A DNA stretch of 64,000 nt from Calothrix sp. HK-06 (GTDB lineage: Bacteria > Cyanobacteriota > Cyanobacteriia > Cyanobacteriales > Nostocaceae): positions 1 to 64,000 of the forward strand of contig NZ_MRCD01000015.1 in the NCBI RefSeq assembly GCF_001904745.1, given 5' to 3'. The translations under genes were made by a program, and so were the position numbers. Below are positions 1 through 64,000 of this stretch, one piece after another. Every line of letters begins with the position of its first letter. Positions within the stretch are counted from its first letter, which is position 1. Under the pieces are notes generated by a model. It made no database searches, was not told the DNA's origin, and worked only from the letters and a program-made list of their open reading frames with translations.

Positions 1-3
1 TAA

Positions 4-234
4 TTGGTTTACCCATTGCTGCTACTGTACCTCACTAGACTAAGAAACGCTATATCTGAAAAACCACAAGTAGGTAAAAATACTCGATTCAATCACGCTA
101 TCAAATCTTTAAATATTGATAATTTTGAGCATTGGAATTCTGAAGCAATAAATAAACGACAAGAAATATTAGCAAATTTAGCAACAAAAGTTTGGGGCAT
201 GTCAGAAGTTCTAGAATATGATATAGCTTTTTGA
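4..234 (+). pseudogene. C-terminal remnant of a GmrSD-like (DUF262/DUF1524) protein
   Basis: The 76-residue frame is open from a TAA at positions 1-3 to a TGA at 232-234, and its first possible start is TTG. The C-terminal half, with FNHAIKSLN, then FEHWNSEAINKRQEILANLA and KVWGM, resembles the end of the DUF1524 HNH-type nuclease domain found in GmrSD-like modification-dependent restriction enzymes. It lacks the HNH catalytic core, and the TAA directly upstream suggests a broken gene whose body lies left of the window. The family call rests on pattern memory of a short segment. It could instead be an unrelated small protein. Confidence 0.4.
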
Positions 235-451
235 CAAATAAATTTAAGTTTGTTGAAAATCGCTTATTTGAAATTATTGAGTATAGTCCTACTATGTTGG
301 TAACATTTTAACAGGCAGCATAAATCACGAGGCGTGGGAGGTAATATACGGATTATATACTTATTCACCCTGAAAAGCCTGATTTTGTCCTGATACCCTA
401 CAAATCATAGTGGATACAGAGATTAGTAGATGCACCCTGATTAAACTTTTG

Positions 452-480
452 ACCTCAGTCCTTTATGGGCTGGGGTTTTC
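452..480 (+). terminator. Intrinsic terminator-like hairpin
   Basis: A ten-base arm ACCTCAGTCC (452-461) pairs, with G-T wobbles, with GGGCTGGGGT (467-476) across a five-base loop. The hairpin is followed by TTTTC. It lies about 220 bases after the remnant at 4-234 and would end rightward transcription. Confidence 0.5.
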
Positions 481-514
481 TGTAATCACAATTTGGAACT
501 GGTGCGTTAGAATT

Positions 515-574
515 GGTGCGTGACACTACAAGTTTTATAATGTTGGTTGAAATTTGTTCGTAGCGTCACGCACC
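515..574. repeat. Dispersed hairpin repeat, GGTGCGTGACxCTAC family, copy 1
   Basis: The left arm GGTGCGTGACACTAC (515-529) matches the reverse complement of GTAGCGTCACGCACC (560-574) at 14 of 15 positions. A second copy at 54331-54388 shares the arms and the following ACAAGTxTTATAA. The element looks like a small non-autonomous palindromic repeat. Confidence 0.7.
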
Positions 575-605
575 CTACGGTTTTTATGTGCCAATCGCGT
601 AAGTT

Positions 606-1544
606 TTAGCTCAGTTTTTCTAGAGATTCGTTTTTTTCTGGTACTGCTTGAATGATTTTTTTACGGCGCCCAAAAAATATGTAGTAAAAGATTAAACTTT
701 GTAAAAGGAATATCAAAACTTCTAGTCTTGGGTCTCCAGTATCTTTTGCCGTCCACATTGCTGGTGCTGCGAGTACAGAATCTTTTGTGGTCACGAATAA
801 GAAACTAAGGTTGTTTGCTGCGTGGACGCCTAATGCTAGTTCTAATCGATTATCTTTAAGAGTTATTAAAGCAGTTAAGGCGCCGAATCCAAAGTAAAAA
901 AGCGCTATCCATGCTCCCCGTTGCATTTCTGGGTTGAATAAATGTGGCAGCATGAATAATATACTGGTAAGAAAAATTAATACTAATCGATTTCGAGTAA
1001 TATGGCTGAATGCTTGAAGCAGGTATCCACGAAAAAATAATTCTTCACTTGATGTTTGAATTGGGGTAAGTATTAATGCTGATATTAAAAGTGCGAACCA
1101 CTGCGATGGGTTAAAGGTAAATTCGTAGTTTTTCGCGTCTAAAATTATACCTGTTGCTACTAAGACTGCCTGCATTAAAAACCATACACCAAATCCGGCT
1201 AGTATACGTTGGAAGTTAACTGTTGAATCTCCACTAATTAAGCTCCGGAATTTACGCTTATGTAACCATTTGACGGCAATAAATATACCTACAGCAAAAA
1301 ATATAGATGCAAGATTTAATGTAATAAAAGTTTCAACAGAGGCTGATTTCAAAAACGTGCTGACTTGCTCTACTGAAAAATCAGCAAAACTTAAACCACG
1401 TTGTAACAAAATAATTATAATAGCAATACTTGTGACAATACTGCCGATAACAATCCAGAAAAATAATATCAGGAGTATTGCTAGCAAATGGCGCCACCAA
1501 CTATTTTTACCTTGTTGCGCGATTTCCAGGTAACTGTGACTCAT
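606..1544 (-). CDS. CPBP-family intramembrane glutamic endopeptidase
   Basis: This 312-residue multi-pass membrane protein belongs to the CPBP (Abi/CaaX protease-like) family. About eight hydrophobic segments are visible, the first at residues 18-47. The hallmark motif is SSEELFFRG, with the paired glutamates at about 167-168 and arginine at 172. It is followed by a LPHLFNPE segment near 200 and by GVHAANN near 240, which supply the usual histidine and asparagine. Such proteins cleave substrates within the membrane; the substrate here is unknown. The gene stands alone, downstream of and co-directional with the patatin-like gene, with repeats between them. A role in maturing a secreted peptide or in stress is possible but not shown. 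Confidence 0.85.
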   Translation of the reverse strand: MSHSYLEIAQQGKNSWWRHLLAILLILFFWIVIGSIVTSIAIIIILLQRGLSFADFSVEQVSTFLKSASVETFITLNLASIFFAVGIFIAVKWLHKRKFRSLISGDSTVNFQRILAGFGVWFLMQAVLVATGIILDAKNYEFTFNPSQWFALLISALILTPIQTSSEELFFRGYLLQAFSHITRNRLVLIFLTSILFMLPHLFNPEMQRGAWIALFYFGFGALTALITLKDNRLELALGVHAANNLSFLFVTTKDSVLAAPAMWTAKDTGDPRLEVLIFLLQSLIFYYIFFGRRKKIIQAVPEKNESLEKLS

Positions 1545-1623
1545 AGATATTGAGTGAAATATACTCGCGGTTGTACGAATGTTACTAACTACAACAGCAA
1601 ATCAGCAAATTTCGTAGAAACCC

Positions 1624-1690
1624 AGAAACCAGGTTTCTTTATTGAAATATTGTAATCAAAACGACGATTGTGCGTAGAAACCTGGTTTCT
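1624..1690. repeat. Dispersed ~66-bp element with AGAAACC(N)GGTTTCT ends
   Basis: Two 15-base palindromes, AGAAACCAGGTTTCT (1624-1638) and AGAAACCTGGTTTCT (1676-1690), flank an AT-rich core beginning TTTATTGAAATATTGTAAT. Elements with the same plan lie at 55967-56031 and 56990-57055. The right part forms the 3' end of the patatin-like coding region. Confidence 0.8.
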
Positions 1691-2540
1691 TAATATATCT
1701 CCCTTTTTCTAATCCGTGTTGATAAACTGCTATTAGTCCTTCTTCAGTAGCATTTGTAAAATCAACGCCCAATTCTTTTGTGTCCATATCTGGCTTAATA
1801 ATATAGATATCGGCGCCGTTATAATGCTCGGATATTTCCTCTAACTGAAACATATCGCGGTACAGTACACCAGGTTCATTACTAATTGCGATTACTTTTT
1901 TGTATCCTGCTTTCACCATTTCTATAGCTGGGCACATACAAGTATATGATGCATCAATATAAGGTTTTTGATTTATCCAAGCTGGAATATCCCAAGCATG
2001 TAGCATTCGACTCGAAGCGTAAGTAACTTCATCAAAATTACTAGCGTTAAGGTGTAATTTGTTGTTTTTTGTACTGAATAATTCTAACTGTAAATGTTCA
2101 TCAACCCATGTGCGCTGTTTTTTTGCCGCAGCTACTAATAGTTTTCTTCCTAGGCGCCGCGCTTTATGGGTTTGCGTTTCGCTTGCTGCTTCTTCAGTAA
2201 TTACAGCACTGGTGGCAATAATTAATTCTGGTGTATCTGGCGCAAATAATTTTGTCTTAGGTGGGCTAAAGTTTGCAATTCCTCCTAAAACTATTTTACT
2301 CATTCCTATATCTGGTTGTTGAAGATATTTTGCTCCAGCTAGCCAATAATTTACACCAAGTTGATTTGCTTTTCCTATAGCTGCCCAAGCTGTGGGTAAA
2401 ACCGATGATGATGCAGCAGCGTAAACATCAGCAACTATTCCTGCTGTTTCTAATGCGCTTAATACACCGTGGGCAAAGGCGCCTTTAAAACTGCCTGATG
2501 CACAAGCTATAGCTAATGATTTTTTTGGATGTGGTGCCAT
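1656..2540 (-). CDS. Patatin-like phospholipase-family protein, atypical nucleophile motif
   Basis: The N-terminus of this 294-residue protein (LAIACASGSFKGAFAHGVL, residues 9-27) matches the patatin oxyanion-hole region. The strand-turn expected to carry the GxSxG nucleophile reads AAASSSVLP at residues 41-49, so both motif glycines are absent although serines remain. A later PYIDASYT fits the second catalytic motif (Asp-Gly/Ala). Patatins hydrolyse membrane lipids; whether this one is active is uncertain. The last residues, KKPGFYAQSSF, are encoded by the repeat at 1624-1690, so the original stop was probably replaced when the repeat arrived. Confidence 0.7.
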   Translation of the reverse strand: MAPHPKKSLAIACASGSFKGAFAHGVLSALETAGIVADVYAAASSSVLPTAWAAIGKANQLGVNYWLAGAKYLQQPDIGMSKIVLGGIANFSPPKTKLFAPDTPELIIATSAVITEEAASETQTHKARRLGRKLLVAAAKKQRTWVDEHLQLELFSTKNNKLHLNASNFDEVTYASSRMLHAWDIPAWINQKPYIDASYTCMCPAIEMVKAGYKKVIAISNEPGVLYRDMFQLEEISEHYNGADIYIIKPDMDTKELGVDFTNATEEGLIAVYQHGLEKGRYIKKPGFYAQSSF

Positions 2541-2670
2541 TGCTTTTACCTTGCCAATTAATACTGTAATGAAATATACATTAATAATTAATAATAATTC
2601 TTCCTAATGAGTGATGTTTCAGAATCGCAAAAATGTCTATCTTATTAAGCGAACAACTTTGGTATTAATT

Positions 2671-2931
2671 ATGCAGCCTCACTTTCAACACGATACATCT
2701 GATCTCGCTGAGTTTATTGAAGAATACAATTGCTTCTTAAAGCATTACGGAGAATCACAAGCTTTTAAAAAAAAAAACACACATGTACGAGATAACACTG
2801 AGAAAATTTCAGAGTATACACAAGCAGTAGACGCACATCTTGATGCAACAAAGGCTTACATACGACTTGTTGGCATATACGAACGTCTCATTCTAAAATG
2901 CTGGAATAGTGTACATACGCAAGATTATTAA
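2671..2931 (+). CDS. Small hypothetical protein
   Basis: The start at 2671 gives 86 residues beginning MQPHFQHD; an in-frame ATG at 2611 would add 20 less convincing residues. The protein is soluble, mixed-charge and probably helical, with a lysine run encoded by an A10-type tract near 2767. I recognise no domain. It converges on the GST gene at 2928-3590 and overlaps its end by four bases. It lies between two leftward genes, so it may be a genuine small gene or chance coding. Confidence 0.45.
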   Translation: MQPHFQHDTSDLAEFIEEYNCFLKHYGESQAFKKKNTHVRDNTEKISEYTQAVDAHLDATKAYIRLVGIYERLILKCWNSVHTQDY

Positions 2932-3590
2932 GTTTTACTCGCTTGCCTAATTTTTCTAATCTGTATTATCAGAAAAACTCTTTTAAATTGCTCAAATTCT
3001 TCTGTACTTAATTCGGTATGAATCCATGCTTCACGTTGCGTTAAGCGTTCATACCAGTTATTCAATTTTGGATATTCACTTAAATTAAAGCCAGATTTTG
3101 CTAGTAAAGATATATCAGTCCCAGCTACAATATCAGCCAAGCTTAAAGTATCACCTCCGAAATATAGATTTTCCCCCAGCGTTGTAGTGAAAAATTGAAA
3201 TACAGTATGAATGTGCTGCTTGGCTTGTATATATATTGGTGAATCCGGCTCTTTGAAAATGAATGAAATGGCTTTTGGTAGTAATTCATTACTAGAAACC
3301 AATTGCACCATTTTTACTGTTGCTCTTTGTTGTGGTTCGTTTGGTATAAGTGCAGGCGCTGGATATTTGGCTTCTAAATAATCTAAAATTGCTAGTGACT
3401 CTATTACTCGAAAACCATCATCTACTATTACAGGGACATGGTGAAATGGGTTTAACTCTAAATATTCAGGCGCCATTTGGTCGCCATTTAAGTTTACTAC
3501 TATTGGTTCAAACTCAATTTGCTTTTCTAATAAACCACGCCATACACGTCTTGCCATAGGTGAACGTGGATTGTAATAAAATTTCAACAT
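2928..3590 (-). CDS. Glutathione S-transferase family protein
   Basis: This 220-residue protein opens with a thioredoxin-fold domain, MLKFYYNPRSPMARRVWRGL. It carries the characteristic cis-proline segment HHVPVIVDD followed by IESLAILDYLEAKYP (about residues 50-75), which binds glutathione. An all-alpha C-terminal domain follows, containing LSLADIVAGTDI. The family conjugates or reduces electrophiles with glutathione. A TetR-type operator (AGACTGAACGGTCT, 3614-3627) lies 24 bases before the start and closely matches those before the second GST and tetR, so the gene is probably induced with them. The substrate is not predictable. Confidence 0.88.
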   Translation of the reverse strand: MLKFYYNPRSPMARRVWRGLLEKQIEFEPIVVNLNGDQMAPEYLELNPFHHVPVIVDDGFRVIESLAILDYLEAKYPAPALIPNEPQQRATVKMVQLVSSNELLPKAISFIFKEPDSPIYIQAKQHIHTVFQFFTTTLGENLYFGGDTLSLADIVAGTDISLLAKSGFNLSEYPKLNNWYERLTQREAWIHTELSTEEFEQFKRVFLIIQIRKIRQASKT

Positions 3591-3613
3591 TTTGCTTTAC
3601 TCCTTGATAAAAA

Positions 3614-3627
3614 AGACTGAACGGTCT
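3614..3627. promoter_or_regulatory. TetR-type operator 1 (before GST)
   Basis: AGACTGAACGGTCT is an imperfect AGACC-N4-GGTCT palindrome, 24 bases upstream of the GST start. The same motif occurs at 5164-5177 and 5868-5881. It is the probable binding site of the TetR protein encoded at 5219-5821. Confidence 0.7.
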
Positions 3628-3649
3628 GTTTATGCACAAAAAAATACGT

Positions 3650-4405
3650 CTATAATTGCCAGTCTGTACTTCCAACAAAAATTGTTGCCCCAGTTTCTAA
3701 TTGGTCATCGAGTGCTGAAGAAGCAATAGCGTGGGCAAATTCCTCTACTGTCGGAAGAACACCTGCTTGTTGTTGCCGCTTTTCAATCAAACCTGGATTT
3801 TGCCGTTGCATCAGTTTGGGTGTTATTGTACCTTCGATTAAATCACCGCTAACTACAACAAGTTTGATATCTCTTTTTGATAATTCTGGTATATAAGCAC
3901 GTAATGCTTCTTCACCTGCTTTTTTGCTTTGCGCTACTGGTTCATATAGTGGGTAAACAGGTTTACTTCCGTAGAAGTGGGCTAAGTGACTGGTGACAAA
4001 TACTATACGTCCACCATCTGACATTAAAGGTAACGACAAATCAACAGCACGCTTTTGTGCAGTTAGATTTAGTTGCATTGGGTAGTCAGCGTCTTTGCCT
4101 TTTTCTAATCCACCACTAGCATTAAGAATAAGTACATCAAGACGATTAAATTTTTCTTGTACTGACTTTATCATCTGCTTCATGTCGCTCTCGTTTGTTA
4201 AGTCTGCCTGAGCGAGTAAAGCTTGGCGCCCTTTTTCTCGTACAATGTTGGCAACTTCTTCTGCACGCGACCTTTTACTGTGATAGTTAATTACTATATT
4301 TAATCCTGCTTCTGCTAGAATATAGGCTGTGTTGGCGCCAACTCCTCGTGATGCTCCTGTAATTAGAGCGACTCGTTCTAAATCATTTTTCATTGCAAAC
4401 CTCAT
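3650..4405 (-). CDS. SDR-family oxidoreductase with displaced catalytic tyrosine
   Basis: This 251-residue protein has a short-chain dehydrogenase Rossmann fold. The cofactor motif TGASRGVG lies near residues 18-25, LILNASGG near 95, and the catalytic serine is probably in VTSHLAH. In the usual YxxxK position the sequence is VAQSK, although a tyrosine lies two residues before it (YEPVAQSKKAGE). I believe this arrangement occurs in a distinct SDR subgroup. It probably acts as an NAD(P)H-dependent carbonyl reductase. The start codon overlaps the stop of the upstream GST gene (TAATG), indicating a translationally coupled two-gene operon under the operator at 5164. Confidence 0.85.
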   Translation of the reverse strand: MRFAMKNDLERVALITGASRGVGANTAYILAEAGLNIVINYHSKRSRAEEVANIVREKGRQALLAQADLTNESDMKQMIKSVQEKFNRLDVLILNASGGLEKGKDADYPMQLNLTAQKRAVDLSLPLMSDGGRIVFVTSHLAHFYGSKPVYPLYEPVAQSKKAGEEALRAYIPELSKRDIKLVVVSGDLIEGTITPKLMQRQNPGLIEKRQQQAGVLPTVEEFAHAIASSALDDQLETGATIFVGSTDWQL

Positions 4406-5145
4406 TAATTATTTCTTTCACGATACAAACGTAATACAAATTGCCCTGCTGGTGTTTTCCGAAATTGATTTATCTCTTTTGCCATATTTATAGGAAAGTT
4501 ATCTACGCTACCTCGTGTCGCTGGGTGTTCGGGGGGTGCGATTGTTGGTGCAGCGAGTGCGGCAAATGTAATATCTGCTGCGGAAAGTTTATCTCCTACT
4601 AAGTAAGGGCGCCCGTCTGCTAATCTATTGCTAACTTGTTCAAAAATTTGCTTTATCTTCTCACGTGTTTCAATATTGGATTCAGGAGTGATATTAAATT
4701 TTTTACAAGCCAGCGCGCGAGTTTTCGGAAAAATTACTGGAAATAATACACGTTGTATCCAAGGTACATTTCTACACCATGCTTGTTTTATAAGTTTGGG
4801 GTCGTTTATAGTATGAGAATAGCCCCAAAGTCTTGTTAAAACACCTAATTGCTCATTAAATAGTTCTTCTAACTCTTCAAATTTTTGTCTTAACTCTATT
4901 GGGTTGGGGTATAATTTTTTATCAGATGAAGCAATGGAATCAAGATATTTCAAACAATCCGTTGAGTCTAAAAATATACCGTCTTTTGTAGCGAGAATCG
5001 GTGTTGTTTTACCACCAAAACGAGGCGCCACGAATAAATGGAATGGTGGAGAATGGCATTCTTCAACATATGATATTTTTAAGTGGTCTAATGCCCATCT
5101 GACTTTTTCACAGTAATGGCTAATGGGGATTGTAATTAAACGCAT
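4405..5145 (-). CDS. Glutathione S-transferase family protein, second copy
   Basis: This 246-residue protein has an N-terminal thioredoxin-like domain. It begins MRLITIPISHYCEKVRWALD, with a Ser/Cys near the usual active-site position. KTTPILATKDG supplies the cis-proline and LDSTDCLKYLD the glutathione gamma-glutamyl site. The C-terminal helical domain contains LVGDKLSAADITFAALAAP. It is the first gene of an operon with the SDR gene, with a one-base stop/start overlap, and is preceded by a TetR-type operator. GST plus SDR suggests detoxification of a reactive carbonyl or electrophile. Confidence 0.87.
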   Translation of the reverse strand: MRLITIPISHYCEKVRWALDHLKISYVEECHSPPFHLFVAPRFGGKTTPILATKDGIFLDSTDCLKYLDSIASSDKKLYPNPIELRQKFEELEELFNEQLGVLTRLWGYSHTINDPKLIKQAWCRNVPWIQRVLFPVIFPKTRALACKKFNITPESNIETREKIKQIFEQVSNRLADGRPYLVGDKLSAADITFAALAAPTIAPPEHPATRGSVDNFPINMAKEINQFRKTPAGQFVLRLYRERNN

Positions 5146-5163
5146 AAGTTTTAGATTAAAAAG

Positions 5164-5177
5164 AGACCGAATGGTTT
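5164..5177. promoter_or_regulatory. TetR-type operator 2 (before GST-SDR operon)
   Basis: AGACCGAATGGTTT lies 19 bases upstream of the GST start at 5145. It matches the palindrome AGACCGATTGGTCT at 5868 at 12 of 14 positions, so it is a slightly weakened version of the same site. Confidence 0.7.
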
Positions 5178-5218
5178 GTTTTTAAGTAAAAAAAACAAGT
5201 TGAGCCAACACAAGATAT

Positions 5219-5821
5219 CTACACCCTTAGATGGGTATTAATATAATTGGTTAAATGTTTGATTGCTCGTTCAAGGTGTATTGAGTTATCGTTAAGTTTG
5301 CTCATCATTACAGAACCTTCGAGTAGGGAAATAAGTATTGATGCAACCTCGTCAGCGTCAATATTTGGATTAACTTCTCCTTTTTTAATGCCTTTTTCGA
5401 TAATACGACGAAAAAGCTGGCGCCATGAATCCATAGCTTGCTGTGCGCGTGCTTTTAAAGCTGGGTGCGCGTCATCGCTTTCTATTGCAGTATTTAGTAA
5501 TGGACATCCACCTTTGATAATAGGATGTTGGGGATTATCTATATATATACGGAACACATCAACAATCGCTTGCAAACGTTCTATAGCATTTTGCTTACTT
5601 GCCCACGCTTCACGGTAACGTCTCTGAATTTGCAAAACTGCATAATCGAACGCTTGTAACGCTAAATCGTCTTTACTTCGGAAGTGGTTATAAATTCCCC
5701 CTTTCTGCAACCCAGTCACCTGCATAATATCTGACATCGAAGAACCCGCATATCCTTGTTGGTTAAACAAAGATGCTGCTTTCTCGATAATCATCGCCTT
5801 GGTGTTATCGCCTTTCGACAT
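5219..5821 (-). CDS. TetR/AcrR-family transcriptional repressor
   Basis: With the start at 5821 the protein has 200 residues beginning MSKGDNTKAMIIEKAASLF. The N-terminal helix-turn-helix includes SMSDIMQVTGLQKGGIYNHFRSKDDLALQAF (about residues 28-58), typical of the AcrR/YcdC-like group. The C-terminal helical domain is the ligand and dimer module. A longer frame reaches 5896, but it runs through the palindromes at 5833 and 5868, so those residues are unlikely to be real. Three matching operators upstream of itself and both GST units indicate autoregulation and control of the GST-SDR genes. The inducer is unknown. Confidence 0.88.
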   Translation of the reverse strand: MSKGDNTKAMIIEKAASLFNQQGYAGSSMSDIMQVTGLQKGGIYNHFRSKDDLALQAFDYAVLQIQRRYREAWASKQNAIERLQAIVDVFRIYIDNPQHPIIKGGCPLLNTAIESDDAHPALKARAQQAMDSWRQLFRRIIEKGIKKGEVNPNIDADEVASILISLLEGSVMMSKLNDNSIHLERAIKHLTNYINTHLRV

Positions 5822-5832
5822 CTTGAATGTAG

Positions 5833-5852
5833 AGACGCGATATATCGCGTCT
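5833..5852. repeat. Perfect 20-bp palindrome of the AGAGACGCGA family
   Basis: AGACGCGATATATCGCGTCT reads identically on both strands. It sits 11 bases before the tetR start and belongs to the dispersed GTAGAGACGCG hairpins also present at 17292 and 26237. Its position could affect tetR transcription, but its dispersed nature argues against a TetR-specific site. Confidence 0.7.
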
Positions 5853-5867
5853 GTGCGCTCGTGATTA

Positions 5868-5881
5868 AGACCGATTGGTCT
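5868..5881. promoter_or_regulatory. TetR-type operator 3 (before tetR)
   Basis: AGACCGATTGGTCT has perfect five-base arms and lies 46 bases upstream of the chosen tetR start. It fits an autoregulatory site. Confidence 0.75.
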
Positions 5882-5934
5882 GACATTAGCACACAAATAA
5901 TTAGAAGGTCAAGAGGATAATTTTGGAGATTTTA

Positions 5935-6963
5935 TTATTTGGAAGTTCCTAAAATTGCATCTTCGGTTGCATAATCTAGTAAGTACGGTGCCGCAAACTG
6001 AGTTGGTTGTTGAGGTGTATTTGCACGCTGCCAATTAATTGTTCGCTGCAATGCTTCATCAGAAGAGACAATTTCTTTGTATCCTAACTCCTGACGAATC
6101 CGAGTTGAGTCTACTAACCAATCTTGTTTTACATTGAGTGGTAATTTCCACTGTAGTGGTAATTGATTTTCGGGTATAGTTACAACTTTACCCTGCCATT
6201 GAGCTATTTTTCCAATTTGAGTAGTACGTTCAGCTTCATTTTTGTTTTCTATATCAGCAACGTGATAAATACGATTTGTTGCACGTGCATTTGTTACTGT
6301 TAGTGCTATTGCATACGCAACATTTTCTACATAACCGTAAGAACCTCGCCAATTAGCTACGCTTTCTGGCAATACAATAGCAGGACGGTTATCATCGATA
6401 CGTTGTAAGTACGGAAATAAACGATGCAATGGGTCATTTTCACCGTATACCATTGGCAAACGTATTATTGTTCCAGGTAAATTTGGGTTTGACATTACAG
6501 CCTTTTCAACCAGGATTTTTTCATAATCATCTGGCGCCTGTAAAGGTTTATTTGGCATTTCCCGAAATGGGTAAAGTGAAGTACGCAAAGGAGAATCTTC
6601 GGTTAATGGTACTGGTACGATATTTGATTCTTTTCCTAGAAGCACATCGTAAGCTTGATATACATCCATACTACTAACTGCAACTACACGTGCTTGTATG
6701 TTTTCGAGTGCTTCAAATAATGCACGTACATCGTGTTCGGTATACGCAATCATATCCAATACGACTTTGGGAGAAAGTTGCTGTAACTTATCTTTTATTT
6801 GGATGATATTCTTTCGTTCTCCCAAAATTTCATGCACACCTGCTGGTAATTTAGTAGTTGTTTTTCCTCGATGAAATATAGTTACCTCGTGTCCCATTTG
6901 TGTAAGATAGCGAATAACAGGAGGCCCGATAAAATTTGTGCCTCCTATAATTATAATTTTCAT
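5935..6963 (-). CDS. NAD-dependent epimerase/dehydratase family protein
   Basis: This 342-residue extended/atypical SDR begins MKIIIIGGTNFIGPPVIRYL, with the GGTxFIG nucleotide-binding loop. The later segments VVAVSSMDVY and IIRLPMVYG are typical of this group. Related proteins act on NDP-sugars or on RNA/isoprenoid substrates, so the exact reaction cannot be named. The start lies two bases beyond the original stop of the broken cupin gene, implying one transcript (cupin-epimerase). No signal peptide or membrane segment is seen. Confidence 0.8.
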   Translation of the reverse strand: MKIIIIGGTNFIGPPVIRYLTQMGHEVTIFHRGKTTTKLPAGVHEILGERKNIIQIKDKLQQLSPKVVLDMIAYTEHDVRALFEALENIQARVVAVSSMDVYQAYDVLLGKESNIVPVPLTEDSPLRTSLYPFREMPNKPLQAPDDYEKILVEKAVMSNPNLPGTIIRLPMVYGENDPLHRLFPYLQRIDDNRPAIVLPESVANWRGSYGYVENVAYAIALTVTNARATNRIYHVADIENKNEAERTTQIGKIAQWQGKVVTIPENQLPLQWKLPLNVKQDWLVDSTRIRQELGYKEIVSSDEALQRTINWQRANTPQQPTQFAAPYLLDYATEDAILGTSK

Positions 6964-6965
6964 GA

Positions 6966-7283
6966 CTACCTCTCAAATACTCCTATTGCGCCTAAACGAA
7001 TTGTAATAATCTCTACATCTGTAATTGCTTAATGTGGCCCGTTTTTTTCATTGACAGGTGTAGACCAAAACGTACCTGCTGTACACTGGCGCCCAGCGGT
7101 TTCAATAATTCCATCCAGAACATATACATATTCATCGCAAGGGTGATAATGAACTGGTATTACTGTACCTGCTGCCATTTTGAGTCTATGTATTGAGCCT
7201 TGTGGTACTGGTACTGCTAGTGGTAAAATTTGGGCGCCGGGAAAGTCTTTTAATTCTTGCCACTGCTGATTATTATTGAACAT
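6966..7283 (-). pseudogene. Cupin-domain protein interrupted by an in-frame stop
   Basis: The open frame at 7029-7283 codes for 84 residues of a cupin, with PVHYHPCDEYVYVLDG as the metal-site motif, and stops after ...NEKNGPH. The same frame continues past the TAA without further interruption: AITDVEIITIRLG, then AIGVFER, and a TAG at 6966-6968. The expected 105-residue cupin is therefore cut by one codon, most simply AAA to TAA. The original stop is two bases from the epimerase start. The 84-residue product lacks the last cupin strands and may be non-functional. A sequencing error or readthrough would be alternative explanations. Confidence 0.8.
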
Positions 7284-7330
7284 TTAAATCCCCCCTAACC
7301 CCCCTTGATAAGGGGGAAATAAGAAAATAA

Positions 7331-7912
7331 TTATTTTTGAATGATACTGTCAATGAATCCATAAGTTTTTGCTTCAAGAGCGCTCATCACTAAATCTCTT
7401 TCAGTATCAAGCTTTATTTTTTCTACCGACTGATTTGTATTAGCAGCTAATATGTTATTGATAGATTCCTTTAAGTAAATAAATTCTTTAGCTGCTATTT
7501 CAATATCACTGGCTTTTCCCTCAGTACTTAATATTGGTTGACGTATTGAAATCCGCGCATTTGGAAGTGCATATCTTTTCCCTTTAGTACCTGAAGATAG
7601 TAAAAGCGTTGCTGTTGCACTCGCAGTACCAATACATACAGTAGATAGATTAGTACGAAGTTGAGTGATAACGTCGTATACAGCGAGTGCAGTTGTTAAG
7701 GCGCCTCCGTTACTGTTGATATATAATGCAATATCTTTATCTGGGTCTTCTGCATCAAGAAATAGCATTTGGGCTATAATTAAATTTGCTACTTCTTCTG
7801 TTAACTCTCCACGTAAGAAAATAATTCTTTCTACAAGTAATCGAGAATAAATTTCAAACTGCTGTGGCGCCTGAATCACAGTAGCAAATCCAAGTTGTGA
7901 AGGATTATTCAT
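7331..7912 (-). CDS. ClpP-like protein lacking catalytic Ser and His (ClpR-type)
   Basis: This 193-residue protein aligns over its whole length with the ClpP encoded at 26293-26901 (for example YSRLLxERIIFL and [15 protein letters not shown]). The catalytic serine of LAASMGA is alanine here (GTASATAT, position 99), and the histidine of IMIHQP is arginine (ISIRQP, position 124). The third residue (DTERD, 173) is kept. It is thus catalytically dead as a peptidase. Cyanobacteria and plastids use an inactive ClpR subunit in mixed Clp rings, but this copy looks closer to ClpP than to standard ClpR. It could be an extra ring subunit. It lies among accessory genes. Confidence 0.82.
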
Positions 7913-7917
7913 ATATA

Positions 7918-7985
7918 AGAAACCTGGTTTCTGTTTTTAATGTTGGAAATTGTCGTGCTTAGTCAAGAAGAAAACAGGTTTCTAA
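7918..7985. repeat. Divergent AGAAACCxGGTTTCT element between ClpR-like and SRPBCC genes
   Basis: AGAAACCTGGTTTCT (7918-7932) and the related GAAAACAGGTTTCT near 7972-7985 flank a short AT-rich core. This is a degenerate version of the ~66-bp element. The right part encodes the last residues (ETCFLLD) of the SRPBCC protein. Confidence 0.6.
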
Positions 7986-8507
7986 ATTTTTAAGCTTATC
8001 TTCCCATCCACCATTGAAATAAGCGCTCATAATAATGCTTATGGGTTGTTCAAAGTTGTTATTTAAGCCGTAGCTAGGATAAGTAAGAGTGGAAGTTCCT
8101 AATTGTCTGTTTATCGAGGCTGAAGGGATAGATTTATTTGGTTGCCAATTGTAATGTTCTTGGCGTTGTTGTAAGTAAGCTGTTTCAAGTATTCGATGTT
8201 CTAGTTTTAATATAGTTCCACCATCTACAGCTTCTAATGTCCAAGTTACAATCGAAGGCTGATACATTAAATTATCTTTCCAGGTAAATGATAGGCGCCT
8301 TGGTTCATCAAGTTCGATAACTTCACAATTTATATGCGCGCTCATCCCTGGTAACGATGAGTAGATAAATTTAAATTTATGTCCGAGACGCGCTTCAAAG
8401 TCGTTTTCCATTAACCAATCAGCAAGCGCTTTTTGATTAGTAAGAACCTGCCAAACTCTTTGTAACGGATAAGGATAAAAAACTTTTTTGTTTAAGTGTC
8501 TGAACAT
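7959..8507 (-). CDS. SRPBCC (AHSA1-like) domain protein
   Basis: This 182-residue protein starts MFRHLNKKVFYPYPLQRVWQVLTN and contains RRLSFTWKDN, the pattern of activator-of-Hsp90-like SRPBCC domains that bind hydrophobic ligands. It overlaps the arsR-like gene by 16 bases, so the two are co-transcribed and translationally coupled. Pairs of an ArsR regulator and an SRPBCC protein are a common arrangement. The ligand and role are unknown. The extreme C-terminus is encoded by a dispersed repeat and probably replaced the original end. Confidence 0.8.
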   Translation of the reverse strand: MFRHLNKKVFYPYPLQRVWQVLTNQKALADWLMENDFEARLGHKFKFIYSSLPGMSAHINCEVIELDEPRRLSFTWKDNLMYQPSIVTWTLEAVDGGTILKLEHRILETAYLQQRQEHYNWQPNKSIPSASINRQLGTSTLTYPSYGLNNNFEQPISIIMSAYFNGGWEDKLKNLETCFLLD

Positions 8508-8827
8508 GGATTCTCCTCCAAATAATTGCCAAGGGCGCCTAATTTATCTTGCCAGAATTGTTCGTAATCACTAATCCAATCAGATATTTGTTTCAATGGC
8601 TCTGGATTTAAACTATACAAACGCTGGCGCCCAGATTTTCTCATTTGTACTAAATCAGCTTCACAAAGTATTTGTAAGTGCTGAGATATTGCTGGCAAAC
8701 TCATGGCAAAGGGTTCCGCCAACTCTTTAACTGGTTGTTCTCCTAAACGCAATTTATCTAATAGCGCGCGCCGAGTTGGGTCAGCTATGGCTACAAACAC
8801 ATCGGCACTGGCAAGGGGTCTACTCAT
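8492..8827 (-). CDS. ArsR-family winged-helix regulator
   Basis: This 111-residue protein carries ADPTRRALLDKLRLGEQPVKELAEPFAMSLPAISQHLQIL, a clear ArsR/SmtB winged helix with the recognition helix at PAISQHLQIL. No metal-binding cysteine pair is present in the recognition helix, so it is not an obvious metal sensor. That fits the subgroup paired with SRPBCC proteins. Two TAAGC-N4-GCTTA palindromes upstream (8846-8859 and 8878-8891) are the probable operator, and autoregulation is likely. Confidence 0.88.
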   Translation of the reverse strand: MSRPLASADVFVAIADPTRRALLDKLRLGEQPVKELAEPFAMSLPAISQHLQILCEADLVQMRKSGRQRLYSLNPEPLKQISDWISDYEQFWQDKLGALGNYLEENPCSDT

Positions 8828-8845
8828 TCAATCTAACTATATATT

Positions 8846-8891
8846 TAAGCAATCGCTTAACTATTTCGCATTATACATAAGCGATTGCTTA
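8846..8891. promoter_or_regulatory. Paired ArsR operator palindromes
   Basis: TAAGCAATCGCTTA (8846-8859) and its reverse complement TAAGCGATTGCTTA (8878-8891) have centres 32 bases apart, about three DNA turns. They lie 19 to 64 bases upstream of the arsR start and also upstream of nothing else leftward. The arrangement suggests two cooperatively bound dimers. Confidence 0.7.
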
Positions 8892-8906
8892 AATGTCAAC
8901 CCAGAG

Positions 8907-9590
8907 TTATACGAGTTGTAATTTGAGTAGTTTTACTATTTCCTTTCCAATCAATGAAGCGGAAGCGGGGTTTTGTCCTGTGACGAGACGTTCGGATACG
9001 CTGACTTTAGGTTGAAAGTTAGAAGCTTTTTCTACACAGGTGCCTAATTCAGTAAATTTTGTTTCTAACAAAAATGGTACAACTTCAGTTAGTCCAACTG
9101 CTGCTTCTTCTTCGTTGGTGAAACAAGATACTGTTTTCCCTGCTACTAAATATTCACCGTTGCTAAGTTTGGTATTTAGCAATCCAGCAGGGCCATGACA
9201 CACGGCGCCAACAACACCACCTCTTTCATAAATACTTGCTGCAATATTGGCAAGTTCGGTATTTTCTGGAAAGTCCCACATTGTACCGTGTCCACCTGCG
9301 TAGAAAATTGCATTGTATTCTGCTGGGTTGACTTGATGTGGCGCCAATGTGTTTTCTACTTGCGCTATTTTTTCTGGGTTGTCCAAAAATGCTTTGTTAA
9401 CAGGGTCAGTTATATCAACACCAACCATCGGCGCCTTGCCTCCTTTGGGACTAACATAATCAACACTAAATCCATTGCGTGTAAATACTGCTTCGGGATG
9501 GGTAACTTCAGGCAGGTAATATCCAGTTTCCTTTCTAGTATTACCAAGAGTCGCATGACTGGTAAGAACGATGAGAATTTTAGGTTGCAT
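8907..9590 (-). CDS. DJ-1/PfpI (class I glutamine amidotransferase-like) protein
   Basis: This 227-residue protein shows the Hsp31/ThiJ-type pattern YAGGHGTMWDFPEN, then GGVVGAVCHGPAGLLN with the nucleophile-elbow cysteine in AVCHGPAG. Relatives are glyoxalase III/deglycase-like or chaperone proteins that handle methylglyoxal and oxidative damage. It ends near the ArsR operators and is divergent from the DUF6006-like gene. Its exact activity cannot be settled from sequence. Confidence 0.88.
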   Translation of the reverse strand: MQPKILIVLTSHATLGNTRKETGYYLPEVTHPEAVFTRNGFSVDYVSPKGGKAPMVGVDITDPVNKAFLDNPEKIAQVENTLAPHQVNPAEYNAIFYAGGHGTMWDFPENTELANIAASIYERGGVVGAVCHGPAGLLNTKLSNGEYLVAGKTVSCFTNEEEAAVGLTEVVPFLLETKFTELGTCVEKASNFQPKVSVSERLVTGQNPASASLIGKEIVKLLKLQLV

Positions 9591-9662
9591 TTTTTACTCC
9601 TTAGAAAATCAATGCATAAAATTTCCACCTCCTACATATAAGCAGTAGAAGATGAAATATTT

Positions 9663-10094
9663 ATGGTAAAAACGATGAAAATTAAAGCTGTACTTGCAGG
9701 CTTGGCTATTATTCCCTTGAGTTTCTTGGCGCCTGCGGGAAATGCTCAAGCTGGACTAGTTGCGACACAATGGTTTTTTGGTAATTGGGATTGTTTCATT
9801 GACGGTAGACCAGCAAAAATGCAGTGGCTTGTTGTCGATGACCCTCAAACACAGTGCAATGGTAATGTTTGTTCTACTACTTCTGGTGTAAAAGTTGTTG
9901 GTAGATTTAGCGATAACGGTGGTGCATGGGTTCCTTTAGCGCAGCGTTATGTTCGTGGTGCTGATTTTGGTATTCGTTACCAAGGCAAAGAACAAGACAA
10001 CTGGTTTTTAAGATATGGCTCGCGTGTTAGAACAGCTAATGGTTGGACTACCTGGCGAGGAAATCGTTACCCGTTGCAATGCCGCAAGGTTTAA
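9663..10094 (+). CDS. Secreted DUF6006-like protein
   Basis: This 143-residue protein has a signal peptide: a basic start, then a hydrophobic stretch ending at about AGNAQAG (residues 9-31). The mature part carries FFGNWDCFIDGRPAKMQW, a CNGNVCSTTSGVKVVGRF block and GWTTWRGNRYPLQC, the conserved layout I associate with cyanobacterial DUF6006 proteins. Four cysteines suggest disulfides in the periplasm. Function is unknown. It is divergent from the DJ-1-like gene and is followed by the lysR gene. Confidence 0.75.
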   Translation: MVKTMKIKAVLAGLAIIPLSFLAPAGNAQAGLVATQWFFGNWDCFIDGRPAKMQWLVVDDPQTQCNGNVCSTTSGVKVVGRFSDNGGAWVPLAQRYVRGADFGIRYQGKEQDNWFLRYGSRVRTANGWTTWRGNRYPLQCRKV

Positions 10095-10119
10095 TCACAT
10101 TTTTATCCTAATCTTGATT

Positions 10120-10150
10120 TATCTAAAATACAAATTATCAATTTTAGATA
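10120..10150. promoter_or_regulatory. AT-rich inverted repeat before lysR
   Basis: TATCTAAAAT (10120-10129) pairs with ATTTTAGATA (10141-10150) across 11 bases. This resembles a LysR box of T-N11-A type. It lies between the DUF6006-like and lysR genes and is followed by another palindrome at 10151. The lack of G+C argues against a terminator. Confidence 0.55.
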
Positions 10151-10174
10151 TTACTATAAATTAATTTATAGTAA
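10151..10174. promoter_or_regulatory. Perfect 24-bp AT palindrome at the lysR start
   Basis: The sequence TTACTATAAATT followed by its exact reverse complement ends two bases before the lysR ATG. It covers the place where the ribosome-binding site should lie. It may be an autoregulatory site or an RNA hairpin that limits translation. Confidence 0.6.
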
Positions 10175-10176
10175 TT

Positions 10177-11031
10177 ATGGTCAATCTGGAGTGGTACCGC
10201 AGCTTTATTACGGTATATCGAGTCGGAACTACATCGCGTGCTGCTGAACTTTTATTTCTTACACAACCTGCTGTTAGCCAGCATCTTGCAGCATTAGAGT
10301 CTGCTTTAAACACGCAGTTATTTGAACGAACACCACGAAAAATGCTGCCTACCGATGCTGGTAAAAGGCTTTATAATCAAGTGGCGCCTGCCATAGAAAC
10401 ATTAGAAGCAATAAACGCGCAAACTAATTTTCTACAAACACAACAAATAATACGCTTAGGTACACCACAAGAATTTTTCAGTGAGAAAATTTTAGTTACT
10501 CTTCAGCATGATAAAAGTATTAACTATGTAATTAAGTATGGAATAGCAAGCGAGTTAATTAAATTACTCCTAAACACTGAGATTGATGCGGTTATTGCAA
10601 CGCAAAAAATTAATAACCCTGAAATTGAATATCTATTTATATATGAAGAAAATTTTTGGCTGGTGGCGCCTCCAACAGTAGAAATACCCACCACACCTTT
10701 GATAGAGTGGTTGAGAGAACAATCTTGGATAGCTTACAGTGAGGATTTACCAATAATTCGACGATTTTGGCGGGTTGTATTTGGAGTGCGAATCGATACA
10801 AATCCCAGATTAGTAATTCCCGATTTACGTGCGATACGCGATGCAGTGTCTTATGGGTTCGGTTTGAGTGTGCTACCTGACTACTTATGCCGAGACTGGG
10901 TTGATAATAAACGTCTAACATTGGTGTTGAAACCGAGTAAAGTTGTTACAAACCAGATTTGGCTGGCTTTTCGTAAATCTGAACAGCAAACCCAGAAAAT
11001 ACAAATATTACAGAAATTATTATGCGGTTAA
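10177..11031 (+). CDS. LysR-family transcriptional regulator
   Basis: This 284-residue protein begins with the LysR winged helix (SFITVYRVGTTSRAAELL, then TQPAVSQHLAALE, residues 9-43), followed by a linker helix. A periplasmic-binding-like effector domain follows, including SYGFGLSVLPDYLC near residue 228. The start at 10177 is fixed by the palindrome just before it; no good Shine-Dalgarno is seen. Candidate targets are its own promoter and the adjacent DUF6006/DJ-1 intergenic region. The ligand is unknown. Confidence 0.88.
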   Translation: MVNLEWYRSFITVYRVGTTSRAAELLFLTQPAVSQHLAALESALNTQLFERTPRKMLPTDAGKRLYNQVAPAIETLEAINAQTNFLQTQQIIRLGTPQEFFSEKILVTLQHDKSINYVIKYGIASELIKLLLNTEIDAVIATQKINNPEIEYLFIYEENFWLVAPPTVEIPTTPLIEWLREQSWIAYSEDLPIIRRFWRVVFGVRIDTNPRLVIPDLRAIRDAVSYGFGLSVLPDYLCRDWVDNKRLTLVLKPSKVVTNQIWLAFRKSEQQTQKIQILQKLLCG

Positions 11032-11084
11032 TTGTGGTGTGTAGGTGCGTTTATCCTATATATATATAGAGTCGTCACCGAAAC

Positions 11085-11450
11085 ATGTATTTTATGGAGC
11101 TAGATTCATTGCCAACCGAGGTTATTTTGACGCATCCACGTAAAACTCTTGGCAGTGTCCAACTTGACTGGATGCCACAACCAGGCAATTATCTTGATTT
11201 GGAGGGTAAAACTTACGCTGTTTTAGAACGTAGTCATAAGTATCAGCTTAAATCTGGACGCTACCGTTTACATAAAATTGCTCTCTACGTCCAATCAGCA
11301 CAGCGTCCTTCTGAAAAAAGCTTAGTAAATGGATGTTGGGTAGTTGGCGATGCTACTTGCCGTTATAATGCTAAGTCAGAAATTATACGCTGTGCTGTTA
11401 ATCCAGAAGGACCCTGTGAATCTTGCCGCTACTATGAAAGTGCTGAGTAG
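11085..11450 (+). CDS. DUF6464-like conserved cyanobacterial protein
   Basis: This 121-residue protein contains LPTEVILTHPRKTLGSVQLD, a NYLDLEGKTYAVLERSHKY block and a cysteine-bearing C-terminus, CAVNPEGPCESCRYYE. The four closely spaced cysteines could bind a metal. I associate this pattern with the cyanobacterial DUF6464 family, whose function is unknown to me. A second start (MELD) lies three codons in. The stop is followed directly by heptad repeats. Confidence 0.75.
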   Translation: MYFMELDSLPTEVILTHPRKTLGSVQLDWMPQPGNYLDLEGKTYAVLERSHKYQLKSGRYRLHKIALYVQSAQRPSEKSLVNGCWVVGDATCRYNAKSEIIRCAVNPEGPCESCRYYESAE

Positions 11451-11556
11451 AAAGTGCTGAGTGCTGAGTAAAGTTAGGAGTTAGAAGTTAGGAGTTAGAA
11501 TTTAGAAGTTAAAAATCCCAACTCAGCACTCAGAACTCAGAATTCAGCACTCATCA
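11439..11556. repeat. Heptad-type short tandem repeats in both orientations
   Basis: Units GTGCTGA and TTAGGAG/TTAGAAG recur in the first half, and the complementary CTCAGCACTCAG-type units follow. The whole forms a long imperfect hairpin between the converging DUF6464-like and fmt genes. This matches the short tandemly repeated repetitive sequences known from filamentous cyanobacteria. Confidence 0.7.
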
Positions 11557-12538
11557 CTTCTCCTATATTTAAGCGTGTTCCATTTACAAAGTCCCATCCA
11601 GATTGGGGACGTTTACCAGAGGGTTGAACTTCTAATAGCAGTAACATTCCATCTCCGGTTTCGACTAATGCTCCCATTCCTTTTATAATGCTGACTACTT
11701 CTCCTGGTTTTGCATTTTCTGATTGTTCTGGTATTTTCTCTAATATTGATTTATATTCTTCGGGTAAATTAATTGGGTGTGTAGTGCTAACGGGAATAGT
11801 AACGGTTATTTTTAGCGGTTGGTCGCGAAAGCTGGTGGTACAGTTAGGGTAAAATCCTCGGATTTGATTGTGTAGCGCAAGCGCACTTTTTGTCCAGTCT
11901 ATTTTATAGTCTTCTTTTTTTATTAGTGGTGCATAAGTTGCTTTCTCGTTATCTTGGGCAACTGGCTGAATTTGATTATTTTCTAATGAGATTAAAGTGT
12001 CAACTAATAAGTCGGCGCCTAGTGTTGCAAGTCTAGATGCTAGTGTATGAGCATTGTCAAGTAATAAGATCGATGTTGTTACTTTCATTAACATCGCTCC
12101 GGTATCCATACCCGCATCCATTAACATTGTTGTTATGCCTGTTTCTTTTTCTCCGTTGTACAAACACCATTGAATTGGAGCGGCGCCTCGATAGTACGGT
12201 AATATCGAACCATGCACGTTGATACAACCAAGTTTGGGCATGTCTAATATCTCTTGTGACAGTATTTGACCGTATGCTACAACTACAAATGCATCGGCGC
12301 CTGATTCCCTTAATTTTGTTAAAGTTTCTTCGTCTTTTTTGATGCGCGAAGGCTGCCAAATGGGTAAGTTATGAGTTGAGGCTAAACTCTTTATAGGCGA
12401 TGGTGTTAATTTATTCCCACGCTCTCGACGTTTATCTGGCTGAGTTACTACTGCTAACACCTCAAAACTTGGGTGACTCAGTAGTTTCTCTAAAGTGGAA
12501 ACTGCAAACTCTGGTGTGCCAAAAAATATTATTTTCAT
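11537..12538 (-). CDS. fmt: Methionyl-tRNA formyltransferase
   Basis: This 333-residue protein formylates initiator Met-t[23 protein letters not shown] opens the formyltransferase domain. The folate/catalytic motif [18 protein letters not shown] holds the conserved Asn-His, with [18 protein letters not shown] after it. The C-terminal OB-like domain carries [20 protein letters not shown] and ends at [10 protein letters not shown]. The length is normal and the gene is complete. It converges on the DUF6464-like gene with repeats at the junction. A long gap lies upstream. Confidence 0.95.
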
Positions 12539-13477
12539 GCAATTGAGGAAGAAATTTTTATTAGTTTACAATTATTAATATATTCTTACTATGATGACTG
12601 GATATAAGGTTAGCCTTAACTTCACAATCATACAAACGGTACTGTCAGTGATATAAAACACAATTATCCAGTAGTTATTCGGTTGAGCATCGTCTGACGG
12701 TGAAATAAATTAGATGTTTAAAGCAACACTTACTTATGTTTTTCACAAGAAGGAGAGACAAAACATAACCTTGTCAGGTTATAATAAGTTAACTATATAG
12801 CTAGCCAGTACATCTACCATTGTCTTTTGATATCTAACTTTAATGTCTGAGTAGTGCTTGCAACAAAAGTTTACTCTTTTGGTAGATTGGATTAAAAGTT
12901 CCATTAATCTAAATTAAATTAAGCCCTACTATTCTTAGTTCATATACCGAATAGACAATTTTTATTATTTTTTATCTACCAGTTTATCCTACAGGTGTTT
13001 CTTTGAACCAGGATAAACAATATATTTGCGAATCTACCCACATTTGTTTTCTTTTGGAGAAAACATTCGGGAAATGTGAGTTTAAACTCGAATGAGTCTC
13101 GATAAAACATTTGTTCGCATTTATACTGAGTTGCCTGCGTTTGAGTAGCTGTATCCACTTTGTGTTACATAGTGTGCAGTTTTTAAACTTGAGCTTATAA
13201 TTGACTGGTTTATGCTTTTGGAGGTTGTGTAACCCATACAACATTTATTTGTTTTCGGGAATTACACGCACCGAAATGTATCTATATATTGTTCGTTATC
13301 GTTAATTATTCAAGGTGTAGTTTAAAATACCCATTTATGTAAAACTATGGTACACTTGAGCGGATTTCCATCCTATGCTTTAGTTGCCTGTTATACATAA
13401 GAGCTATAGCTTGCCTGGTTTCGCTTCCTCAGTATTCGTATAAAGCACAGCAACACCCCAATCTAGAGAGTCAGCAG
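12539..13477. other. Long gene-free gap between fmt and a secreted protein gene
   Basis: About 940 AT-rich bases separate divergent genes. Short leftward frames at 12976-13244 have no family resemblance or ribosome-binding site. Promoters for both flanking genes must lie here, and a non-coding RNA is possible, but I could not identify one. Confidence 0.4.
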
Positions 13478-14761
13478 ATGTTGAAAACCCTTTTGTTGTC
13501 TGGATGGTTCCGCACAAAGCCATTCCTGAAGTACGCTGTAGTTGTGATGCTAATTGCCCCTTTAGCGGCTGCAAGTAGTCACGCTACTTCATCAACACCA
13601 TCAGAAGTTGCAAGCACTTCTGATGTCACAACTGATTCTATGCCAACACCTAATACGGATGTTGAGAGTATTGGTGTTAATTCACAATTGCCTGCAACTC
13701 CAAATACCTCCTCACAACACGATAACTCAACAGAAGCACAGGTTGCTGCTGTTACTGCTCCACAAGAACCGAAGCATACAGATAATTCATTTAATTCATT
13801 TGAAACTCCTGATAGTTCTACTATTAACGAATCAACTAACGATTCACTAGCGGCTGTTGAACTGGCGCCACCTGTAAGTCGTTCTTCATCTATTGTTGAA
13901 ATTCCAACAGAGAAAAGTGACTTAATTGAAAGATTGAAAGCTTACAAAGCAAACTCTATCACTTTGAAAGACGGTTCTATCGTAGTCGCAAAAGTGGCGC
14001 CTGTACTGCGAGACTCAAATAACGGCAACAATTATTCTGCTCCTTCTCAACCAACTGAAGCACAGCAAAATCCTGATGACCCACTGGGTAGCGCTTACCC
14101 TATCCCAATGAAATGGATTAGCGCCACTACTGAATCAATGGCGCCACTTGGCGGTGGTGTAAGATATTACCGTAGTGTACCTGTTATTTCTCCTGATGGT
14201 CGCTATGCTGTTTATAGCCGAATTCAACTCGAAGTTAAACCAGAAACACATAACAGTCGCGTTAGCAGCGTTCTATTTATTGAAGACCGTCAAACCAAAA
14301 ATTTAAGGGTTCTTTCATCAACCTCGCGCAATAGCGATGTTTTAATTAATGTTAAGGCGACACCTGACGCAAACGGCGAAGGAACAATAGGAGTTTTAGT
14401 ACCAGTAAGTTGGTCGGAAAAAGGAGACCGCTTTTTGGCACGGCGTTTTGAAGGTGTAATGAACACATCTGATGTATCAGATTATGCGGTAATTTGGCAT
14501 CGAGAAAAAAATCTCACAAATACCGTCAGTCCCGCACATAAAGAAACCGACCACGAAAAAATATCTATTTTATTAGGTTGGAGTAAAGCTCAACCTAACC
14601 ACGTATTGTTCCGTGCTGGAGAAATGGGTGAAGAAGATTGGGCACTTCTTTCTGTTTCTGACGATGGCAAAACGTCGGATGCTAATCAAGTTGACCAACC
14701 TGTAACTTTTGGCAAACAAGCAGTAGATGTTTGGGCTGGCCCACAAGTTGCTTATCGTTAA
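13478..14761 (+). CDS. Conserved hypothetical secreted or anchored protein
   Basis: This 427-residue protein has an N-terminal hydrophobic segment (YAVVVMLIAPLAAASSHA, about residues 19-36) that is a signal peptide or anchor. A Ser/Thr/Pro/Gln-rich, probably disordered linker runs to about residue 195. The C-terminal region is folded and beta-rich, with VISPDGRYAVYSR and DRFLARRFEG, weakly like one or two TolB/WD-type propeller blades. It is probably periplasmic or cell-wall associated. I do not recognise a named family. It is monocistronic, followed by a strong hairpin at 14809. Confidence 0.7.
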   Translation: MLKTLLLSGWFRTKPFLKYAVVVMLIAPLAAASSHATSSTPSEVASTSDVTTDSMPTPNTDVESIGVNSQLPATPNTSSQHDNSTEAQVAAVTAPQEPKHTDNSFNSFETPDSSTINESTNDSLAAVELAPPVSRSSSIVEIPTEKSDLIERLKAYKANSITLKDGSIVVAKVAPVLRDSNNGNNYSAPSQPTEAQQNPDDPLGSAYPIPMKWISATTESMAPLGGGVRYYRSVPVISPDGRYAVYSRIQLEVKPETHNSRVSSVLFIEDRQTKNLRVLSSTSRNSDVLINVKATPDANGEGTIGVLVPVSWSEKGDRFLARRFEGVMNTSDVSDYAVIWHREKNLTNTVSPAHKETDHEKISILLGWSKAQPNHVLFRAGEMGEEDWALLSVSDDGKTSDANQVDQPVTFGKQAVDVWAGPQVAYR

Positions 14762-14808
14762 TCAGTACTAATTAGTTAATGTTTAATTAATCAAATTTAC
14801 AACTATTT

Positions 14809-14841
14809 AGGTTCCTGACTTCTACAAGAAATCAGGAACCT
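14809..14841. terminator. Hairpin after the secreted protein gene
   Basis: AGGTTCCTGA (14809-14818) pairs perfectly with TCAGGAACCT (14832-14841) across 13 bases and is followed by ATTTATT. It lies 48 bases after the stop and is a likely terminator. Confidence 0.65.
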
Positions 14842-15025
14842 ATTTATTGATATTGCAACCTATAACCCGATTTTTATTTTTATAATTTATAACTATTGAA
14901 TCTATTACCATCGGCAGATGATAACTTAATAATCAAATAGTAATAAAGACATTCAATTCAAAACAATTACAACTAATTATTAGTAATTAAGTATTAGCTG
15001 TTTAGATTTTAGTTGATATTTAATT

Positions 15026-15460
15026 TTATGGAGATGGCTGGGACACATCTAACGAGTCAGAAGAATCAGCTTGTTTATCTGTAAATACGATACGACGTTG
15101 ATTTGGCTCGAATCGGTAGCCTTGTTGCTGCATGATTTGATTGCTTTGACCAGGGTCAAAATTGCGGCTAAAGTCTGTTTTGAGGGTACTTACACGAACT
15201 TCTGCAAGGTTGACTTCGGTACGAATTGCACGCAGTTTCTCTTGCTGTGACCAGTGATATGGTAAAAGCTGAATTAAAGCAGATACAGCGGCAACGCTTA
15301 GGGAAACATTGACACCAATTTTAACTGTTGTTTCAAGCGCCATAACTTGATAAGAACGTGCCCTAAGATTACGTTTTGGTCTAGGAGACCTTAACCGCTT
15401 CGGAGTCGGTTGTTGGATGGGCTGCTGAGAAGAATGTCTAGAGGGTTGGATTGCGTTCAT
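15026..15460 (-). CDS. Conserved cyanobacterial membrane protein of unknown function
   Basis: The start at 15460 (MNAIQPSRH) gives 144 residues and has an AGG-type ribosome-binding site; an upstream ATG at 15508 would add 16 residues. A basic Pro/Gln-rich N-terminus is followed by one membrane helix (IGVNVSLSVAAVSALIQLLP, about residues 50-69). A short coiled-coil-like region and a soluble tail with QGYRFEPNQRRIVF come next. It lies 235 bases downstream of psaM in the same direction. I believe homologues are common in cyanobacteria, without a known role. Confidence 0.65.
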   Translation of the reverse strand: MNAIQPSRHSSQQPIQQPTPKRLRSPRPKRNLRARSYQVMALETTVKIGVNVSLSVAAVSALIQLLPYHWSQQEKLRAIRTEVNLAEVRVSTLKTDFSRNFDPGQSNQIMQQQGYRFEPNQRRIVFTDKQADSSDSLDVSQPSP

Positions 15461-15654
15461 AATATTACCTAGAACAACCTCGTTATGTTGACGAAATTTT
15501 GGCGCCAAATAACTATTTATTCTACTGATTACGGCAGTGGTTTGCTGTAATATTACTCCATTTTTAATATTTAGCTACTGTAATTTCACTGGCAAATAAT
15601 AAACCTGCCAATCTAGGTAAGTATTTGCACTCATTTTTAGGGCTAAAAGATTAT

Positions 15655-15688
15655 AGAAACCGGGTTTCTAAGAAGAAACCCGGTTTTT
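15655..15688. repeat. AGAAACCGGGTTTCT repeat pair after psaM
   Basis: AGAAACCGGGTTTCT (15655-15669) and AAGAAACCCGGTTTT (15674-15688) form a compact hairpin eight bases after the psaM stop. It belongs to the same repeat family as 1624-1690 and may serve as the psaM terminator. Confidence 0.7.
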
Positions 15689-15695
15689 GGGGTTT

Positions 15696-15794
15696 CTAGT
15701 TGTTATATAGTTCGGATGCTAAACGCCAAGCCAAAATGCCTGGAATTAAAGCAACAACAAGAGCTACATATACTTGAGTATCTGATATAGACAT
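15696..15794 (-). CDS. psaM: Photosystem I reaction centre subunit XII (PsaM)
   Basis: A 32-residue frame reads MSISDTQVYVALVVALIPG and continues ILAWRLASELYNN. It is a single-helix thylakoid protein matching PsaM nearly throughout; PsaM sits at the trimer side of photosystem I. It is preceded by a strong ribosome-binding site (TAGGAGG, eight bases before the ATG). The gene is too short for default gene-length cutoffs. It is the best evidence that the window is cyanobacterial. The repeat hairpin right after the stop may end the transcript. Confidence 0.95.
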   Translation of the reverse strand: MSISDTQVYVALVVALIPGILAWRLASELYNN

Positions 15795-15995
15795 GTGTGA
15801 TAGCCTCCTAATTGGATTTAAATACCTCGTTTACTACTTTTCACCTTTTTACCGAAAATGGGGAATAGGTTGTTACAAGATGCAACAATTGGAGTTTGTA
15901 GTGATTGCTGTTGTAAGCACTTCAATGCTTGATATGAAAGCGCTGAAGCGCTTAGTACAGGTCTTTTAAAGTTTTATTAAGAAAATTTAAGAAAG

Positions 15996-17282
15996 ATGGC
16001 TTTGTATTTGGGTATTGATTTTGGAACCTCCGGCGCCCGCTGTGCAGTTATTGATTCTGAGCAGAAAATTCAACAATCTGGACGTTACGATTTTGATACG
16101 GCGACAGATAATTTACCTGCTGCTTGGCGAAGGGCTTTATTTACATTAATTGAACAAATTCCACCTCCACTCCTGAAACAGGTAGAGGCTATTGCTATTA
16201 ACGGTACTTCTTCTACTGTAATGTTATGCTCGGAGACAGGGCAGCCTATTGATGCTCCATTACTTTATAACGATGCGCGTGGGGCAGTAATGCTCGACTA
16301 TTTGAAGCCTGTGGTGCCTCTGCATCACACTGTGTTAAGTGCAACTTCTAGCTTAGTAAAGTTGCTGTGGATGTTACAGCTACCTACTGAATCACCTGCA
16401 AGATATTTTCTACATCAAGCTGATTGGTTAGGGTTTTTGCTACATGGAAAAATTGGTATTAGCGATTACCATAATGCTTTAAAGCTGGGATATGACGTAT
16501 CGAATCTAGAATATCCCCAATGGTTGAAAAATTTGAATTTACCTGTAGAGTTGCCTACTGTTTTAACGCCTGGGAGTATTGTGGCGCCTATTAAGCCAGA
16601 ATGGGTAGATTATGGTTTTAATTCGGAATGTGTCGTTTGTGCTGGAACAACCGATAGCATTGCTGCATTTATTGCCAGTGGTGCATTGTTACCAGGTGAG
16701 GCAGTAACTTCGCTTGGTTCAACACTTGCTGTTAAGTTATTAAGCCATACCAAAATTGATAATTCCCAGTACGGTATTTATAGCCATCGTTTTCCCAATT
16801 TTAAGCCCCAAGATGCACAACCACAAAATTTATGGCTTGTTGGTGGCGCATCTAATACAGGAGGTGCAGTACTACGGCAATTTTTCTCTAGTGATGAGTT
16901 AGAAAGTCTTAGTAGTCAAATAGATATTTCCCAAAATAGTAAACTTGATTATTATCCATTAATCAAGAAGGGAGAGCGTTTTCCTATTAATGATGCAAAT
17001 TTACAACCCCGACTAGAACCACGTCCAAGCAGCGGTATTGAATTTTTGCATGGTTTGCTAGAAGGTATTGCTCGTATTGAAGCGCGGGGATATGAGTTGT
17101 TACAACAGTTGGGAGCAGATAAACTCATGCGTGTTTATACGGCGGGAGGTGGCGCCAAAAATCAGGCTTGGAGACAAATCCGCCAAAGAAATTTAAACGT
17201 TCCTGTACAAGCGTCAGTTTATACTGAAGCCGCTTATGGAAGTGCGCTATTGGCTTTACGAAGTAAAAGAAACGAGGTTTAA
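15996..17282 (+). CDS. FGGY-family carbohydrate kinase (xylulokinase-like)
   Basis: This 428-residue protein begins ALYLGIDFGTSGARCAVID, the phosphate-1 loop of the actin-like ATPase fold. It continues with AINGTSSTVMLC and the FGGY-typical CAGTTDSIAAFIASGA (the catalytic Asp lies in TTDS). YTAGGGAKNQAWRQIRQRNL near residue 380 is the adenosine motif. It phosphorylates a sugar or polyol; xylulose or a related ketose is most likely. The length is short for bacterial XylB (about 480-500) but usual for the cyanobacterial/plant type. It appears monocistronic. Confidence 0.88.
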   Translation: MALYLGIDFGTSGARCAVIDSEQKIQQSGRYDFDTATDNLPAAWRRALFTLIEQIPPPLLKQVEAIAINGTSSTVMLCSETGQPIDAPLLYNDARGAVMLDYLKPVVPLHHTVLSATSSLVKLLWMLQLPTESPARYFLHQADWLGFLLHGKIGISDYHNALKLGYDVSNLEYPQWLKNLNLPVELPTVLTPGSIVAPIKPEWVDYGFNSECVVCAGTTDSIAAFIASGALLPGEAVTSLGSTLAVKLLSHTKIDNSQYGIYSHRFPNFKPQDAQPQNLWLVGGASNTGGAVLRQFFSSDELESLSSQIDISQNSKLDYYPLIKKGERFPINDANLQPRLEPRPSSGIEFLHGLLEGIARIEARGYELLQQLGADKLMRVYTAGGGAKNQAWRQIRQRNLNVPVQASVYTEAAYGSALLALRSKRNEV

Positions 17283-17291
17283 ATATGATTG

Positions 17292-17320
17292 TAGAGACGC
17301 TCCGGTATCGCGTCTCTACT
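17292..17320. repeat. GTAGAGACGC hairpin, copy at 17.3 kb
   Basis: GTAGAGACGC (17292-17301) pairs with GCGTCTCTAC (17311-17320) around a nine-base loop, just after the FGGY kinase stop. It belongs to the same dispersed family as the palindromes at 5833 and 26237 and may act as a terminator. Confidence 0.75.
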
Positions 17321-17528
17321 TTACGGGTTCTTTGTAAATGTTGGATATTTCAGTATCTCTACGAGTGACAATCAAAATTTATCGGTCGATACTGGGATGG
17401 TTAGACACTGGGCGTAATGGTTCCAGGTGAATAATCTGGGCAGCAATTCTGGGATGGATGTTTCGCACTTCAGGCGAGTATCGTCTATCCCTTTAATTCT
17501 ACTTTCAATTTGAGAATAACTATACTTC

Positions 17529-18077
17529 TTAATTTAAAGATATATTGGATTTTAAAACGCTTGGTATGGCAGTGATGATTTTTTGAGCTACTTGTTCTGG
17601 GGTTTCGTCATGTGTAATGGTGATATGTAAATCTGCTTCAGAATATAATGCTTGGCGCCCAACAGCAAGGGTACGCAGTTTTTCTTTGGGGTCAGCATCT
17701 TGTAGCAGTGGTCGAGTTGTGTCGGCAGCCAAGCGGTCATAAAGTACATCAATGGGAGCATCTAGCCAAACAACTAAGCCGTGATGTAGGTAACTCCAAT
17801 TTCGGCGCCGTAGAATAATACCTCCACCTGTGGCAACTGCTAATTTAGTGTAAGCGCAAACTTGAGACAGTACATCACTTTCGAGATTGCGAAATGCCTC
17901 TTCTCCATTTTCTGCGAATACTTCGTTAATTGTTTTACCAGCAGCTTTGGTAATTACATCATCTGTATCTAAAAATCCATATTGCAAATGCTGTGCTATC
18001 AGGCGCCCAACTGTTGTCTTTCCGGTGCCCATCATGCCAACCAAGTATACATTTAAACCTTGTAATAAGTCTGTCAT
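17529..18077 (-). CDS. aroK: Shikimate kinase
   Basis: This 182-residue protein phosphorylates shikimate in aromatic amino-acid synthesis. The Walker A motif is VGMMGTGKTTVGRLIA (residues 13-28). Shikimate-binding features follow: FLDTDDVI, then FRNLESDVL, ATGGGIILRRRNW, and the lid TTRPLLQ. The length matches AroK. It lies just downstream of the STAND ATPase gene on the same strand (36-base gap) and may be co-transcribed with it. No oddities are seen. Confidence 0.95.
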   Translation of the reverse strand: MTDLLQGLNVYLVGMMGTGKTTVGRLIAQHLQYGFLDTDDVITKAAGKTINEVFAENGEEAFRNLESDVLSQVCAYTKLAVATGGGIILRRRNWSYLHHGLVVWLDAPIDVLYDRLAADTTRPLLQDADPKEKLRTLAVGRQALYSEADLHITITHDETPEQVAQKIITAIPSVLKSNISLN

Positions 18078-18113
18078 CTGTCAAATTGTAGTACCCTATT
18101 TCTCACTTTAGCG

Positions 18114-19673
18114 TCAAATTCCACTATTGAAGCGCAGTTCACGAATATAGTTTTTGAGTTGTGTCTCAAAAATCGGATGGTTAATTAATAGGGATGTTAT
18201 CTGAGCATTACCAGAACGCATGTTCTCTTCAATTAAACGTTCAGCGATATACTCGATTAGAACTGGAGATTGCGAAAAGGTTGAAGAATATCGCTCAATC
18301 AAAGACCTTCTTTGTAATAATTCGATTGCTTCTAAGATAGACCGTTGTGAAACTCTTGGCAAAATGTCTTTTTGCAGTTTCCGTACTGATACAAAATTCC
18401 GGTTGAGTGCTAACCAATACATTACCTGTTTTTCGATATGTGACAAGCGTTCAAACTGCTCATCTAATACTGCCCGTATTTCACCGAAAACAACTGTACC
18501 TTGTTGTAAAAATTCATACACATTGCCATCAAATAATTCTTGAATTGCTGTTGCTACTAACTTTAAAAATAATGGATTGCCAGCATACCAATCAATTAAA
18601 GTAGTTGCTTCTTCATCTTTAAGGTTGTTTAACCCTTTAGCTCTGAGAATACATAAACTGTCAAAATGATTTAACCCTGTTAGTTTTAAAGCTTTTACGG
18701 GCAAACTTTCACCTGATAGTGCTGCAATGGCTTGGGGTTTTTCTCGACTGGTTAGCAAAACACAACTTTGGTGCTTTGACTCTCCTAAGCGTCGAATTAA
18801 TTCACCATATCCTTCGTAACCAGGACGGTATTGTATGGTGCTTAAGGCGCTGCTATCGCTTTGATTTTTATTTATATCACCTGCTAAAATTGTATCAATG
18901 GAGTCTAAAACTATTAAACAGCGTGCGTTTCGTAAATACTGAATTAGTTGAGAAATGCTTCGTTCGACTGTACTGTCTATTTCTATATCTGGTGGTGCCA
19001 AAAATTTAATTAGTTGATTAACAACTAGTTCTAAAGGTGGTTCAGACAGTAGTGAGCGCCAAATTATAAATTCAAAATCATCTTTACATTCGTGTGCAAG
19101 TTTGACTGATAATGTTGTTTTGCCAACACCTGCCATTCCTAGTAGTACTATTAATCTACTGCCTTCAACTACCCAATCTTGGAGTTGTTTAAGCTCGTGA
19201 CTTCTTCCGTAAAATATAGAGACATCAACTGCTTCACCCCAATCTTGTTTTACTGAAGCAATTGTTACTGATTCCAGAGTTTCTTTTTTGCGTGCCATTG
19301 CTGAGTTAGCGATTGCTTCAATAGATGCCCAATTTTTTTTGTAACCAGCTTTTTCCAACAGTTGTGTGACGCGACTCCAGTTTTTGACTTTAATGTTACT
19401 CCCTGATAAATTACTCAACATCTCCTCTATATATTTATATAACCCATTCGATAAGTAAACTCGAACGGTGCTACTACTGCGAGTTTTATATACAGTGTTT
19501 GCAATTTCGGCAGGACTAAAGCCACAAAGTAACCCGCGTAAAAACTTTTTCTCTACAGGCGTTAGTGCTTTACCCTTTGCGGATGCTAAATCAACGTATA
19601 GCTTTTCTAATTCCCAGTTATTTTTAGCTTCTACAAATTCCTCTTCGATTGCATGTGAGTCGCTAGCAGTCAT
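18114..19673 (-). CDS. NB-ARC (STAND) ATPase with N-terminal helical domain
   Basis: Residues 1-110 of this 519-residue protein form a helical, helix-turn-helix-like domain (LTPVEKKFLRGLLCGFSPAE, then TVRVYLSNGLYKYIEEML) that often precedes NB-ARC in cyanobacteria. The ATPase has Walker A LGMAGVGKTTLSVKLAHE (about 182-199) and Walker B CLIVLDSIDTI. It also has a sensor LLTSREKP, a GNPLFLKLVA (GxP) motif and a winged-helix segment. No WD40 or TPR sensor follows, so it is shorter than typical STAND sensors. It may act in signalling or defence. A perfect hairpin lies upstream at 19752. Confidence 0.82.
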   Translation of the reverse strand: MTASDSHAIEEEFVEAKNNWELEKLYVDLASAKGKALTPVEKKFLRGLLCGFSPAEIANTVYKTRSSSTVRVYLSNGLYKYIEEMLSNLSGSNIKVKNWSRVTQLLEKAGYKKNWASIEAIANSAMARKKETLESVTIASVKQDWGEAVDVSIFYGRSHELKQLQDWVVEGSRLIVLLGMAGVGKTTLSVKLAHECKDDFEFIIWRSLLSEPPLELVVNQLIKFLAPPDIEIDSTVERSISQLIQYLRNARCLIVLDSIDTILAGDINKNQSDSSALSTIQYRPGYEGYGELIRRLGESKHQSCVLLTSREKPQAIAALSGESLPVKALKLTGLNHFDSLCILRAKGLNNLKDEEATTLIDWYAGNPLFLKLVATAIQELFDGNVYEFLQQGTVVFGEIRAVLDEQFERLSHIEKQVMYWLALNRNFVSVRKLQKDILPRVSQRSILEAIELLQRRSLIERYSSTFSQSPVLIEYIAERLIEENMRSGNAQITSLLINHPIFETQLKNYIRELRFNSGI

Positions 19674-20153
19674 TCTTTTAACGTTGTTCCTTTGATTTGA
19701 GCAATATAATAACTATTTTTTTGTGAAGCTAGAATAAATAAAGAATAAATTCCTAACGAATTTAATAACATTCGTTAGGTGACTTGGTAATTCTTGCTTC
19801 GGTATCTTAAGTCTTAACAGGAATTTTAAAATTCTTGATTTAAACTTTATTAATTTTATGGTTGTAAGCAATGAGACGACGAAACAAATTTTGAGTGGAG
19901 TAATTATAGCTCACTCGGTGACGTTATTGCTATCTATACACTAGGAATACTTTACTTATTTTGAGGAAAGTTACATCTCAAGTAATTAAGTTAACGAGTG
20001 TTTGTTCAAGGCATCGTTACCGTCAACAGTTGTACTGTGACACCAAGATTTTATTTTTTCTTGCTGTTCCTTACTGTAAAGTGGCAATTCGCACTGCATA
20101 ACTAATCTAGAAAAGTCCGAATGTATAAGTGTGGTATGAAAGAGGTTCCTACA
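19674..20153. other. Gap between divergent STAND and small conserved genes
   Basis: About 480 bases hold the inverted repeat at 19752 and presumably two divergent promoters. A short leftward frame at 19986-20180 has no family resemblance. Nothing else is recognised. Confidence 0.4.
19752..19779. promoter_or_regulatory. Perfect inverted repeat upstream of the STAND gene
   Basis: CCTAACGAAT (19752-19761) pairs with ATTCGTTAGG (19770-19779) around eight bases, 79 bases before the STAND start. No T-run suits a terminator for a neighbouring gene, so an operator or leader hairpin is more likely. Confidence 0.5.
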
Positions 20154-20402
20154 ATGACTCGGATTCGTGATGTTGTCCAAGAAGCCCTACTCACAGGTTA
20201 TTTAACCTTGGAAGCGGAAAATCAACTCCGTCAGCTACTAACTACCCGCTACGACACTGAAGACCTAAATGCGTTTATGAAACTGCAAGAAGCCGCAATG
20301 GGGGGTGAAGTTAGACAACAGTCTCGTGAAGACAGTAAGCACGAAGACGCAGTGCCAAGTATAACGGTTCATAAGGCGCCTGGTCTTAGTAAAAGTGTAT
20401 AA
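20154..20402 (+). CDS. Small conserved cyanobacterial protein
   Basis: The start at 20154 (MTRIRDVVQEALLTGYLTLE) gives 82 residues and has an AGAGG ribosome-binding site; a frame extension to 20121 is less likely. The N-terminal 55 residues are helical and look conserved (ENQLRQLLTTRYDTEDLNAF), and the tail is charged and flexible. I recall similar short proteins in many cyanobacteria, of unknown function. It converges on the LapA-like gene with a small hairpin near 20413-20434 between them. Confidence 0.7.
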   Translation: MTRIRDVVQEALLTGYLTLEAENQLRQLLTTRYDTEDLNAFMKLQEAAMGGEVRQQSREDSKHEDAVPSITVHKAPGLSKSV

Positions 20403-20412
20403 GTACGAATGT

Positions 20413-20434
20413 CGAGGACTTTTACTTAATGTCC
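20413..20434. terminator. Short hairpin between convergent genes
   Basis: AGGAC and GTCCT pair around TTTTACTTAAT at the junction of the small conserved gene and the LapA-like gene. The stem is short, so its terminator role is tentative. Confidence 0.35.
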
Positions 20435-21117
20435 TTTTCGTTATCGTCGTCGAAAAAGCTCCAATCGTCATCCGCATCGTCTGATTTTTTCCTTGAAGGT
20501 GGGGTTGAAGGTTGAGCTGGTTCTGTATTTGGATTAAAGGGTGGGACTATTACCCGGTAATCAGCGTCGTAGATTGATTCAGTTTTGCCAACTCCTGAAT
20601 TTTTTGGCTCGCGTGAACTATATGAATAAGATGTATCTGCCTTTGAAGAGTTGGTCGTGGTTTGCCGACGCTCGTATACTTCTTCTTCGCTAACCCTTTT
20701 ATCAAAATTTTCTTGGTTTGAAGATGGTTTTCTTTGCCCCTCTTCAAAATCCCATTCTTCACTTACTCCCTCTAAGTCCCAATCATCCTCTTGGGAAGAA
20801 GTTGTAGTATTTTTGTATGTATTTTGATTTGGTGCTGAATCGCGACGTGTCGTATCTTGTTTACGGTAAGAGCTAGAACGATTTGAAGTTTGGGGTTTTG
20901 GTTTTGTAAAGTAACCAGCGAATCCAAATAAACTATTAACTATTAATGATGTAGTGGCACCTGCGACTATGCTGAACAGTAGCCAAATTGCGAGAGGGAA
21001 AGGTTGAGTTCTGGCGCCGAGAAACACTAGCGGTAATGCTGGAGAAAAATTCTGCGCTAGTAGTAGCGTTAGTCCTCCCAATACTACGATTAGTATAATT
21101 AAACGAATTACAGCCAT
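20422..21117 (-). CDS. LapA-domain-like membrane protein with charged tail
   Basis: Two membrane helices (IRLIILIVVLGGLTLLLAQN, residues 4-23, and LAIWLLFSIVAGATTSLIVN, about 42-61) resemble a LapA/DUF1049 module in this 231-residue protein. A long hydrophilic tail follows, rich in Ser, Glu and Asp, with repeated WDxE segments (DDWDLEGVSEEWDFEEGQ) and ending DDDWSFFDDDNEKDIK. The tail is probably disordered and cytoplasmic. Function is unknown; LapA-type proteins are linked to envelope assembly. ubiX lies just upstream in the same direction. Confidence 0.65.
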   Translation of the reverse strand: MAVIRLIILIVVLGGLTLLLAQNFSPALPLVFLGARTQPFPLAIWLLFSIVAGATTSLIVNSLFGFAGYFTKPKPQTSNRSSSYRKQDTTRRDSAPNQNTYKNTTTSSQEDDWDLEGVSEEWDFEEGQRKPSSNQENFDKRVSEEEVYERRQTTTNSSKADTSYSYSSREPKNSGVGKTESIYDADYRVIVPPFNPNTEPAQPSTPPSRKKSDDADDDWSFFDDDNEKDIK

Positions 21118-21209
21118 AAGAGTTTGTATATAATATGAGGTAATGGGAATATAGATTCCTAGTTATTTTCCTTTTTCCCATTACAATTTATTTTCGTTTA
21201 TTATCGATT

Positions 21210-21818
21210 TTATTTTCGACCCTCCCAACGTTGAATAGGTATACAGTCAATATCCAGTTGGTCAAGCGCACGGGCAACAACGAAATCAACTAAATCTTCT
21301 ATAGTTTTCGGATTATGATACCAAGCGGGGATAGCGGGAACAATACGGGCGCCTGCTTCTGCCAGCGTTGTTAAGTTTCGTAAATGAATTAAACTAAAAG
21401 GTGTTTCGCGAGGAACTACCACAAGTTTACGCCCTTCTTTGAGTTGTACATCGGCTGCGCGTTCGAGCAAATCGGAACTTAAACCACCTGCAAGTTTAGC
21501 AACGGTACTCATACTACAGGGAATAATAAGCATACCTAAAGTACGGAACGAGCCACTAGCAATGTTTGCTCCAACATCACCCCAAGCATGGCAGTTGAGC
21601 TTGCCTGTATCAACTTGACATTGTTGGCGCCAAAATAATTCTTGTTGGGTAGGTTCAGAAGGCATACGAATGTCTTGCTCAGATTGCCAAACCATATAAG
21701 TTGATTTAGAAGCAACTAATTCCACAGAATAATCAGCAGCAAGAAGATAGTTAATTGCACGAACGGCGTAAATTAATCCAGAGGCGCCGGATATGCCGAG
21801 AATTAGGGGTTTTGACAC
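21210..21818 (-). CDS. ubiX: Flavin prenyltransferase UbiX
   Basis: This 202-residue protein makes prenylated FMN, the cofactor of UbiD-type decarboxylases. The FMN-binding start is LGISGASGLIYAVRAINYLL, followed by IIPCSMSTVAKLAGGLSSDLLERAADV and the conserved VVPRETPFSLIHLRNLTTL. AIPAWYHNPKTIEDLVDFVV closes the fold. The length is typical. The gene lies upstream of the LapA-like gene and downstream of the RNase R-like gene, all leftward, but 200 bases of tandem and inverted repeats separate it from the latter. Confidence 0.95.
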   Translation of the reverse strand: MSKPLILGISGASGLIYAVRAINYLLAADYSVELVASKSTYMVWQSEQDIRMPSEPTQQELFWRQQCQVDTGKLNCHAWGDVGANIASGSFRTLGMLIIPCSMSTVAKLAGGLSSDLLERAADVQLKEGRKLVVVPRETPFSLIHLRNLTTLAEAGARIVPAIPAWYHNPKTIEDLVDFVVARALDQLDIDCIPIQRWEGRK

Positions 21819-21864
21819 TGTAGGGGCGGGTACCTAAATTTTTGATTGTAACGCTAATATCACT

Positions 21865-21958
21865 AAACCCGCCCTTACAACATAAGGAAGTTGCACCAGG
21901 GGGCGGGACGGTGAGGGACGGTGAGGGACGGTGAGGGTGGCGGGAGGAGGGCGGGTTT
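21865..21958. repeat. Triplicated 10-bp repeat inside a long hairpin
   Basis: GGGACGGTGA occurs three times without gaps (21905-21934). AAACCCGCCC (21865-21874) can pair with GGGCGGGTTT (21949-21958), placing the repeats in a GC-rich hairpin loop. AACCCGCCCTTAC recurs near 21991. The structure lies between the RNase R-like gene and ubiX. Confidence 0.7.
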
Positions 21959-22022
21959 ATTGAGACCTTTTATCTAATGGGGATATGGGTTAACCCGCCC
22001 TTACTTGGCGCTTACTAGTCCC

Positions 22023-24419
22023 TTATTCGTCTTCTTCGTAGTCTTCCATGTCATCGTCGTCATCGTCATCGTCGTCTTGGTCGATGTCGTCACGCATGTA
22101 CATAGAACGCATATCGCCTGTGTTATAGTCTTTACCAATTATAGGCGTTCCATCACTACCGACTGTAACTAAATCAATTTGTTGACGGTAGTAATCGACA
22201 CTCTTAACTTGGACGGCAACACGGTCACCTAATCGATATGATGCTCGATTTTTTCTTCCGAACAATGCTTGCTGTCGCGCGCGATACTCATACCAATCAT
22301 CTTTTAATGAGCTTACGTGAACTAAACCCTCTACTCTCAAAGGATTTGCAGCATTTTCATCTTCGGTTGCTACTTCAATTTCTACGAAAAATCCGTATGA
22401 TTGAACACCCGTAATTACACCATTGAAGACTTCACCAATGCGCTGTTTCATTAAAGAAGCGCGCTGTAAACCAGCTAAATCAGTTTCGGCTTCTTGAACT
22501 TCTTTCTCACGGTCGTTAAGTTGGGTAATTACACGCGCTAAGTCGCTATGTAATTCGCTTTGCAGTTCAGGTGCAAGAACGTTCCAGTTAATTTCAGCAT
22601 GAGATGTTGAAGAACGTAAATTAACTCGTTCTTTAACACGAGTATTACGACGGTCGCGTCCATTTTGAATAAGACTATAATAAACACGCTGCATTAGTAA
22701 ATCTGGATAACGACGCAACGGAGAGCAAAAGTGCGTGTACCCACTGGACAATGACAAACCAAAGTGCGGTGCTAATTTAGTAGTGTAATTTGCGGGTTTA
22801 AGTGTGTCTTGAAGCAGATACGTTAACACCTGCTCGGATGCTGACTCGGCAAATACTCGTGTTAGTTGCTGATAGTCAAGTGGCTGAACTTCTATATCTT
22901 CTGGAAGTGAAAGTTCAACACCTAAATTAATCGCAAGTTTGAGCATTTCCTGAACATCTTCTGAATCTGGCACACCTTGAACACGCCAAATTGCTGGAAC
23001 TCCCAAGGCGCTTAAGTGCGTTGCCATAAGTTGATTAACTAATAATACCAACTCGGTCAACAGCATTCGCATCGGGGAATCGCTCTCAATAAGGCATCCC
23101 AAACTACCTTCGTCATAATACGGGTTTTGTACTGGTGGCAAATTTAACTGCAAACTACCACGTGCTAAACGAATTTGTTTGAGAGCATTACTAAGACGAA
23201 GCAGGGTTTGCAGCAAGTCAATAGTTTCGGTAGAGTCTTTGGGTTTTCTACCTTTGGCAGTAGTGGTCTCATTAGTGCCATCGAGAACCGCATTTGCTTG
23301 TTCCTCGGTCATGAACTTGTCTACTTTGACAACACTAGGTTGAATTTCCCATTTCAGGACATTACCAGTTCGTGCTTCTAAAGTAATCAAAAATGAAATT
23401 GCCAAACGGTCGTTACCAGGAAGCAAAGCACATTTTTCTGAAACTCCTGGAGGTAACATTGGCAATATAAGTTCTCCGAGATATACCGACCGTCCACGTT
23501 TGAGGGCTTCGCGGTCGAGAATTTCATCGGGCAAAATAAAATGTGTTAGGTCGCTGATGTGGAAACCTAATAACCAATTACCATTTGGTGTTGGTTCCAA
23601 AGTCAAAGCGTTTTCAATATTATTTGAATCAACTTCGGTACCAATTGCAATGGTAAATTTATCACGCAAGTCGAGCCGATTTTTCAAATCTGCTTTTAAC
23701 AGCTTTTTGGGTAACTTCGATGCGGCATCAAGTACTGCATCTGAAAAAGTACGCTGCATGTCATGTTTGCAAGTTACCAAATCGATGTCGGCAGCAGCTT
23801 CTGCATCGCTACCAAGAACTTGAACGACTCGACCGAGTGGTGGATACTGTGCAAGTGGGTAGCGTAACACCTCGACATGAGCTAAGTGATCAATAGCTTC
23901 CCCCAAAGCTTCGAGATTACCATTACTCGCTAAAAGTTTTAACTCAAATAGCAAGCGGTCATCTAGAGGTACTGCACGATAACCACCTTCAACCTGTTTG
24001 ATTCTGGCTAATAAAGTATGGTTAGAACGTTCTAAAATTAACTTGACTTCGCCTTCTGGAGAACGGCGCCTTGAGCCTTCTTTTAAAACCCTGACCAAAA
24101 CGCGGTCGCCATTCCAAGCATTACTCAAATGGCTCTCGCGAACGTAAATATCTTCTGCCCCTTCCACATCTTGGATAGCGAAGCAAAAACCCTTACTCGA
24201 ACAACGAAGTTTAGCTTCAATAAGTCCTTCCTCGGTTACACGGCGATATTTGCCCCGCTCTTTCACCAATATCCCGATTTTTTCGAGGACCTCCAAAGCA
24301 ATATGAAGTTTTTGCAAGCTGGCTTCATCTTCGCAGCCAAGTTTTTTCTCCAGCAGTTTACGAGCTACCAATTTATCATCGGTGAAATTGGCAAGGAGTG
24401 TAGCGATTGAAAATTCCAT
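22023..24419 (-). CDS. RNase R/Zam-like RNB-domain protein with altered catalytic site
   Basis: This 798-residue protein has the RNase II/R layout: N-terminal winged-helix and cold-shock domains, a central RNB domain, and a C-terminal S1 domain (VFNGVITGVQSYGFFVEIE). In RNase R the RNB catalytic loop has four aspartates (D-x5-D-x-DD). Here the aligned stretch, residues ~255-270, reads IGTEVDSNNIENAL, so none of the four remains, although the flanks (DLRD, HISDLTHFI, LPGNDRLAIS) are kept. Exonuclease activity is therefore doubtful. It may be the Zam protein known from Synechocystis, an RNB homologue tied to acetazolamide resistance. The tail is an Asp/Glu run. Confidence 0.8.
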   Translation of the reverse strand: MEFSIATLLANFTDDKLVARKLLEKKLGCEDEASLQKLHIALEVLEKIGILVKERGKYRRVTEEGLIEAKLRCSSKGFCFAIQDVEGAEDIYVRESHLSNAWNGDRVLVRVLKEGSRRRSPEGEVKLILERSNHTLLARIKQVEGGYRAVPLDDRLLFELKLLASNGNLEALGEAIDHLAHVEVLRYPLAQYPPLGRVVQVLGSDAEAAADIDLVTCKHDMQRTFSDAVLDAASKLPKKLLKADLKNRLDLRDKFTIAIGTEVDSNNIENALTLEPTPNGNWLLGFHISDLTHFILPDEILDREALKRGRSVYLGELILPMLPPGVSEKCALLPGNDRLAISFLITLEARTGNVLKWEIQPSVVKVDKFMTEEQANAVLDGTNETTTAKGRKPKDSTETIDLLQTLLRLSNALKQIRLARGSLQLNLPPVQNPYYDEGSLGCLIESDSPMRMLLTELVLLVNQLMATHLSALGVPAIWRVQGVPDSEDVQEMLKLAINLGVELSLPEDIEVQPLDYQQLTRVFAESASEQVLTYLLQDTLKPANYTTKLAPHFGLSLSSGYTHFCSPLRRYPDLLMQRVYYSLIQNGRDRRNTRVKERVNLRSSTSHAEINWNVLAPELQSELHSDLARVITQLNDREKEVQEAETDLAGLQRASLMKQRIGEVFNGVITGVQSYGFFVEIEVATEDENAANPLRVEGLVHVSSLKDDWYEYRARQQALFGRKNRASYRLGDRVAVQVKSVDYYRQQIDLVTVGSDGTPIIGKDYNTGDMRSMYMRDDIDQDDDDDDDDDMEDYEEDE

Positions 24420-25157
24420 GCAGTGAACCGACCTTTGGTCAAAACATCATTTGTTGTTGTGTTGTTGAAACGGGTTCATGACTCACTCCACATGCTTGTA
24501 CATTTTAATTTGCCCTCAAATATATATGAGAGGACAAACGAAGTCGAGTAAAAGCACTCTGGGGCGTATCTACACACGTAAAATATATATAGATATACCT
24601 GTAAGCGTCTACCAACTCTTACTGCACGCCACTAAAAGCGAGTTTGGTTCGTCAAAGTTTTAACGCTTTCATGAACAATCGTACAAAGCACCCCTAAAAA
24701 TACAACACAGTTTATCTAAAAATCACTGGTTTCCGGACGGTCGCGCTCAAGAACGCTGTTACGTGCTTTGAATGAATGCTCAATGGAGCATTTTAACTAC
24801 GAGAAACTGTAGGCGAACCCAACTGCACCACATGTAGAATCGGTAACAATTAGGTAAACAGTTCAACAAGCTGTGAGGGTGAACCTTACCTTCACTATTG
24901 TAGATTTAGAGCGTACTTCCAGAAAATACTTCTGGATATCAAATCAGGTAATTAGTATAGCATTGCTTTTTGTAACACCTAGAAAAATTAGTGCTTCCAA
25001 AAAAAAATCGTTCTGTCCTGCTACAATCGTAAGCGTGTACTCATATCATTTAAGAGTTTGTGGCTGTAAGTTGATTACTGTACAAGGTCGCGTTGCAACC
25101 AGCACACCCGTTCATGCTATTTCACGCAATATTTGAAGAGTTTGGTAATAATTATTT
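24420..25157. other. Gap between divergent RNB-family and conserved hypothetical genes
   Basis: About 740 bases. Rightward frames at 24478-24663 and 24873-25136 show no recognisable protein pattern or ribosome-binding site. Divergent promoters are expected, but none can be placed with confidence. Confidence 0.4.
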
Positions 25158-26216
25158 ATGTTGGGTTCGTTTCTTAGCTCATATCCCACGGGCAGTCTTT
25201 TAACCGAACTAGTCCAAATCTACAACGGTAAGTATATTGTTAAGGCAAGTTTACAAATTGAGGCTGTGACTCGCGCGACCGCAATGGCAGCTGCCGAAAC
25301 TTTGGAAACAGCCGAAGATTCTGCAAGACAAAGAGTTATTACATTTTTTGGCGGTGATGGAATACAAAAAGAAGCACATTCAGAGAGTATTATTACTCAG
25401 CAACAATTACCAGTACCACCAGAAGAAGCACAACCTGTACAAGCTTCTTTAAGTATTGATAATTCTGTCCATCAAAATAATGGCGCCATTAAACATTTTG
25501 AAACAAATCTTGATACAACTTTGCCACAAGAGATAGAAACATCGCCACAAAGTGATTTTAGTACTGTCTCAACCAGTCAAGACAATAATGTATTAAATGA
25601 AGCTGATGTTCCAGAAATTGAACTACCACCAGTAGAAGAAATTGTGGCGCCATCTAAAACAAAAGCAAAAAGCAAAAACACTCAACAATTGCGGAAATTT
25701 ACAGAACCAGATTCACTCTCAACTGACATACCAGAAATAAGTCAAGTATCAGAAGCTACACAGGTTAATGGATTTCAAGAGCCATCATTTGATACATATG
25801 ACGAATTTTCACCAAAAGAACCATTGTTTGAGCCATTAGAAACAACAATTCCAACAGTAAATACTCTACCAAATAACGTTACGCCTTTTATAGGACGTAA
25901 CTACAATCCACCTGAAGAGATCGAACTGCCACCTGTCGAGATACCAGCAGAGGTACCAACTTCTACAAGTACAACCAAACGTAAAAAGAAAAGCAGCGAT
26001 ACTACTGACCAGTCAGACGACATCGCCAAAATCGGTATTGAAATGCAGCGCTTAGGGTGGACAACCGAACAAGGAAGAGATTATTTAATTAAACAGTACA
26101 ACAAACGTTCGCGTCATTTATTAACATCTGATGAGCTACGCGATTTTCGACAATACCTCGAATCTCAATCAACACCCGATGACCCTCTTGCCTTTGACCC
26201 TATTGCTGGGTTTTGA
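25158..26216 (+). CDS. Conserved cyanobacterial protein with disordered middle
   Basis: This 352-residue protein has an N-terminal ~55-residue conserved block (YPTGSLLTELVQIYNGKYIV, then ATAMAAAETLETAEDSARQR). It is followed by about 220 acidic, Pro/Gln/Thr-rich residues and a C-terminal helical block (KIGIEMQRLGWTTEQGRDYL, then LLTSDELRDFRQYLE). EIELPPVE occurs twice in the linker, next to EIVAPS and EIPAEV. I recognise this two-block pattern from cyanobacteria, but no function. It may be a scaffold or nucleic-acid-associated protein. It converges on clpP with a strong hairpin between them. Confidence 0.7.
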   Translation: MLGSFLSSYPTGSLLTELVQIYNGKYIVKASLQIEAVTRATAMAAAETLETAEDSARQRVITFFGGDGIQKEAHSESIITQQQLPVPPEEAQPVQASLSIDNSVHQNNGAIKHFETNLDTTLPQEIETSPQSDFSTVSTSQDNNVLNEADVPEIELPPVEEIVAPSKTKAKSKNTQQLRKFTEPDSLSTDIPEISQVSEATQVNGFQEPSFDTYDEFSPKEPLFEPLETTIPTVNTLPNNVTPFIGRNYNPPEEIELPPVEIPAEVPTSTSTTKRKKKSSDTTDQSDDIAKIGIEMQRLGWTTEQGRDYLIKQYNKRSRHLLTSDELRDFRQYLESQSTPDDPLAFDPIAGF

Positions 26217-26236
26217 TGGCACCTGAAAAATGTGGA

Positions 26237-26280
26237 TATATATGTAGAGACGCGATGTTCCTTGCGTCTCTACATATATA
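26237..26280. repeat. GTAGAGACGC-family hairpin with a 17-bp perfect stem
   Basis: TATATATGTAGAGACGC (26237-26253) pairs perfectly with its reverse complement at 26264-26280 around a ten-base loop. It lies between converging genes (stops at 26216 and 26293) and could end transcription both ways. Confidence 0.8.
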
Positions 26281-26292
26281 TTGGTTATTGTG

Positions 26293-26901
26293 TTAGGCAA
26301 CAACAGCCATAGGACGACTGCCAGCGGAGTGACGGTTAATAACTTCGTCGATTAAACCATATTCCTTAGACTCTTCAGGTGACATAAAAAAGTCACGCTC
26401 GGTATCTTCAGATATTTGCTCGTAGGGTTTACCTGTATGTTCTGCAAGATATTCATTCAGGCGCCGTTTGTGGTAAAGAATTTCTTTCGCCTGAATTTCG
26501 ATATCCGTTGCTTGACCTTGGGCACCACCTAAAGGTTGGTGAATCATAATTCGCGAATGAGGCAGACTCATACGCTTACCTTTTGCACCAGCGCTTAAAA
26601 GAAAGGCGCCCATACTTGCCGCAAGTCCGGTACAAATTGTACACACATCCGAACGTATGTACTTCATTGTATCAAATATACCCATACCCGCTGTCACTGA
26701 GCCACCGGGAGAGTTGATATACATATAGATATCTTTTTCTGGATCTTCAGCGTCCAGAAATAAAAGTTGAGCAACAATTAAGTTAGCCACATTGCTATCA
26801 ATCGGTTGCCCTAAAAAAATAATCCGCTCACGTAAGAGTCGTGAGTAAATATCAAAGGCGCGTTCGCCTCGACCCGATTGTTCAATAACGATAGGAATCA
26901 T
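26293..26901 (-). CDS. clpP: ATP-dependent Clp protease proteolytic subunit
   Basis: This 202-residue protein is the self-compartmentalising serine peptidase of the Clp complex. The full triad is visible: Ser96 in [11 protein letters not shown], His121 in IMIHQP and Asp170 in DTERD. The head-domain motif [19 protein letters not shown] and the handle region are complete. There is no long propeptide. Cyanobacteria carry several clpP genes, and the number of this one cannot be assigned. It is the active comparator for the ClpR-like gene at 7331-7912. Confidence 0.95.
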
Positions 26902-26983
26902 GTAGCTTTATTGAGTTATTTTAAGTACATTTTATCGATTTAAGCGCGAGTGTCGCTGTCCAATTAACCGAACAACTAAACAA

Positions 26984-27051
26984 AGAAACCGGGCTTTTTC
27001 ATGAAAAGCTATCATTTGTAACAAAATTTGTAATATGGCAGCCCGGTTTCT
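26984..27051. repeat. AGAAACCGGGCT inverted-repeat element
   Basis: AGAAACCGGGCT (26984-26995) and AGCCCGGTTTCT (27040-27051) are perfect 12-base arms around an AT-rich core of 44 bases containing TTTGTAATAT. The size and core match the AGAAACC element family. Confidence 0.75.
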
Positions 27052-27200
27052 AGGCTTTACGTTAACAATATATAACTTTACTAGCTTCTTCACTATCGTC
27101 TTCCGGATTGAATCCTCCGGAAGAGGTAGATAAATAATACAAGCTGCATTATGATGTGGTACCCCATGCTGACCCTGCTATCTATCCAGAGAGAGAAGCT

Positions 27201-27353
27201 ATGTTTGAAAAACTTTTACAAGCTGCTATAGCTACTTGTTTGCTTCAACTGTTAGCGACTATAAGCACAACTTCTGTAAGTCCTACCAAAACATCACCAA
27301 CCCTGGTGGAAAGACCTGAGCCAATCGCCCAAACATCATTATATATTAAATAG
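27201..27353 (+). CDS. Possible small hydrophobic protein
   Basis: A 50-residue frame beginning [20 protein letters not shown] is preceded by AGAGAG-type purines. Its N-terminus would form a signal peptide or short membrane helix, followed by a Ser/Thr/Pro tail. It has no recognised relatives, and the coding call is weak. Confidence 0.3.
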
Positions 27354-27403
27354 TTCGTCGCGCTAAACTGGATGAGAAGGCTTACAGAAGTGCATTAAAA
27401 ATT

Positions 27404-29470
27404 ATGACTAATCGCCTTGCTCAAGCAAAAAGCCTCTATCTTCGCAAGCACGCAGAAAATCCTATAGATTGGTGGTACTGGTGTGATGAAGCCTTAGCTA
27501 CTGCATTATCAGAAAATAAACCTATATTTCTTTCCATTGGTTACTCAAGTTGCCATTGGTGTACTGTTATGGAAGGAGAGGCTTTTTCAAATCTGGAAAT
27601 TGCCTCTTATATAAATGCGAATTATTTGCCCATTAAGGTAGACCGTGAGGAACGTCCCGACCTTGATAGTATTTACATGCAATCGCTACAAATGATGAGC
27701 GGTCAAGGTGGATGGCCTCTAAATGTATTTTTATCACCAGAAGATTTAGTACCATTTTACGCTGGTACGTATTTTCCTATTGACCCTCGCTACGGTCGTC
27801 CAGGTTTTTTACAACTTTTACAAGCACTGCGTCAATATTACGATACAGAAAAAGCCGATTTGCAAAAACGTAAGGCGGTTATATTAGAAGCATTACTTGA
27901 AGGTGCTGTTTTAGATGTAGATTCTGTAACTGAGGCTGAAGATAATGAGTTATTACATCGAGGTTGGGCAACTAGTGTAAAAATTATTACGCCACAACAG
28001 CAAGGAAATCGATTCCCAATGATTAGTTATGCTGAGTTAGCATTACGTGGAACTCGATTTAATTTTGAATCAGATTTTGATGCAAAAACTTGTTGCCGAC
28101 AACGTGCTATTGATTTAGCATTGGGTGGAATTTTTGATCATGTGGCAGGTGGGTTTCATCGGTATACGGTAGACTCGACGTGGACGGTGCCGCACTTTGA
28201 GAAAATGCTTTATGACAACGGGCAAATTGTCGAGTATTTAGCCAACATTTGGAGTGCAGGATTTACTGAGCCAGCGTTTGAAAGGGCTGTTGCTTTGACT
28301 GTTGAATGGTTGAAAAGAGAAATGACGGCACCAGATGGTTACTTTTATGCCGCACAAGATGCTGATAATTTCACCAACCCCAATGATGTTGAGCCAGAAG
28401 AAGGCGCCTTTTATGTATGGAATTATAGCGAATTAGAGAAATTACTCACCACTGAAGAACTAACGGAATTACAGCAGCAGTTTACTTTTACTACTAACGG
28501 AAATTTTGAAGGTAAAAATGTATTGCAGCGGCGCCATGCAATAAAACTTAGCGTTACACTAGAGACAGCTTTACAAAAATTATTTATTGCGCGTTACGGT
28601 GGAGCGAGTAATGAGATAAAAAGTTACACACCTGCACGTAACAATCATGAAGCCAAAACTATAGAGTGGCAAGGACGCATTCCTCCTGTCACCGATACAA
28701 AAATGATTGTTGCCTGGAATAGTTTAATGATTTCGGGTTTAGCTAAAGCTTATATAATCTTTCGTTCTCCCGTTTACTTAGAGTTAGCAACCAACGCTGC
28801 TAATTTTATCTTGAATAATCAGCGTGTTGATGGGCGCCTGCACCGTTTAAATTATGAAGGAGAGGCAACGCTACCAGCACAGTCAGAAGATTATGCCTTT
28901 TTTATTAAAGCACTTCTCGACCTACACGCTACGACTCACGACTCACGACTCACTCATAACTTTCTCGAAGCTGCGATTTCACTGCAAGAGGAATTTGACA
29001 AATATTTATGGAGTGCTGACTTAGGTGGGTACTTCAATGCAGCTAGTGACAGTAGTCAAGAATTGATTATTAAAGAACGCAATTACCAAGATAGTGCAAT
29101 TCCTTCAGCGAATGGAGTTGCAGTTGCAAATCTTGTACGTCTTGCTTTGCTTACTGACAATTTACATTATTTGGATTTAGCAGAAAAAGGTTTGAAAGCT
29201 TTTCGAGGGGTAATGAGTAGCGCTCCCCAAGCTTGCCCTAGTTTGTTTTCTGCTTTAGATTGGTATCGTAATTCAACTTTAATTCGCACTACTTCAAGTA
29301 AGATAGAATTATTAATATCTCAGCATCTACCTACGGTAGTATTTTCTGAAATATCTAATTTACCGTCCGGTAGTGTTGGTTTGGTTTGTCAAGGATTAAA
29401 ATGTCTTCCGGCGCCAGGTAGTATGGAGCAGTTGTTGGAGCAGGTTAAGCAATGTTCGCAACGGATGTAA
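27404..29470 (+). CDS. Thioredoxin-fold DUF255 / SSP411-like protein
   Basis: This 688-residue protein has an N-terminal thioredoxin-like DUF255 domain with [12 protein letters not shown] and the motif [13 protein letters not shown] (CHWC, about residues 50-53), then DREERPDLD and [12 protein letters not shown]. The remainder is an (alpha/alpha)-toroid resembling glycoside hydrolases/epimerases ([17 protein letters not shown], later [13 protein letters not shown]). This is the family of bacterial YyaL and mammalian spermatogenesis-associated SSP411. Its biochemical role is unclear. Heptad DNA repeats are embedded in frame near residue 510, and the stop lies in another repeat shared with mobA's start. 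Confidence 0.88.
28932..28952. repeat. In-frame CGACTCA heptad repeats within a gene
   Basis: Three CGACTCA heptads lie within the DUF255 coding region. Their 21 bases are seven codons, so the frame is kept and adds an HDSRLTH-like stretch. Confidence 0.65.
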
Positions 29471-29488
29471 CGGATGTAACGGATGAGT
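29459..29488. repeat. CGGATGTAA tandem repeat spanning a stop and a start
   Basis: Thirty bases made of CAACGGATGTAA-type units end the DUF255 gene (ATGTAA) and supply the ATGAGT start of mobA. The exact reverse complement of all 30 bases occurs at 53248-53277. Confidence 0.8.
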
Positions 29489-30097
29489 AAGAAAGTAACT
29501 GCGATTATATTGGCTGGTGGGAAAAGTCTACGTATGGGTCAGGATAAAGCGATGATACCCGTGGATGGGGCGCCTTTGTTGTTGGGAGTTTGTAGAGTTG
29601 CTTTAGCTTGTGCTGATAGTGTTTATGTAGTTACTCCTTGGCAAGAACGTTATGAAGATTTGTTGCCAGTGGGTTGTCAGTTTATTCGTGAGGCGCCGTC
29701 TTTAAGTAATGATGGAGGAGAAATACAAACACATGGCCCTTTGGTAGGTTTTGCTCAAGCTTTAGCGTTCGTCAATGTTGAGAATGAGTGGGTGTTACTT
29801 TTAGCTTGTGACTTACCTAATTTGCAGGTGGAAGTTTTGCAAGGGTGGATAGAAGGATTGGAGAATAGTTCAAGAGAAGCAATTGCAGTTTTGGCGAAGA
29901 ATGAAAAAGGGTGGGAACCTTTGTGCGGTTTTTATCGCAAAAGTTGTTTATTGGGACTTAATAAATATATTAGTGAAGGTGGACGTTCGTTTCAGCAATG
30001 GTTAGACCAAAATACTGTTGATGTTTTGCCTGACTCTAGTACGGCTATGTTTTTTAACTGCAATACACCTGAAGATTTGCGGCGCCGTTCATTGTAG
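29483..30097 (+). CDS. mobA: Molybdenum cofactor guanylyltransferase
   Basis: This 204-residue protein adds GMP to molybdopterin. It opens VTAIILAGGKSLRMGQDKAMIPVDGAPLL, the NTP-transferase loop of MobA. It goes on with LLLACDLPNLQVEVLQGW (metal-binding Asp) and ends with the typical FFNCNTPEDL. The length is usual. The start codon lies within a tandem repeat shared with the upstream stop, leaving only 12 bases between the genes, so the two are probably co-transcribed. Nitrate reductase would be a likely recipient of the cofactor. Confidence 0.92.
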   Translation: MSKKVTAIILAGGKSLRMGQDKAMIPVDGAPLLLGVCRVALACADSVYVVTPWQERYEDLLPVGCQFIREAPSLSNDGGEIQTHGPLVGFAQALAFVNVENEWVLLLACDLPNLQVEVLQGWIEGLENSSREAIAVLAKNEKGWEPLCGFYRKSCLLGLNKYISEGGRSFQQWLDQNTVDVLPDSSTAMFFNCNTPEDLRRRSL

Positions 30098-30168
30098 GGA
30101 AACATGTTTAAGTTTACAATTATTATCTAAACTTTAATTTATCTTTAAGGTTGCTGCCGCTGCCTACC

Positions 30169-30687
30169 ATGAAACATACACTTTCCGTACTAGTTGAAGA
30201 CGAAGCGGGAGTCCTTTCCCGTATATCAGGTTTATTTGCACGTCGTGGTTTTAATATCGAAAGTCTCGCTGTTGGGCCTGCCGAACAATCGGGTGTTTCG
30301 CGAATTACGATGGTTGTACCTGGTGATGACCGTATTATTGAGCAACTTACCAAACAGCTTTATAAGTTGATTAATGTTCTGAAAGTTCAGGATATTACAG
30401 AAACTCCTTGCGTTGAGCGCGAGCTAATGTTGCTGAAAGTTAATGCAACAAGTAGTAACCGCTCAGAAATTGTTGAGCTTTCTCAGATATTTCGTGCGCG
30501 AGTTGTGGATGTTGCTGAAGATTCGCTGACTTTAGAGGTTGTAGGCGACCCTGGTAAGATGGTCGCCATAGTACAAGTATTGCAAAAATTCGGGCTTAGG
30601 GAAATCGCGCGTACTGGCAAAATAGTTCTAACTCGTGAATCTGGTGTGAACACGGAGTTGTTAAAGTCATTAGAAGCTAAAGTTTAG
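30169..30687 (+). CDS. ilvN: Acetolactate synthase small (regulatory) subunit
   Basis: The start at 30169 ([20 protein letters not shown]) gives 172 residues, the normal IlvN/IlvH length; an ATG at 30151 would add six. The N-terminal ACT domain continues [17 protein letters not shown] and carries the valine-binding region. The C-terminal half has [18 protein letters not shown]. It stimulates the catalytic subunit and gives feedback inhibition in branched-chain amino-acid synthesis. The catalytic gene is not in the window. Confidence 0.95.
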
Positions 30688-31882
30688 GCGAGCAAATACT
30701 GAATATATTAAAGGTGTCATTGTGGAATGCTGTTTAGATTCAAAATGGTATTCTGCAATGATTAGCTTTATTTATTGATGTCATAATTTTTACTTGTGTA
30801 GTTTTGATAATTTTTTATTGGTGAGTTTTTATTTTAGTTCTGCATTTTATATCTTACTTTAGATAGACAAAAGTGATTAATATTACTTTTTTTTTAACCG
30901 TATAAGGTTGTAAACCTATAAGGATCTTAAAAAGAATATGCTCTTTTGCAACTTCATATTAGGTGATGTGTAGTTTTTACTTAGAGGGGTGAGACACCAT
31001 TCGTTAAACTTCTGCCAAAATGGCACACTTGGTTTAGATAAAACTGTTACAAAAAAATAGGAAAGATTAAAACATGAAACAAAAGCTTAACAAAGCGCAA
31101 TGTTTGGGTGTTGGCTTTCCATACCAAATAGCGTTCTAGCTATCTCAGTTCTTTAAATGGGCAGTAGGGGCAGTTAAGCGTTAATTCCGACTTCTGAAAC
31201 TTTACTTGGTACAAATAAACAAGACTCAGAGCATTTCACTTTTGAGGTGTCTGTTACAAGTACATTAGTATGTTGATTAATGTAGGTGACAAGAATTTGT
31301 AAAAGCGTCTTTGAAAGTATTGTAACTTAAGAAAAATGTCGTGTCTGAGGGTGCAGAAACATATGTTCGTTTTAAATACAACACACAAAAGTAACAAAAT
31401 TCTAAAAACCCGGTTTCTTTATAACTTTTTTAGTGCAGTTATCTACCCATCTACTAGAATATAGCTGCTTTAGTATTTGTAATGATGCAGCCTTAGAATA
31501 CCTTGTATAAGCACTTAGAAAACTCCACGAAAAAATGTCCTTCGGTCATTCTGAACGTAGTGAAGAATCTGACGGCAGTGCTTTGTTGTTGGAAAAATAC
31601 GTCTACGTCGCGTTTTAAGATGCTAAGAAACCGGGAAAAATTCCGCTTTAAGTTCTTCAGCATGACATCACAGGATCATTTATTTTTTGGCTTACTCTTA
31701 GTCAATTTTAAATGCATATCAGTAGGCTAAGTTTTAACAACTGGTCAAGTATTGATTGTGTAGATTTTACAACGTTTGCTACTAAACGGTTAGTTATACT
31801 GGCGCCCTTAGCTTGAAAATACGTTTATGAACGTGTGTTTCGTAGAAGTGCGTGCGGATTTTCCCAGGAGGGCTGGAAGGAT
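30688..31882. other. Long leader/gap before the polysaccharide locus
   Basis: About 1.2 kb of AT-rich DNA. It contains repeat fragments: AACCCGGTTTCTTT near 31408, TCATTCTGAACGTAGTGAAG at 31546 and AAGAAACCGGG near 31624. A 75-codon frame at 31503-31730 runs through these repeats and is not believed. The promoter of the sixteen-gene locus should lie here, and a leader RNA is possible. Confidence 0.45.
31546..31570. repeat. Dispersed TCATTCTGAACGTAG-type repeat
   Basis: TCATTCTGAACGTAGTGAAG followed by AATCT resembles a palindromic repeat widely scattered in bacterial genomes; ATTCT and AGAAT form its ends. Only one copy is noticed in this window. Confidence 0.4.
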
Positions 31883-33928
31883 ATGAACTTTTTATTTTTC
31901 GTTTCTCACTGGTTAGTTAAAAATACTTTAAATATAGTTTCCAAACTGTTGCTAAAGCTACGGAATCGTCATTTATTTTTTGTAGATGTATTCATATTTT
32001 CTATAACGCCATTGATAGCGCTGCTTTTGCGTCTCGATGGAAAGCTTGATATAAACTTTTATGCAGAAAGTTTAACGATAGCGACAGCATTATTTTTAGC
32101 AATTAAAGTAGCTGTCTTTTGGAGCTTGGGGTTTTATCGTCGCTATTGGCGTTATGCGAGTATTGAGGAACTGGTATATGTAGGTGTTCTCACAACTGCG
32201 GCAGTAATTGTCCAGGTGATACTGTTCAATACTTTGAAGTTTGTTCTACCAGTGAATGTAAGTGGACTACCTGAGTCGTTACCATTCATTGATGGATTGC
32301 TTACATGTCTTATGATTGGCGGACTTCGCTTTAGTTTTAGAGTTATTGAACGTCTTCAAGAGCGACGTGCTAGTTTTGATTTAGAAGAGCGTGTTATGGT
32401 TATCGGCGCCGGAAATGCTGGAGTGTCTTTAGTGCAAGAGATGCAGCGTAATCCTCATCTTGGTTTACGTCCGGTTGCTTTTATTGATGATGACCCACAA
32501 AAGTTAAATACACGCATTCGCGGAGTGAGTGTCGTCGGCGCCCGAAGTGTGATCCCCGAAGCAGCCAAAAGGTTGTATGCTCGTAAAGCAATTATTGCGA
32601 TGCCAAGTGTTACAGGGCAAGTAATTCGTGATGTTGTGGATATTTGTAAAAAGGCTAAAATTCAAACCAGCACTGTACCTGGACTTGACGAGATTTTGAA
32701 TGGTCGTGTTCGCATTGAAAACATTCGCGATGTCAGAATTGAAGACTTGCTACGTCGTGAACCTGTCCAAACTGAAACTGAGCGTGTTGCAAAGTTTATT
32801 CGAGGCAAAAAGGTTCTAATTACAGGCGCCGGAGGTTCCATAGGTAGTGAATTGTGCCGTCAAATTCTTAAATGTCGTCCTAGTGAAATGATATTAGTTG
32901 GACATGGTGAGAATTCGGTATTCAACATTCAGCAAGAGCTTGAGCAGGTAATTCAGGTACTCAAAGAAGAAAGCAAAACTTTACGTTATAACCCGCGTAT
33001 ATCAGCGTTCATCGCAGATATTCGATTCCGAGAGCGCTTACAACACGCCTTTGAGCGTCATCAGCCTGATGTAGTTTTCCATGCTGCTGCACACAAGCAC
33101 GTACCTTTAATGGAAGTCAATCCTGCTGAAGCGGTAACTAACAATGTTGTGGGTACTAGAAACTTGGTTGAATTGGCTTTGAAATATAATGTTAATCACT
33201 TTGTGATGATATCCACTGATAAAGCTGTAAACCCTACTAATGTAATGGGCGCGAGTAAGCGAGTAGCTGAGATGTTGGTATTGCAAGCAGCAAAACAGAG
33301 TGGAAAGCCGTATGTAGCAGTCCGGTTTGGGAATGTGTTAGGAAGTCGCGGCAGCGTTGTTCCTACATTCAAAAAGCAAATTGCCGCAGGTGGTCCAATA
33401 ACAGTTACTCACCCAGATATATGTCGTTACTTCATGACCATTCCTGAAGCAGTGCAGTTAGTGTTGCAAGCAGCGGTACTCGGTAGAGGAGGTGAAGTGT
33501 TGATGTTGAATATGGGTCAACCAGTCAAGATTGTAGACTTAGCTGAGGAGTTGATTAGGTTATCGGGATATGAGGTTAATAAAGATATTGATATTGTGTT
33601 TACAGGGTTACGACCAGGAGAAAAGTTATTTGAGGAGTTGTTTATAGAAGGTGAAGAATATGACCCTACAGAGCATGAAAAACTATTTATGGTGAAGAAT
33701 GCTAGTCAAATAATTCCTGATAATTTGGATACTGCTGTGAATGCGCTTTGCCAAGCTGCTGCTAAGAATGATGCTAATTCTATTATGTTTTTGTTAGAGC
33801 AGGTGGCGCCAGGTTATAAACCGAAATACATGCAAAACCAAGCATCGGTAGATGCTTCAAAAAATAGTTATGTACTAGAAAAACCAGTTGAGAAGATGTT
33901 TACGAGAATTGAACCAAGAAGAACATAA
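31883..33928 (+). CDS. CapD/FlaA1-like nucleotide-sugar dehydratase, membrane-bound
   Basis: The start at 31883 follows AGGAGGGCTGGAAGG and gives 681 residues. Four membrane helices (about residues 25-150) are followed by a CoA-binding-like Rossmann domain (VMVIGAGNAGVSLVQEMQ). The catalytic SDR domain then has KKVLITGAGGSIGSELCRQI, VFHAAAHKHVPLME and the STDKAVNPTNVMGASKR segment, where the active site has Thr-Asp-Lys as in C6-dehydratases/C5-epimerases. It acts on UDP-GlcNAc-type substrates to start a deoxyamino sugar. It is the first gene of the locus and pairs logically with the DegT-type aminotransferases. Confidence 0.9.
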   Translation: MNFLFFVSHWLVKNTLNIVSKLLLKLRNRHLFFVDVFIFSITPLIALLLRLDGKLDINFYAESLTIATALFLAIKVAVFWSLGFYRRYWRYASIEELVYVGVLTTAAVIVQVILFNTLKFVLPVNVSGLPESLPFIDGLLTCLMIGGLRFSFRVIERLQERRASFDLEERVMVIGAGNAGVSLVQEMQRNPHLGLRPVAFIDDDPQKLNTRIRGVSVVGARSVIPEAAKRLYARKAIIAMPSVTGQVIRDVVDICKKAKIQTSTVPGLDEILNGRVRIENIRDVRIEDLLRREPVQTETERVAKFIRGKKVLITGAGGSIGSELCRQILKCRPSEMILVGHGENSVFNIQQELEQVIQVLKEESKTLRYNPRISAFIADIRFRERLQHAFERHQPDVVFHAAAHKHVPLMEVNPAEAVTNNVVGTRNLVELALKYNVNHFVMISTDKAVNPTNVMGASKRVAEMLVLQAAKQSGKPYVAVRFGNVLGSRGSVVPTFKKQIAAGGPITVTHPDICRYFMTIPEAVQLVLQAAVLGRGGEVLMLNMGQPVKIVDLAEELIRLSGYEVNKDIDIVFTGLRPGEKLFEELFIEGEEYDPTEHEKLFMVKNASQIIPDNLDTAVNALCQAAAKNDANSIMFLLEQVAPGYKPKYMQNQASVDASKNSYVLEKPVEKMFTRIEPRRT

Positions 33929-33996
33929 ATAACTTACATTAAAAGTAAAACACGTTGAAATTAGACTGATTAATTAATGTTTGGAGTTGATAATAA

Positions 33997-35370
33997 ATGG
34001 CAATTTGGCAAAGGCAAGGACAAAAATTACTAATTTTTTGGAAAAACCAAACCAATGCTTCGGTCAACCGTAAAATTTTTAGTGCTGCTATTGCTGTCGG
34101 CTTATTTACTGCTTTAGTAAAAGTTGTTGCCATAATTAAAGAAGTAGTAGTTGCATGGCGATTTGGTACGGGAAACGAGCTAGATGCTTTTTTAATCGCT
34201 CTGACAATTCCCTCTTTTATTATCAATCTTGTCGGAGGTTCTTTAAGTTCTGCTTTGATACCTGTGTATATTAAAGTACTAGAGCAAAAAGGGCTAAAAG
34301 CCGCTCAAAGGCTTTTTTCTGGGGTAACAATTTGCAGTTTGGGGTTTCTGAGCATAGCTGTCATATTCATTTTAAGTACGGCACCAATGTATCTGCCTTG
34401 GATGGCTTCTGGATTTAATTCTGAAAAGCTAAATCTAACTTTCTATTTTTTGTGCGCCCTTTCTCCTTTTATCCTATTAAGCAGTCTGGTAATTATTTGG
34501 AGTTCTATACTGAATGCACGAGAGCATTTTGCTCTTGCCGCCTTTTCTCCAATCGTAACTCCTGCGATTAGTATTGCTTTACTTCTATGGTTTAAGTCTT
34601 GGGGTATTTTTGCCTTAGTTGCAGGATTATTCTTAGGAACAGTACTAGAAATTGTTGCACTGGGTATAGGATTACGTCATCAAGGTATATCATTGTTTCC
34701 CAAGTGGCATGGATTTGATAATGATTTGCGCCAGGTATTCAGTCAGTATATTCCTATGATGGCAGGAGCCTTCTTGCTTTCTAGTGCTATTATTGTCGAT
34801 CAGGCGATGGCAGCCATGTTGTCACCTGGGAGCGTAGCAGTGTTGAACTACAGTAATAGAGCAATAGCATCACCTATGAGCTTAATTACTACAGCTTTAG
34901 GTTCTGCTGTAGTTCCTTATTTCTCTAAAATGATCGCTGTTGAAGATTGGACAGGATTGCGTCAAACCTTTAAAAAATATTTGTGGTTGATATTTATAAC
35001 TACTGCGCCTTTAGCAGGAATGTTTATTATTTTTTCTCAACCCATAGTTCAATTACTTTTTCAAAGAGGTTCATTCCGACTTGAAGACACTTATATTGTT
35101 GCCGAAACTCAAAGTTTTTTTGCATTACAAATACCTTTTTATATTGCTAACCTTTTATTGATAAAATTGGTTATATCTATGCAAATGAGTAATATACTTA
35201 AATGGGTTTCTGGATTTGCTCTGATTCTCAACATTATCTTAAATTATTTCTTTATGCAGTGGTTCGGAATTAAAGGCATTGCTTTATCTACAAGTTGTGT
35301 ATATCTTTTCTCATTCCTATATCTACTTGTTTTTGCTAACAAACAAATTACTCAAAAAATCAATAATTAA
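33997..35370 (+). CDS. MurJ/Wzx-like lipid-linked oligosaccharide flippase
   Basis: This 457-residue protein has about 12-14 membrane helices. The start follows GGAG at a good distance. The pattern FGTGNELDAFLIALTIPSFIINLVGG and VPYFSKMIAVEDW is typical of the MVF/MviN superfamily. In this position, between a CapD-like enzyme and glycosyltransferases, it most likely flips the polysaccharide repeat unit rather than lipid II. The coding region has no GGCGCC site, unlike typical genes elsewhere in the window. Confidence 0.85.
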   Translation: MAIWQRQGQKLLIFWKNQTNASVNRKIFSAAIAVGLFTALVKVVAIIKEVVVAWRFGTGNELDAFLIALTIPSFIINLVGGSLSSALIPVYIKVLEQKGLKAAQRLFSGVTICSLGFLSIAVIFILSTAPMYLPWMASGFNSEKLNLTFYFLCALSPFILLSSLVIIWSSILNAREHFALAAFSPIVTPAISIALLLWFKSWGIFALVAGLFLGTVLEIVALGIGLRHQGISLFPKWHGFDNDLRQVFSQYIPMMAGAFLLSSAIIVDQAMAAMLSPGSVAVLNYSNRAIASPMSLITTALGSAVVPYFSKMIAVEDWTGLRQTFKKYLWLIFITTAPLAGMFIIFSQPIVQLLFQRGSFRLEDTYIVAETQSFFALQIPFYIANLLLIKLVISMQMSNILKWVSGFALILNIILNYFFMQWFGIKGIALSTSCVYLFSFLYLLVFANKQITQKINN

Positions 35371-35410
35371 AACTAAAAAAATTAAACAATTAGAACATTC
35401 TTTATTATTT

Positions 35411-36325
35411 ATGCAAAGCTACCAATACTTATTTACAGTTTTTACGCCCACTTTCAATCGCGCTTATACACTTCATCGCGTTTATGAAAGTCTTGAAGCG
35501 CAAACATATCGTAATTTTGAGTGGCTGATAGTTGATGATGGCTCAACCGATGGCACTTGCGAACTAGTAAAGCAGTGGCAAAAAAAAGCTTCTTTTCCAA
35601 TTCGTTATATTTACCAAGATAATAGTGGTAAGCATATTGCTTTTAATCGAGGAGTTAGAGAAGCTAAAGGCGAATTATTTATTAACCTCGACTCTGACGA
35701 TAGCTGCGTTCCAGAAGCGTTAGGGCGATTAAAATATCATTGGGACAACATTCCAAAAAACCAAAAAATATATTTTTCTGATGTGACTTGTTTATGTAAA
35801 GATCAGTATGGAAAAATTTTGGGCAGAACTTTACCATTTGATAGTATTGATTCTAATTGGCTAGAAATACGCTATCGATACAAAATTGTGCATGAAAAAT
35901 GGGGATTTCACCGTACAGAAGTACTGAAGGAATTTCCGTTTATAGAGGAAATCAAGCAGACATGTATTCCAGAAACTTTGGTATGGCACAAAATTTCCAG
36001 AAAGTACAAAACTAGATTTATCAATGAATATCTGAGAATTTATTGGACTGATACATTATCGATTATGCGAGGTGGGAGTGTAAATAAAAGCGCTATAGGC
36101 AACCGGATTATGCACCAGACGATCCTGAATGAAGAAGTAGATTGGTTGCGTTTCGATCCACTTAGTTTTTTCCGCTCGGCAATTCACTATAGTAGGTTTT
36201 CGTTTCATAAGTGCATTTCAATTTCAGAACAATTCAAACAAATTGAAACAGTTTTAGGTAAAGTCTTATGGTTGGTTAATTTGCCTGTAGGCTATGCAGT
36301 ATACGTCAAAGATCAATTGCTGTAA
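35411..36325 (+). CDS. Family 2 glycosyltransferase
   Basis: The start at 35411 (MQSYQYLFTVFTPTFNRAY) gives 304 residues and avoids a 92-base overlap with the flippase gene. The GT-A fold shows LIVDDGSTDGT (nucleotide-sugar binding) and INLDSDDSCVPEAL (the DxD-type metal site). The C-terminal region has WHKISRKYKTRFINEYLRIYW. It transfers a sugar from an NDP donor to the growing lipid-linked unit; donor and acceptor are unknown. Confidence 0.88.
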   Translation: MQSYQYLFTVFTPTFNRAYTLHRVYESLEAQTYRNFEWLIVDDGSTDGTCELVKQWQKKASFPIRYIYQDNSGKHIAFNRGVREAKGELFINLDSDDSCVPEALGRLKYHWDNIPKNQKIYFSDVTCLCKDQYGKILGRTLPFDSIDSNWLEIRYRYKIVHEKWGFHRTEVLKEFPFIEEIKQTCIPETLVWHKISRKYKTRFINEYLRIYWTDTLSIMRGGSVNKSAIGNRIMHQTILNEEVDWLRFDPLSFFRSAIHYSRFSFHKCISISEQFKQIETVLGKVLWLVNLPVGYAVYVKDQLL

Positions 36326-36374
36326 TGATTTTACAGGTTAGGTAAGAATTTATTATAGACGGAGGTATTGATGT

Positions 36375-37532
36375 ATGACTAAAGAACCTATCACTTTCTT
36401 TCTTCCTAATTTAGCGGGAGGTGGAGCGGAAAAGGTAGTAATAAATTTGCTTAAAGAGATGTCGCAGTTAAATCTACCTTTAGATTTAGTTGTTTCTAGT
36501 ACTGAGGGACCTTATTTGAATCAGATACCTAAGCAAGTTAATCTTGTAAATTTAGCTAAAGGAGGAGTCTTAAAGTGCGTTCTGCCTTTATCACGTTACT
36601 TGAAAGAACGCAGACCCCGCACGTTAATATCACATATGAGTCATGCTAATGTAGCAGCTATGTTAGCTAGTAGACTTGCTCGCACAAAAACTCAATTAAT
36701 ATTAGTACAACACAACACCTTATCAGTTGACAGATCCAAGCTATTACGAGCTAAGTTTGTTCCTATGTTTATGAAATGGCTTTATCCTTATGCAGATAAT
36801 ATTGTCTGTGTATCGTCAGGTGTAGCTCAAGATTTAGTATGTAAACTTGGTTTGGCAAAAGAGAAGGTCAAAGTTATTTACAATCCTGTAGTTAATGAAG
36901 AATTAATTACTGCTTCACAAGCACCCTTAGATCATCCCTGGTTTCAACAAGGCGTTCCACCAGTGTTTTTAGCTGTAGGACGATTAACAGAACAGAAAGA
37001 TTTTATAACTTTATTAGAAGCTTTTGCATTGTTAAGAAAACAAAGATTAGCTCGCTTGGTAATCTTAGGTGAAGGTGAACTAAGAGGTGAATTAGAAGCA
37101 AAGATAAGTCAATTAGGAATAGCTCTTGATGTTTCTCTTCCTGGTTTTGTTACCAATCCTTATGCGTATATGAGCCAAGCAAGTGCTTTTGTACTTTCAT
37201 CACGTTGGGAAGGATTGGGAATTGTTTTAATTGAAGCTATGGCTTGTAGTTGTCCTGTCATAGCTACAGATTGTCCGAATGGTCCTAAAGAAATTCTAGA
37301 AGGAGGAAAATACGGTTACTTAACTCAAGTTGGAGATGTGGTAGCATTATCTAAAGCTATGTTACAGGTATTGGATGCTCCTGTTAATCGAGATTTACTA
37401 AGGCAGAGGGCAATATATTTTTCAAGCAAGCGGGCTGTTTCTGAATATTTGGATTTGTTCGGTAATGGAAAAAATTTCCACAACCACTTGGCAGGAGATT
37501 TAAATAACTCTAAATCTAAACTAATAGTATGA
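36375..37532 (+). CDS. Family 4 glycosyltransferase
   Basis: This 385-residue GT-B enzyme has a GGAGG box 9 bases ahead of its start. It begins TKEPITFFLPNLAGGGAEKV, the acceptor-side GGAE loop. The donor domain carries FLAVGRLTEQKDFITLLEAF and SSRWEGLGIVLIEAMACSCP, whose glutamates bind the nucleotide sugar. A nearer ATG at 36371 is out of frame and soon stops. Its last bases overlap the polymerase gene (ATGA), so the two are coupled. Confidence 0.9.
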   Translation: MTKEPITFFLPNLAGGGAEKVVINLLKEMSQLNLPLDLVVSSTEGPYLNQIPKQVNLVNLAKGGVLKCVLPLSRYLKERRPRTLISHMSHANVAAMLASRLARTKTQLILVQHNTLSVDRSKLLRAKFVPMFMKWLYPYADNIVCVSSGVAQDLVCKLGLAKEKVKVIYNPVVNEELITASQAPLDHPWFQQGVPPVFLAVGRLTEQKDFITLLEAFALLRKQRLARLVILGEGELRGELEAKISQLGIALDVSLPGFVTNPYAYMSQASAFVLSSRWEGLGIVLIEAMACSCPVIATDCPNGPKEILEGGKYGYLTQVGDVVALSKAMLQVLDAPVNRDLLRQRAIYFSSKRAVSEYLDLFGNGKNFHNHLAGDLNNSKSKLIV

Positions 37533-38881
37533 TAGCAGTAGCTTATATTGGCTTAATAGTTTTTATTATATTCACTGAATTTGTGCGTAAAAAAGACCAA
37601 GTATTTGATTTCTTTACTATATTCAATGTATTTTTTTGCTTGCTATATCCTATATCTGTACTCATGCTGATGATTAATGGAGAAAGCAGCAAATTAGAAG
37701 TACTCTATGGCAGTCCATCTTACATTGTTAATATCCAAACTACTCTGGCAATATTTTTAGGATATTTTTGCGTAGCACTAGGCTTTAACTCAAAGTCAGC
37801 CAAGCTATTTGGAGAAAATATGACTATTAAAAGTAGAAGCAACACACACATTATTATTTATGCTGTTTTACTACTATTATTCTCCTGTATAGCAATATAT
37901 ATATATGGCGCTCAATATGGCGGAATTTTAGAAGCTCTATCAAAAACAATTTTAATCAGATCGAATGCTGTCGAAAGTGGTTCGCTAGTATTTTTTAAAC
38001 ACTTTATTCGAGGCTCATTTTTGGCTTCCTATTTATTAGCTTCTTTAGTTTTGTACTTCAAGCATAAGCCATTGAAATTTATTTTATATCTTGTTTTTAT
38101 GTTTTCAGTAACAGCTTCTTTCCTTGCTGCTATGCTTTCGTCTGGTCGCGGCTTTCTCATTAATTACTTTCTTGCCTTTTATTTAGTTTATTTACTTAAA
38201 ACAAAAAAAGTTCTTTCTTGGTCATTTATCCCTATTGTTGTACTTGCAGGTGTGTTTTTGGTAAATGGTAAAACATTTTTTTTAAGTTTAACTGCATTAC
38301 CAGACGGGTTTGATGCTTTTTGGAAAACATTCAATAACTTTCTTTATGAAGAAGAAGCAAGCGAATCTGGATTTTCAGAATTTATGAATAATTTTTCCTA
38401 TACAATTCCTTCTCTAGATCACGCTTTTGAGAGAGAGTATCAAATGCGCCTGTTTATTGATTGGTTTTATGGTTTCATTTATTTAATTCCAGAACGTATT
38501 TTTAATATAACAAAGCCAGAAAGTATTTCATTTTATAATACTTTCTATATTACCGGAGCCAATGATTATGAGGTACCTACAGGCCTTTTGGCTTTTGGTG
38601 TTTATAGTATGTGGTGGCCTGGATTAATACTAGTATCTTTTATTTTTGGATGGATTGGTCGTTATTTACAAGCCATTTGTAACAAACAATTCCAAAAAAT
38701 ACATTGGGCAGAATTTATTTATGTTTTTTTTGCTCAAATTTGGATAGATGTTTTCATGTTTGGAGACCCAAAAGTATTTGTTAGTGCCCATTTCGTGTCT
38801 TTTTTATCAATATTTTTGTTACTAACTTTAACATGTCAAATTTCTTGGATTAAAAAAAATCACAAAACATACACGATATAA
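37529..38881 (+). CDS. Wzy-like O-antigen/capsule polymerase
   Basis: This 450-residue integral membrane protein has roughly 10-12 helices and a large extracytoplasmic loop (about residues 260-330, with EEEASESGFSEFMNNF). Sequence conservation is low, as usual for Wzy proteins, but size, topology and position between glycosyltransferases support polymerase function. It would join flipped repeat units in the periplasm. Its ATG overlaps the preceding TGA. The region is very AT-rich. Confidence 0.75.
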   Translation: MIAVAYIGLIVFIIFTEFVRKKDQVFDFFTIFNVFFCLLYPISVLMLMINGESSKLEVLYGSPSYIVNIQTTLAIFLGYFCVALGFNSKSAKLFGENMTIKSRSNTHIIIYAVLLLLFSCIAIYIYGAQYGGILEALSKTILIRSNAVESGSLVFFKHFIRGSFLASYLLASLVLYFKHKPLKFILYLVFMFSVTASFLAAMLSSGRGFLINYFLAFYLVYLLKTKKVLSWSFIPIVVLAGVFLVNGKTFFLSLTALPDGFDAFWKTFNNFLYEEEASESGFSEFMNNFSYTIPSLDHAFEREYQMRLFIDWFYGFIYLIPERIFNITKPESISFYNTFYITGANDYEVPTGLLAFGVYSMWWPGLILVSFIFGWIGRYLQAICNKQFQKIHWAEFIYVFFAQIWIDVFMFGDPKVFVSAHFVSFLSIFLLLTLTCQISWIKKNHKTYTI

Positions 38882-38889
38882 AGGTTTAT

Positions 38890-40050
38890 ATGAATTCACT
38901 TGATAAAGTTAAAATCCTGTATATAACTACCAATCTGGAAATTGGTGGCGCCGAGAAAATGCTTTATAGCTTGCTATCTAAAATAAATCGGAGTAAGTTT
39001 GAGCCAGCTATTATTTCTTTGATGAATATTGGTATACTAGGCGATAGCTTCAAAGCTTTAGGCATACCCGTATACAGTTTGGGCATGAAACCAAGAATGC
39101 CTACTCTGCCTGTTATTTGGAAATTAATTCGTTTAGTTCATAAATTCAAACCAAATCTCATTCAAGGTTGGATGTATCACGGTAATTTAGCAGCACAATT
39201 AGTTAAGTTGTTTAATATGCAAAAAATTGATGTTTTATGGAGTATTCATCATTCGATAAACTCATTAACATCTGAAAAAAAAATGACTCAATCTATTATT
39301 AAGTTTGGGGCTTTTCTTTCTCAATTCAACGAACAAACTGTTTTTGTATCTAAAAAAAGTAAACTACAACATGATGCACTAGGATACTGCTCCAAACGTA
39401 GCTGTGTAATTCCTAACGGATTTGATACTTCATTATTTAAACCATCACTTGGAGCTAGATATCGTTTAAGAAAAGAAATAGGTTTACCAGAAGATACTTT
39501 TTTAATTGGCTCGTTTGGACGTGACCACCCAATGAAAGACCACCTTAATTTTCTTAAAGCAGCCGCTATATTATTGAAAAAATTTTCTGATGTACATTTC
39601 GTCTTAGCTGGAACTGGTATAGACCTAAACAATCAGAGCATAAATGAATTAGTTCAGGATTTAGGAATTGCCCATCGAATTCATTTGCTAGGAGAGCGCA
39701 ATGATATACCGTATATTACTCCTGCTCTAGATATTTATACTTCTTCTTCAGCCTACGGCGAAGCTTTTCCTCTAGTTGTAGGAGAGGCGATGTCGTGTGG
39801 TGTCCCTTGTGTGGTAACAGATGTAGGTGATTCGGCTTGGATTGTTGGGAATACAGGCATAGTTGTACCTCCAAAAAATTCAGAGGCTTTAGCCAATGCT
39901 TGGAAAGAGTTAATTATGCTTGATCCCCAAGATAGGCAAGCTTTGGGAAAAGCTGCGCGCTCAAAGATAATTAAATCCTTTTCTCTATACTCTGTTATAG
40001 CTCAATACGAAACCTTGTATGAGAAAGTGCTGGCTGAAAAACTTAATTAA
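38890..40050 (+). CDS. Family 4 glycosyltransferase
   Basis: This 386-residue GT-B enzyme begins KILYITTNLEIGGAEKMLYSL. The donor site shows IGSFGRDHPMKDHLNFLKA and a SSSAYGEAFPLVVGEAMSCG motif. LIQGWMYHGNLAAQLV is typical of this GT4 group, which includes N-acetyl-glucosaminyl or galactosyl transferases. It starts eight bases after the polymerase stop. The linkage made is unknown. Confidence 0.9.
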   Translation: MNSLDKVKILYITTNLEIGGAEKMLYSLLSKINRSKFEPAIISLMNIGILGDSFKALGIPVYSLGMKPRMPTLPVIWKLIRLVHKFKPNLIQGWMYHGNLAAQLVKLFNMQKIDVLWSIHHSINSLTSEKKMTQSIIKFGAFLSQFNEQTVFVSKKSKLQHDALGYCSKRSCVIPNGFDTSLFKPSLGARYRLRKEIGLPEDTFLIGSFGRDHPMKDHLNFLKAAAILLKKFSDVHFVLAGTGIDLNNQSINELVQDLGIAHRIHLLGERNDIPYITPALDIYTSSSAYGEAFPLVVGEAMSCGVPCVVTDVGDSAWIVGNTGIVVPPKNSEALANAWKELIMLDPQDRQALGKAARSKIIKSFSLYSVIAQYETLYEKVLAEKLN

Positions 40051-40137
40051 GGAACTGTACAAATTAACTTGAAGACTCTTGCTGGAGAGTTGAGTTCACA
40101 AATTATTATAGATTTGATTTGTAAAAACTAGTTTGAG

Positions 40138-41856
40138 ATGATGCCTAAGAAAGCAAAACAATTTTTTTCTGATTTAATATTAGTCATACTACCAATTATT
40201 TTGTTGTTACTAATATTCTCGAAATTGGCTAATCCAACCATGATAACTCCTTCCGATCAAAGTGTGACAGACCCTTCCGAACAACAAATTACAGAAGATG
40301 ACTGGTGGTTACCAGAGTGGGTAAAGCCATTTCCTGATGTAATCGGATTTTATGGACCCAATCCGAATGATGTACCAGAACAAACTTTAAAATTAGTTAC
40401 GTTTCGGTGGCGAGATGTTAACCCGCAAGAAGGAGTCTACGACTGGAGTATTTTGGAAAATGCTTTGAAGCAGCCGGAAAATATTTATATCAGAATGGAA
40501 AATTCCGATGTAATTCATTGTCCAGAATGGTTATCAAAGAAATATCCCGATTTAAAACCAATAGAAATTTCTACTTATAGGGACAATTTTGACGTTGATA
40601 GTAAAGGTTTATTTTACCCAATGTGGCATCCAGGATTCAAAGAAGAATTCAAAAATTTACTTAAAAGTTTTAAAGAATATAAATTTGGTTCTCATCCTCA
40701 CCTAAAATTTGCTTATATACCAGGTGCTTGGCAATCAGGTGAGTTTGATATTACCTTTGTTAAAGATATGAAAGCGATAGGAATGACTCCCAAAGATTTC
40801 CTACAATGGTTCAAAGAAATGATAGATGCATATGTCGATGCTTTTGGTAAAGAGAATGCTTACAAACTTATGTATACAGGTCAAGATGTTATTCCCTTAG
40901 CTGATGGAGATGTTGAATGGCGCCAAGCAATAGGCAGAGAACCTTTTCGGTATGTTATCGAGCAAGGTGGAAGTACTCGCTTCGGACTTCTAGAAAAATA
41001 TAACTTTAGGATGACTGATATGCCGATTTATGGAATTCAGGTGGAAAATATCGGTGGTATTAGATATATGATAACTGACGATAATTCATTGTTGATTGCT
41101 GACCCTAAACGCTTTATTGGTAGCGAAAGTGAAGAAATAGATAACGAAAATATACCAGTTTCGACTTATTACCAACTGAAAATGTCAGCACTCAAAAATC
41201 TACAAGTGCGTTCAAATGTGGTCTTTCTTGGAAAAGATATCTGGAATCAAGCTCCTGAATTGCACCAATACATGTTAAAAACTCTTGGTCGTAATTACCG
41301 CAATTCTCCGGATGCTTGGTGTGCATTGCGGGAAGGCAAAGATGTTTATCAGTTATGGTCACGTGCTGATTTAGGCGAGCAGGATGGCTGGTGGATACGT
41401 AATTTTGAACGTTGGCTTTTCCAAAGAGAGGTTGAACCGGATGGTCATACAGTTAGAACTTATTATGTCAAAACTCCAGTAAAGTATAATGAAGAAAATT
41501 ATGAAGCTTTACGTACAGACACAAAAAACGGTAGTAACTATATTTATTTTACAGTAGATGACAAATTTATTAAAGGTGGCAGTAATAATATTCAAATAAA
41601 AGTGACTTATTTAGATGATAATACAAGTACTTGGTGGATTGAATATGATGCATCTACTGGTGAGCCTTATAAAACAAGTTCAGTGATTAAGAATGAAGGT
41701 TTAGGAATATGGAAAACAGTCACTTTTCAAATAAATGACGCAACTTTTTTAAATAGACAAAGAAATAATAATGATTTTAGAATCTATAATGGAGGTAAAG
41801 AAGATATTTCTGTCCGATTTGTGAGAGTTATTAAATTAGATCAACCAGCAGCTTAA
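40138..41856 (+). CDS. Membrane-anchored TIM-barrel-like protein of the polysaccharide locus
   Basis: An N-terminal helix (FFSDLILVILPIILLLLIFS, residues 8-27) anchors this 572-residue protein, with the rest probably outside the membrane. Residues 60-400 resemble a glycoside-hydrolase TIM barrel of GH42/GH5-like type: WRDVNPQEGVYDWSILENAL, then PGAWQSGEFDI and MYTGQDV. The C-terminal 150 residues look like a beta-sandwich carbohydrate-binding domain (YIYFTVDDKFIKGG). It could trim, modify or release the polymer. Catalytic acids cannot be assigned, and another function is possible. Confidence 0.6.
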   Translation: MMPKKAKQFFSDLILVILPIILLLLIFSKLANPTMITPSDQSVTDPSEQQITEDDWWLPEWVKPFPDVIGFYGPNPNDVPEQTLKLVTFRWRDVNPQEGVYDWSILENALKQPENIYIRMENSDVIHCPEWLSKKYPDLKPIEISTYRDNFDVDSKGLFYPMWHPGFKEEFKNLLKSFKEYKFGSHPHLKFAYIPGAWQSGEFDITFVKDMKAIGMTPKDFLQWFKEMIDAYVDAFGKENAYKLMYTGQDVIPLADGDVEWRQAIGREPFRYVIEQGGSTRFGLLEKYNFRMTDMPIYGIQVENIGGIRYMITDDNSLLIADPKRFIGSESEEIDNENIPVSTYYQLKMSALKNLQVRSNVVFLGKDIWNQAPELHQYMLKTLGRNYRNSPDAWCALREGKDVYQLWSRADLGEQDGWWIRNFERWLFQREVEPDGHTVRTYYVKTPVKYNEENYEALRTDTKNGSNYIYFTVDDKFIKGGSNNIQIKVTYLDDNTSTWWIEYDASTGEPYKTSSVIKNEGLGIWKTVTFQINDATFLNRQRNNNDFRIYNGGKEDISVRFVRVIKLDQPAA

Positions 41857-41914
41857 TAATCAAAAAAATCTATTAAAAACTTCTGAAATATTAGCTAAAG
41901 CACAATTATTAGTC

Positions 41915-43093
41915 ATGAAAAGTATTTTGATGGTTACCACCATTCCTGAAACATTACAGGCATTTATTTTACCCTTTGCCAAGCATTTTCGCACTCAAGG
42001 ATGGCGTGTAGATGGAATGGCTAGTAAAATTTTCAGTAATGCCCAATGTTTACAAAATTTTGATTATGTCTGGGATGTTGAATGGTCACGTAACCCCCTA
42101 GACCTACAAAACCTATTGCTTGCACCGCGCGTTATTCAGCAAGTAGTGCAGCAAGAAAAATACGATATAGTTCACGTCCACACTCCAGTAGCAGCTTTTG
42201 TAACCCGCTACGCCCTTAGAAATATTCCTCAGCTTCAGCACAAACCCAAAGTTGTCTATACTGCTCATGGCTTTCACTTCTATCGTGGTGGTAAACCTTT
42301 AAAAAATGCTATATTCCTAAATCTGGAAAAGTTGGCTGGGCGTTGGACTGATTACCTAGTAGTGATTAATCGCGAAGATGAGGAAGCAGCAAAGCACCAC
42401 AAATTAGTTTCTCCAAAGCGAATCTATTACATGCCAGGTATTGGCGTAGATTTAAAGCAATATAGTTCTGATAGCATTTCCAGTTCTGAAGTTATGCAAA
42501 TTCGTGAGGAGTTAGGGTTGGCACCCCAGACTCAAATGTTACTATCCATAGCTGAGTTAATTCTCCGTAAGCGTCCACAGGATATTTTGAAAGCCTTCGC
42601 CCATCTCAATAAATCTAATACGCTCTTAGCTTTTGCTGGAAATGGGCCACTACTTAATGACATGCAACAACTAGCTAAAGAACTCAATGTAGCGGATAAA
42701 GTACGCTTTTTAGGATTACGTAAAGATATTCCAATTCTAATCAGCGCAGCTGTAGCAACTGTGATTGCATCAGAGCAGGAGGGATTACCTAGATGTGTGA
42801 TGGAGTCTATGAGTATGGGAGTTCCTGTAATTGGTACTGAAATTCGGGGTACTCAGGATTTGCTCAAAGACGGTTGTGGCTTTTTAGTCAAAGTCGGAGA
42901 TGTCGTAAGCTTGTCAAAGGCAATGGCTTATGTCTTAAATAATCCTCTAGAAGCTCGTATCGTAGGGCAACGTGCGCGCGAACGCATAACTCAATATGAT
43001 GTAAATCATATTACCGAGCTACATTCTGCTTTATACGCTCAGGCTTTAGGTGCCAAAAATGGCGCCGAATTAATTAATTACCGACAAAACTAA
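41915..43093 (+). CDS. Family 4 glycosyltransferase
   Basis: This 392-residue GT-B enzyme contains DIVHVHTPVAAFVTRYAL, VVYTAHGFHFYRGG and YYMPGIGVDLKQY, as in capsular GT4 enzymes of the Cps/PglA type. The donor site contains IASEQEGLPRCVMESMSMGVPV. It sits directly before the priming sugar transferase, so it may add the second sugar. Coding overall is complete. Confidence 0.9.
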   Translation: MKSILMVTTIPETLQAFILPFAKHFRTQGWRVDGMASKIFSNAQCLQNFDYVWDVEWSRNPLDLQNLLLAPRVIQQVVQQEKYDIVHVHTPVAAFVTRYALRNIPQLQHKPKVVYTAHGFHFYRGGKPLKNAIFLNLEKLAGRWTDYLVVINREDEEAAKHHKLVSPKRIYYMPGIGVDLKQYSSDSISSSEVMQIREELGLAPQTQMLLSIAELILRKRPQDILKAFAHLNKSNTLLAFAGNGPLLNDMQQLAKELNVADKVRFLGLRKDIPILISAAVATVIASEQEGLPRCVMESMSMGVPVIGTEIRGTQDLLKDGCGFLVKVGDVVSLSKAMAYVLNNPLEARIVGQRARERITQYDVNHITELHSALYAQALGAKNGAELINYRQN

Positions 43094-43185
43094 TGTCAGT
43101 TTCAGGATATATCTAGAAATTTATCCTTTCCTAAGTCTTAACTCTTCATTTGCTACCCCCTATTTTCAAAACGGAGGATACATCT

Positions 43186-43839
43186 ATGCTTATTAAGATT
43201 TTTTATCTACATAAAAATAGATTTAGCTTATTAATTAAGTCTCTTTTAGATAGAATTTTCGCTGCGATTGCCTTATTAATTTCTTCCCCAATCTTATTAA
43301 TAGTTGCGATTTCTGTGTATTTCCGCATGGGTAGCCCAGTTCTTTTTACTCAACCACGTCCGGGTAAAAATGCACGGGTTTTCAACTTCTACAAATTTCG
43401 CACCATGACAGACGACAAGGATAGCAATGGCAATCTTCTCCCTGATGAGGCAAGACTTACAGCTTTGGGAAAATTTCTGCGAAAAACGAGCCTAGATGAA
43501 CTCCCTCAATTTTTGAACGTCCTCAAAGGTGATATGAGTTTTGTTGGTCCTCGTCCCTTATTAGTAAAGTATTTGGAACGCTACACACCCGAACAAGCTC
43601 GTCGTCATGAAGTTAAGCCTGGTATTACCGGATGGGCACAGGTTAACGGGCGCCGCACATTGGATAAGTTTTGGGAAGAAAAATTTAAGTTAGATGTTTG
43701 GTATGTAGATAATTGGAGTTTATGGCTTGACCTGAAAATTCTGTTGATGACTGTATCGCAAGTACTTCAACGAGAAGGTGTTACTCAAGAAGGTCATGCA
43801 ACATCTGAAGAATTTAAGGGTTCAAAAGGCTTGGTTTAA
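43186..43839 (+). CDS. Polyprenyl-phosphate sugar-1-phosphate transferase
   Basis: The start at 43186 follows ACGGAGGATACATCT and gives 217 residues; an ATG at 43150 lacks such a signal. One N-terminal membrane helix (AAIALLISSPILLIVAISVYF) precedes the catalytic domain with GSPVLFTQPRPGKNARVFNF, YKFRTM, RKTSLDELPQFLNVLKGDMS and the PRPLLVKYLERY block. It transfers a sugar phosphate to undecaprenyl phosphate, the first step of the repeat unit. It is the short PglC/WcaJ-C-type enzyme, lacking extra N-terminal helices. Confidence 0.92.
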   Translation: MLIKIFYLHKNRFSLLIKSLLDRIFAAIALLISSPILLIVAISVYFRMGSPVLFTQPRPGKNARVFNFYKFRTMTDDKDSNGNLLPDEARLTALGKFLRKTSLDELPQFLNVLKGDMSFVGPRPLLVKYLERYTPEQARRHEVKPGITGWAQVNGRRTLDKFWEEKFKLDVWYVDNWSLWLDLKILLMTVSQVLQREGVTQEGHATSEEFKGSKGLV

Positions 43840-43882
43840 GGCGCTTATAGTTGTTTCCTAGAGCTAAAGTTCATTGTTTGTT

Positions 43883-43939
43883 TTATAGCAGTCCTCAATA
43901 ACTCATATTTTTCACAATTGGGCGCACGGACTGCTATAA
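43883..43939. repeat. TTATAGCAGTCC inverted repeat
   Basis: TTATAGCAGTCC (43883-43894) and GGACTGCTATAA (43928-43939) are perfect 12-base arms around 33 bases. It lies between the sugar transferase and the next gene. It could be a dispersed repeat or a partial terminator that splits the locus. Confidence 0.65.
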
Positions 43940-43967
43940 ATAATTTTTACTTATTTCATTCAGGTTT

Positions 43968-45056
43968 ATGCAAAAAATATGGGAAGTAGGCTCTGAGTTT
44001 GATTGGAAGGATGAATTGGTAGCGCCGTCTGTTCCTTCTCAATGGTTTCCTGAAAATTATCAACTTTTTGCTACAGGTACTTCAGTTTTATTATCAATTC
44101 ACCATCATCTTAGGCCAAATGGTGAACGTTTAAGGTTGCATTTACCTTCATTCTTTTGTATGCATGTTGCCAACAAATTAAAAAACGCTTTTGATTTATG
44201 TTGGTATCGAGATTTGCCGACAGAGCCAACCCCTGATTTTGATACCCTTCAGCCCTCACCAGGAGATTTAGTTTTAGCTGTCAATATATATGGAATTCGC
44301 AAAGCGGATTCTTGGCAAGAATGGTTATCTAAGCAAGATAATATTATCTTGATTGAAGACCACAGCCATGACCCCTTTTCTTCTTGGGCTAGACAAAGTA
44401 CTGCTCACTATGCAATGGCTTCCCTACGCAAAACACTACCTATTCCCGATGGTGCGATTATCTGGTCTCCCCAAAACTTAGATTTACCCCAACCCTCGCC
44501 AAATGAATCCTTTGGTGCTTATCAAAAACTCGGCGCCATGTTAATGAAAAGGATATATATTAATGGTATTAATATATCAAAAGATGCATATCGCGATTTA
44601 CAAGTTAAAGGAGAAGAAAATTTAAGTCAAGAGATTAATGCTTCTGCCTCCAGTTTGACTGCAAATATTCTTCCTTACTTAAATATTCTAGAATTAAGAC
44701 AAAAGCGAGAAGCCAACATCAAACTTTTTATCAGTTTAATTAAAAATTATGATGAGGTAACACCTTTATTTACTTCTTGGCACAATAACTCAGTGCCTTT
44801 TAATACAATATTACTATGCAATAATCAGGAAAATCGCAATGATTTACGAAAATTTTTGATTAGTAAAAATATTTTTGCTACAGTTCATTGGCAGCAACCA
44901 AAAGACGGATTATCTAGTAATGACCCCCTAGCAATAGATTTATCAAATAGAGTTTTGACAATTCCTAGTGATAGTCGTTACTCTAATAACGATATTTATC
45001 AAATTGTTGAACATATTATATATTTTTATCAGTCGAGAAAATATGTAACTATCTGA
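43968..45056 (+). CDS. DegT-fold PLP-dependent aminotransferase-like protein
   Basis: This 362-residue protein is a divergent member of the DegT/DnrJ/EryC1 fold. NIILIEDHSHDPFS matches the aspartate that contacts the PLP ring nitrogen, and MASLRKTLPIPDGAII contains the lysine expected to hold PLP. The N-terminal and C-terminal domains are much less like the classical DegT protein at 47414. It may aminate a sugar or another small molecule added to the polymer, but the specificity is unknown. The gene follows an inverted repeat. Confidence 0.7.
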   Translation: MQKIWEVGSEFDWKDELVAPSVPSQWFPENYQLFATGTSVLLSIHHHLRPNGERLRLHLPSFFCMHVANKLKNAFDLCWYRDLPTEPTPDFDTLQPSPGDLVLAVNIYGIRKADSWQEWLSKQDNIILIEDHSHDPFSSWARQSTAHYAMASLRKTLPIPDGAIIWSPQNLDLPQPSPNESFGAYQKLGAMLMKRIYINGINISKDAYRDLQVKGEENLSQEINASASSLTANILPYLNILELRQKREANIKLFISLIKNYDEVTPLFTSWHNNSVPFNTILLCNNQENRNDLRKFLISKNIFATVHWQQPKDGLSSNDPLAIDLSNRVLTIPSDSRYSNNDIYQIVEHIIYFYQSRKYVTI

Positions 45057-45105
45057 GATAATAGAACAAGCCAAGTACAGGTAAAATGTATGTTTTGGAG
45101 TGAAG

Positions 45106-46185
45106 ATGCAAACTCAAATAGTTGAATTAAACAACTCATCTTGGCAGCAAGCAATCAAAGATTTGCGTCACGATTTTTATCATTTGCCAGAGTATGTCTA
45201 TTTAGAATCAAAAAGGACTAATACGATTCCTGAAGCGGTTCTAATATCTGAAGACAATAAACAATTTTTTGTTCCTTATCTATTACGCAGTTGCGAAAAT
45301 TTGTTTGAGGATAGTCAGGAGATACCAGAAGCATATGACGTTTCCTCCCCCTATGGCTATCCTGGTTTTTTATTCAATGAAGCTGCGGCTAATTCTCCAA
45401 AATTCATTAGTAGTGCAATTGATAATTTAAAATCTGTTCTTGCAAATAAAAATGTTTGCTCGGCATTTTTTAGATTGCATCCCATACTCAACCTTGGTTT
45501 AAATAAATTTTTGCCAAATAAGATTTGTCAACTGACTGGAGAAACTGTATCCATTAATTTAGAGTTGAGTGAAGAAGAAATTTGGCGCCAGACACGTAAC
45601 GACCATCGAAACAAAATCAATTGGTGCAAGCGTGCTGGTATGACAAGCAAAATGGTTTCCTTCCAAGAATATATTCATGAATTTATGGATATATATGAAG
45701 AGACTATGAGTAGAGTCGGCGCAGTTGATTCTTATTACTTTGATTATGAATATTTTTCCGAAATGTTACAGTTAGGTGACAAGCTACATTTATGTATTGT
45801 GGAATGGGAAGGAGAAATAGCTAGTGCTGGTTTATTTACCGAATGTTGTGGTATTGTTCAATTCCATCTGTCAGGAACAAAAAACAAGTTTTTAAAACAA
45901 GCTCCAAGCAAATTGATGCTAGATTTTGTTAGATATTGGGGAAAAGAGCGGGGAAATAAAATATTTCATTTAGGCGGGGGATTAGGAGGTGGCAAAGACA
46001 GTCTTTACGAATTTAAATCAGGTTTTTCTAAACAGAACCAACCTTTTGTTACAATCCGCTTAATCACAGATGAGGAGAAATATAATTATTTAGTTCAATT
46101 AAGAGCAAAGGTTTTAAATACTCAGGTAGAAGAAATTATAAAGTCTAATTTTTTTCCAGCTTATCGTTCTCCTAATATTAGATAA
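45106..46185 (+). CDS. FemAB/GNAT-fold acyl- or aminoacyltransferase, copy 1
   Basis: The ATG at 45106 is six bases after a GGAG box; a GTG at 45100 is nearer to it and less likely. The 359-residue protein has a tandem GNAT-like fold of the BioF2/FemAB type (Acetyltransf_6). Key stretches are SINLELSEEEIWRQTRNDHR, IVQFHLSGTKNKFLKQAPSK and IFHLGGGLGGGKDSLYEFKS. These enzymes attach acyl or aminoacyl groups to amines. In this locus the target may be an aminosugar. A close paralogue lies at 48612. Confidence 0.8.
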   Translation: MQTQIVELNNSSWQQAIKDLRHDFYHLPEYVYLESKRTNTIPEAVLISEDNKQFFVPYLLRSCENLFEDSQEIPEAYDVSSPYGYPGFLFNEAAANSPKFISSAIDNLKSVLANKNVCSAFFRLHPILNLGLNKFLPNKICQLTGETVSINLELSEEEIWRQTRNDHRNKINWCKRAGMTSKMVSFQEYIHEFMDIYEETMSRVGAVDSYYFDYEYFSEMLQLGDKLHLCIVEWEGEIASAGLFTECCGIVQFHLSGTKNKFLKQAPSKLMLDFVRYWGKERGNKIFHLGGGLGGGKDSLYEFKSGFSKQNQPFVTIRLITDEEKYNYLVQLRAKVLNTQVEEIIKSNFFPAYRSPNIR

Positions 46186-46239
46186 TCAACTTGAGAATGA
46201 TTGTGACATAAATTCTAAATGTTAAGGAAGGTGTATCTA

Positions 46240-47376
46240 ATGAGTAAACGTGTTTTACTAGTGGCTCGAGTATTAGATTCTAGTGGTGTAACAACTCATA
46301 TATTTACTCTGGCACAAGGCTTAATGTCTATGGGGTGGGAAGTCGCTGTAGCTAGCGAAGGGCAAGTGGGAGATCATTCTTACAGTCCACAACGTTTTAA
46401 GGAAAATGGAATACCGCACTTCTATATCCCTTTTCCTAACAGGTCTCTCACGGCAAAGAATTTTATAAATGGATTGAAATGTTATTGGGAAATAGATTCT
46501 ATGGTCAAATCTTTTAATCCTCAGATAATACATGTTCACTGGCCAGCAACTAGCCCTTATGTACGCGCAGTACAGCTACTTCATAAAATTCCTTTTTTAT
46601 CAACTATTCATCTAGAAGGAATGCCTTCTGGATTAGCATACAGATTAGGAGCTTTTTGGGGAGATAAAGCAATTGCTATCAGTGCAGAAACTCGCAAAGA
46701 CTTAATTGAAAATTATAAAGTCTTGCCTTCAAAAATTCGTGTAGTATATAATGGTGTAGATGAATCTTACTTTATTCCCCCTTCAGAAGAGGATTGTCGT
46801 AAGGCACGTCAGAGTTTTGGTTTAAACCAACAAGATAAAGTTGTCTCTCTGTTAGCAAGGTTGGAATATACCAAAGGTCATGATGTCCTAATTAAAGCCA
46901 TCAGCTTGTTACGTGCTAAAGGGTTGGATGTTATTGCTTTACTTGCTGGAGAGGGAACCTGTGCCAAAGCTTTTGCTCAACAAAGTTTAGAATACGGTGT
47001 AGCTGATTTAGTTCGCCAAGTTGGTCATGTAGACAGTCGGCAGGTTTTGTGGGCATCAGATGTATCAGTTTTACCCAGCCGTGTCGAAGGTTTTGGGATA
47101 GTCGTAGTTGAGTCAATGCTGTGCCGAGTAGTGCCAGTTAGAACTCCAGCAGCAGGTGCATACGACCAAATTAAGGATGGAGTCAACGGTTTTATCGTAC
47201 CCTTTGATAATCCTGAAACATTAGCATTACGTTTAGAACAACTTTTTACTGAACGTCAGCTTAAAAATCAAATGGCGGAGAATGCTTTAATTTCAGCAAA
47301 AAATAAGTTTACCCGACAACTTATGCTGGAAAAAACTGTGTCAGTATATCAAGAAATTTTGCAATCAGTCACTTAA
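46240..47376 (+). CDS. Family 4 glycosyltransferase
   Basis: The start at 46240 (MSKRVLLVARVLDSSGVTTH) gives 378 residues and follows GGAAGG; an ATG at 46219 would add seven. The acceptor domain shows IIHVHWPATSPYVRAV. The donor domain shows VVSLLARLEYTKGHDVLIKA and LPSRVEGFGIVVVESMLCRV, a clear GT4 EX7E-like motif. It is located between the two FemAB-like paralogues. Sugar specificity is unknown. Confidence 0.9.
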   Translation: MSKRVLLVARVLDSSGVTTHIFTLAQGLMSMGWEVAVASEGQVGDHSYSPQRFKENGIPHFYIPFPNRSLTAKNFINGLKCYWEIDSMVKSFNPQIIHVHWPATSPYVRAVQLLHKIPFLSTIHLEGMPSGLAYRLGAFWGDKAIAISAETRKDLIENYKVLPSKIRVVYNGVDESYFIPPSEEDCRKARQSFGLNQQDKVVSLLARLEYTKGHDVLIKAISLLRAKGLDVIALLAGEGTCAKAFAQQSLEYGVADLVRQVGHVDSRQVLWASDVSVLPSRVEGFGIVVVESMLCRVVPVRTPAAGAYDQIKDGVNGFIVPFDNPETLALRLEQLFTERQLKNQMAENALISAKNKFTRQLMLEKTVSVYQEILQSVT

Positions 47377-47413
47377 TTTTTTTTCAGAACTAACATTATT
47401 TAATAAACTAACG

Positions 47414-48556
47414 ATGCCTAAACCAATTCTTTTATCAACACCCCATATGGGGAATCAAGAACTAGAATTTGTCAAAGAAGCATTTGAGACTAATTGGATT
47501 GCTCCTGTCGGCCCTCATGTAGATGCTTTTGAGCAAGAATTTTGTAAAATTACTGGTGCTGGATATGCTGCTGCGGTAAGTTCTGGAACAGCTGCTATCC
47601 ATCTCGCGTTAAAATTGCTAGGAGTAGAGTCTAATGATGAAGTATTTTGTTCAACACTGACGTTTGCTGCTACTGCTAATCCGATAGTTTACCAAGGCGC
47701 CAAACCTGTATTTATTGATAGCGACACAAAGTCTTGGAACATGAACCCTGACTTGTTGTATGAAACCCTCGAATACCGCGCGCGTATCGGTAAATTACCT
47801 AAAGCCGTAATCCTCGTGCATCTTTACGGGCAAAGCGCCGATATCGAACCAATTTTGAAAGCGTGTAACCAATATGACGTTACTTTAATTGAAGATGCTG
47901 CGGAAGCTTTAGGTGCCACTTATCAAGGACAAACTCCTGGAACATTTGGGCGTATCGGTATTTATTCATTCAATGGTAATAAAATTATTACTACATCCGG
48001 TGGCGGAATGCTAGTTTCAGACGAACCGGAATTGGTTGCCAAAGCTAGGTTTTTAGCAACGCAGGCGCGCGACCCAGCCCCCCACTACCAGCACTCAGAA
48101 ATTGGTTATAACTACCGCCTTAGCAATGTTTTGGCGGGTATTGGTCGCGGACAACTACAAGTTTTGTCAGAACGTGTAGCAGCACGACGGCGTAACTTTG
48201 AGGTTTATGCTGCGGCATTAAGTAAGTTACCTGGAGTCGAATTTATGCCTGAAGCCAATTATGGTACTTGTAATCGCTGGTTGACCTGCTTAACCATAGA
48301 CCCGGAAGCTTTCGGTGCAGACAAAGAACAAATCCGTCTCACTCTCGCCGCTCAACAAATAGAAACCCGTCCTGTATGGAAACCGTTGCACCTTCAACCA
48401 GTATTTGCAGAATACGAAAGTATAGGTGGCGAGGTAGCGGAAGACTTATTTGCGCGCGGGCTTTGTTTACCATCTGGTTCAAATCTTACCTCGGAAGAAT
48501 TAGACCGAGTTATCGAAGCAATCTTTACTGTTTATCATAAAGCTTGTAACAATTAA
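47414..48556 (+). CDS. DegT/DnrJ/EryC1-family sugar aminotransferase
   Basis: This 380-residue protein is a classical PLP-dependent nucleotide-sugar aminotransferase. It has AVSSGTAAIHLALKLLGV, LIEDAAEALGATYQGQTPGT (PLP Asp) and YSFNGNKIITTSGGGMLV with the Schiff-base lysine in GNK. The substrate region NYRLSNVLAGIGRGQL follows. It most likely aminates the 4-keto sugar produced by the CapD-like dehydratase, as in bacillosamine or perosamine-type pathways. The FemAB-like proteins would then acylate that amine. Confidence 0.93.
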   Translation: MPKPILLSTPHMGNQELEFVKEAFETNWIAPVGPHVDAFEQEFCKITGAGYAAAVSSGTAAIHLALKLLGVESNDEVFCSTLTFAATANPIVYQGAKPVFIDSDTKSWNMNPDLLYETLEYRARIGKLPKAVILVHLYGQSADIEPILKACNQYDVTLIEDAAEALGATYQGQTPGTFGRIGIYSFNGNKIITTSGGGMLVSDEPELVAKARFLATQARDPAPHYQHSEIGYNYRLSNVLAGIGRGQLQVLSERVAARRRNFEVYAAALSKLPGVEFMPEANYGTCNRWLTCLTIDPEAFGADKEQIRLTLAAQQIETRPVWKPLHLQPVFAEYESIGGEVAEDLFARGLCLPSGSNLTSEELDRVIEAIFTVYHKACNN

Positions 48557-48611
48557 TCTCTTTTATACTTTAATTAATTAGGTAGGTAGATTAAATAAAA
48601 TCCTTTAATTT

Positions 48612-49688
48612 ATGCAAGTTGAAATTATTGATATATTTAGTCATAGGTGGTTACAAATGCTACAAAAGATCCGTCATGATGTTTATCATTTACCACAATA
48701 TATATTGACGGAAGCAATTAGAACTAATAGTAAACCAGAAGCTATCCTAATTATTGAAAATGAAAAAACTTTTTGTTTACCTTATTTGTTACGTAACTAT
48801 ACAGATTTATTTGAAAAAAATATAATTGACACAGATTATTATGATATAGGTTCTCCTATCGGTTATGCTGGTTGTTTATTGAATGATGCAGCAAAAAAAG
48901 AGCCATTTTTTTTCAAAGCAGCTATTGAACAGTTGATTAAAAATTTTCGAGATAGAAATATTTGTTCTGCTTTTTTTCGTCTGCATCCAATACTTAACAA
49001 GAACATCAACGAAGTGCTATCTCCTGAAATTATTCAAGTAAATGGAGAAACTTTATCGATTAATCTAAATCTTTCTTCTACAGAAATATGGCGTAACACT
49101 CGATCAGAACATCGTACTAGCATCAATCGCTGTAAACGCAATGGTTTTACAGCCAAAATAGTAAATTATAAACAATATATTCAGGAGTTTATTAATATAT
49201 ATTATGAGACTATGGAGCGCGTAGGAGCAAAAACATATTATTACTTTGATTCCGAATATTTTCACGGGTTAATGAAATTAAATGAAGTTGTTCACTTATG
49301 CATTGTAGAAAAAGATAATAAAATTACATGTGCTGGTATTTTTACAGAATGCTGTGGTATCATTCAATATCATTTGGGAGCAACCAAAAACGAGTTTTTA
49401 AAAGAAGCTCCGAGTAAATTAATGTTTGATTATGTGAGATATTGGGCTAAAGAACGTGAAAATCAAGTATTTCATTTAGGTGGAGGGCTTGGAGGAGCTA
49501 AAACAACTAGCCTTTATCATTTTAAAGCAGGTTTTTCTAATCAAAAACATTCTTTTTTAACACTACGTCTAATTTTAGATCAAGAAAAGTACGATCGTTT
49601 TGTTTATTTAAGGGCAAAAACATTAAGTATGGAGCCACAAAAATTATTAGATTCTAATTTTTTTCCCGCTTACCGTTATGAAGTATAA
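48612..49688 (+). CDS. FemAB/GNAT-fold acyl- or aminoacyltransferase, copy 2
   Basis: This 358-residue paralogue is similar in sequence to the protein at 45106 over its full length. It shows the shared blocks SAFFRLHPILN, GIIQYHLGATKNEFLKEAPS and FHLGGGLGGAKTTSLYHFKA, and both end in SNFFPAYR. Divergence is highest in the N-terminal domain. The two may act in sequence on one substrate or on two amino sugars. The gene lies in a very AT-rich stretch lacking GGCGCC, while copy 1 has one. Confidence 0.8.
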   Translation: MQVEIIDIFSHRWLQMLQKIRHDVYHLPQYILTEAIRTNSKPEAILIIENEKTFCLPYLLRNYTDLFEKNIIDTDYYDIGSPIGYAGCLLNDAAKKEPFFFKAAIEQLIKNFRDRNICSAFFRLHPILNKNINEVLSPEIIQVNGETLSINLNLSSTEIWRNTRSEHRTSINRCKRNGFTAKIVNYKQYIQEFINIYYETMERVGAKTYYYFDSEYFHGLMKLNEVVHLCIVEKDNKITCAGIFTECCGIIQYHLGATKNEFLKEAPSKLMFDYVRYWAKERENQVFHLGGGLGGAKTTSLYHFKAGFSNQKHSFLTLRLILDQEKYDRFVYLRAKTLSMEPQKLLDSNFFPAYRYEV

Positions 49689-49806
49689 AATTTTATTGAG
49701 CGGATACATTGAAAGTTATGTCTTGATAATTAATAAAGTCATTTGACAACTATAAATTTAAAAAAAAACAATCATATCAACTAAAAAAAAGCAAGAGGTT
49801 AAAACT

Positions 49807-50565
49807 ATGGCTAGTAATAAAGAAACTTTCAGCACTATAGATTTTGATTACTGGGCTTGTATAGAAAATTTATCTATTGAGGAAAAATTTATTATAGAAA
49901 CATATTTGGACAAGAAAGCTAAAACTTTAGAAGCTGGCACAGGTGGAGGAAGAATCGCTCTAGAAATGCAAAAAATGGATTTTAAATCGCTTTTTGCTTT
50001 TGATTATATACCTGAGTTTATTGAACACGCGCGTCAAAGAGATAAAATAGGTAGTATTTCTTTTGCGGTGGAAGATGCAAGTGCATTAACTTACCAAAAT
50101 GATGAATTTGAACAGTTAGTTTATTTACAACAAGTTTTATGTAGTATTGAAAATCAATACGCAAGATTAAGTGCTTTTAAAGAAGCTTATCGTATTCTTA
50201 AGAAAGGCGGAACAGCAATTTTCTCTTTTCTAAGTTATGAATCTAGAATTCAGAGTAACTTACACAAAGGATATTTAACATATATACAGCTTTTGAGAAA
50301 GATTTTTAATTCGGAATTTTCATCTCAATATATTTCTCGAATGAAACTGGCAGGTAAACCCAATTTTGGTGCTATTTTTGATCAACAACCGCATATGTAC
50401 TGGTATCGGATTGAGGAAGTGTACCAACTTTTTCAAGATGTAAATTTTAAAATCGTTGCTTTTGGGACTGATTACCAGTTAAGAGAACGAAAAATGTTGA
50501 AATCATTGGAGTATTTGCAAATGCAACCAATTGAAGGAATGCTGTACTTTATATGTGAAAAATAA
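49807..50565 (+). CDS. Class I SAM-dependent methyltransferase
   Basis: Motif I of this 252-residue protein is TLEAGTGGGRIALEMQ. It is followed by FAFDYIPEFIEHARQR, FAVEDASALTYQNDEFEQLV and the post-motif AYRILKKGGTAIFSF, all typical of the Rossmann-like Methyltransf_11 type. A preceding GGTTAAAACT is a weak ribosome site. It may methylate a sugar or the end of the chain, capping the polymer. It is the last modifying gene before the tyrosine kinase. Confidence 0.85.
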   Translation: MASNKETFSTIDFDYWACIENLSIEEKFIIETYLDKKAKTLEAGTGGGRIALEMQKMDFKSLFAFDYIPEFIEHARQRDKIGSISFAVEDASALTYQNDEFEQLVYLQQVLCSIENQYARLSAFKEAYRILKKGGTAIFSFLSYESRIQSNLHKGYLTYIQLLRKIFNSEFSSQYISRMKLAGKPNFGAIFDQQPHMYWYRIEEVYQLFQDVNFKIVAFGTDYQLRERKMLKSLEYLQMQPIEGMLYFICEK

Positions 50566-50657
50566 ATCATTTAGTAAATTTTTACTAGATGGTTAGGACA
50601 AGCGATACAAGCAGTCCAGGCTATTCCCAGCAATTTACTATCAATGGATTTAAGATT

Positions 50658-52868
50658 ATGGAACAGCAAGAATCTTCTGTATTCAACAAATATTGGCAAA
50701 TTCTACAGCGTCGTTGGGTACCTGGTCTAGGTGTATTTTTCCCAATATTTTTGCTTTCAATGTTAGCATCATCATTCAAAAAGCCTTCTTATCAAGCTGA
50801 AGGAAAATTACAGTTTCAACGTACAAATACAATTTCAACTCTGACAGGTGTCGCTCCCGAAATTGGTAAATTAGAACCAGTTGTTCAAGATAATAAAACT
50901 AATCCACTTAATACCGAAGCAGAAGTTATACGCTCACATCCTATTATTCAAAAGACGATTGAACGTCTGAATATCAAAGATGAAAAAGGCACCCTTTTAA
51001 AAACAAGCGAATTTATCAAAAAACTTACAATCAAAGATGTGAAAGGTACTGACGTATTACAGGTTAACTATAACGATATAAATCCTGAAGTTGCTGCCAA
51101 AGTAGTCAATACTTTAATGGAAGCATATTTAGAACATAACATTTCTTATAATCGTAGTGCAGTATCTGCCGCGCGCAAGTTCTTAGAAAAACAAGTACCA
51201 AGTGCAGAGTCAGTTGTTCGCAAAGCTGAAGCTGAACTACGAGAGTTTAAAGAAAAGAATCAAATCGTTTCACTACAAGAAGAAGCGAATAAAGCAGTAC
51301 AATCGCTCAGTGACTTACAAAAGCAAATTGGTGACATTAAAGCACAAATAGCTGATAGTAGTTCGCAAGCGCAAGCAGTTCGTCAAAAACTTGGTATGAC
51401 TTCTGAGCAAGCAGTCACTATGACATCGCTGAGTCAGTCGAGTGGAGTTCAAGAAGTTATAACTGAACTCCAAAAAATAGAACTACAATTAGTAGATAGG
51501 CGCGAAAGTCTCCTAGATACCCATCCAGAAATAATCAAGCTTCAAAATAAAGCTAATTCGTTAAAATATATTTTGCAGAACCGAGTTGGCAGTGTTGCTT
51601 CTGGGCAAAAAATTGCTAGCACTTCAAATTTACAGTTAGGTACACTTAAACAAGACCTTAGTAAGGAACTTGTACAATTAGACTCACGGCGCCTAGGGTT
51701 AGCTAGTCAATTAGCGACACTCACAGGTTTAGAGACAACGTACCGACAACGCTTAAATAATTTACCCAAATTAGAACAGATACAACGAGAATTAGAGCGT
51801 AAAGTTCAAGCTGCCCAATCAACCTACTCACTACTATTACAAAGATTACAAGAAAGTCGCATTGCTGAAAATCAAAATTTGGGTAATGCTCAAGTCATAA
51901 GTCTGGCGCCTACCCCCGATGAACCGATTTCTTCCCCAACAGTAAGTTATTTAAGTGCAGGATTACTAGGCTTATTAACATCAATGGGTACGATGTATCT
52001 ATTAGAAAGCCGTGATAAATACATTAAGAATATTGACGAAGCCAAGGAATTGATGGAATTAACGTTATTGGGTGTTATTCCATCGTTTAGCAAACCAAAA
52101 TCATTCCTCCGTGCTAACAACAACGACGATATCGAAGGTTCCAGTCCCAAGATTGTTGTTCGTGATATTCCACGTTCACCATCAAGTGAAGCTTATAGAA
52201 TGCTGCGCGCAAACCTGAAGTACATCAGTGCGGACAAAGAATTAAAGGTAATTGTTGTTACTAGCTCGGTAGCTAAAGAAGGTAAATCAACTGTTGCAGC
52301 TAACTTAGCAATGGCAATAGCTCAGATGGAACGCCGAGTACTGCTAGTCGATGGAGACTTACATCGTCCTGTTCAACATAACATTTGGGATTTACCTAAT
52401 AGCGAAGGTTTGAGTAACGTAATTGTTGGTCAGTCAGACGCACGAACGGCAATTATACGAGTCATGGATAATTTATACGTTCTCCCCTCCGGAATTGTAC
52501 CACCTAGCCCAGCATCATTACTTGACTCCAAGCGCATGGCAACTTTAATTGATTCATTTAGAAACAATTATGATTGCGTCATTATAGACACGCCTTGTCT
52601 CAGTATCGGCGCCGATGCAGCAGCTTTAGGCCAAATGGCAGATGGTGTGTTATTCGTTGTTCGTCCAGGAGTAGTTGATGTTGTTAATGCCGCATTCGCT
52701 AAAGACTTATTAGAAAAATCTGGACAGAATGTGTTGGGACAAGTCGTTAATGGCGTTATTGCCAAGAATGAACCTTACAGTAATTACTACTTCAACAACG
52801 AAGACTATTACTCACAAGAAAGTATTGGTCGAGTCGTTAATGAAGATGGCATAGGAATAAGGGGGTAA
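50658..52868 (+). CDS. Wzc/ExoP-type polysaccharide co-polymerase and tyrosine autokinase
   Basis: The start at 50658 (MEQQESSVFNKYWQ) gives 736 residues; an upstream ATG at 50589 would add 23. The Wzz domain begins with a membrane helix (LGVFFPIFLLSMLA). A long periplasmic coiled coil runs to about 420, with a second helix SYLSAGLLGLLTSMGTMYLL. The BY-kinase domain has Walker A SVAKEGKSTVAANLA (about 535-550), Walker A' VLLVDGDLHRP and Walker B CVIIDTP. The C-terminus has a tyrosine cluster, YSNYYFNNEDYYSQ, for autophosphorylation. It controls chain length and export. Confidence 0.93.
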   Translation: MEQQESSVFNKYWQILQRRWVPGLGVFFPIFLLSMLASSFKKPSYQAEGKLQFQRTNTISTLTGVAPEIGKLEPVVQDNKTNPLNTEAEVIRSHPIIQKTIERLNIKDEKGTLLKTSEFIKKLTIKDVKGTDVLQVNYNDINPEVAAKVVNTLMEAYLEHNISYNRSAVSAARKFLEKQVPSAESVVRKAEAELREFKEKNQIVSLQEEANKAVQSLSDLQKQIGDIKAQIADSSSQAQAVRQKLGMTSEQAVTMTSLSQSSGVQEVITELQKIELQLVDRRESLLDTHPEIIKLQNKANSLKYILQNRVGSVASGQKIASTSNLQLGTLKQDLSKELVQLDSRRLGLASQLATLTGLETTYRQRLNNLPKLEQIQRELERKVQAAQSTYSLLLQRLQESRIAENQNLGNAQVISLAPTPDEPISSPTVSYLSAGLLGLLTSMGTMYLLESRDKYIKNIDEAKELMELTLLGVIPSFSKPKSFLRANNNDDIEGSSPKIVVRDIPRSPSSEAYRMLRANLKYISADKELKVIVVTSSVAKEGKSTVAANLAMAIAQMERRVLLVDGDLHRPVQHNIWDLPNSEGLSNVIVGQSDARTAIIRVMDNLYVLPSGIVPPSPASLLDSKRMATLIDSFRNNYDCVIIDTPCLSIGADAAALGQMADGVLFVVRPGVVDVVNAAFAKDLLEKSGQNVLGQVVNGVIAKNEPYSNYYFNNEDYYSQESIGRVVNEDGIGIRG

Positions 52869-52899
52869 TGCTAAGTATAAAACTAAGTCCTTACCATTA

Positions 52900-52919
52900 A
52901 ACGGGCAGGGATGCCCGTT
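52900..52919. repeat. AACGGGCA hairpin, dispersed repeat and possible terminator
   Basis: AACGGGCA (52900-52907) pairs with TGCCCGTT (52912-52919) around GGGA and is followed by CCACAAGA. A degenerate copy with GGAACGGGG, GATGCCCATCCCACAAGA lies at 59143-59174. It could terminate the polysaccharide locus, 32 bases after its last stop. Confidence 0.65.
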
Positions 52920-52967
52920 CCACAAGATACACAAGATAAAAAATATTACATAAATGGAGTATAACCA

Positions 52968-53241
52968 ATGCTAATTTTTCCTATCTTTAACTTATTCATT
53001 AATTATTTCAAGCGCAAGTCTAGCAAGACTCAAATGCTATAGTTTTTAATCCCCCCTTGCAGCTTTAAACACCAATAATTCAAAATCGGCGCCAATTTCC
53101 AAAACACAAGTTTCTCCAACACCAATTATCGAAGCCCAAGGATTTGTCAAAACAGCAGATGGTACTCTTGAACTTGTTGCAATGGCGCCGACTGCCACAC
53201 CATCAAACACAAACGCACAAATAACTTGTCCACAAACATAA
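52968..53241 (+). pseudogene. Remnant with a haemagglutinin-like C-terminal motif
   Basis: A 24-residue frame (MLIFPIFNLFINYFKRK...) begins at 52968 after GGAG and stops at 53042. From 53050 another frame reads open to 53241 with NTNNSKSAPISKTQVSPTP, then IIEAQGFVKTADGTLELVAM and APTATPSN, but no start codon. The EAQGxVxxxDGxxELVA stretch resembles the ends of cyanobacterial filamentous-haemagglutinin-like secreted proteins. A broken or chimeric gene is the simplest reading. Neither piece is certain to be expressed. Confidence 0.4.
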
Positions 53242-53247
53242 CGAATA

Positions 53248-53277
53248 ACTCATCCGTTACATCCGTTACATCCGTTG
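53248..53277. repeat. Inverted copy of the CGGATGTAA tandem repeat
   Basis: These 30 bases are the exact reverse complement of 29459-29488. They lie 6 bases after the methyltransferase stop, so both copies abut gene ends. Confidence 0.8.
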
Positions 53278-53283
53278 CCAATT

Positions 53284-54231
53284 TTACCCCTTGCTAGCCA
53301 CAATAGTTCGATGACGTGGGTCACTTTCCACCGTCAACGGCGCCTCAAAACCAACTTCTTTCAATTCTGCCTCAATATTAAATGTATAATATTCATCGCT
53401 CCAAGGCTCAGTACTTTTCATGAGCGTAAATAAAACTGGTGGCAAATTTTGAATGACTTTAGATTTAGGATTATTATCTACAATCGCAATGGCGCCACCG
53501 GGCCGAACTAATCTAAATGCTTCTTTAAAAATTGCTCTTGATGCTTCATGTGGTAGTTCGTGAGTAACAAATTGCAACGTTACTAAATCAAAAGAATTAT
53601 CAGGTAATTTTGTATTTTCAGCTAATCCATGTAGCCATTGGGATATTTCATTCTTTGTATCTAGTGTTTGGGCAACAGCAAGCATATAAGGTGATAAATC
53701 AAGACCAACCGTGCGAACTGAATGGTTTTGTTTTTTTTGGTAATAACGATGTAGTGTCAAAGTTGAAATACCTACCGAACAGCCAATATCTAAAATATCC
53801 CGAACTTGTTTTGGCCCATAAATTCCTAAAACATCGTGAAAGCTACCCCTAAGACGGTTGTGAGCAACTTCCCAAGTCAAGGGTTCGTTTTTCCAAACGC
53901 GCAGTGCCATTGAGTAAGTCGCACTTGGCGCCTCAAATGCTGCTTGCCAACATAAGTTACCCTCACTATAAGCGTGAAAAGGCACATTGTAATATTTTGG
54001 GTAAGTCACTTGTGGGTTGGTTACTGCTGCTAAATTTTGTTTTATTCCTGATTTTTCTAGCTGCTCGTAGTTTTGGCGCCAGGGAATACCGTTTTTTTCA
54101 GCAGTCTTAATAATAACTTGCCGAGCTTGGTATTTCATCACCCTGTAGATAGGCTCGGTTTGGATTAACAAATTAACGAACTGGGATAGCAAATCTTCGC
54201 CAGCCCAGTCTGGCTTTAACTTTTTATTCAT
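53284..54231 (-). CDS. Class I SAM-dependent methyltransferase
   Basis: The start at 54231 (MNKKLKPDWAGEDLLSQF) gives 315 residues. The frame extends to 54384, but that would include the dispersed repeat at 54331. An N-terminal helical region precedes the catalytic fold. Motif I is ILDIGCSVGISTLTLHRYY, followed by TVGLDLSPYMLAVAQ, DLVTLQFVTHEL and LVRPGGAIAIVDNN. It is divergent from the carotenoid-isomerase-like gene, so a shared small-molecule pathway (pigment, quinone or lipid) is possible but unproved. Confidence 0.85.
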   Translation of the reverse strand: MNKKLKPDWAGEDLLSQFVNLLIQTEPIYRVMKYQARQVIIKTAEKNGIPWRQNYEQLEKSGIKQNLAAVTNPQVTYPKYYNVPFHAYSEGNLCWQAAFEAPSATYSMALRVWKNEPLTWEVAHNRLRGSFHDVLGIYGPKQVRDILDIGCSVGISTLTLHRYYQKKQNHSVRTVGLDLSPYMLAVAQTLDTKNEISQWLHGLAENTKLPDNSFDLVTLQFVTHELPHEASRAIFKEAFRLVRPGGAIAIVDNNPKSKVIQNLPPVLFTLMKSTEPWSDEYYTFNIEAELKEVGFEAPLTVESDPRHRTIVASKG

Positions 54232-54330
54232 CAGTCTATATCTGAAGCGACGCTGCAATATCCATTGTAAAGCATTGTCATTTCTACGCTTGCTTGTCCC
54301 AAAGTTAATGATACTGACTACTATGGTTTT

Positions 54331-54388
54331 GGTGCGTGACGCTACAAGTCTTATAACTACGTTACAATTTTTTCGTAGCGTCACGCAC
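54331..54388. repeat. Dispersed hairpin repeat, GGTGCGTGACxCTAC family, copy 2
   Basis: GGTGCGTGACGCTAC (54331-54345) pairs with GTAGCGTCACGCAC (54375-54388). It occupies the space between two divergent genes, only 15 bases before one start. Any divergent promoter must overlap it. Confidence 0.75.
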
Positions 54389-54403
54389 TCTACATCCTTT
54401 AAA

Positions 54404-55963
54404 ATGACTCTAGATATGTTGGCTGATATAAATACTGATATTGTTGTTATTGGTAGTGGGGTAGGTGGTTTAAGCTGTGCTGCTCTTTTAGCATCTTATG
54501 GTTTTAATGTTATTGTTTGCGAAAGCCATTCTATCCCAGGAGGTGCCGCTCATGGTTTTGAGCGCAATGGTTTTAAGTTCGATTCGGGTCCTTCGCTTTA
54601 CTCAGGATTTTCATATAGTCCTTCTCCCAATCCTCTAGCACAGGTACTTGCGGCAATTGGTGAAGAATTACCTTGTGTAACTTATGATACTTGGGGCTGT
54701 TGTTTACCTGAAGGTGATTTTGATACTTCTGTTGGCGCCGAACAATTTTGTGAAGTGTTACAAAAACTTCGTGGTCAGCAAGCTGTTGCTGAGTGGCAAA
54801 AGTTTCAACGAGTTATGGAACCATATGCACAAGCTGCGGTGGCACTTCCTACTGCTGCTCTTCGTTTAGATTTCGGTGCCGTTCGGACTCTAGGACGCTA
54901 TGCTCCAACTATGTTGCGTCATGCTGCTAGTATTAATAAACTAACAGGGCCGTTTTCGCAAATTATGAATGGAACTGTTAATGACCCATTTATTCGCAAC
55001 TGGCTAAATTTATTGTGCTTTCTTTTATCAGGATTACCTGCTTCGGGCACAAATGCAGCAGAAGTTGCTTTTATGTTTGCTGACTGGTACAAACCAAATG
55101 TAAAGCTTGATTATCCTGTTGGTGGTAGTGAAGCGTTAGTTAATGCGTTAGTCAAAGGGTTAACAAAGCATAATGGTACGTTAATGCTTAATGCTCATGT
55201 CGAAAGTATACTAACAGAAAACAAACGTGCATCTGGTGTGAAGCTGCGTAATGGTCAAATTATCCACGCACATAAAGCTGTAATATCTAATGCGTCTGTG
55301 TGGGATACGCTCAAACTAATTCCCGAAGGCGCCATACCATTAAAATATCGCTCATCGAAACAAGCTACACCCGAATGTGATAGCTTTATGCATCTACATC
55401 TTGGTATCGATGCTGAAAATATTCGCACTGATTTGGCTTGTCATTATATATATGTCAAAGATTGGGAATTAGGCATCACCGCAGAACAAAATGTTGTACT
55501 TGTTTCTATTCCATCATTATTAGACCCTTCACTGGCGCCACCTGGTAAACATGTAATTCACGTTTATACTCCAGGGAATGAGCCATATAAATTATGGCAA
55601 GGTATGGATAGACAAAGCGAAGAATACAAACAACAAAAACGAGCGCGTGCCCAAATTATGTGGCAAGCGCTTGAACGTATTATTCCAGATATTAAACAAC
55701 GCTGTAAAGTCACATTAGTAGGTACACCGCTTACCCACGAACGTTACTTGCGACGACATAACGGTTCTTATGGCCCAGCTATTAAAGCAAGCGAAGGATT
55801 ATTTCCTAGTGCCGGTACTCCTTTAACTGGGTTATTTTGCTGTGGAGATTCTACTTTTCCTGGTATTGGTTTACCTGCGGTTGCAGCTAGCGGTATGATT
55901 ACTGCAAATACTTTGGCGCCTGTACAAAAGCATTTGGCTATGCTTGAGAATATCGGTCTTTAA
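54404..55963 (+). CDS. FAD-dependent carotenoid isomerase/desaturase-like oxidoreductase
   Basis: The start at 54404 gives 519 residues; the MLAD methionine four codons later is an alternative. The N-terminal dinucleotide motif is DIVVIGSGVGGLSCAALLAS, followed by the GGAAHGFERNGFKFDSGPSL signature. C-terminally GLFCCGDSTFPGIGLPAVAASG is the FAD/substrate motif of the CrtI/CrtH/CrtO group. It may isomerise or desaturate a carotenoid or retinoid-like compound. It is too divergent for me to name. A 43-residue upstream extension would be encoded by the repeat at 54331 and is not accepted. Confidence 0.85.
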   Translation: MTLDMLADINTDIVVIGSGVGGLSCAALLASYGFNVIVCESHSIPGGAAHGFERNGFKFDSGPSLYSGFSYSPSPNPLAQVLAAIGEELPCVTYDTWGCCLPEGDFDTSVGAEQFCEVLQKLRGQQAVAEWQKFQRVMEPYAQAAVALPTAALRLDFGAVRTLGRYAPTMLRHAASINKLTGPFSQIMNGTVNDPFIRNWLNLLCFLLSGLPASGTNAAEVAFMFADWYKPNVKLDYPVGGSEALVNALVKGLTKHNGTLMLNAHVESILTENKRASGVKLRNGQIIHAHKAVISNASVWDTLKLIPEGAIPLKYRSSKQATPECDSFMHLHLGIDAENIRTDLACHYIYVKDWELGITAEQNVVLVSIPSLLDPSLAPPGKHVIHVYTPGNEPYKLWQGMDRQSEEYKQQKRARAQIMWQALERIIPDIKQRCKVTLVGTPLTHERYLRRHNGSYGPAIKASEGLFPSAGTPLTGLFCCGDSTFPGIGLPAVAASGMITANTLAPVQKHLAMLENIGL

Positions 55964-55966
55964 AGC

Positions 55967-56031
55967 AGAAACCGGGTTTTTTATTGGCATCTTGTAATAA
56001 AATAATGATTTTACCTAGAAACCCGGTTTCT
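55967..56031. repeat. ~66-bp AGAAACC element, second copy
   Basis: AGAAACCGGGTTTT (from 55967) and AGAAACCCGGTTTCT (56017-56031) flank TTTATTG...TCTTGTAATAAAATAATGATTTTAC-like sequence. It fills the space between converging genes and supplies the final codons of the PEP-CTERM gene. Confidence 0.8.
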
Positions 56032-56782
56032 TACGCTTGGTGCCTGCTATACCCATACCAGAAGCTACAATCAAAGCAGCAACTGTACCAGGTTCAGGTA
56101 CACTTTGAGTGCCTCCACTCACAACTTTAATTTGGTAAGCTAACTGAGAATTTTTGGGTGCAGTAGTACCTGTCCAAGAAAATGTAGATTTACCTGTTAA
56201 CTTAAATGGTGCAGTAATATTGCTAATTTGAAGATAATCAACATTACTAACACTAGTCGCTGTTGAAGTTAAATTTTTACCAACCGCTTTACCATCTAAA
56301 ACAAGATTAGTTAGTGAAGATGTGCTGTCTTTAAGTGCAAAGGTTCGTAAGAAAATATTGCTTGCGGCGCCTGTAAATGCTGTAGTGCTAAGTAATGCAC
56401 CACCAACTGTATAATTTACTACAGTGCCATTGTATTCAAGTATGAAATCTACAGGAGTTCCACTTGTCCAAGTGCGGTCTCCTCTAGCAACTGGGTCTCC
56501 ACCTACAAGGTTTCCATTTGCATTCTTAAGCCAAGGACTATTAATTCCTAATTCCCGTTTACCATTTCCATCAGAACCATTGTTACCCATTCGACTTTCT
56601 GCAACGAAAGTTTCAGTATACTCTTTCGTTATGAGCAAATCGTTAAACTGCGTATCAGTCAAACTATCTCTGTTAACGAGAGTAAAAGCGCTTGCTTGAC
56701 TAGGCGCCGCTATTATTCCAATTGCTGACAAACTTAAAAGTAACAATTTCTGCTGATTTAAAAACTTATTTAAACAAATCAT
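56015..56782 (-). CDS. PEP-CTERM sorting-domain secreted protein
   Basis: A signal peptide (LLLLSLSAIGIIAAPSQASA, about residues 13-32) starts this 255-residue protein. The body is a beta-rich extracellular region with no recognised enzyme motif. The C-terminus has VPEPGTVAALIVASGMGIAG and then basic KRKK, the PEP motif, membrane helix and basic tail read by exosortase-type systems. The terminal KKPGF codons come from the AGAAACC repeat. No exosortase is in the window. It may be surface-exposed or matrix-associated. Confidence 0.88.
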   Translation of the reverse strand: MICLNKFLNQQKLLLLSLSAIGIIAAPSQASAFTLVNRDSLTDTQFNDLLITKEYTETFVAESRMGNNGSDGNGKRELGINSPWLKNANGNLVGGDPVARGDRTWTSGTPVDFILEYNGTVVNYTVGGALLSTTAFTGAASNIFLRTFALKDSTSSLTNLVLDGKAVGKNLTSTATSVSNVDYLQISNITAPFKLTGKSTFSWTGTTAPKNSQLAYQIKVVSGGTQSVPEPGTVAALIVASGMGIAGTKRKKPGF

Positions 56783-56806
56783 TGTTTTCCTTAGCTATCA
56801 AATTCT

Positions 56807-56821
56807 AGAAACCGGGTTTCT
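56807..56821. repeat. Single AGAAACCGGGTTTCT palindrome
   Basis: A 15-base half-element lies 25 bases upstream of the PEP-CTERM gene start, followed by GGGTTTCT. It is probably a solo end of the ~66-bp repeat. Confidence 0.65.
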
Positions 56822-56989
56822 GGGTTTCTTATTTGTACAGCTTAAGGAAAACAGAAAGTACTGTCGATAAAAAATTTTCTAGTTTACTCAATATTTGATA
56901 TTTGCTTTGAGATGAAACTATCAATTCTTCATGTATAAATACTTATTGTCTGAAATATTTTTATACTTGTAATCAAGAAACTTCTATTT

Positions 56990-57055
56990 AGAAACCGGGT
57001 TTTTTATTGAAATATTGTAATAACAATAATAATTTTGCGTAGAAACCCGGTTTCT
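56990..57055. repeat. ~66-bp AGAAACC element, third copy
   Basis: Arms at 56990-57003 and 57041-57055 flank TTTATTGAAATATTGTAAT, the same core start as at 1638-1656. It lies 17 bases after the glycosyltransferase stop. Confidence 0.8.
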
Positions 57056-57071
57056 TAGACCTGTGCTTAAA

Positions 57072-58370
57072 CTATGCAGGTGTCAGTTCTTTTGTTGGTG
57101 CTGGGACTGCGGCTGGTACTGGTGCTGGTTGTCTGATTAAGTCGATATAGAGTTCGCTTAATTGCTCTGCTACACCATCCCAACTGAATTTCTTCTGAAC
57201 ACGAACTTTTGCTGCTGCACCTAGTTTTGCACGCCATTCAGGATTTTCTAAAATTCGGTCTATAGATAAAGCAAATGCTGGTACATCTTGAGGTGGCGCC
57301 AGTAAACCTGTTTGTTCGGGAACAACTGTAAACTGAAGTCCACCGACATCACTCGCGATAACTGGTGTACCACTTGCCATTGCTTCTATGGCAACTAATC
57401 CAAATGGTTCATAATGACTAGGTACGACACATATATCTGCTGCTGCATAATACGTTGGTAATATTTCTTGACTTAAACGACCTGCAAATGTTGTTATCGA
57501 GCGTAATCCTAATTCGTCTACTATTGCTTCGATACGGTCGCGCTCAATTCCATCGCTTTGTCCAGGTACACTACCACCACCAATTATTAGTTGTAATTTC
57601 TCATCTCCGTAAAGCTTTGACTCTCGTAACGCGCGTACTAAAGTCTCGATACCTTTACGCGGGTCAAATCGCCCTACATATAATACTAGTTTTGCATCAC
57701 TGTCTATTTCTAACGCTGCTCTTGCTTCGTCTCTACCTACCGACCCAAAACGTTGAATATCTGTACCACAAGGAATAATATCTATATTTCCTTTTGTGGA
57801 AACCAACTGACGCATGTGCGCTTTTTCTTGCGGACTTGTCGCGACTACTCGCTCTGCTGTTTCCAATAGCTGACACTCTACATCTAATCTATTTGCTGCG
57901 ATTGGTGGAATGTCTTTTTGATCTATTGTTGCGTACTTAACGGCACCGAGCGAATGGTAAGTGTGAACTTGTTTACAGCCTATCTTCTTCTTCAATTGCA
58001 TTCCTACCCAACTTGAAAGCCAGTAGTTAGTATGCACTAATTCGTAAGTCAGACTGTTTTTTTGCTGGAATCTTAAAAACTTCTCAACAAATTCTGGCAA
58101 GTAACCAAACAACTCATCTCGCGGAATAAATTCCAATGGACCTGCACTAAAACGAATGGTTCGGCAGTTTGGCATGTGTTGAACGATTTCCTCTTGCGCT
58201 GCGCTAACTCTGCGCGTGTACATATCAACTTGCCATCCGAGTCGAGCGAGAGCTTCACCTACGTTACGCACGTAAACATTTTGCCCTCCAGCCTCTTCTT
58301 TACCGAATTCAATCGCTGGGTCGCCGTGGACTGAAATTAAAGCGATGCGCCGTTCTGTTTTAGAGTTCAT
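57072..58370 (-). CDS. GT4 glycosyltransferase of sucrose-phosphate-synthase-like type
   Basis: This 432-residue GT-B enzyme begins RIALISVHGDPAIEFGKEEA, then GGQNVYVRNVGEALARLGW, the acceptor-side signature of sucrose-synthase-related GT4 proteins. It continues VHTNYWLSSWVGMQLKKK, LVLYVGRFDPRKGIETLVRA and PSHYEPFGLVAIEAMASG (the EX7E donor motif). The last ~25 residues are Pro/Ala-rich and unlikely to fold. It could make sucrose phosphate or transfer a sugar to an envelope polymer. A kilobase gap precedes it. Confidence 0.85.
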   Translation of the reverse strand: MNSKTERRIALISVHGDPAIEFGKEEAGGQNVYVRNVGEALARLGWQVDMYTRRVSAAQEEIVQHMPNCRTIRFSAGPLEFIPRDELFGYLPEFVEKFLRFQQKNSLTYELVHTNYWLSSWVGMQLKKKIGCKQVHTYHSLGAVKYATIDQKDIPPIAANRLDVECQLLETAERVVATSPQEKAHMRQLVSTKGNIDIIPCGTDIQRFGSVGRDEARAALEIDSDAKLVLYVGRFDPRKGIETLVRALRESKLYGDEKLQLIIGGGSVPGQSDGIERDRIEAIVDELGLRSITTFAGRLSQEILPTYYAAADICVVPSHYEPFGLVAIEAMASGTPVIASDVGGLQFTVVPEQTGLLAPPQDVPAFALSIDRILENPEWRAKLGAAAKVRVQKKFSWDGVAEQLSELYIDLIRQPAPVPAAVPAPTKELTPA

Positions 58371-59430
58371 AGTTTGTTGGTTTTATATGCTACAGAGGTA
58401 TATAAGTAACTCAGACAACGAGTTTATTCCTAATACCTCAACCTGTGGAAAGTTTCGTAATTTACATTGTAATTTACATTGTGTAGCTTTTAGATACATC
58501 TACTCAAGGAAATAGGCTTTTTTTCGTAAGTATTCGCATTTAATTATTTTATACATATCTTATATTTTCTTTATGATTTGTAGAGGTATATCTAAATATA
58601 TATAGTAGCTCTAATCCTTACTGTACAATACTTATGGTTATAAAAAATGACAACAGTTACAGCTTAGTTGCTAATAAAATTAACATTAAAGCTGTAACTT
58701 AAAAAGTTTTTGACTATTCCATTTTATCTATTCCCAAACTGTCAAGAACTCAACGGCATAAATATTCTTTCCGTAATAAATAAATTCTTGAAGTTTGCAT
58801 TCTTGCTATTTTGTACAACACTAGCATTTTGTTGCTAATTTGTTAGGGATTATACTAACTTTCAATTCAGTAGAGTTTTGTAACAATCAATACAGTTCGT
58901 TAAGAAAGTTGACAATTTATATAACATATAGCTATTTGATATTACGCTTTGTAAAAGAAAATTCAATCTGACGTTGGGAATAAGTGTGTTAGCCCATCTT
59001 GCCATTTTTACGGTTTGGTGTTCATATAGTAATCGATTGATAGTATTTATAGAAAATTAGTATAAAAAATAACGTACTCACTGAGAGTGAATACGTTAGA
59101 TTTTAATATTGTTCAGTTAGTACATGTTGTTTTTGCTTTTATGGAACGGGGCTTGCGATGCCCATCCCACAAGACTATTTCACAATAAAAAAGAGTCACG
59201 CGCGCGATTGTTGAATGTAGCGAGTAACGCGCAGTGTATGACTATATATATAGATATTTAGATTTTTCGGAAAACTTTTATTTATGGTTGGACGCCCGAT
59301 GACGAGCGCTTTCCCAACAACATACTCAAGACTTTGTTTTAATGCAAGAAAGCTGTTTTGCCGTTAGAGAAGATAAAAATTAAAAATCAATAAACTTGGC
59401 TTTTAATTTTTAATCTTGCTCCGAAACGTA
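58371..59430. other. Long gap upstream of the glycosyltransferase
   Basis: About 1 kb, very AT-rich. It holds the RRM gene's terminator-like hairpin near 59372-59415 and a degenerate GGAACGGGG/CCCATCCC repeat at 59143-59174. No convincing coding frame or known RNA is seen. Confidence 0.45.
59372..59415 (-). terminator. A/T stem-loop after the RRM gene
   Basis: GATAAAAATTAAAA and TTTTAATTTTTAATC pair with one bulge around 15 bases. It lies just after the RRM protein stop in the leftward direction. Confidence 0.45.
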
Positions 59431-59964
59431 TTAGTTTGTGGTTTGTGCCGCAAGACGTTGTTTGAGTGTTTCCAACTGAGCTGCCCAACGTGGGTCTGGA
59501 CGAATTGCATCGGAGTCTCCACCACTTGATGTTGATACGGTTTCTTTTTGACCGCCACCACCACCACGACGTGATTTTTTCGAGCTTTTTCTTGATTCTC
59601 GGTTGCTACCACCACCACCACTGCTTACTGGCGCCGCAGGGCTACCACTACTTTCTTTTCTTTCTTTGACTGGCGCCGCTTGTTGTGGCTGTTCGTCACC
59701 CTCTTCACCCTTAGTTCTAGGCAAAGCCTTTTCTAATTTGATGGGGGAATCTTTGAACATCTGACCGTTATATTTCTCAATAATTGCGTCAGCTTGGTCA
59801 TCATTGTTAACCGTTAAAAAACCGAAACCACGGCATTTACCCGTTTTTCGGTCTTTTATCAACTTAGTTGTTACAGCATCGCCTTCAGCAGCAAATACAG
59901 CTTGTAAGTCTTGACGGTCAATTTCTTCTTTTGGCAAATTGCCTATGTATAGGCGAACAGACAT
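59431..59964 (-). CDS. RRM-type RNA-binding protein
   Basis: The start at 59964 (MSVRLYIGNLPKEEIDRQDL) follows GGAGGTATTGTTC and gives 177 residues. RNP2 is LYIGNLP and RNP1 is CRGFGFLTV, a complete RRM of about 80 residues. The tail is unlike the short glycine tail of typical cyanobacterial Rbp: it has Ser/Gly/Lys runs (GGGGSNRESRKSSKKSRRGG) and ends with RPDPRWAAQLETLKQRLAAQ. Cyanobacterial Rbp proteins act in cold response and mRNA localisation. The upstream gap may contain a long regulated leader. Confidence 0.92.
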   Translation of the reverse strand: MSVRLYIGNLPKEEIDRQDLQAVFAAEGDAVTTKLIKDRKTGKCRGFGFLTVNNDDQADAIIEKYNGQMFKDSPIKLEKALPRTKGEEGDEQPQQAAPVKERKESSGSPAAPVSSGGGGSNRESRKSSKKSRRGGGGGQKETVSTSSGGDSDAIRPDPRWAAQLETLKQRLAAQTTN

Positions 59965-59979
59965 GAACAATACCTCCAA

Positions 59980-60577
59980 TCAGAGAATTAATAAAACGTG
60001 TGAAGAAACCTGAAGCTTGGCGAGCGGTTATTGATAGATGCTATTTACATCACTACAGCAACCAATTTTGTACTCAAAAATCTCATCCTATACAATACAG
60101 TCTTTCCTTCGAGTGAAGCTTATATAATACAAGAGTGTACAAAGCGCCAAAAATTTCTTAATTGTAAGAGCCTTTTATTTTACAACTTTCTCAGTGCCAC
60201 TATAATTCCATTTAATGCTTTTGCTTTTCAATTCAAACACCATTTTTTAGATTAACATGCCTTGTTGTGCAAAGCTTGCTCAATGCCTACATTTTCATTA
60301 CTTTATACAAATATCGTAACATAAATTACATTTTTTCCAGCATTGAAGAGCGCGAAACAAAAACCAGCCCACTATGGCTGGTCAATTTTACGCTGTGTTG
60401 GGGGAATAGTGTAGGTGGCTTGGGCATACTAATTGACACTTCTTTAGACTTTTTACTTACCAAGTTTATGCACCCAGTTGTACTAACCGCGTTCGTCATC
60501 TTTAAAAAACTCTTTATGAAAGTTAACATTATTTTCCTAAAAACGCAACAAAAATTTACAAATAAATAAACTGGTAA
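59980..60577. other. Gap with an intrinsic terminator between RRM and M48-like genes
   Basis: About 600 bases. It contains the terminator at 60363-60382 and the RRM gene's promoter and leader. Rightward frames at 60031-60255 and 60267-60569 are not supported. Confidence 0.45.
60363..60382 (-). terminator. Intrinsic terminator of the M48-like gene
   Basis: ACCAGCC (60363-60369) pairs with GGCTGGT (60376-60382) around six bases. In the leftward direction it is followed by TTTTTGTTTC. It lies about 200 bases after the M48-like stop. Confidence 0.65.
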
Positions 60578-62746
60578 TCATCCCTTAAGCAAGATGTAAG
60601 CACCCCATGCTTGGAAAGCAACGGCAACAACAGTAGCCCAAATTGGGTGTGTACTATTGATTATTTTACCAGTTTGTGTTCTAACCGATTGAATGTCAAG
60701 CCAAGGTGTAGCATCTCGTCGTAACCAACCTGTAACAGTGACTTGTCTACCAATAAAATCTTGGGGGTTAACAGGTTGTCCAAATGAAACGTGATGCATC
60801 TTTATTAAGGCTGTGTTTGTTTGAAGTATCAAGTCTTGTCCCAAACTATTACTTACACCCCGACGACCGAGAATTTTGCCATGTAGCTTTACTCCATGAC
60901 TATCAATGCCAATTGCAGCAGGGTTTGTTAGTAAGGCAGGCAAATGCTCGTTAGTTTGTAAACTCGAAGTTGATTTTAGTTCGGGGAAGTAGGCATTGAT
61001 TCTGATTAAAGTACCAATACTCAAACCAATCGCAATACAACCAGCAGCGAAGCCCCAATCATCATATATCCATTTTAGATTAAGAATTTTCAAAGCGTAC
61101 AGCGTTTGCCAAACCACCCCAATTAACAACGCAAACGCTAAACCCGTTGGAATCCCCAAAAACGGGGCAATTTGTAAGCTAAATATTTGCTTTCTAACTT
61201 TTATCGCGTTTGTGTTGTCAATGTCTAGTTCCCTATCTAGGCGCCATTTGCCCGCAATAGCCAATAAACGTTGAATACGGTCGCCAATTAAAGGATGAGT
61301 ATTATTTACAGTTAACCAGTAACGATAAGGGTTGAGATAATCCCACATTAAAAGAGATTCAAACGTTACATGCGGTGCCAGACTCCCTAATGTAATACTT
61401 TGCTTGAACCCGACTGGCAAACTTATATTCAAACTTTCTAGGCGCCAGTTTATTTGTTCTTGTTTTTGAATGTCGTTGGCAATACCATTTGAAATTTTGA
61501 GTAAAGCACGGGTTATACCATTTGGGTTGCCAGTAAAGTTAGTAGCAAACAGGTCTGCATAATAAAGTCTGACCTGAGATAGTGCAATCACGCATCCAGT
61601 ACATAAACACCAAATACCGTAAATCAAACTTGATATAGCTATATATATATAGCTAACAAAAGTTATATTTACCCTGTCTCCCCAAGTCGAAACCAACTGA
61701 TATAACTTATAAATTGGAATCGTCACTAACAAAACTAGCGACATTACGCTGGCATCCCAATGAGCAACATGTCCTAATTGCAGCGCTAACATTGCCGCTA
61801 TTTCATCATCTGTTAGTTGCTGTAACAGTCCCTGACTCATTACAATACGAGACATAGAAGGAAAATGCCCGTATGTAAATGCTATTGGTGCCGCAATTGG
61901 TAAAAGTTTAATTTTTATATTACCGCGACGTTGTGTATTAAATCTTTTTAAAATTCTCAATGCTTCTTGACTGTGCATTTCTAGCACTGTAGTTTCCAGC
62001 GGCTGTATGCCATACAACGAAGATAATAATTTATCTAGTAACCACGGTGACGTTGGTGTTAGTAATAAAAATAGTAATACTAAAAATGTTGTTGGATCTT
62101 GGTATAAAAACTGTATTGGTTCAAGAAATGGCAACCAGACTAAAGTGTTATTTATAGTTGACGTTATAAAAACGATTATTATTTGTACTACCCAAAACAA
62201 AGCTACAAAACTTCCAGCCGTTAATAATCGTAATGGAATTAAATCGAGTTTTTTCTCTTGCCAAGTTTTTGCACGTCCACTCCGGCGCCAATGAATTGTT
62301 GGTAGCTTATTTATTTTAACTGGTACTATGCTACTATTATATTCATGATTATCATGATTTGGTATATTATTTGGTGAAATTATAGTTTCGTTGATATTTG
62401 GTTTAGAATCATTAAAATCTTCAAATGGGACAAAACCTGTACCCGAATCTTCGATACGCGCGTTAATATCGGTACGATTACGTTTGAGTAACTCTTCTAA
62501 CGAACGGTTAGCCCATTCTTGAATTTCAGGGTTATTACTTTGGGCAAGAATCTCAGAAAGAGTCATGGCGCCTGCAATATCACCTGTTTTTGCATATACT
62601 ACAACTAAACCAATTTGGGCTTGGACTGCGCGTTGCGGGTTATCGTCCATTGCAACAGTTTCCAAAATCGTCTTAGCTGTTTCCCAATCTTCACTTTTAA
62701 CAGCTTCTAACCCTGCTTCTAAAGAAGTCTTTGAATCTCTTGACAT
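60578..62746 (-). CDS. M48-like membrane protein lacking the HExxH motif
   Basis: The start at 62746 (MSRDSKTSLEAGLEAVKSED) gives 722 residues; a frame extension to 62893 would run into prfC. An N-terminal TPR-like region of ~100 residues is followed by membrane helices and a domain resembling HtpX/Ste24 M48 peptidases. Where HExxH is expected the sequence is DDEIAAMLALQLGHVAHWD, so the first histidine and glutamate are Leu and Gln. YYADLFATN and NTHPLIGDRIQRL, downstream M48 features, are present. Zinc proteolysis is therefore doubtful. The C-terminal part carries an OB-like domain (VTVTGWLRRDATPWLDI) and a final helix. Confidence 0.72.
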   Translation of the reverse strand: MSRDSKTSLEAGLEAVKSEDWETAKTILETVAMDDNPQRAVQAQIGLVVVYAKTGDIAGAMTLSEILAQSNNPEIQEWANRSLEELLKRNRTDINARIEDSGTGFVPFEDFNDSKPNINETIISPNNIPNHDNHEYNSSIVPVKINKLPTIHWRRSGRAKTWQEKKLDLIPLRLLTAGSFVALFWVVQIIIVFITSTINNTLVWLPFLEPIQFLYQDPTTFLVLLFLLLTPTSPWLLDKLLSSLYGIQPLETTVLEMHSQEALRILKRFNTQRRGNIKIKLLPIAAPIAFTYGHFPSMSRIVMSQGLLQQLTDDEIAAMLALQLGHVAHWDASVMSLVLLVTIPIYKLYQLVSTWGDRVNITFVSYIYIAISSLIYGIWCLCTGCVIALSQVRLYYADLFATNFTGNPNGITRALLKISNGIANDIQKQEQINWRLESLNISLPVGFKQSITLGSLAPHVTFESLLMWDYLNPYRYWLTVNNTHPLIGDRIQRLLAIAGKWRLDRELDIDNTNAIKVRKQIFSLQIAPFLGIPTGLAFALLIGVVWQTLYALKILNLKWIYDDWGFAAGCIAIGLSIGTLIRINAYFPELKSTSSLQTNEHLPALLTNPAAIGIDSHGVKLHGKILGRRGVSNSLGQDLILQTNTALIKMHHVSFGQPVNPQDFIGRQVTVTGWLRRDATPWLDIQSVRTQTGKIINSTHPIWATVVAVAFQAWGAYILLKG

Positions 62747-62774
62747 AACGAGTTTAATATCGCTTGAAGTTGAA

Positions 62775-62798
62775 GGAATGGGGAATATTCCCCACTCC
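62775..62798. promoter_or_regulatory. Palindrome between prfC and the M48-like gene
   Basis: TGGGGAATATTCCCCA is a perfect 16-base palindrome, extended by GGA/TCC arms with one mismatch. It fills the 53-base gap between the prfC stop and the M48-like start. It lacks a T-run, so it may be an operator or an mRNA processing hairpin. Confidence 0.5.
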
Positions 62799-62799
62799 A

Positions 62800-64000
62800 T
62801 CACGCCTGAACTGATGGTTGTATTGAAGTTACTGGTGCAATTGCACTCAATATTAACTCTGGATGGTCGCCTATAAGTTGCTGGCAGTTCCACTCATTGC
62901 GGAATAATAGAACTGGGCGCCCCATACTATCTTTTACAGTAGTGGTATTAAACAAGCGTCCAACTTTTTCAAGTGCTTCCCAACCGTTAGTAACCCAACG
63001 AGCCACACTGTAAGGTAGTACATCAAGAGTAGTTTCTACACCATACTCGTTTTGTAAGCGGAACTGTACGACCTCAAATTGCAACTGACCAACAGCAGCT
63101 AAAATGGGGTCACGTTTGGCTTCATCGGTGGAATACATAATTTGCACCGCTCCTTCTTCGCGCAATTCAGAAACACCTTTTTGAAATTGCTTAAACTTAG
63201 AAGGATTTGGGTTTCGTAGATTTGCAAATAACTCAGGCGAAAAATAGGGTATACCTTCGTATTCTATTTTTTGTCCAGTATAAATTGTATCGCCAATGGC
63301 AAAAACTCCAGGATTATTTAAACCAATTACATCACCTGCATACGCTTCGTCTATAGACTCACGCTCTTGAGCAAACAGTTTTTGTGGACGTGACAACCGC
63401 ACAACTTTTCCTGTACGAGCGTGGTTTACCGTCATATCTTTTTCAAACCTACCCGTACAAACTCGGACGAACGCGATACGGTCACGATGTTTCGGATCCA
63501 TATTCGCTTGTAATTTAAATACAAATCCTGAGAATTCTGGATAAGTTGGTTCAATAGAACCAATATTGCTATCGTGCGAACCTGGTTTTAAAGCATACTC
63601 TAGAAAATTTTCTAGAAATAGCTCAACGCCAAAATTGGTCATGGCACTACCGAAAAACACAGGTGTCATTTTACCCGCGTGTACTAAATCTAAATCTAAC
63701 TCAGGTCCTACCCCATCGAGTAGTTCTAAGTCGTTTTTTAACTGGTAGTACAAATCTTGTTCGAGTAACTCTTCAATGCGGTTATCACCAAGGTCAATAA
63801 CTGTATCTTGGGCTTCGCGACTACCATGAGCGGTACGTTCAAACAAATGTATTTGCTGTTTAAAACGGTCGTATACTCCTTTAAACCTATCCCCCATACC
63901 AATGGGCCAGTTTACAGCATAAGTTTGTAGACCTAGCTCTTGTTCAATTTCATCGAGTAAATCTATAGGTTCGCGTCCTGGACGGTCGAGTTTGTTAACA
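62800..64000 (-). CDS. prfC: Peptide chain release factor 3, 5' end beyond the window
   Basis: About 400 C-terminal residues of the ~530-residue RF3 GTPase are present, and the frame is open to the right edge. The visible part begins [20 protein letters not shown], the NKxD GTPase specificity motif. It continues with [36 protein letters not shown], and domains II and III ([13 protein letters not shown], then [20 protein letters not shown]). RF3 recycles RF1/RF2 from the ribosome. The start and G1 loop lie outside the window. Confidence 0.96.

Follow-up and report, generated by a model that had tools for sequence, protein, structure and literature searches.

Between capD and wzc, the 64-kb window (the whole stretch of DNA that was analysed) contains 14 genes that form a surface-polysaccharide cassette of about 17 kb, which is probably Wzx/Wzy-dependent. 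We read it as a foreign cassette that has been swapped between strains and partly converted by its host, and the abundance of the palindrome GGCGCC in this host as tied to methylation of the inner cytosine; the probability of this joint reading is put at roughly 0.8. The donors, probably other cyanobacteria, would have lacked the GGCGCC habit, and for this reason the cassette would have few GGCGCC sites and contain GATC, which the host avoids. Strains would have swapped it as one unit; homologous recombination within the conserved ends of capD and wzc is the simplest route, as the breakpoints suggest. Since its arrival it would have been converted in part, i.e., it would still be GGCGCC-poor and GATC-rich compared with the chromosome, yet shifted towards the host.

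Gene content and GGCGCC deficit of the cassette

The features of the locus are as follows:

31835..33928, + strand: capD-like gene, membrane UDP-GlcNAc-type 4,6-dehydratase (Polysacc_synt_2, Pfam E 2e-120), conserved left border
33828..33859, no strand: left breakpoint zone (blastn ends at 33828 and 33859)
33997..43093, + strand: block A, common to Calothrix NIES-4105 (Pfam/NCBIfam; dS of six gene pairs)
33997-35370, + strand: MurJ/MATE-type flippase, probable Wzx
35279-36325, + strand: GT2
36375-37532, + strand: GT4
37529-38881, + strand: Wzy-like polymerase
38890-40050, + strand: GT4
40138-41856, + strand: GH42-like
41915-43093, + strand: GT4
43150..50565, + strand: right part of the cassette (Pfam/NCBIfam matches; dS to NIES-4105)
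43150-43839, + strand: initiating sugar-phosphate transferase (PF02397, E 1e-67)
43968-45056, + strand: weakly DegT-like
45100-46185, + strand: FemAB-like transferase
46219-47376, + strand: GT4
47414-48556, + strand: LegC/PseC-type aminotransferase
48612-49688, + strand: second FemAB-like
49807-50565, + strand: SAM methyltransferase
50589..52868, + strand: wzc-like polysaccharide copolymerase/tyrosine autokinase, right border (NCBIfam TIGR01007, above cut-off)
53284..54384, - strand: methyltransferase gene directly flanking the cassette, conserved (88-94%) in all six relatives
38947..47701: the seven GGCGCC of the depleted stretch (starts 38947, 40919, 43061, 43649, 44532, 45584, 47696)
34798..50383, no strand: 19 GATC in the cassette, of 31 in the window (counts and codon shuffle)

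The capD-like protein was found nearly full length, with 81-93% amino-acid identity, in five of six genus relatives, and as a remnant of 200 amino acids in the sixth. The wzc-like protein had 94% amino-acid identity to PCC 7103, 84% to NIES-4105 and 61-62% to PCC 7716, PCC 7102 and C42_A2020_038; in the last three strains the gene appears to have diverged along with the cassette. The flippase matched MurJ (PF03023) and MatE, had 11 TM-like segments and missed the MurJ equivalog cut-off; its gene setting makes a role as Wzx probable. The Wzy-like protein had 8 TM-like segments and matched TIGR04370 with E 4e-8 (32.8 bits versus a cut-off of 40). An initiating sugar-phosphate transferase and a Wzc copolymerase, as in Wzx/Wzy-dependent loci, were both present (PF02397, TIGR01007).

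GGCGCC occurred 91 times in the window, seven times inside 33,810-51,685 and 84 times in the other 46.1 kb, and the density was thus 4.6-fold higher in the rest of the window. The recount agrees with the sequence-only reading on seven sites in about 18 kb and on two empty stretches of 5.1 kb (33,805-38,947) and 4.0 kb (47,696-51,688), and the estimate of that reading, about 83 sites in 46 kb and a five-fold contrast, was close. The reading had also described the capD-like edge gene as normal in density, and indeed four of the five potential GGCGCC positions of this gene are realised. The left edge that it had placed at the 3' end of capD stood, but the right edge is the 5' end of wzc, where the sequence breaks versus PCC 7103, and not the middle of the kinase gene; the first 1.1 kb of wzc contains a single potential site, so that an edge in mid-wzc is in part due to chance. 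The rest of the window is richer in GGCGCC (1.80 per kb) than 702 kb of the same genome (1.39-1.49 per kb; 395 kb of this sample are contigs chosen for matching earlier GGCGCC pattern searches), and therefore the contrast between cassette and genome is about 3.7-fold. Among 72 background stretches of 16-20 kb from three genomes, one was as GGCGCC-poor as the locus (0.30 per kb), and most of this stretch resembles a mobile element.

Part of the 4.6-fold density drop is composition. The cassette has a G+C content of 35% and 0.79 potential sites per 100 amino acids versus about 1.0 elsewhere, a potential site being a protein position able to encode GGCGCC, and elsewhere GGCGCC density is likewise lower in genes below 34% G+C. 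Composition could be the whole explanation if AT-rich polysaccharide genes had too few Gly-Ala, Ala-Pro and Arg motifs to hold many GGCGCC, whatever their origin. The cassette of one genus genome (G002) would fit this, as its codon-shuffle O/E is not reduced (8 seen versus 0.4 expected), which counts against the import reading. As sole cause, composition is nevertheless unlikely and was rejected by the potential-site, G+C-matched, same-function and codon-shuffle controls (G002 excepted in the last). Scored as realised/potential, the cassette reached 7/42 (0.17), the rest of the window 67/127, and two genome samples 454/970 and 347/762; the locus lay below all 56 background blocks with at least 42 potential sites, the lowest of which had 0.26. 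With gene G+C and protein sequence matched, 18.5 GGCGCC were expected and 7 seen (P = 1.8e-4), and homologues of the cassette genes elsewhere were normally filled (34/70, P 0.001). The same low density in AT-rich native genes, which the sequence-only reading had named as opposing evidence, was not seen: background genes of 30-36% G+C fill 33-44% of their potential sites by bin, versus 17% in the cassette. Some native genes are also GGCGCC-poor, e.g., 57072-58370 with one of six potential sites.

Every one of six compared cassettes was GGCGCC-poor by potential sites (0.17-0.29). Pooled, these cassettes, which are partly related to one another, had 53 of 228 potential sites filled versus 746 of 1503 in the flanks; the contrast was weak for PCC 7103 (14/49 versus 96/236).

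GATC shifts in the opposite direction under codon-shuffle control, which also argues against composition. Its O/E was 0.42 in the cassette genes versus 0.10 in the flank genes of the window (binomial p 1.5e-5), and 0.50 versus 0.13 in NIES-4105; block A alone contains 13 GATC and 3 GGCGCC of 20 potential. The host's avoidance of GATC is 4-fold weaker in the cassette. The excess was marginal in the G002 cassette (p 0.054), and the contrast was weak in PCC 7103 (69 in the cassette versus 60 in the flanks per 100 kb). PF02086 methylases are present in all seven genus genomes, and thus the loss of such methylases does not explain GATC avoidance.

Exchange between conserved ends

At the DNA level the window breaks versus PCC 7103 at about 33.83 and 50.65 kb, and high identity to PCC 7103, PCC 7716 and PCC 7102 stops at the left breakpoint zone (blastn). 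Strains with near-identical flanks bear unrelated cassettes. Versus relatives with a flank dS of about 0.16, the cassette genes had a dS of at least 1.06 or no counterpart, and in one relative (G008) only a deletion scar was found in place of the cassette. In the comparison with NIES-4105, the dS of block A was 0.11-0.34 in six gene pairs, whereas none of the 48 flank genes was under 0.37 (median 0.65; Mann-Whitney p 8e-8), which indicates that block A is common to both strains by exchange. The cassette dS of C42_A2020_038 with PCC 7716 and PCC 7102, 0.44-0.94 next to flank medians of 0.91 and 0.89, likewise points to exchange. In the right part the dS to NIES-4105 was 1.06-2.0 in three genes and 0.51-0.55 in the last two. 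These last two are at flank level, which counts against the main reading.

In a capD tree (25 rows) the five genus rows were monophyletic (100/100), whereas genus monophyly was rejected for the flippase on the same 25 loci (AU p 0.003); an earlier flippase tree had been a weak test (AU p 0.0475). The flippase of the window was placed among other families with modest support (89/84). The claim of a variable middle exchanged between conserved ends is thus borne out by the unrelated middles, the dS of block A and the flippase tree, and vertical phylogenies of the internal genes, named beforehand as contrary evidence, were not found, as these genes depart from the species tree. From the wording "recently acquired or exchanged", the exchange stands and "recently" does not: all three cassettes tested by codon shuffle exceed the null for GGCGCC, and have therefore resided in GGCGCC genomes for some time. 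The latest cassette exchanges are between strains of the genus. An estimate of the residence time was too loose, with a turnover rate 5-fold different between pairs.

Alternatively, the cassettes could be old alleles that diversifying selection has maintained within the genus, with no import from elsewhere and with selection at the locus opposing the palindrome or its methylation. The GGCGCC deficit of all six cassettes would agree with this, as would the type 2 cassette, which is common to C42_A2020_038, PCC 7716 and PCC 7102 across deep divergence (cassette dS 0.44-0.94 versus flank medians of 0.91 and 0.89). We regard old alleles as improbable, because homologous enzymes elsewhere show no such effect, the flippase types are scattered among genes of other families, and selection against GGCGCC leaves the GATC excess unexplained. 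As a point against import, no donor turned up: among 291 genomes drawn from the order, the GH42-like protein had a match at E 1e-20 in the own genome only.

The sharp compositional block could also bring to mind a genomic island of the usual kind, with integrase-mediated insertion at a tRNA gene. This is very improbable: the window has no tRNA, the 14 cassette genes gave no Pfam match to an integrase or transposase (three match no family), and the breakpoints lie inside conserved polysaccharide genes. A separate case in favour of the link between import and missing GGCGCC comes from PCC 7716, in which about 15 kb, in a stretch with normal G+C, were without GGCGCC; they contain a primase and a transposase and adjoin a serine recombinase.

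GGCGCC as the palindrome of the genus and its substitution pattern

Iterated palindromes in cyanobacteria have been known since 1995. GGCGCC is the highly iterated palindrome (HIP) of this genus: the codon-shuffle O/E was 12.9, 13.3 and 13.9 in samples of three genomes (about 13-fold), each of six other genus genomes had 52-103 sites per 60 kb, and about half of the places where proteins allow the word are filled. The habit is present in seven genomes of the genus, whose divergence reaches a median dS of about 1. Other GRCGYC words are depleted. GGCGCC stands in for HIP1 (GCGATCGC), which was found 0 times in the window and 22 times in 1.50 Mb of three genomes, versus 2268 GGCGCC. In cassettes HIP1 occurred 6 times in 97 kb versus these 22 in 1.5 Mb, a hint at HIP1-type donors that is given no weight because the cassette of the window has zero HIP1.

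In the available part of Elhai's study (2015, PMC4390886), Calothrix PCC 7103 is a GGCGCC strain with an alternative HIP, and the cause of HIPs is treated as a model. The palindrome is identical here and PCC 7103 is common to both works; HIP1 is rare, and the GRCGYC-type methylases are assigned by homology. Exceptional HIPs are described there as sporadic and not in clades, whereas all seven genus genomes sampled here have GGCGCC. That part of the study contains neither the inner-C hotspot nor the fraction-of-potential measure. A survey for HIP1 depletion at capD loci of other cyanobacteria (48 of 80 loci examined, 43 with a dominant motif, genus rows included) showed a lower motif count downstream than upstream of capD in 27 of the 43; the depletion was only modest (325 sites upstream, 231 downstream) and was discarded as a general law.

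At GGCGCC, C/T changes of the inner C at amino-acid-changing positions were raised 8-fold (21/168 versus 24/1546 in the control, P 9e-11), and outer synonymous C6>T changes were found in 2/79 versus 130/393 in the control. Inner synonymous C>T changes were not above a CpG-context control (27/79 versus 35/82), and the hotspot claim is thus confined to amino-acid-changing positions. The inner-C pattern is as methylation by HindV/BsaHI-like GRCGYC methylases would predict, and the substitutions suggest that the inner C is methylated.

A C5-methylase family (family A) is present in all seven genus genomes, with at least two copies in five, including a partial neighbour in the genome of the window. 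A family A enzyme of the window's genome, aligned along all 290 aa of the query, is 55% identical to the product of a plasmid-borne gene with the annotation hindVM, and this homology points to GRCGYC specificity. Outside the genus, family A was found in 15 of 58 sampled genomes, at least one of which (NIES-3974) had no GGCGCC in the 22 kb sampled. M.BsaHI methylates the central C of GRCGYC (PMC2413257, as far as available); compared with the BsaHI/HindV methyltransferases treated there, family A of the window's genome resembles hindVM, with a specificity predicted by homology only. A second C5-methylase family (family B) was set aside as cause, because it occurs in 41 of 60 sampled family genomes. 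PF03852 (E 0.001) matched none of the seven genus genomes but 5 of 14 control genomes, which argues against a Vsr-type repair enzyme as the agent that refills GGCGCC.

The central C of GGCGCC varies to T in the manner of a 5-methylcytosine, and most of the other single-base changes are strongly suppressed; HindV/BsaHI-like GRCGYC methylases would methylate this inner cytosine, and lost sites would be refilled. Tentatively, and at slightly less than even odds, a methylation-linked cycle may keep GGCGCC at about half of its sites: inner-C methylation, deamination to GGTGCC/GGCACC even if the protein changes, and a biased refilling, not by a Pfam-type Vsr, that blocks most other departures. GGCGCC would then be a stable clade trait and the degree of filling a residence clock.

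Known systems and meaning

Capsule and O-antigen loci have conserved border genes around unrelated middles. Switching of such loci is described, e.g., for Enterobacteriales, in which the locus distance can be smaller than the genome distance in strain pairs (PMC7305143, available part); whole-locus exchange is alike, and here the locus is cyanobacterial with capD and wzc as borders. In the accessible parts of earlier work, HIP1 scarcity marks foreign genes in Synechococcus elongatus PCC 7942 (PMC3025956) and anomalous oligomers are used as a sign of transfer (PMC3497702). The logic is shared, i.e., imported genes lack the iterated palindrome of the host; here the word is GGCGCC, coding potential was controlled, a word that the host avoids shifts the opposite way, and the transfer is also backed by comparing strains.

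Cassette swapping as such is ordinary, as surface-polysaccharide genes are exchanged in many bacteria. The ratio of realised to possible GGCGCC flagged imported DNA in both cases examined, one of them at normal G+C, and GGCGCC and GATC together are two opposed signals of import. The substitution pattern is sequence evidence on the cause of HIPs: the inner C looks methylated and hypermutable, and the motif is otherwise preserved. If the proposed cycle is true, an alternative palindrome would be stably kept in a clade, in conflict with the published view of exceptional HIPs as not persisting, and the extent to which a gene is filled would date imported blocks such as the capD-wzc cassette.

GGCGCC in the genus and in the polysaccharide cassette

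The window, which is contig C56 of the 10-Mb genome of Calothrix sp. HK-06, contains 91 GGCGCC sites at 38% G+C, compared with 3 predicted from base composition. The sequence-only reading had reported a depletion between 33,810 and 51,685, and its numbers hold: 7 sites were counted inside and 84 outside. For PCC 7103, Elhai (2015, PMC4390886) had described GGCGCC as the alternative highly iterated palindrome. The genus is represented here by seven genomes, i.e., HK-06, Calothrix PCC 7103, NIES-4105, C42_A2020_038 and PCC 7716, Dulcicalothrix desertica PCC 7102, and G008. Each of the six relatives has 52-103 sites per 60 kb, and the iterated palindrome is thus a genus-wide trait. The near outsiders CSU_2_0, C. 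elsteri, NIES-3974 and Richelia SL_2_1 had none in 21-22 kb each. In the 22 kb examined of Calothrix parasitica NIES-267 (L047) neither GGCGCC nor HIP1 was frequent, and GATC was as rare as in the genus (27 per 100 kb).

Genes were scored by the protein positions that could encode GGCGCC by synonymous choice (potential sites) and by those that do (realised sites). About half are realised: 513/1035 in PCC 7716, 523/1079 in NIES-4105, and 454/970 and 347/762 in two HK-06 samples. The first HK-06 sample may lean high, because its contigs came from matches of an earlier GGCGCC pattern search; the second was chosen by arbitrary contig number. The 14 cassette genes between capD and wzc of HK-06 realise far fewer (see the table), their filling is below that of all 56 background blocks, and the G+C-matched expectation is 18.5 sites versus 7 observed (P = 1.8e-4). 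Homologues of cassette genes elsewhere realise 34/70 (16 genes, three genomes). All six cassettes are poorly filled compared with their flanks, which realise 0.41-0.57, and the contrast is weakest in PCC 7103 (0.29 versus 0.41). The depletion therefore exceeds an effect of composition.

Realised fraction of potential GGCGCC sites in six cassettes, and GATC per 100 kb
Strain; GGCGCC, cassette; GATC, flanks; GATC, cassette
HK-06; 7/42; 22; 114
PCC 7103; 14/49; 60; 69
PCC 7716; 8/36; 29; 53
PCC 7102; 9/37; 28; 91
NIES-4105; 8/31; 41; 132
C42_A2020_038; 7/33; 88; 136

GATC is a second signal, opposite in direction to GGCGCC, with next to no contrast in PCC 7103. Codon shuffling of HK-06, PCC 7716 and NIES-4105 gave GATC observed/expected ratios (O/E) of 0.10-0.13 in flank genes, an 8- to 10-fold avoidance, and of 0.42 (p = 1.5e-5), 0.28 (p = 0.054) and 0.50 (p = 2.8e-5), respectively, in the cassettes. 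Despite this avoidance, PF02086 methylases are present in all seven genomes. The flank genes of the same three strains contain no GAGCTC and no GTCGAC, and those of HK-06 no CTGCAG.

PCC 7716 has a 15-kb stretch of normal G+C (L144:744-15216; chromosome 6.10 Mb) with zero GGCGCC in any listed gene. It carries a Prim-Pol primase and an ISL3 transposase, a serine recombinase adjoins, and it is probably a mobile element.

Content, exchange and age of the cassette

The cassette encodes the following proteins:
MurJ/MATE-type flippase
five glycosyltransferases
Wzy (weak match)
initiating sugar-phosphate transferase
LegC/PseC-type aminotransferase and one weak relative
SAM methyltransferase
40138-41856, GH42-like protein with hydrophobic N-terminus
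45100-46185 and 48612-49688, two paralogous FemAB-like genes (aminoacyl/acyl transferase type), 55% identical

Together with the bordering capD dehydratase and Wzc-type kinase, these contents suggest a Wzx/Wzy-dependent pathway whose product would be a coat with an amino-sugar. Each of the five strains in which the locus is retained has relatives of the two FemAB-like genes in its cassette. For the GH42-like protein, a sample of 290 further genomes of the order gave no relative at E 1e-20, but NIES-4105 does have one (89%). The cassette itself is a known kind of locus.

The cassette has been exchanged between strains. The flanking genes have matches in all relatives, at a dS of about 0.16 to PCC 7103, PCC 7716 and PCC 7102, whereas the cassette genes have a dS of at least 1.06 to these strains or lack a counterpart. 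The sequence breaks against PCC 7103 are at about 33.83 and 50.65 kb. With NIES-4105 the direction is reversed: in a 9-kb block (33997-43093) the dS is 0.11-0.34 for six scorable gene pairs (an overlapping GT2 gene was left out), and all 48 genes of the flanks exceed this (0.37-1.38; p = 8e-8, Mann-Whitney test). AT-richness alone does not lower dS, since 48612-49688 and 49807-50565, the AT-richest genes in the right-hand part of the cassette, are at 0.51-0.55. C42_A2020_038 shows a comparable discordance, with a cassette dS of 0.44-0.94 to PCC 7716 and PCC 7102, versus flank medians of 0.91 and 0.89. In a capD tree of 25 loci the five genus rows stand together (100/100), whereas in a tree of the adjacent flippase from the same loci they form two groups on long stems (AU p = 0.003; only 0.0475 in an earlier tree with different rows). 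In G008 (contig C6, L031-L033) the locus is deleted, and three fused pieces remain: capD, an aminotransferase/FemAB junction and wzc. There are precedents for recognising transferred DNA by a low palindrome density (PMC3025956, PMC3497702).

The sequence-only reading had called the cassette recently acquired or exchanged; recent acquisition is not supported, given the partly host-like state of the shuffle-tested cassettes and the occurrence of one type (type 2) across a deep divergence (C42_A2020_038, PCC 7716 and PCC 7102). The GGCGCC O/E is 5.6 in the cassette of HK-06, 7.7 in NIES-4105 and 21.8 (expected 0.4) in PCC 7716, versus 11.6-13.5 in the flanks; the cassettes are therefore not untouched foreign DNA, and that of PCC 7716 is not GGCGCC-poor by this measure. 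Both words lie between random and host-like in these three cassettes, except for the already host-like GGCGCC of PCC 7716. The cassettes of PCC 7716 and PCC 7102 look to be inherited vertically (dS 0.06-0.40, flank median 0.14). Import into the genus seems to predate the latest exchanges within it. Two-state turnover rates differ 5-fold between pairs, and the cassette is therefore left undated. Exact HIP1 (GCGATCGC) occurs 6 times in 97 kb of the six cassettes (in PCC 7716, PCC 7102, NIES-4105 and C42_A2020_038) versus 22 times in 1.5 Mb of background; these sites are possible relics of HIP1-type donors.

Substitutions at GGCGCC and candidate methylases

Flank orthologues of seven genomes yielded 168 positions with GGCGCC in at least one genome. 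Among single-base alternatives, 63/81 are C3>T or G4>A, but context controls change the reading of this raw excess. Inner synonymous changes are not raised over those in other CG contexts (27/79 versus 35/82; 15/52 versus 188/547), and outer ones nearly vanish (C6>T 2/79 versus 130/393; C5>T 0/37 versus 177/479). Where the change alters the amino acid, the inner transition is raised 8-fold (21/168 versus 24/1546, P = 9e-11), whereas outer transitions are unraised (0/79 versus 4/520; 1/79 versus 1/82; 1/52 versus 7/547).

Where the outgroups present (NIES-4105, C42_A2020_038 or both) agreed, GGCGCC was ancestral at 54 sites, 24 of which were lost in some strain: to GGTGCC (12), GGCACC (5), AGCGCC (3) and others (one or two each). 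Ancestral GGTGCC/GGCACC was seen three times and GGCGCC was gained in two, versus 32/272 for other GGT to GGC changes. Between related cassettes, GGTGCC is the partner in 6/20 listed differences at GGCGCC sites (four overlapping pairs). One-base neighbours are below the codon-shuffle expectation in three genomes, with GGTGCC/GGCACC in HK-06 as sole exception (O/E 1.11; PCC 7716 0.77, NIES-4105 0.65); in NIES-4105 GGCGAC/GTCGCC is less depleted (0.86).

We read this pattern as pointing to two processes: the inner C would be methylated and then deaminated, and a further process would preserve the motif and refill lost sites. Elhai's model needs methylation at the inner C, and the methylated position for this specificity is described there as unknown (PMC4390886); M.BsaHI had been shown to methylate the central C of GRCGYC (PMC2413257). 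HindV/BsaHI-like C5-methylases (at least 12 proteins) occur in 7/7 genus genomes, with 49 of 56 matches clustered. The HK-06 copy shares 55% identity with a plasmid-borne gene that carries the annotation hindVM; the HindVP host is H. influenzae Rd (PMC2413257), for which the methylated motif GRCGYC is given (PMC8565308). Two adjoining HindV-like genes lie at C60:8067-10015 of HK-06, one match being seemingly partial. The family is also found in 15/58 sampled genomes outside the genus and is therefore not sufficient. A Vsr homologue was found in 0/7 genus genomes.

Among the matches listed from open-licence PMC full text, judged by title and start of abstract, only Elhai treats GGCGCC as an iterated palindrome. 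Within this coverage, both the inner-C hotspot and the persistence of the palindrome through a genus seem to be new.
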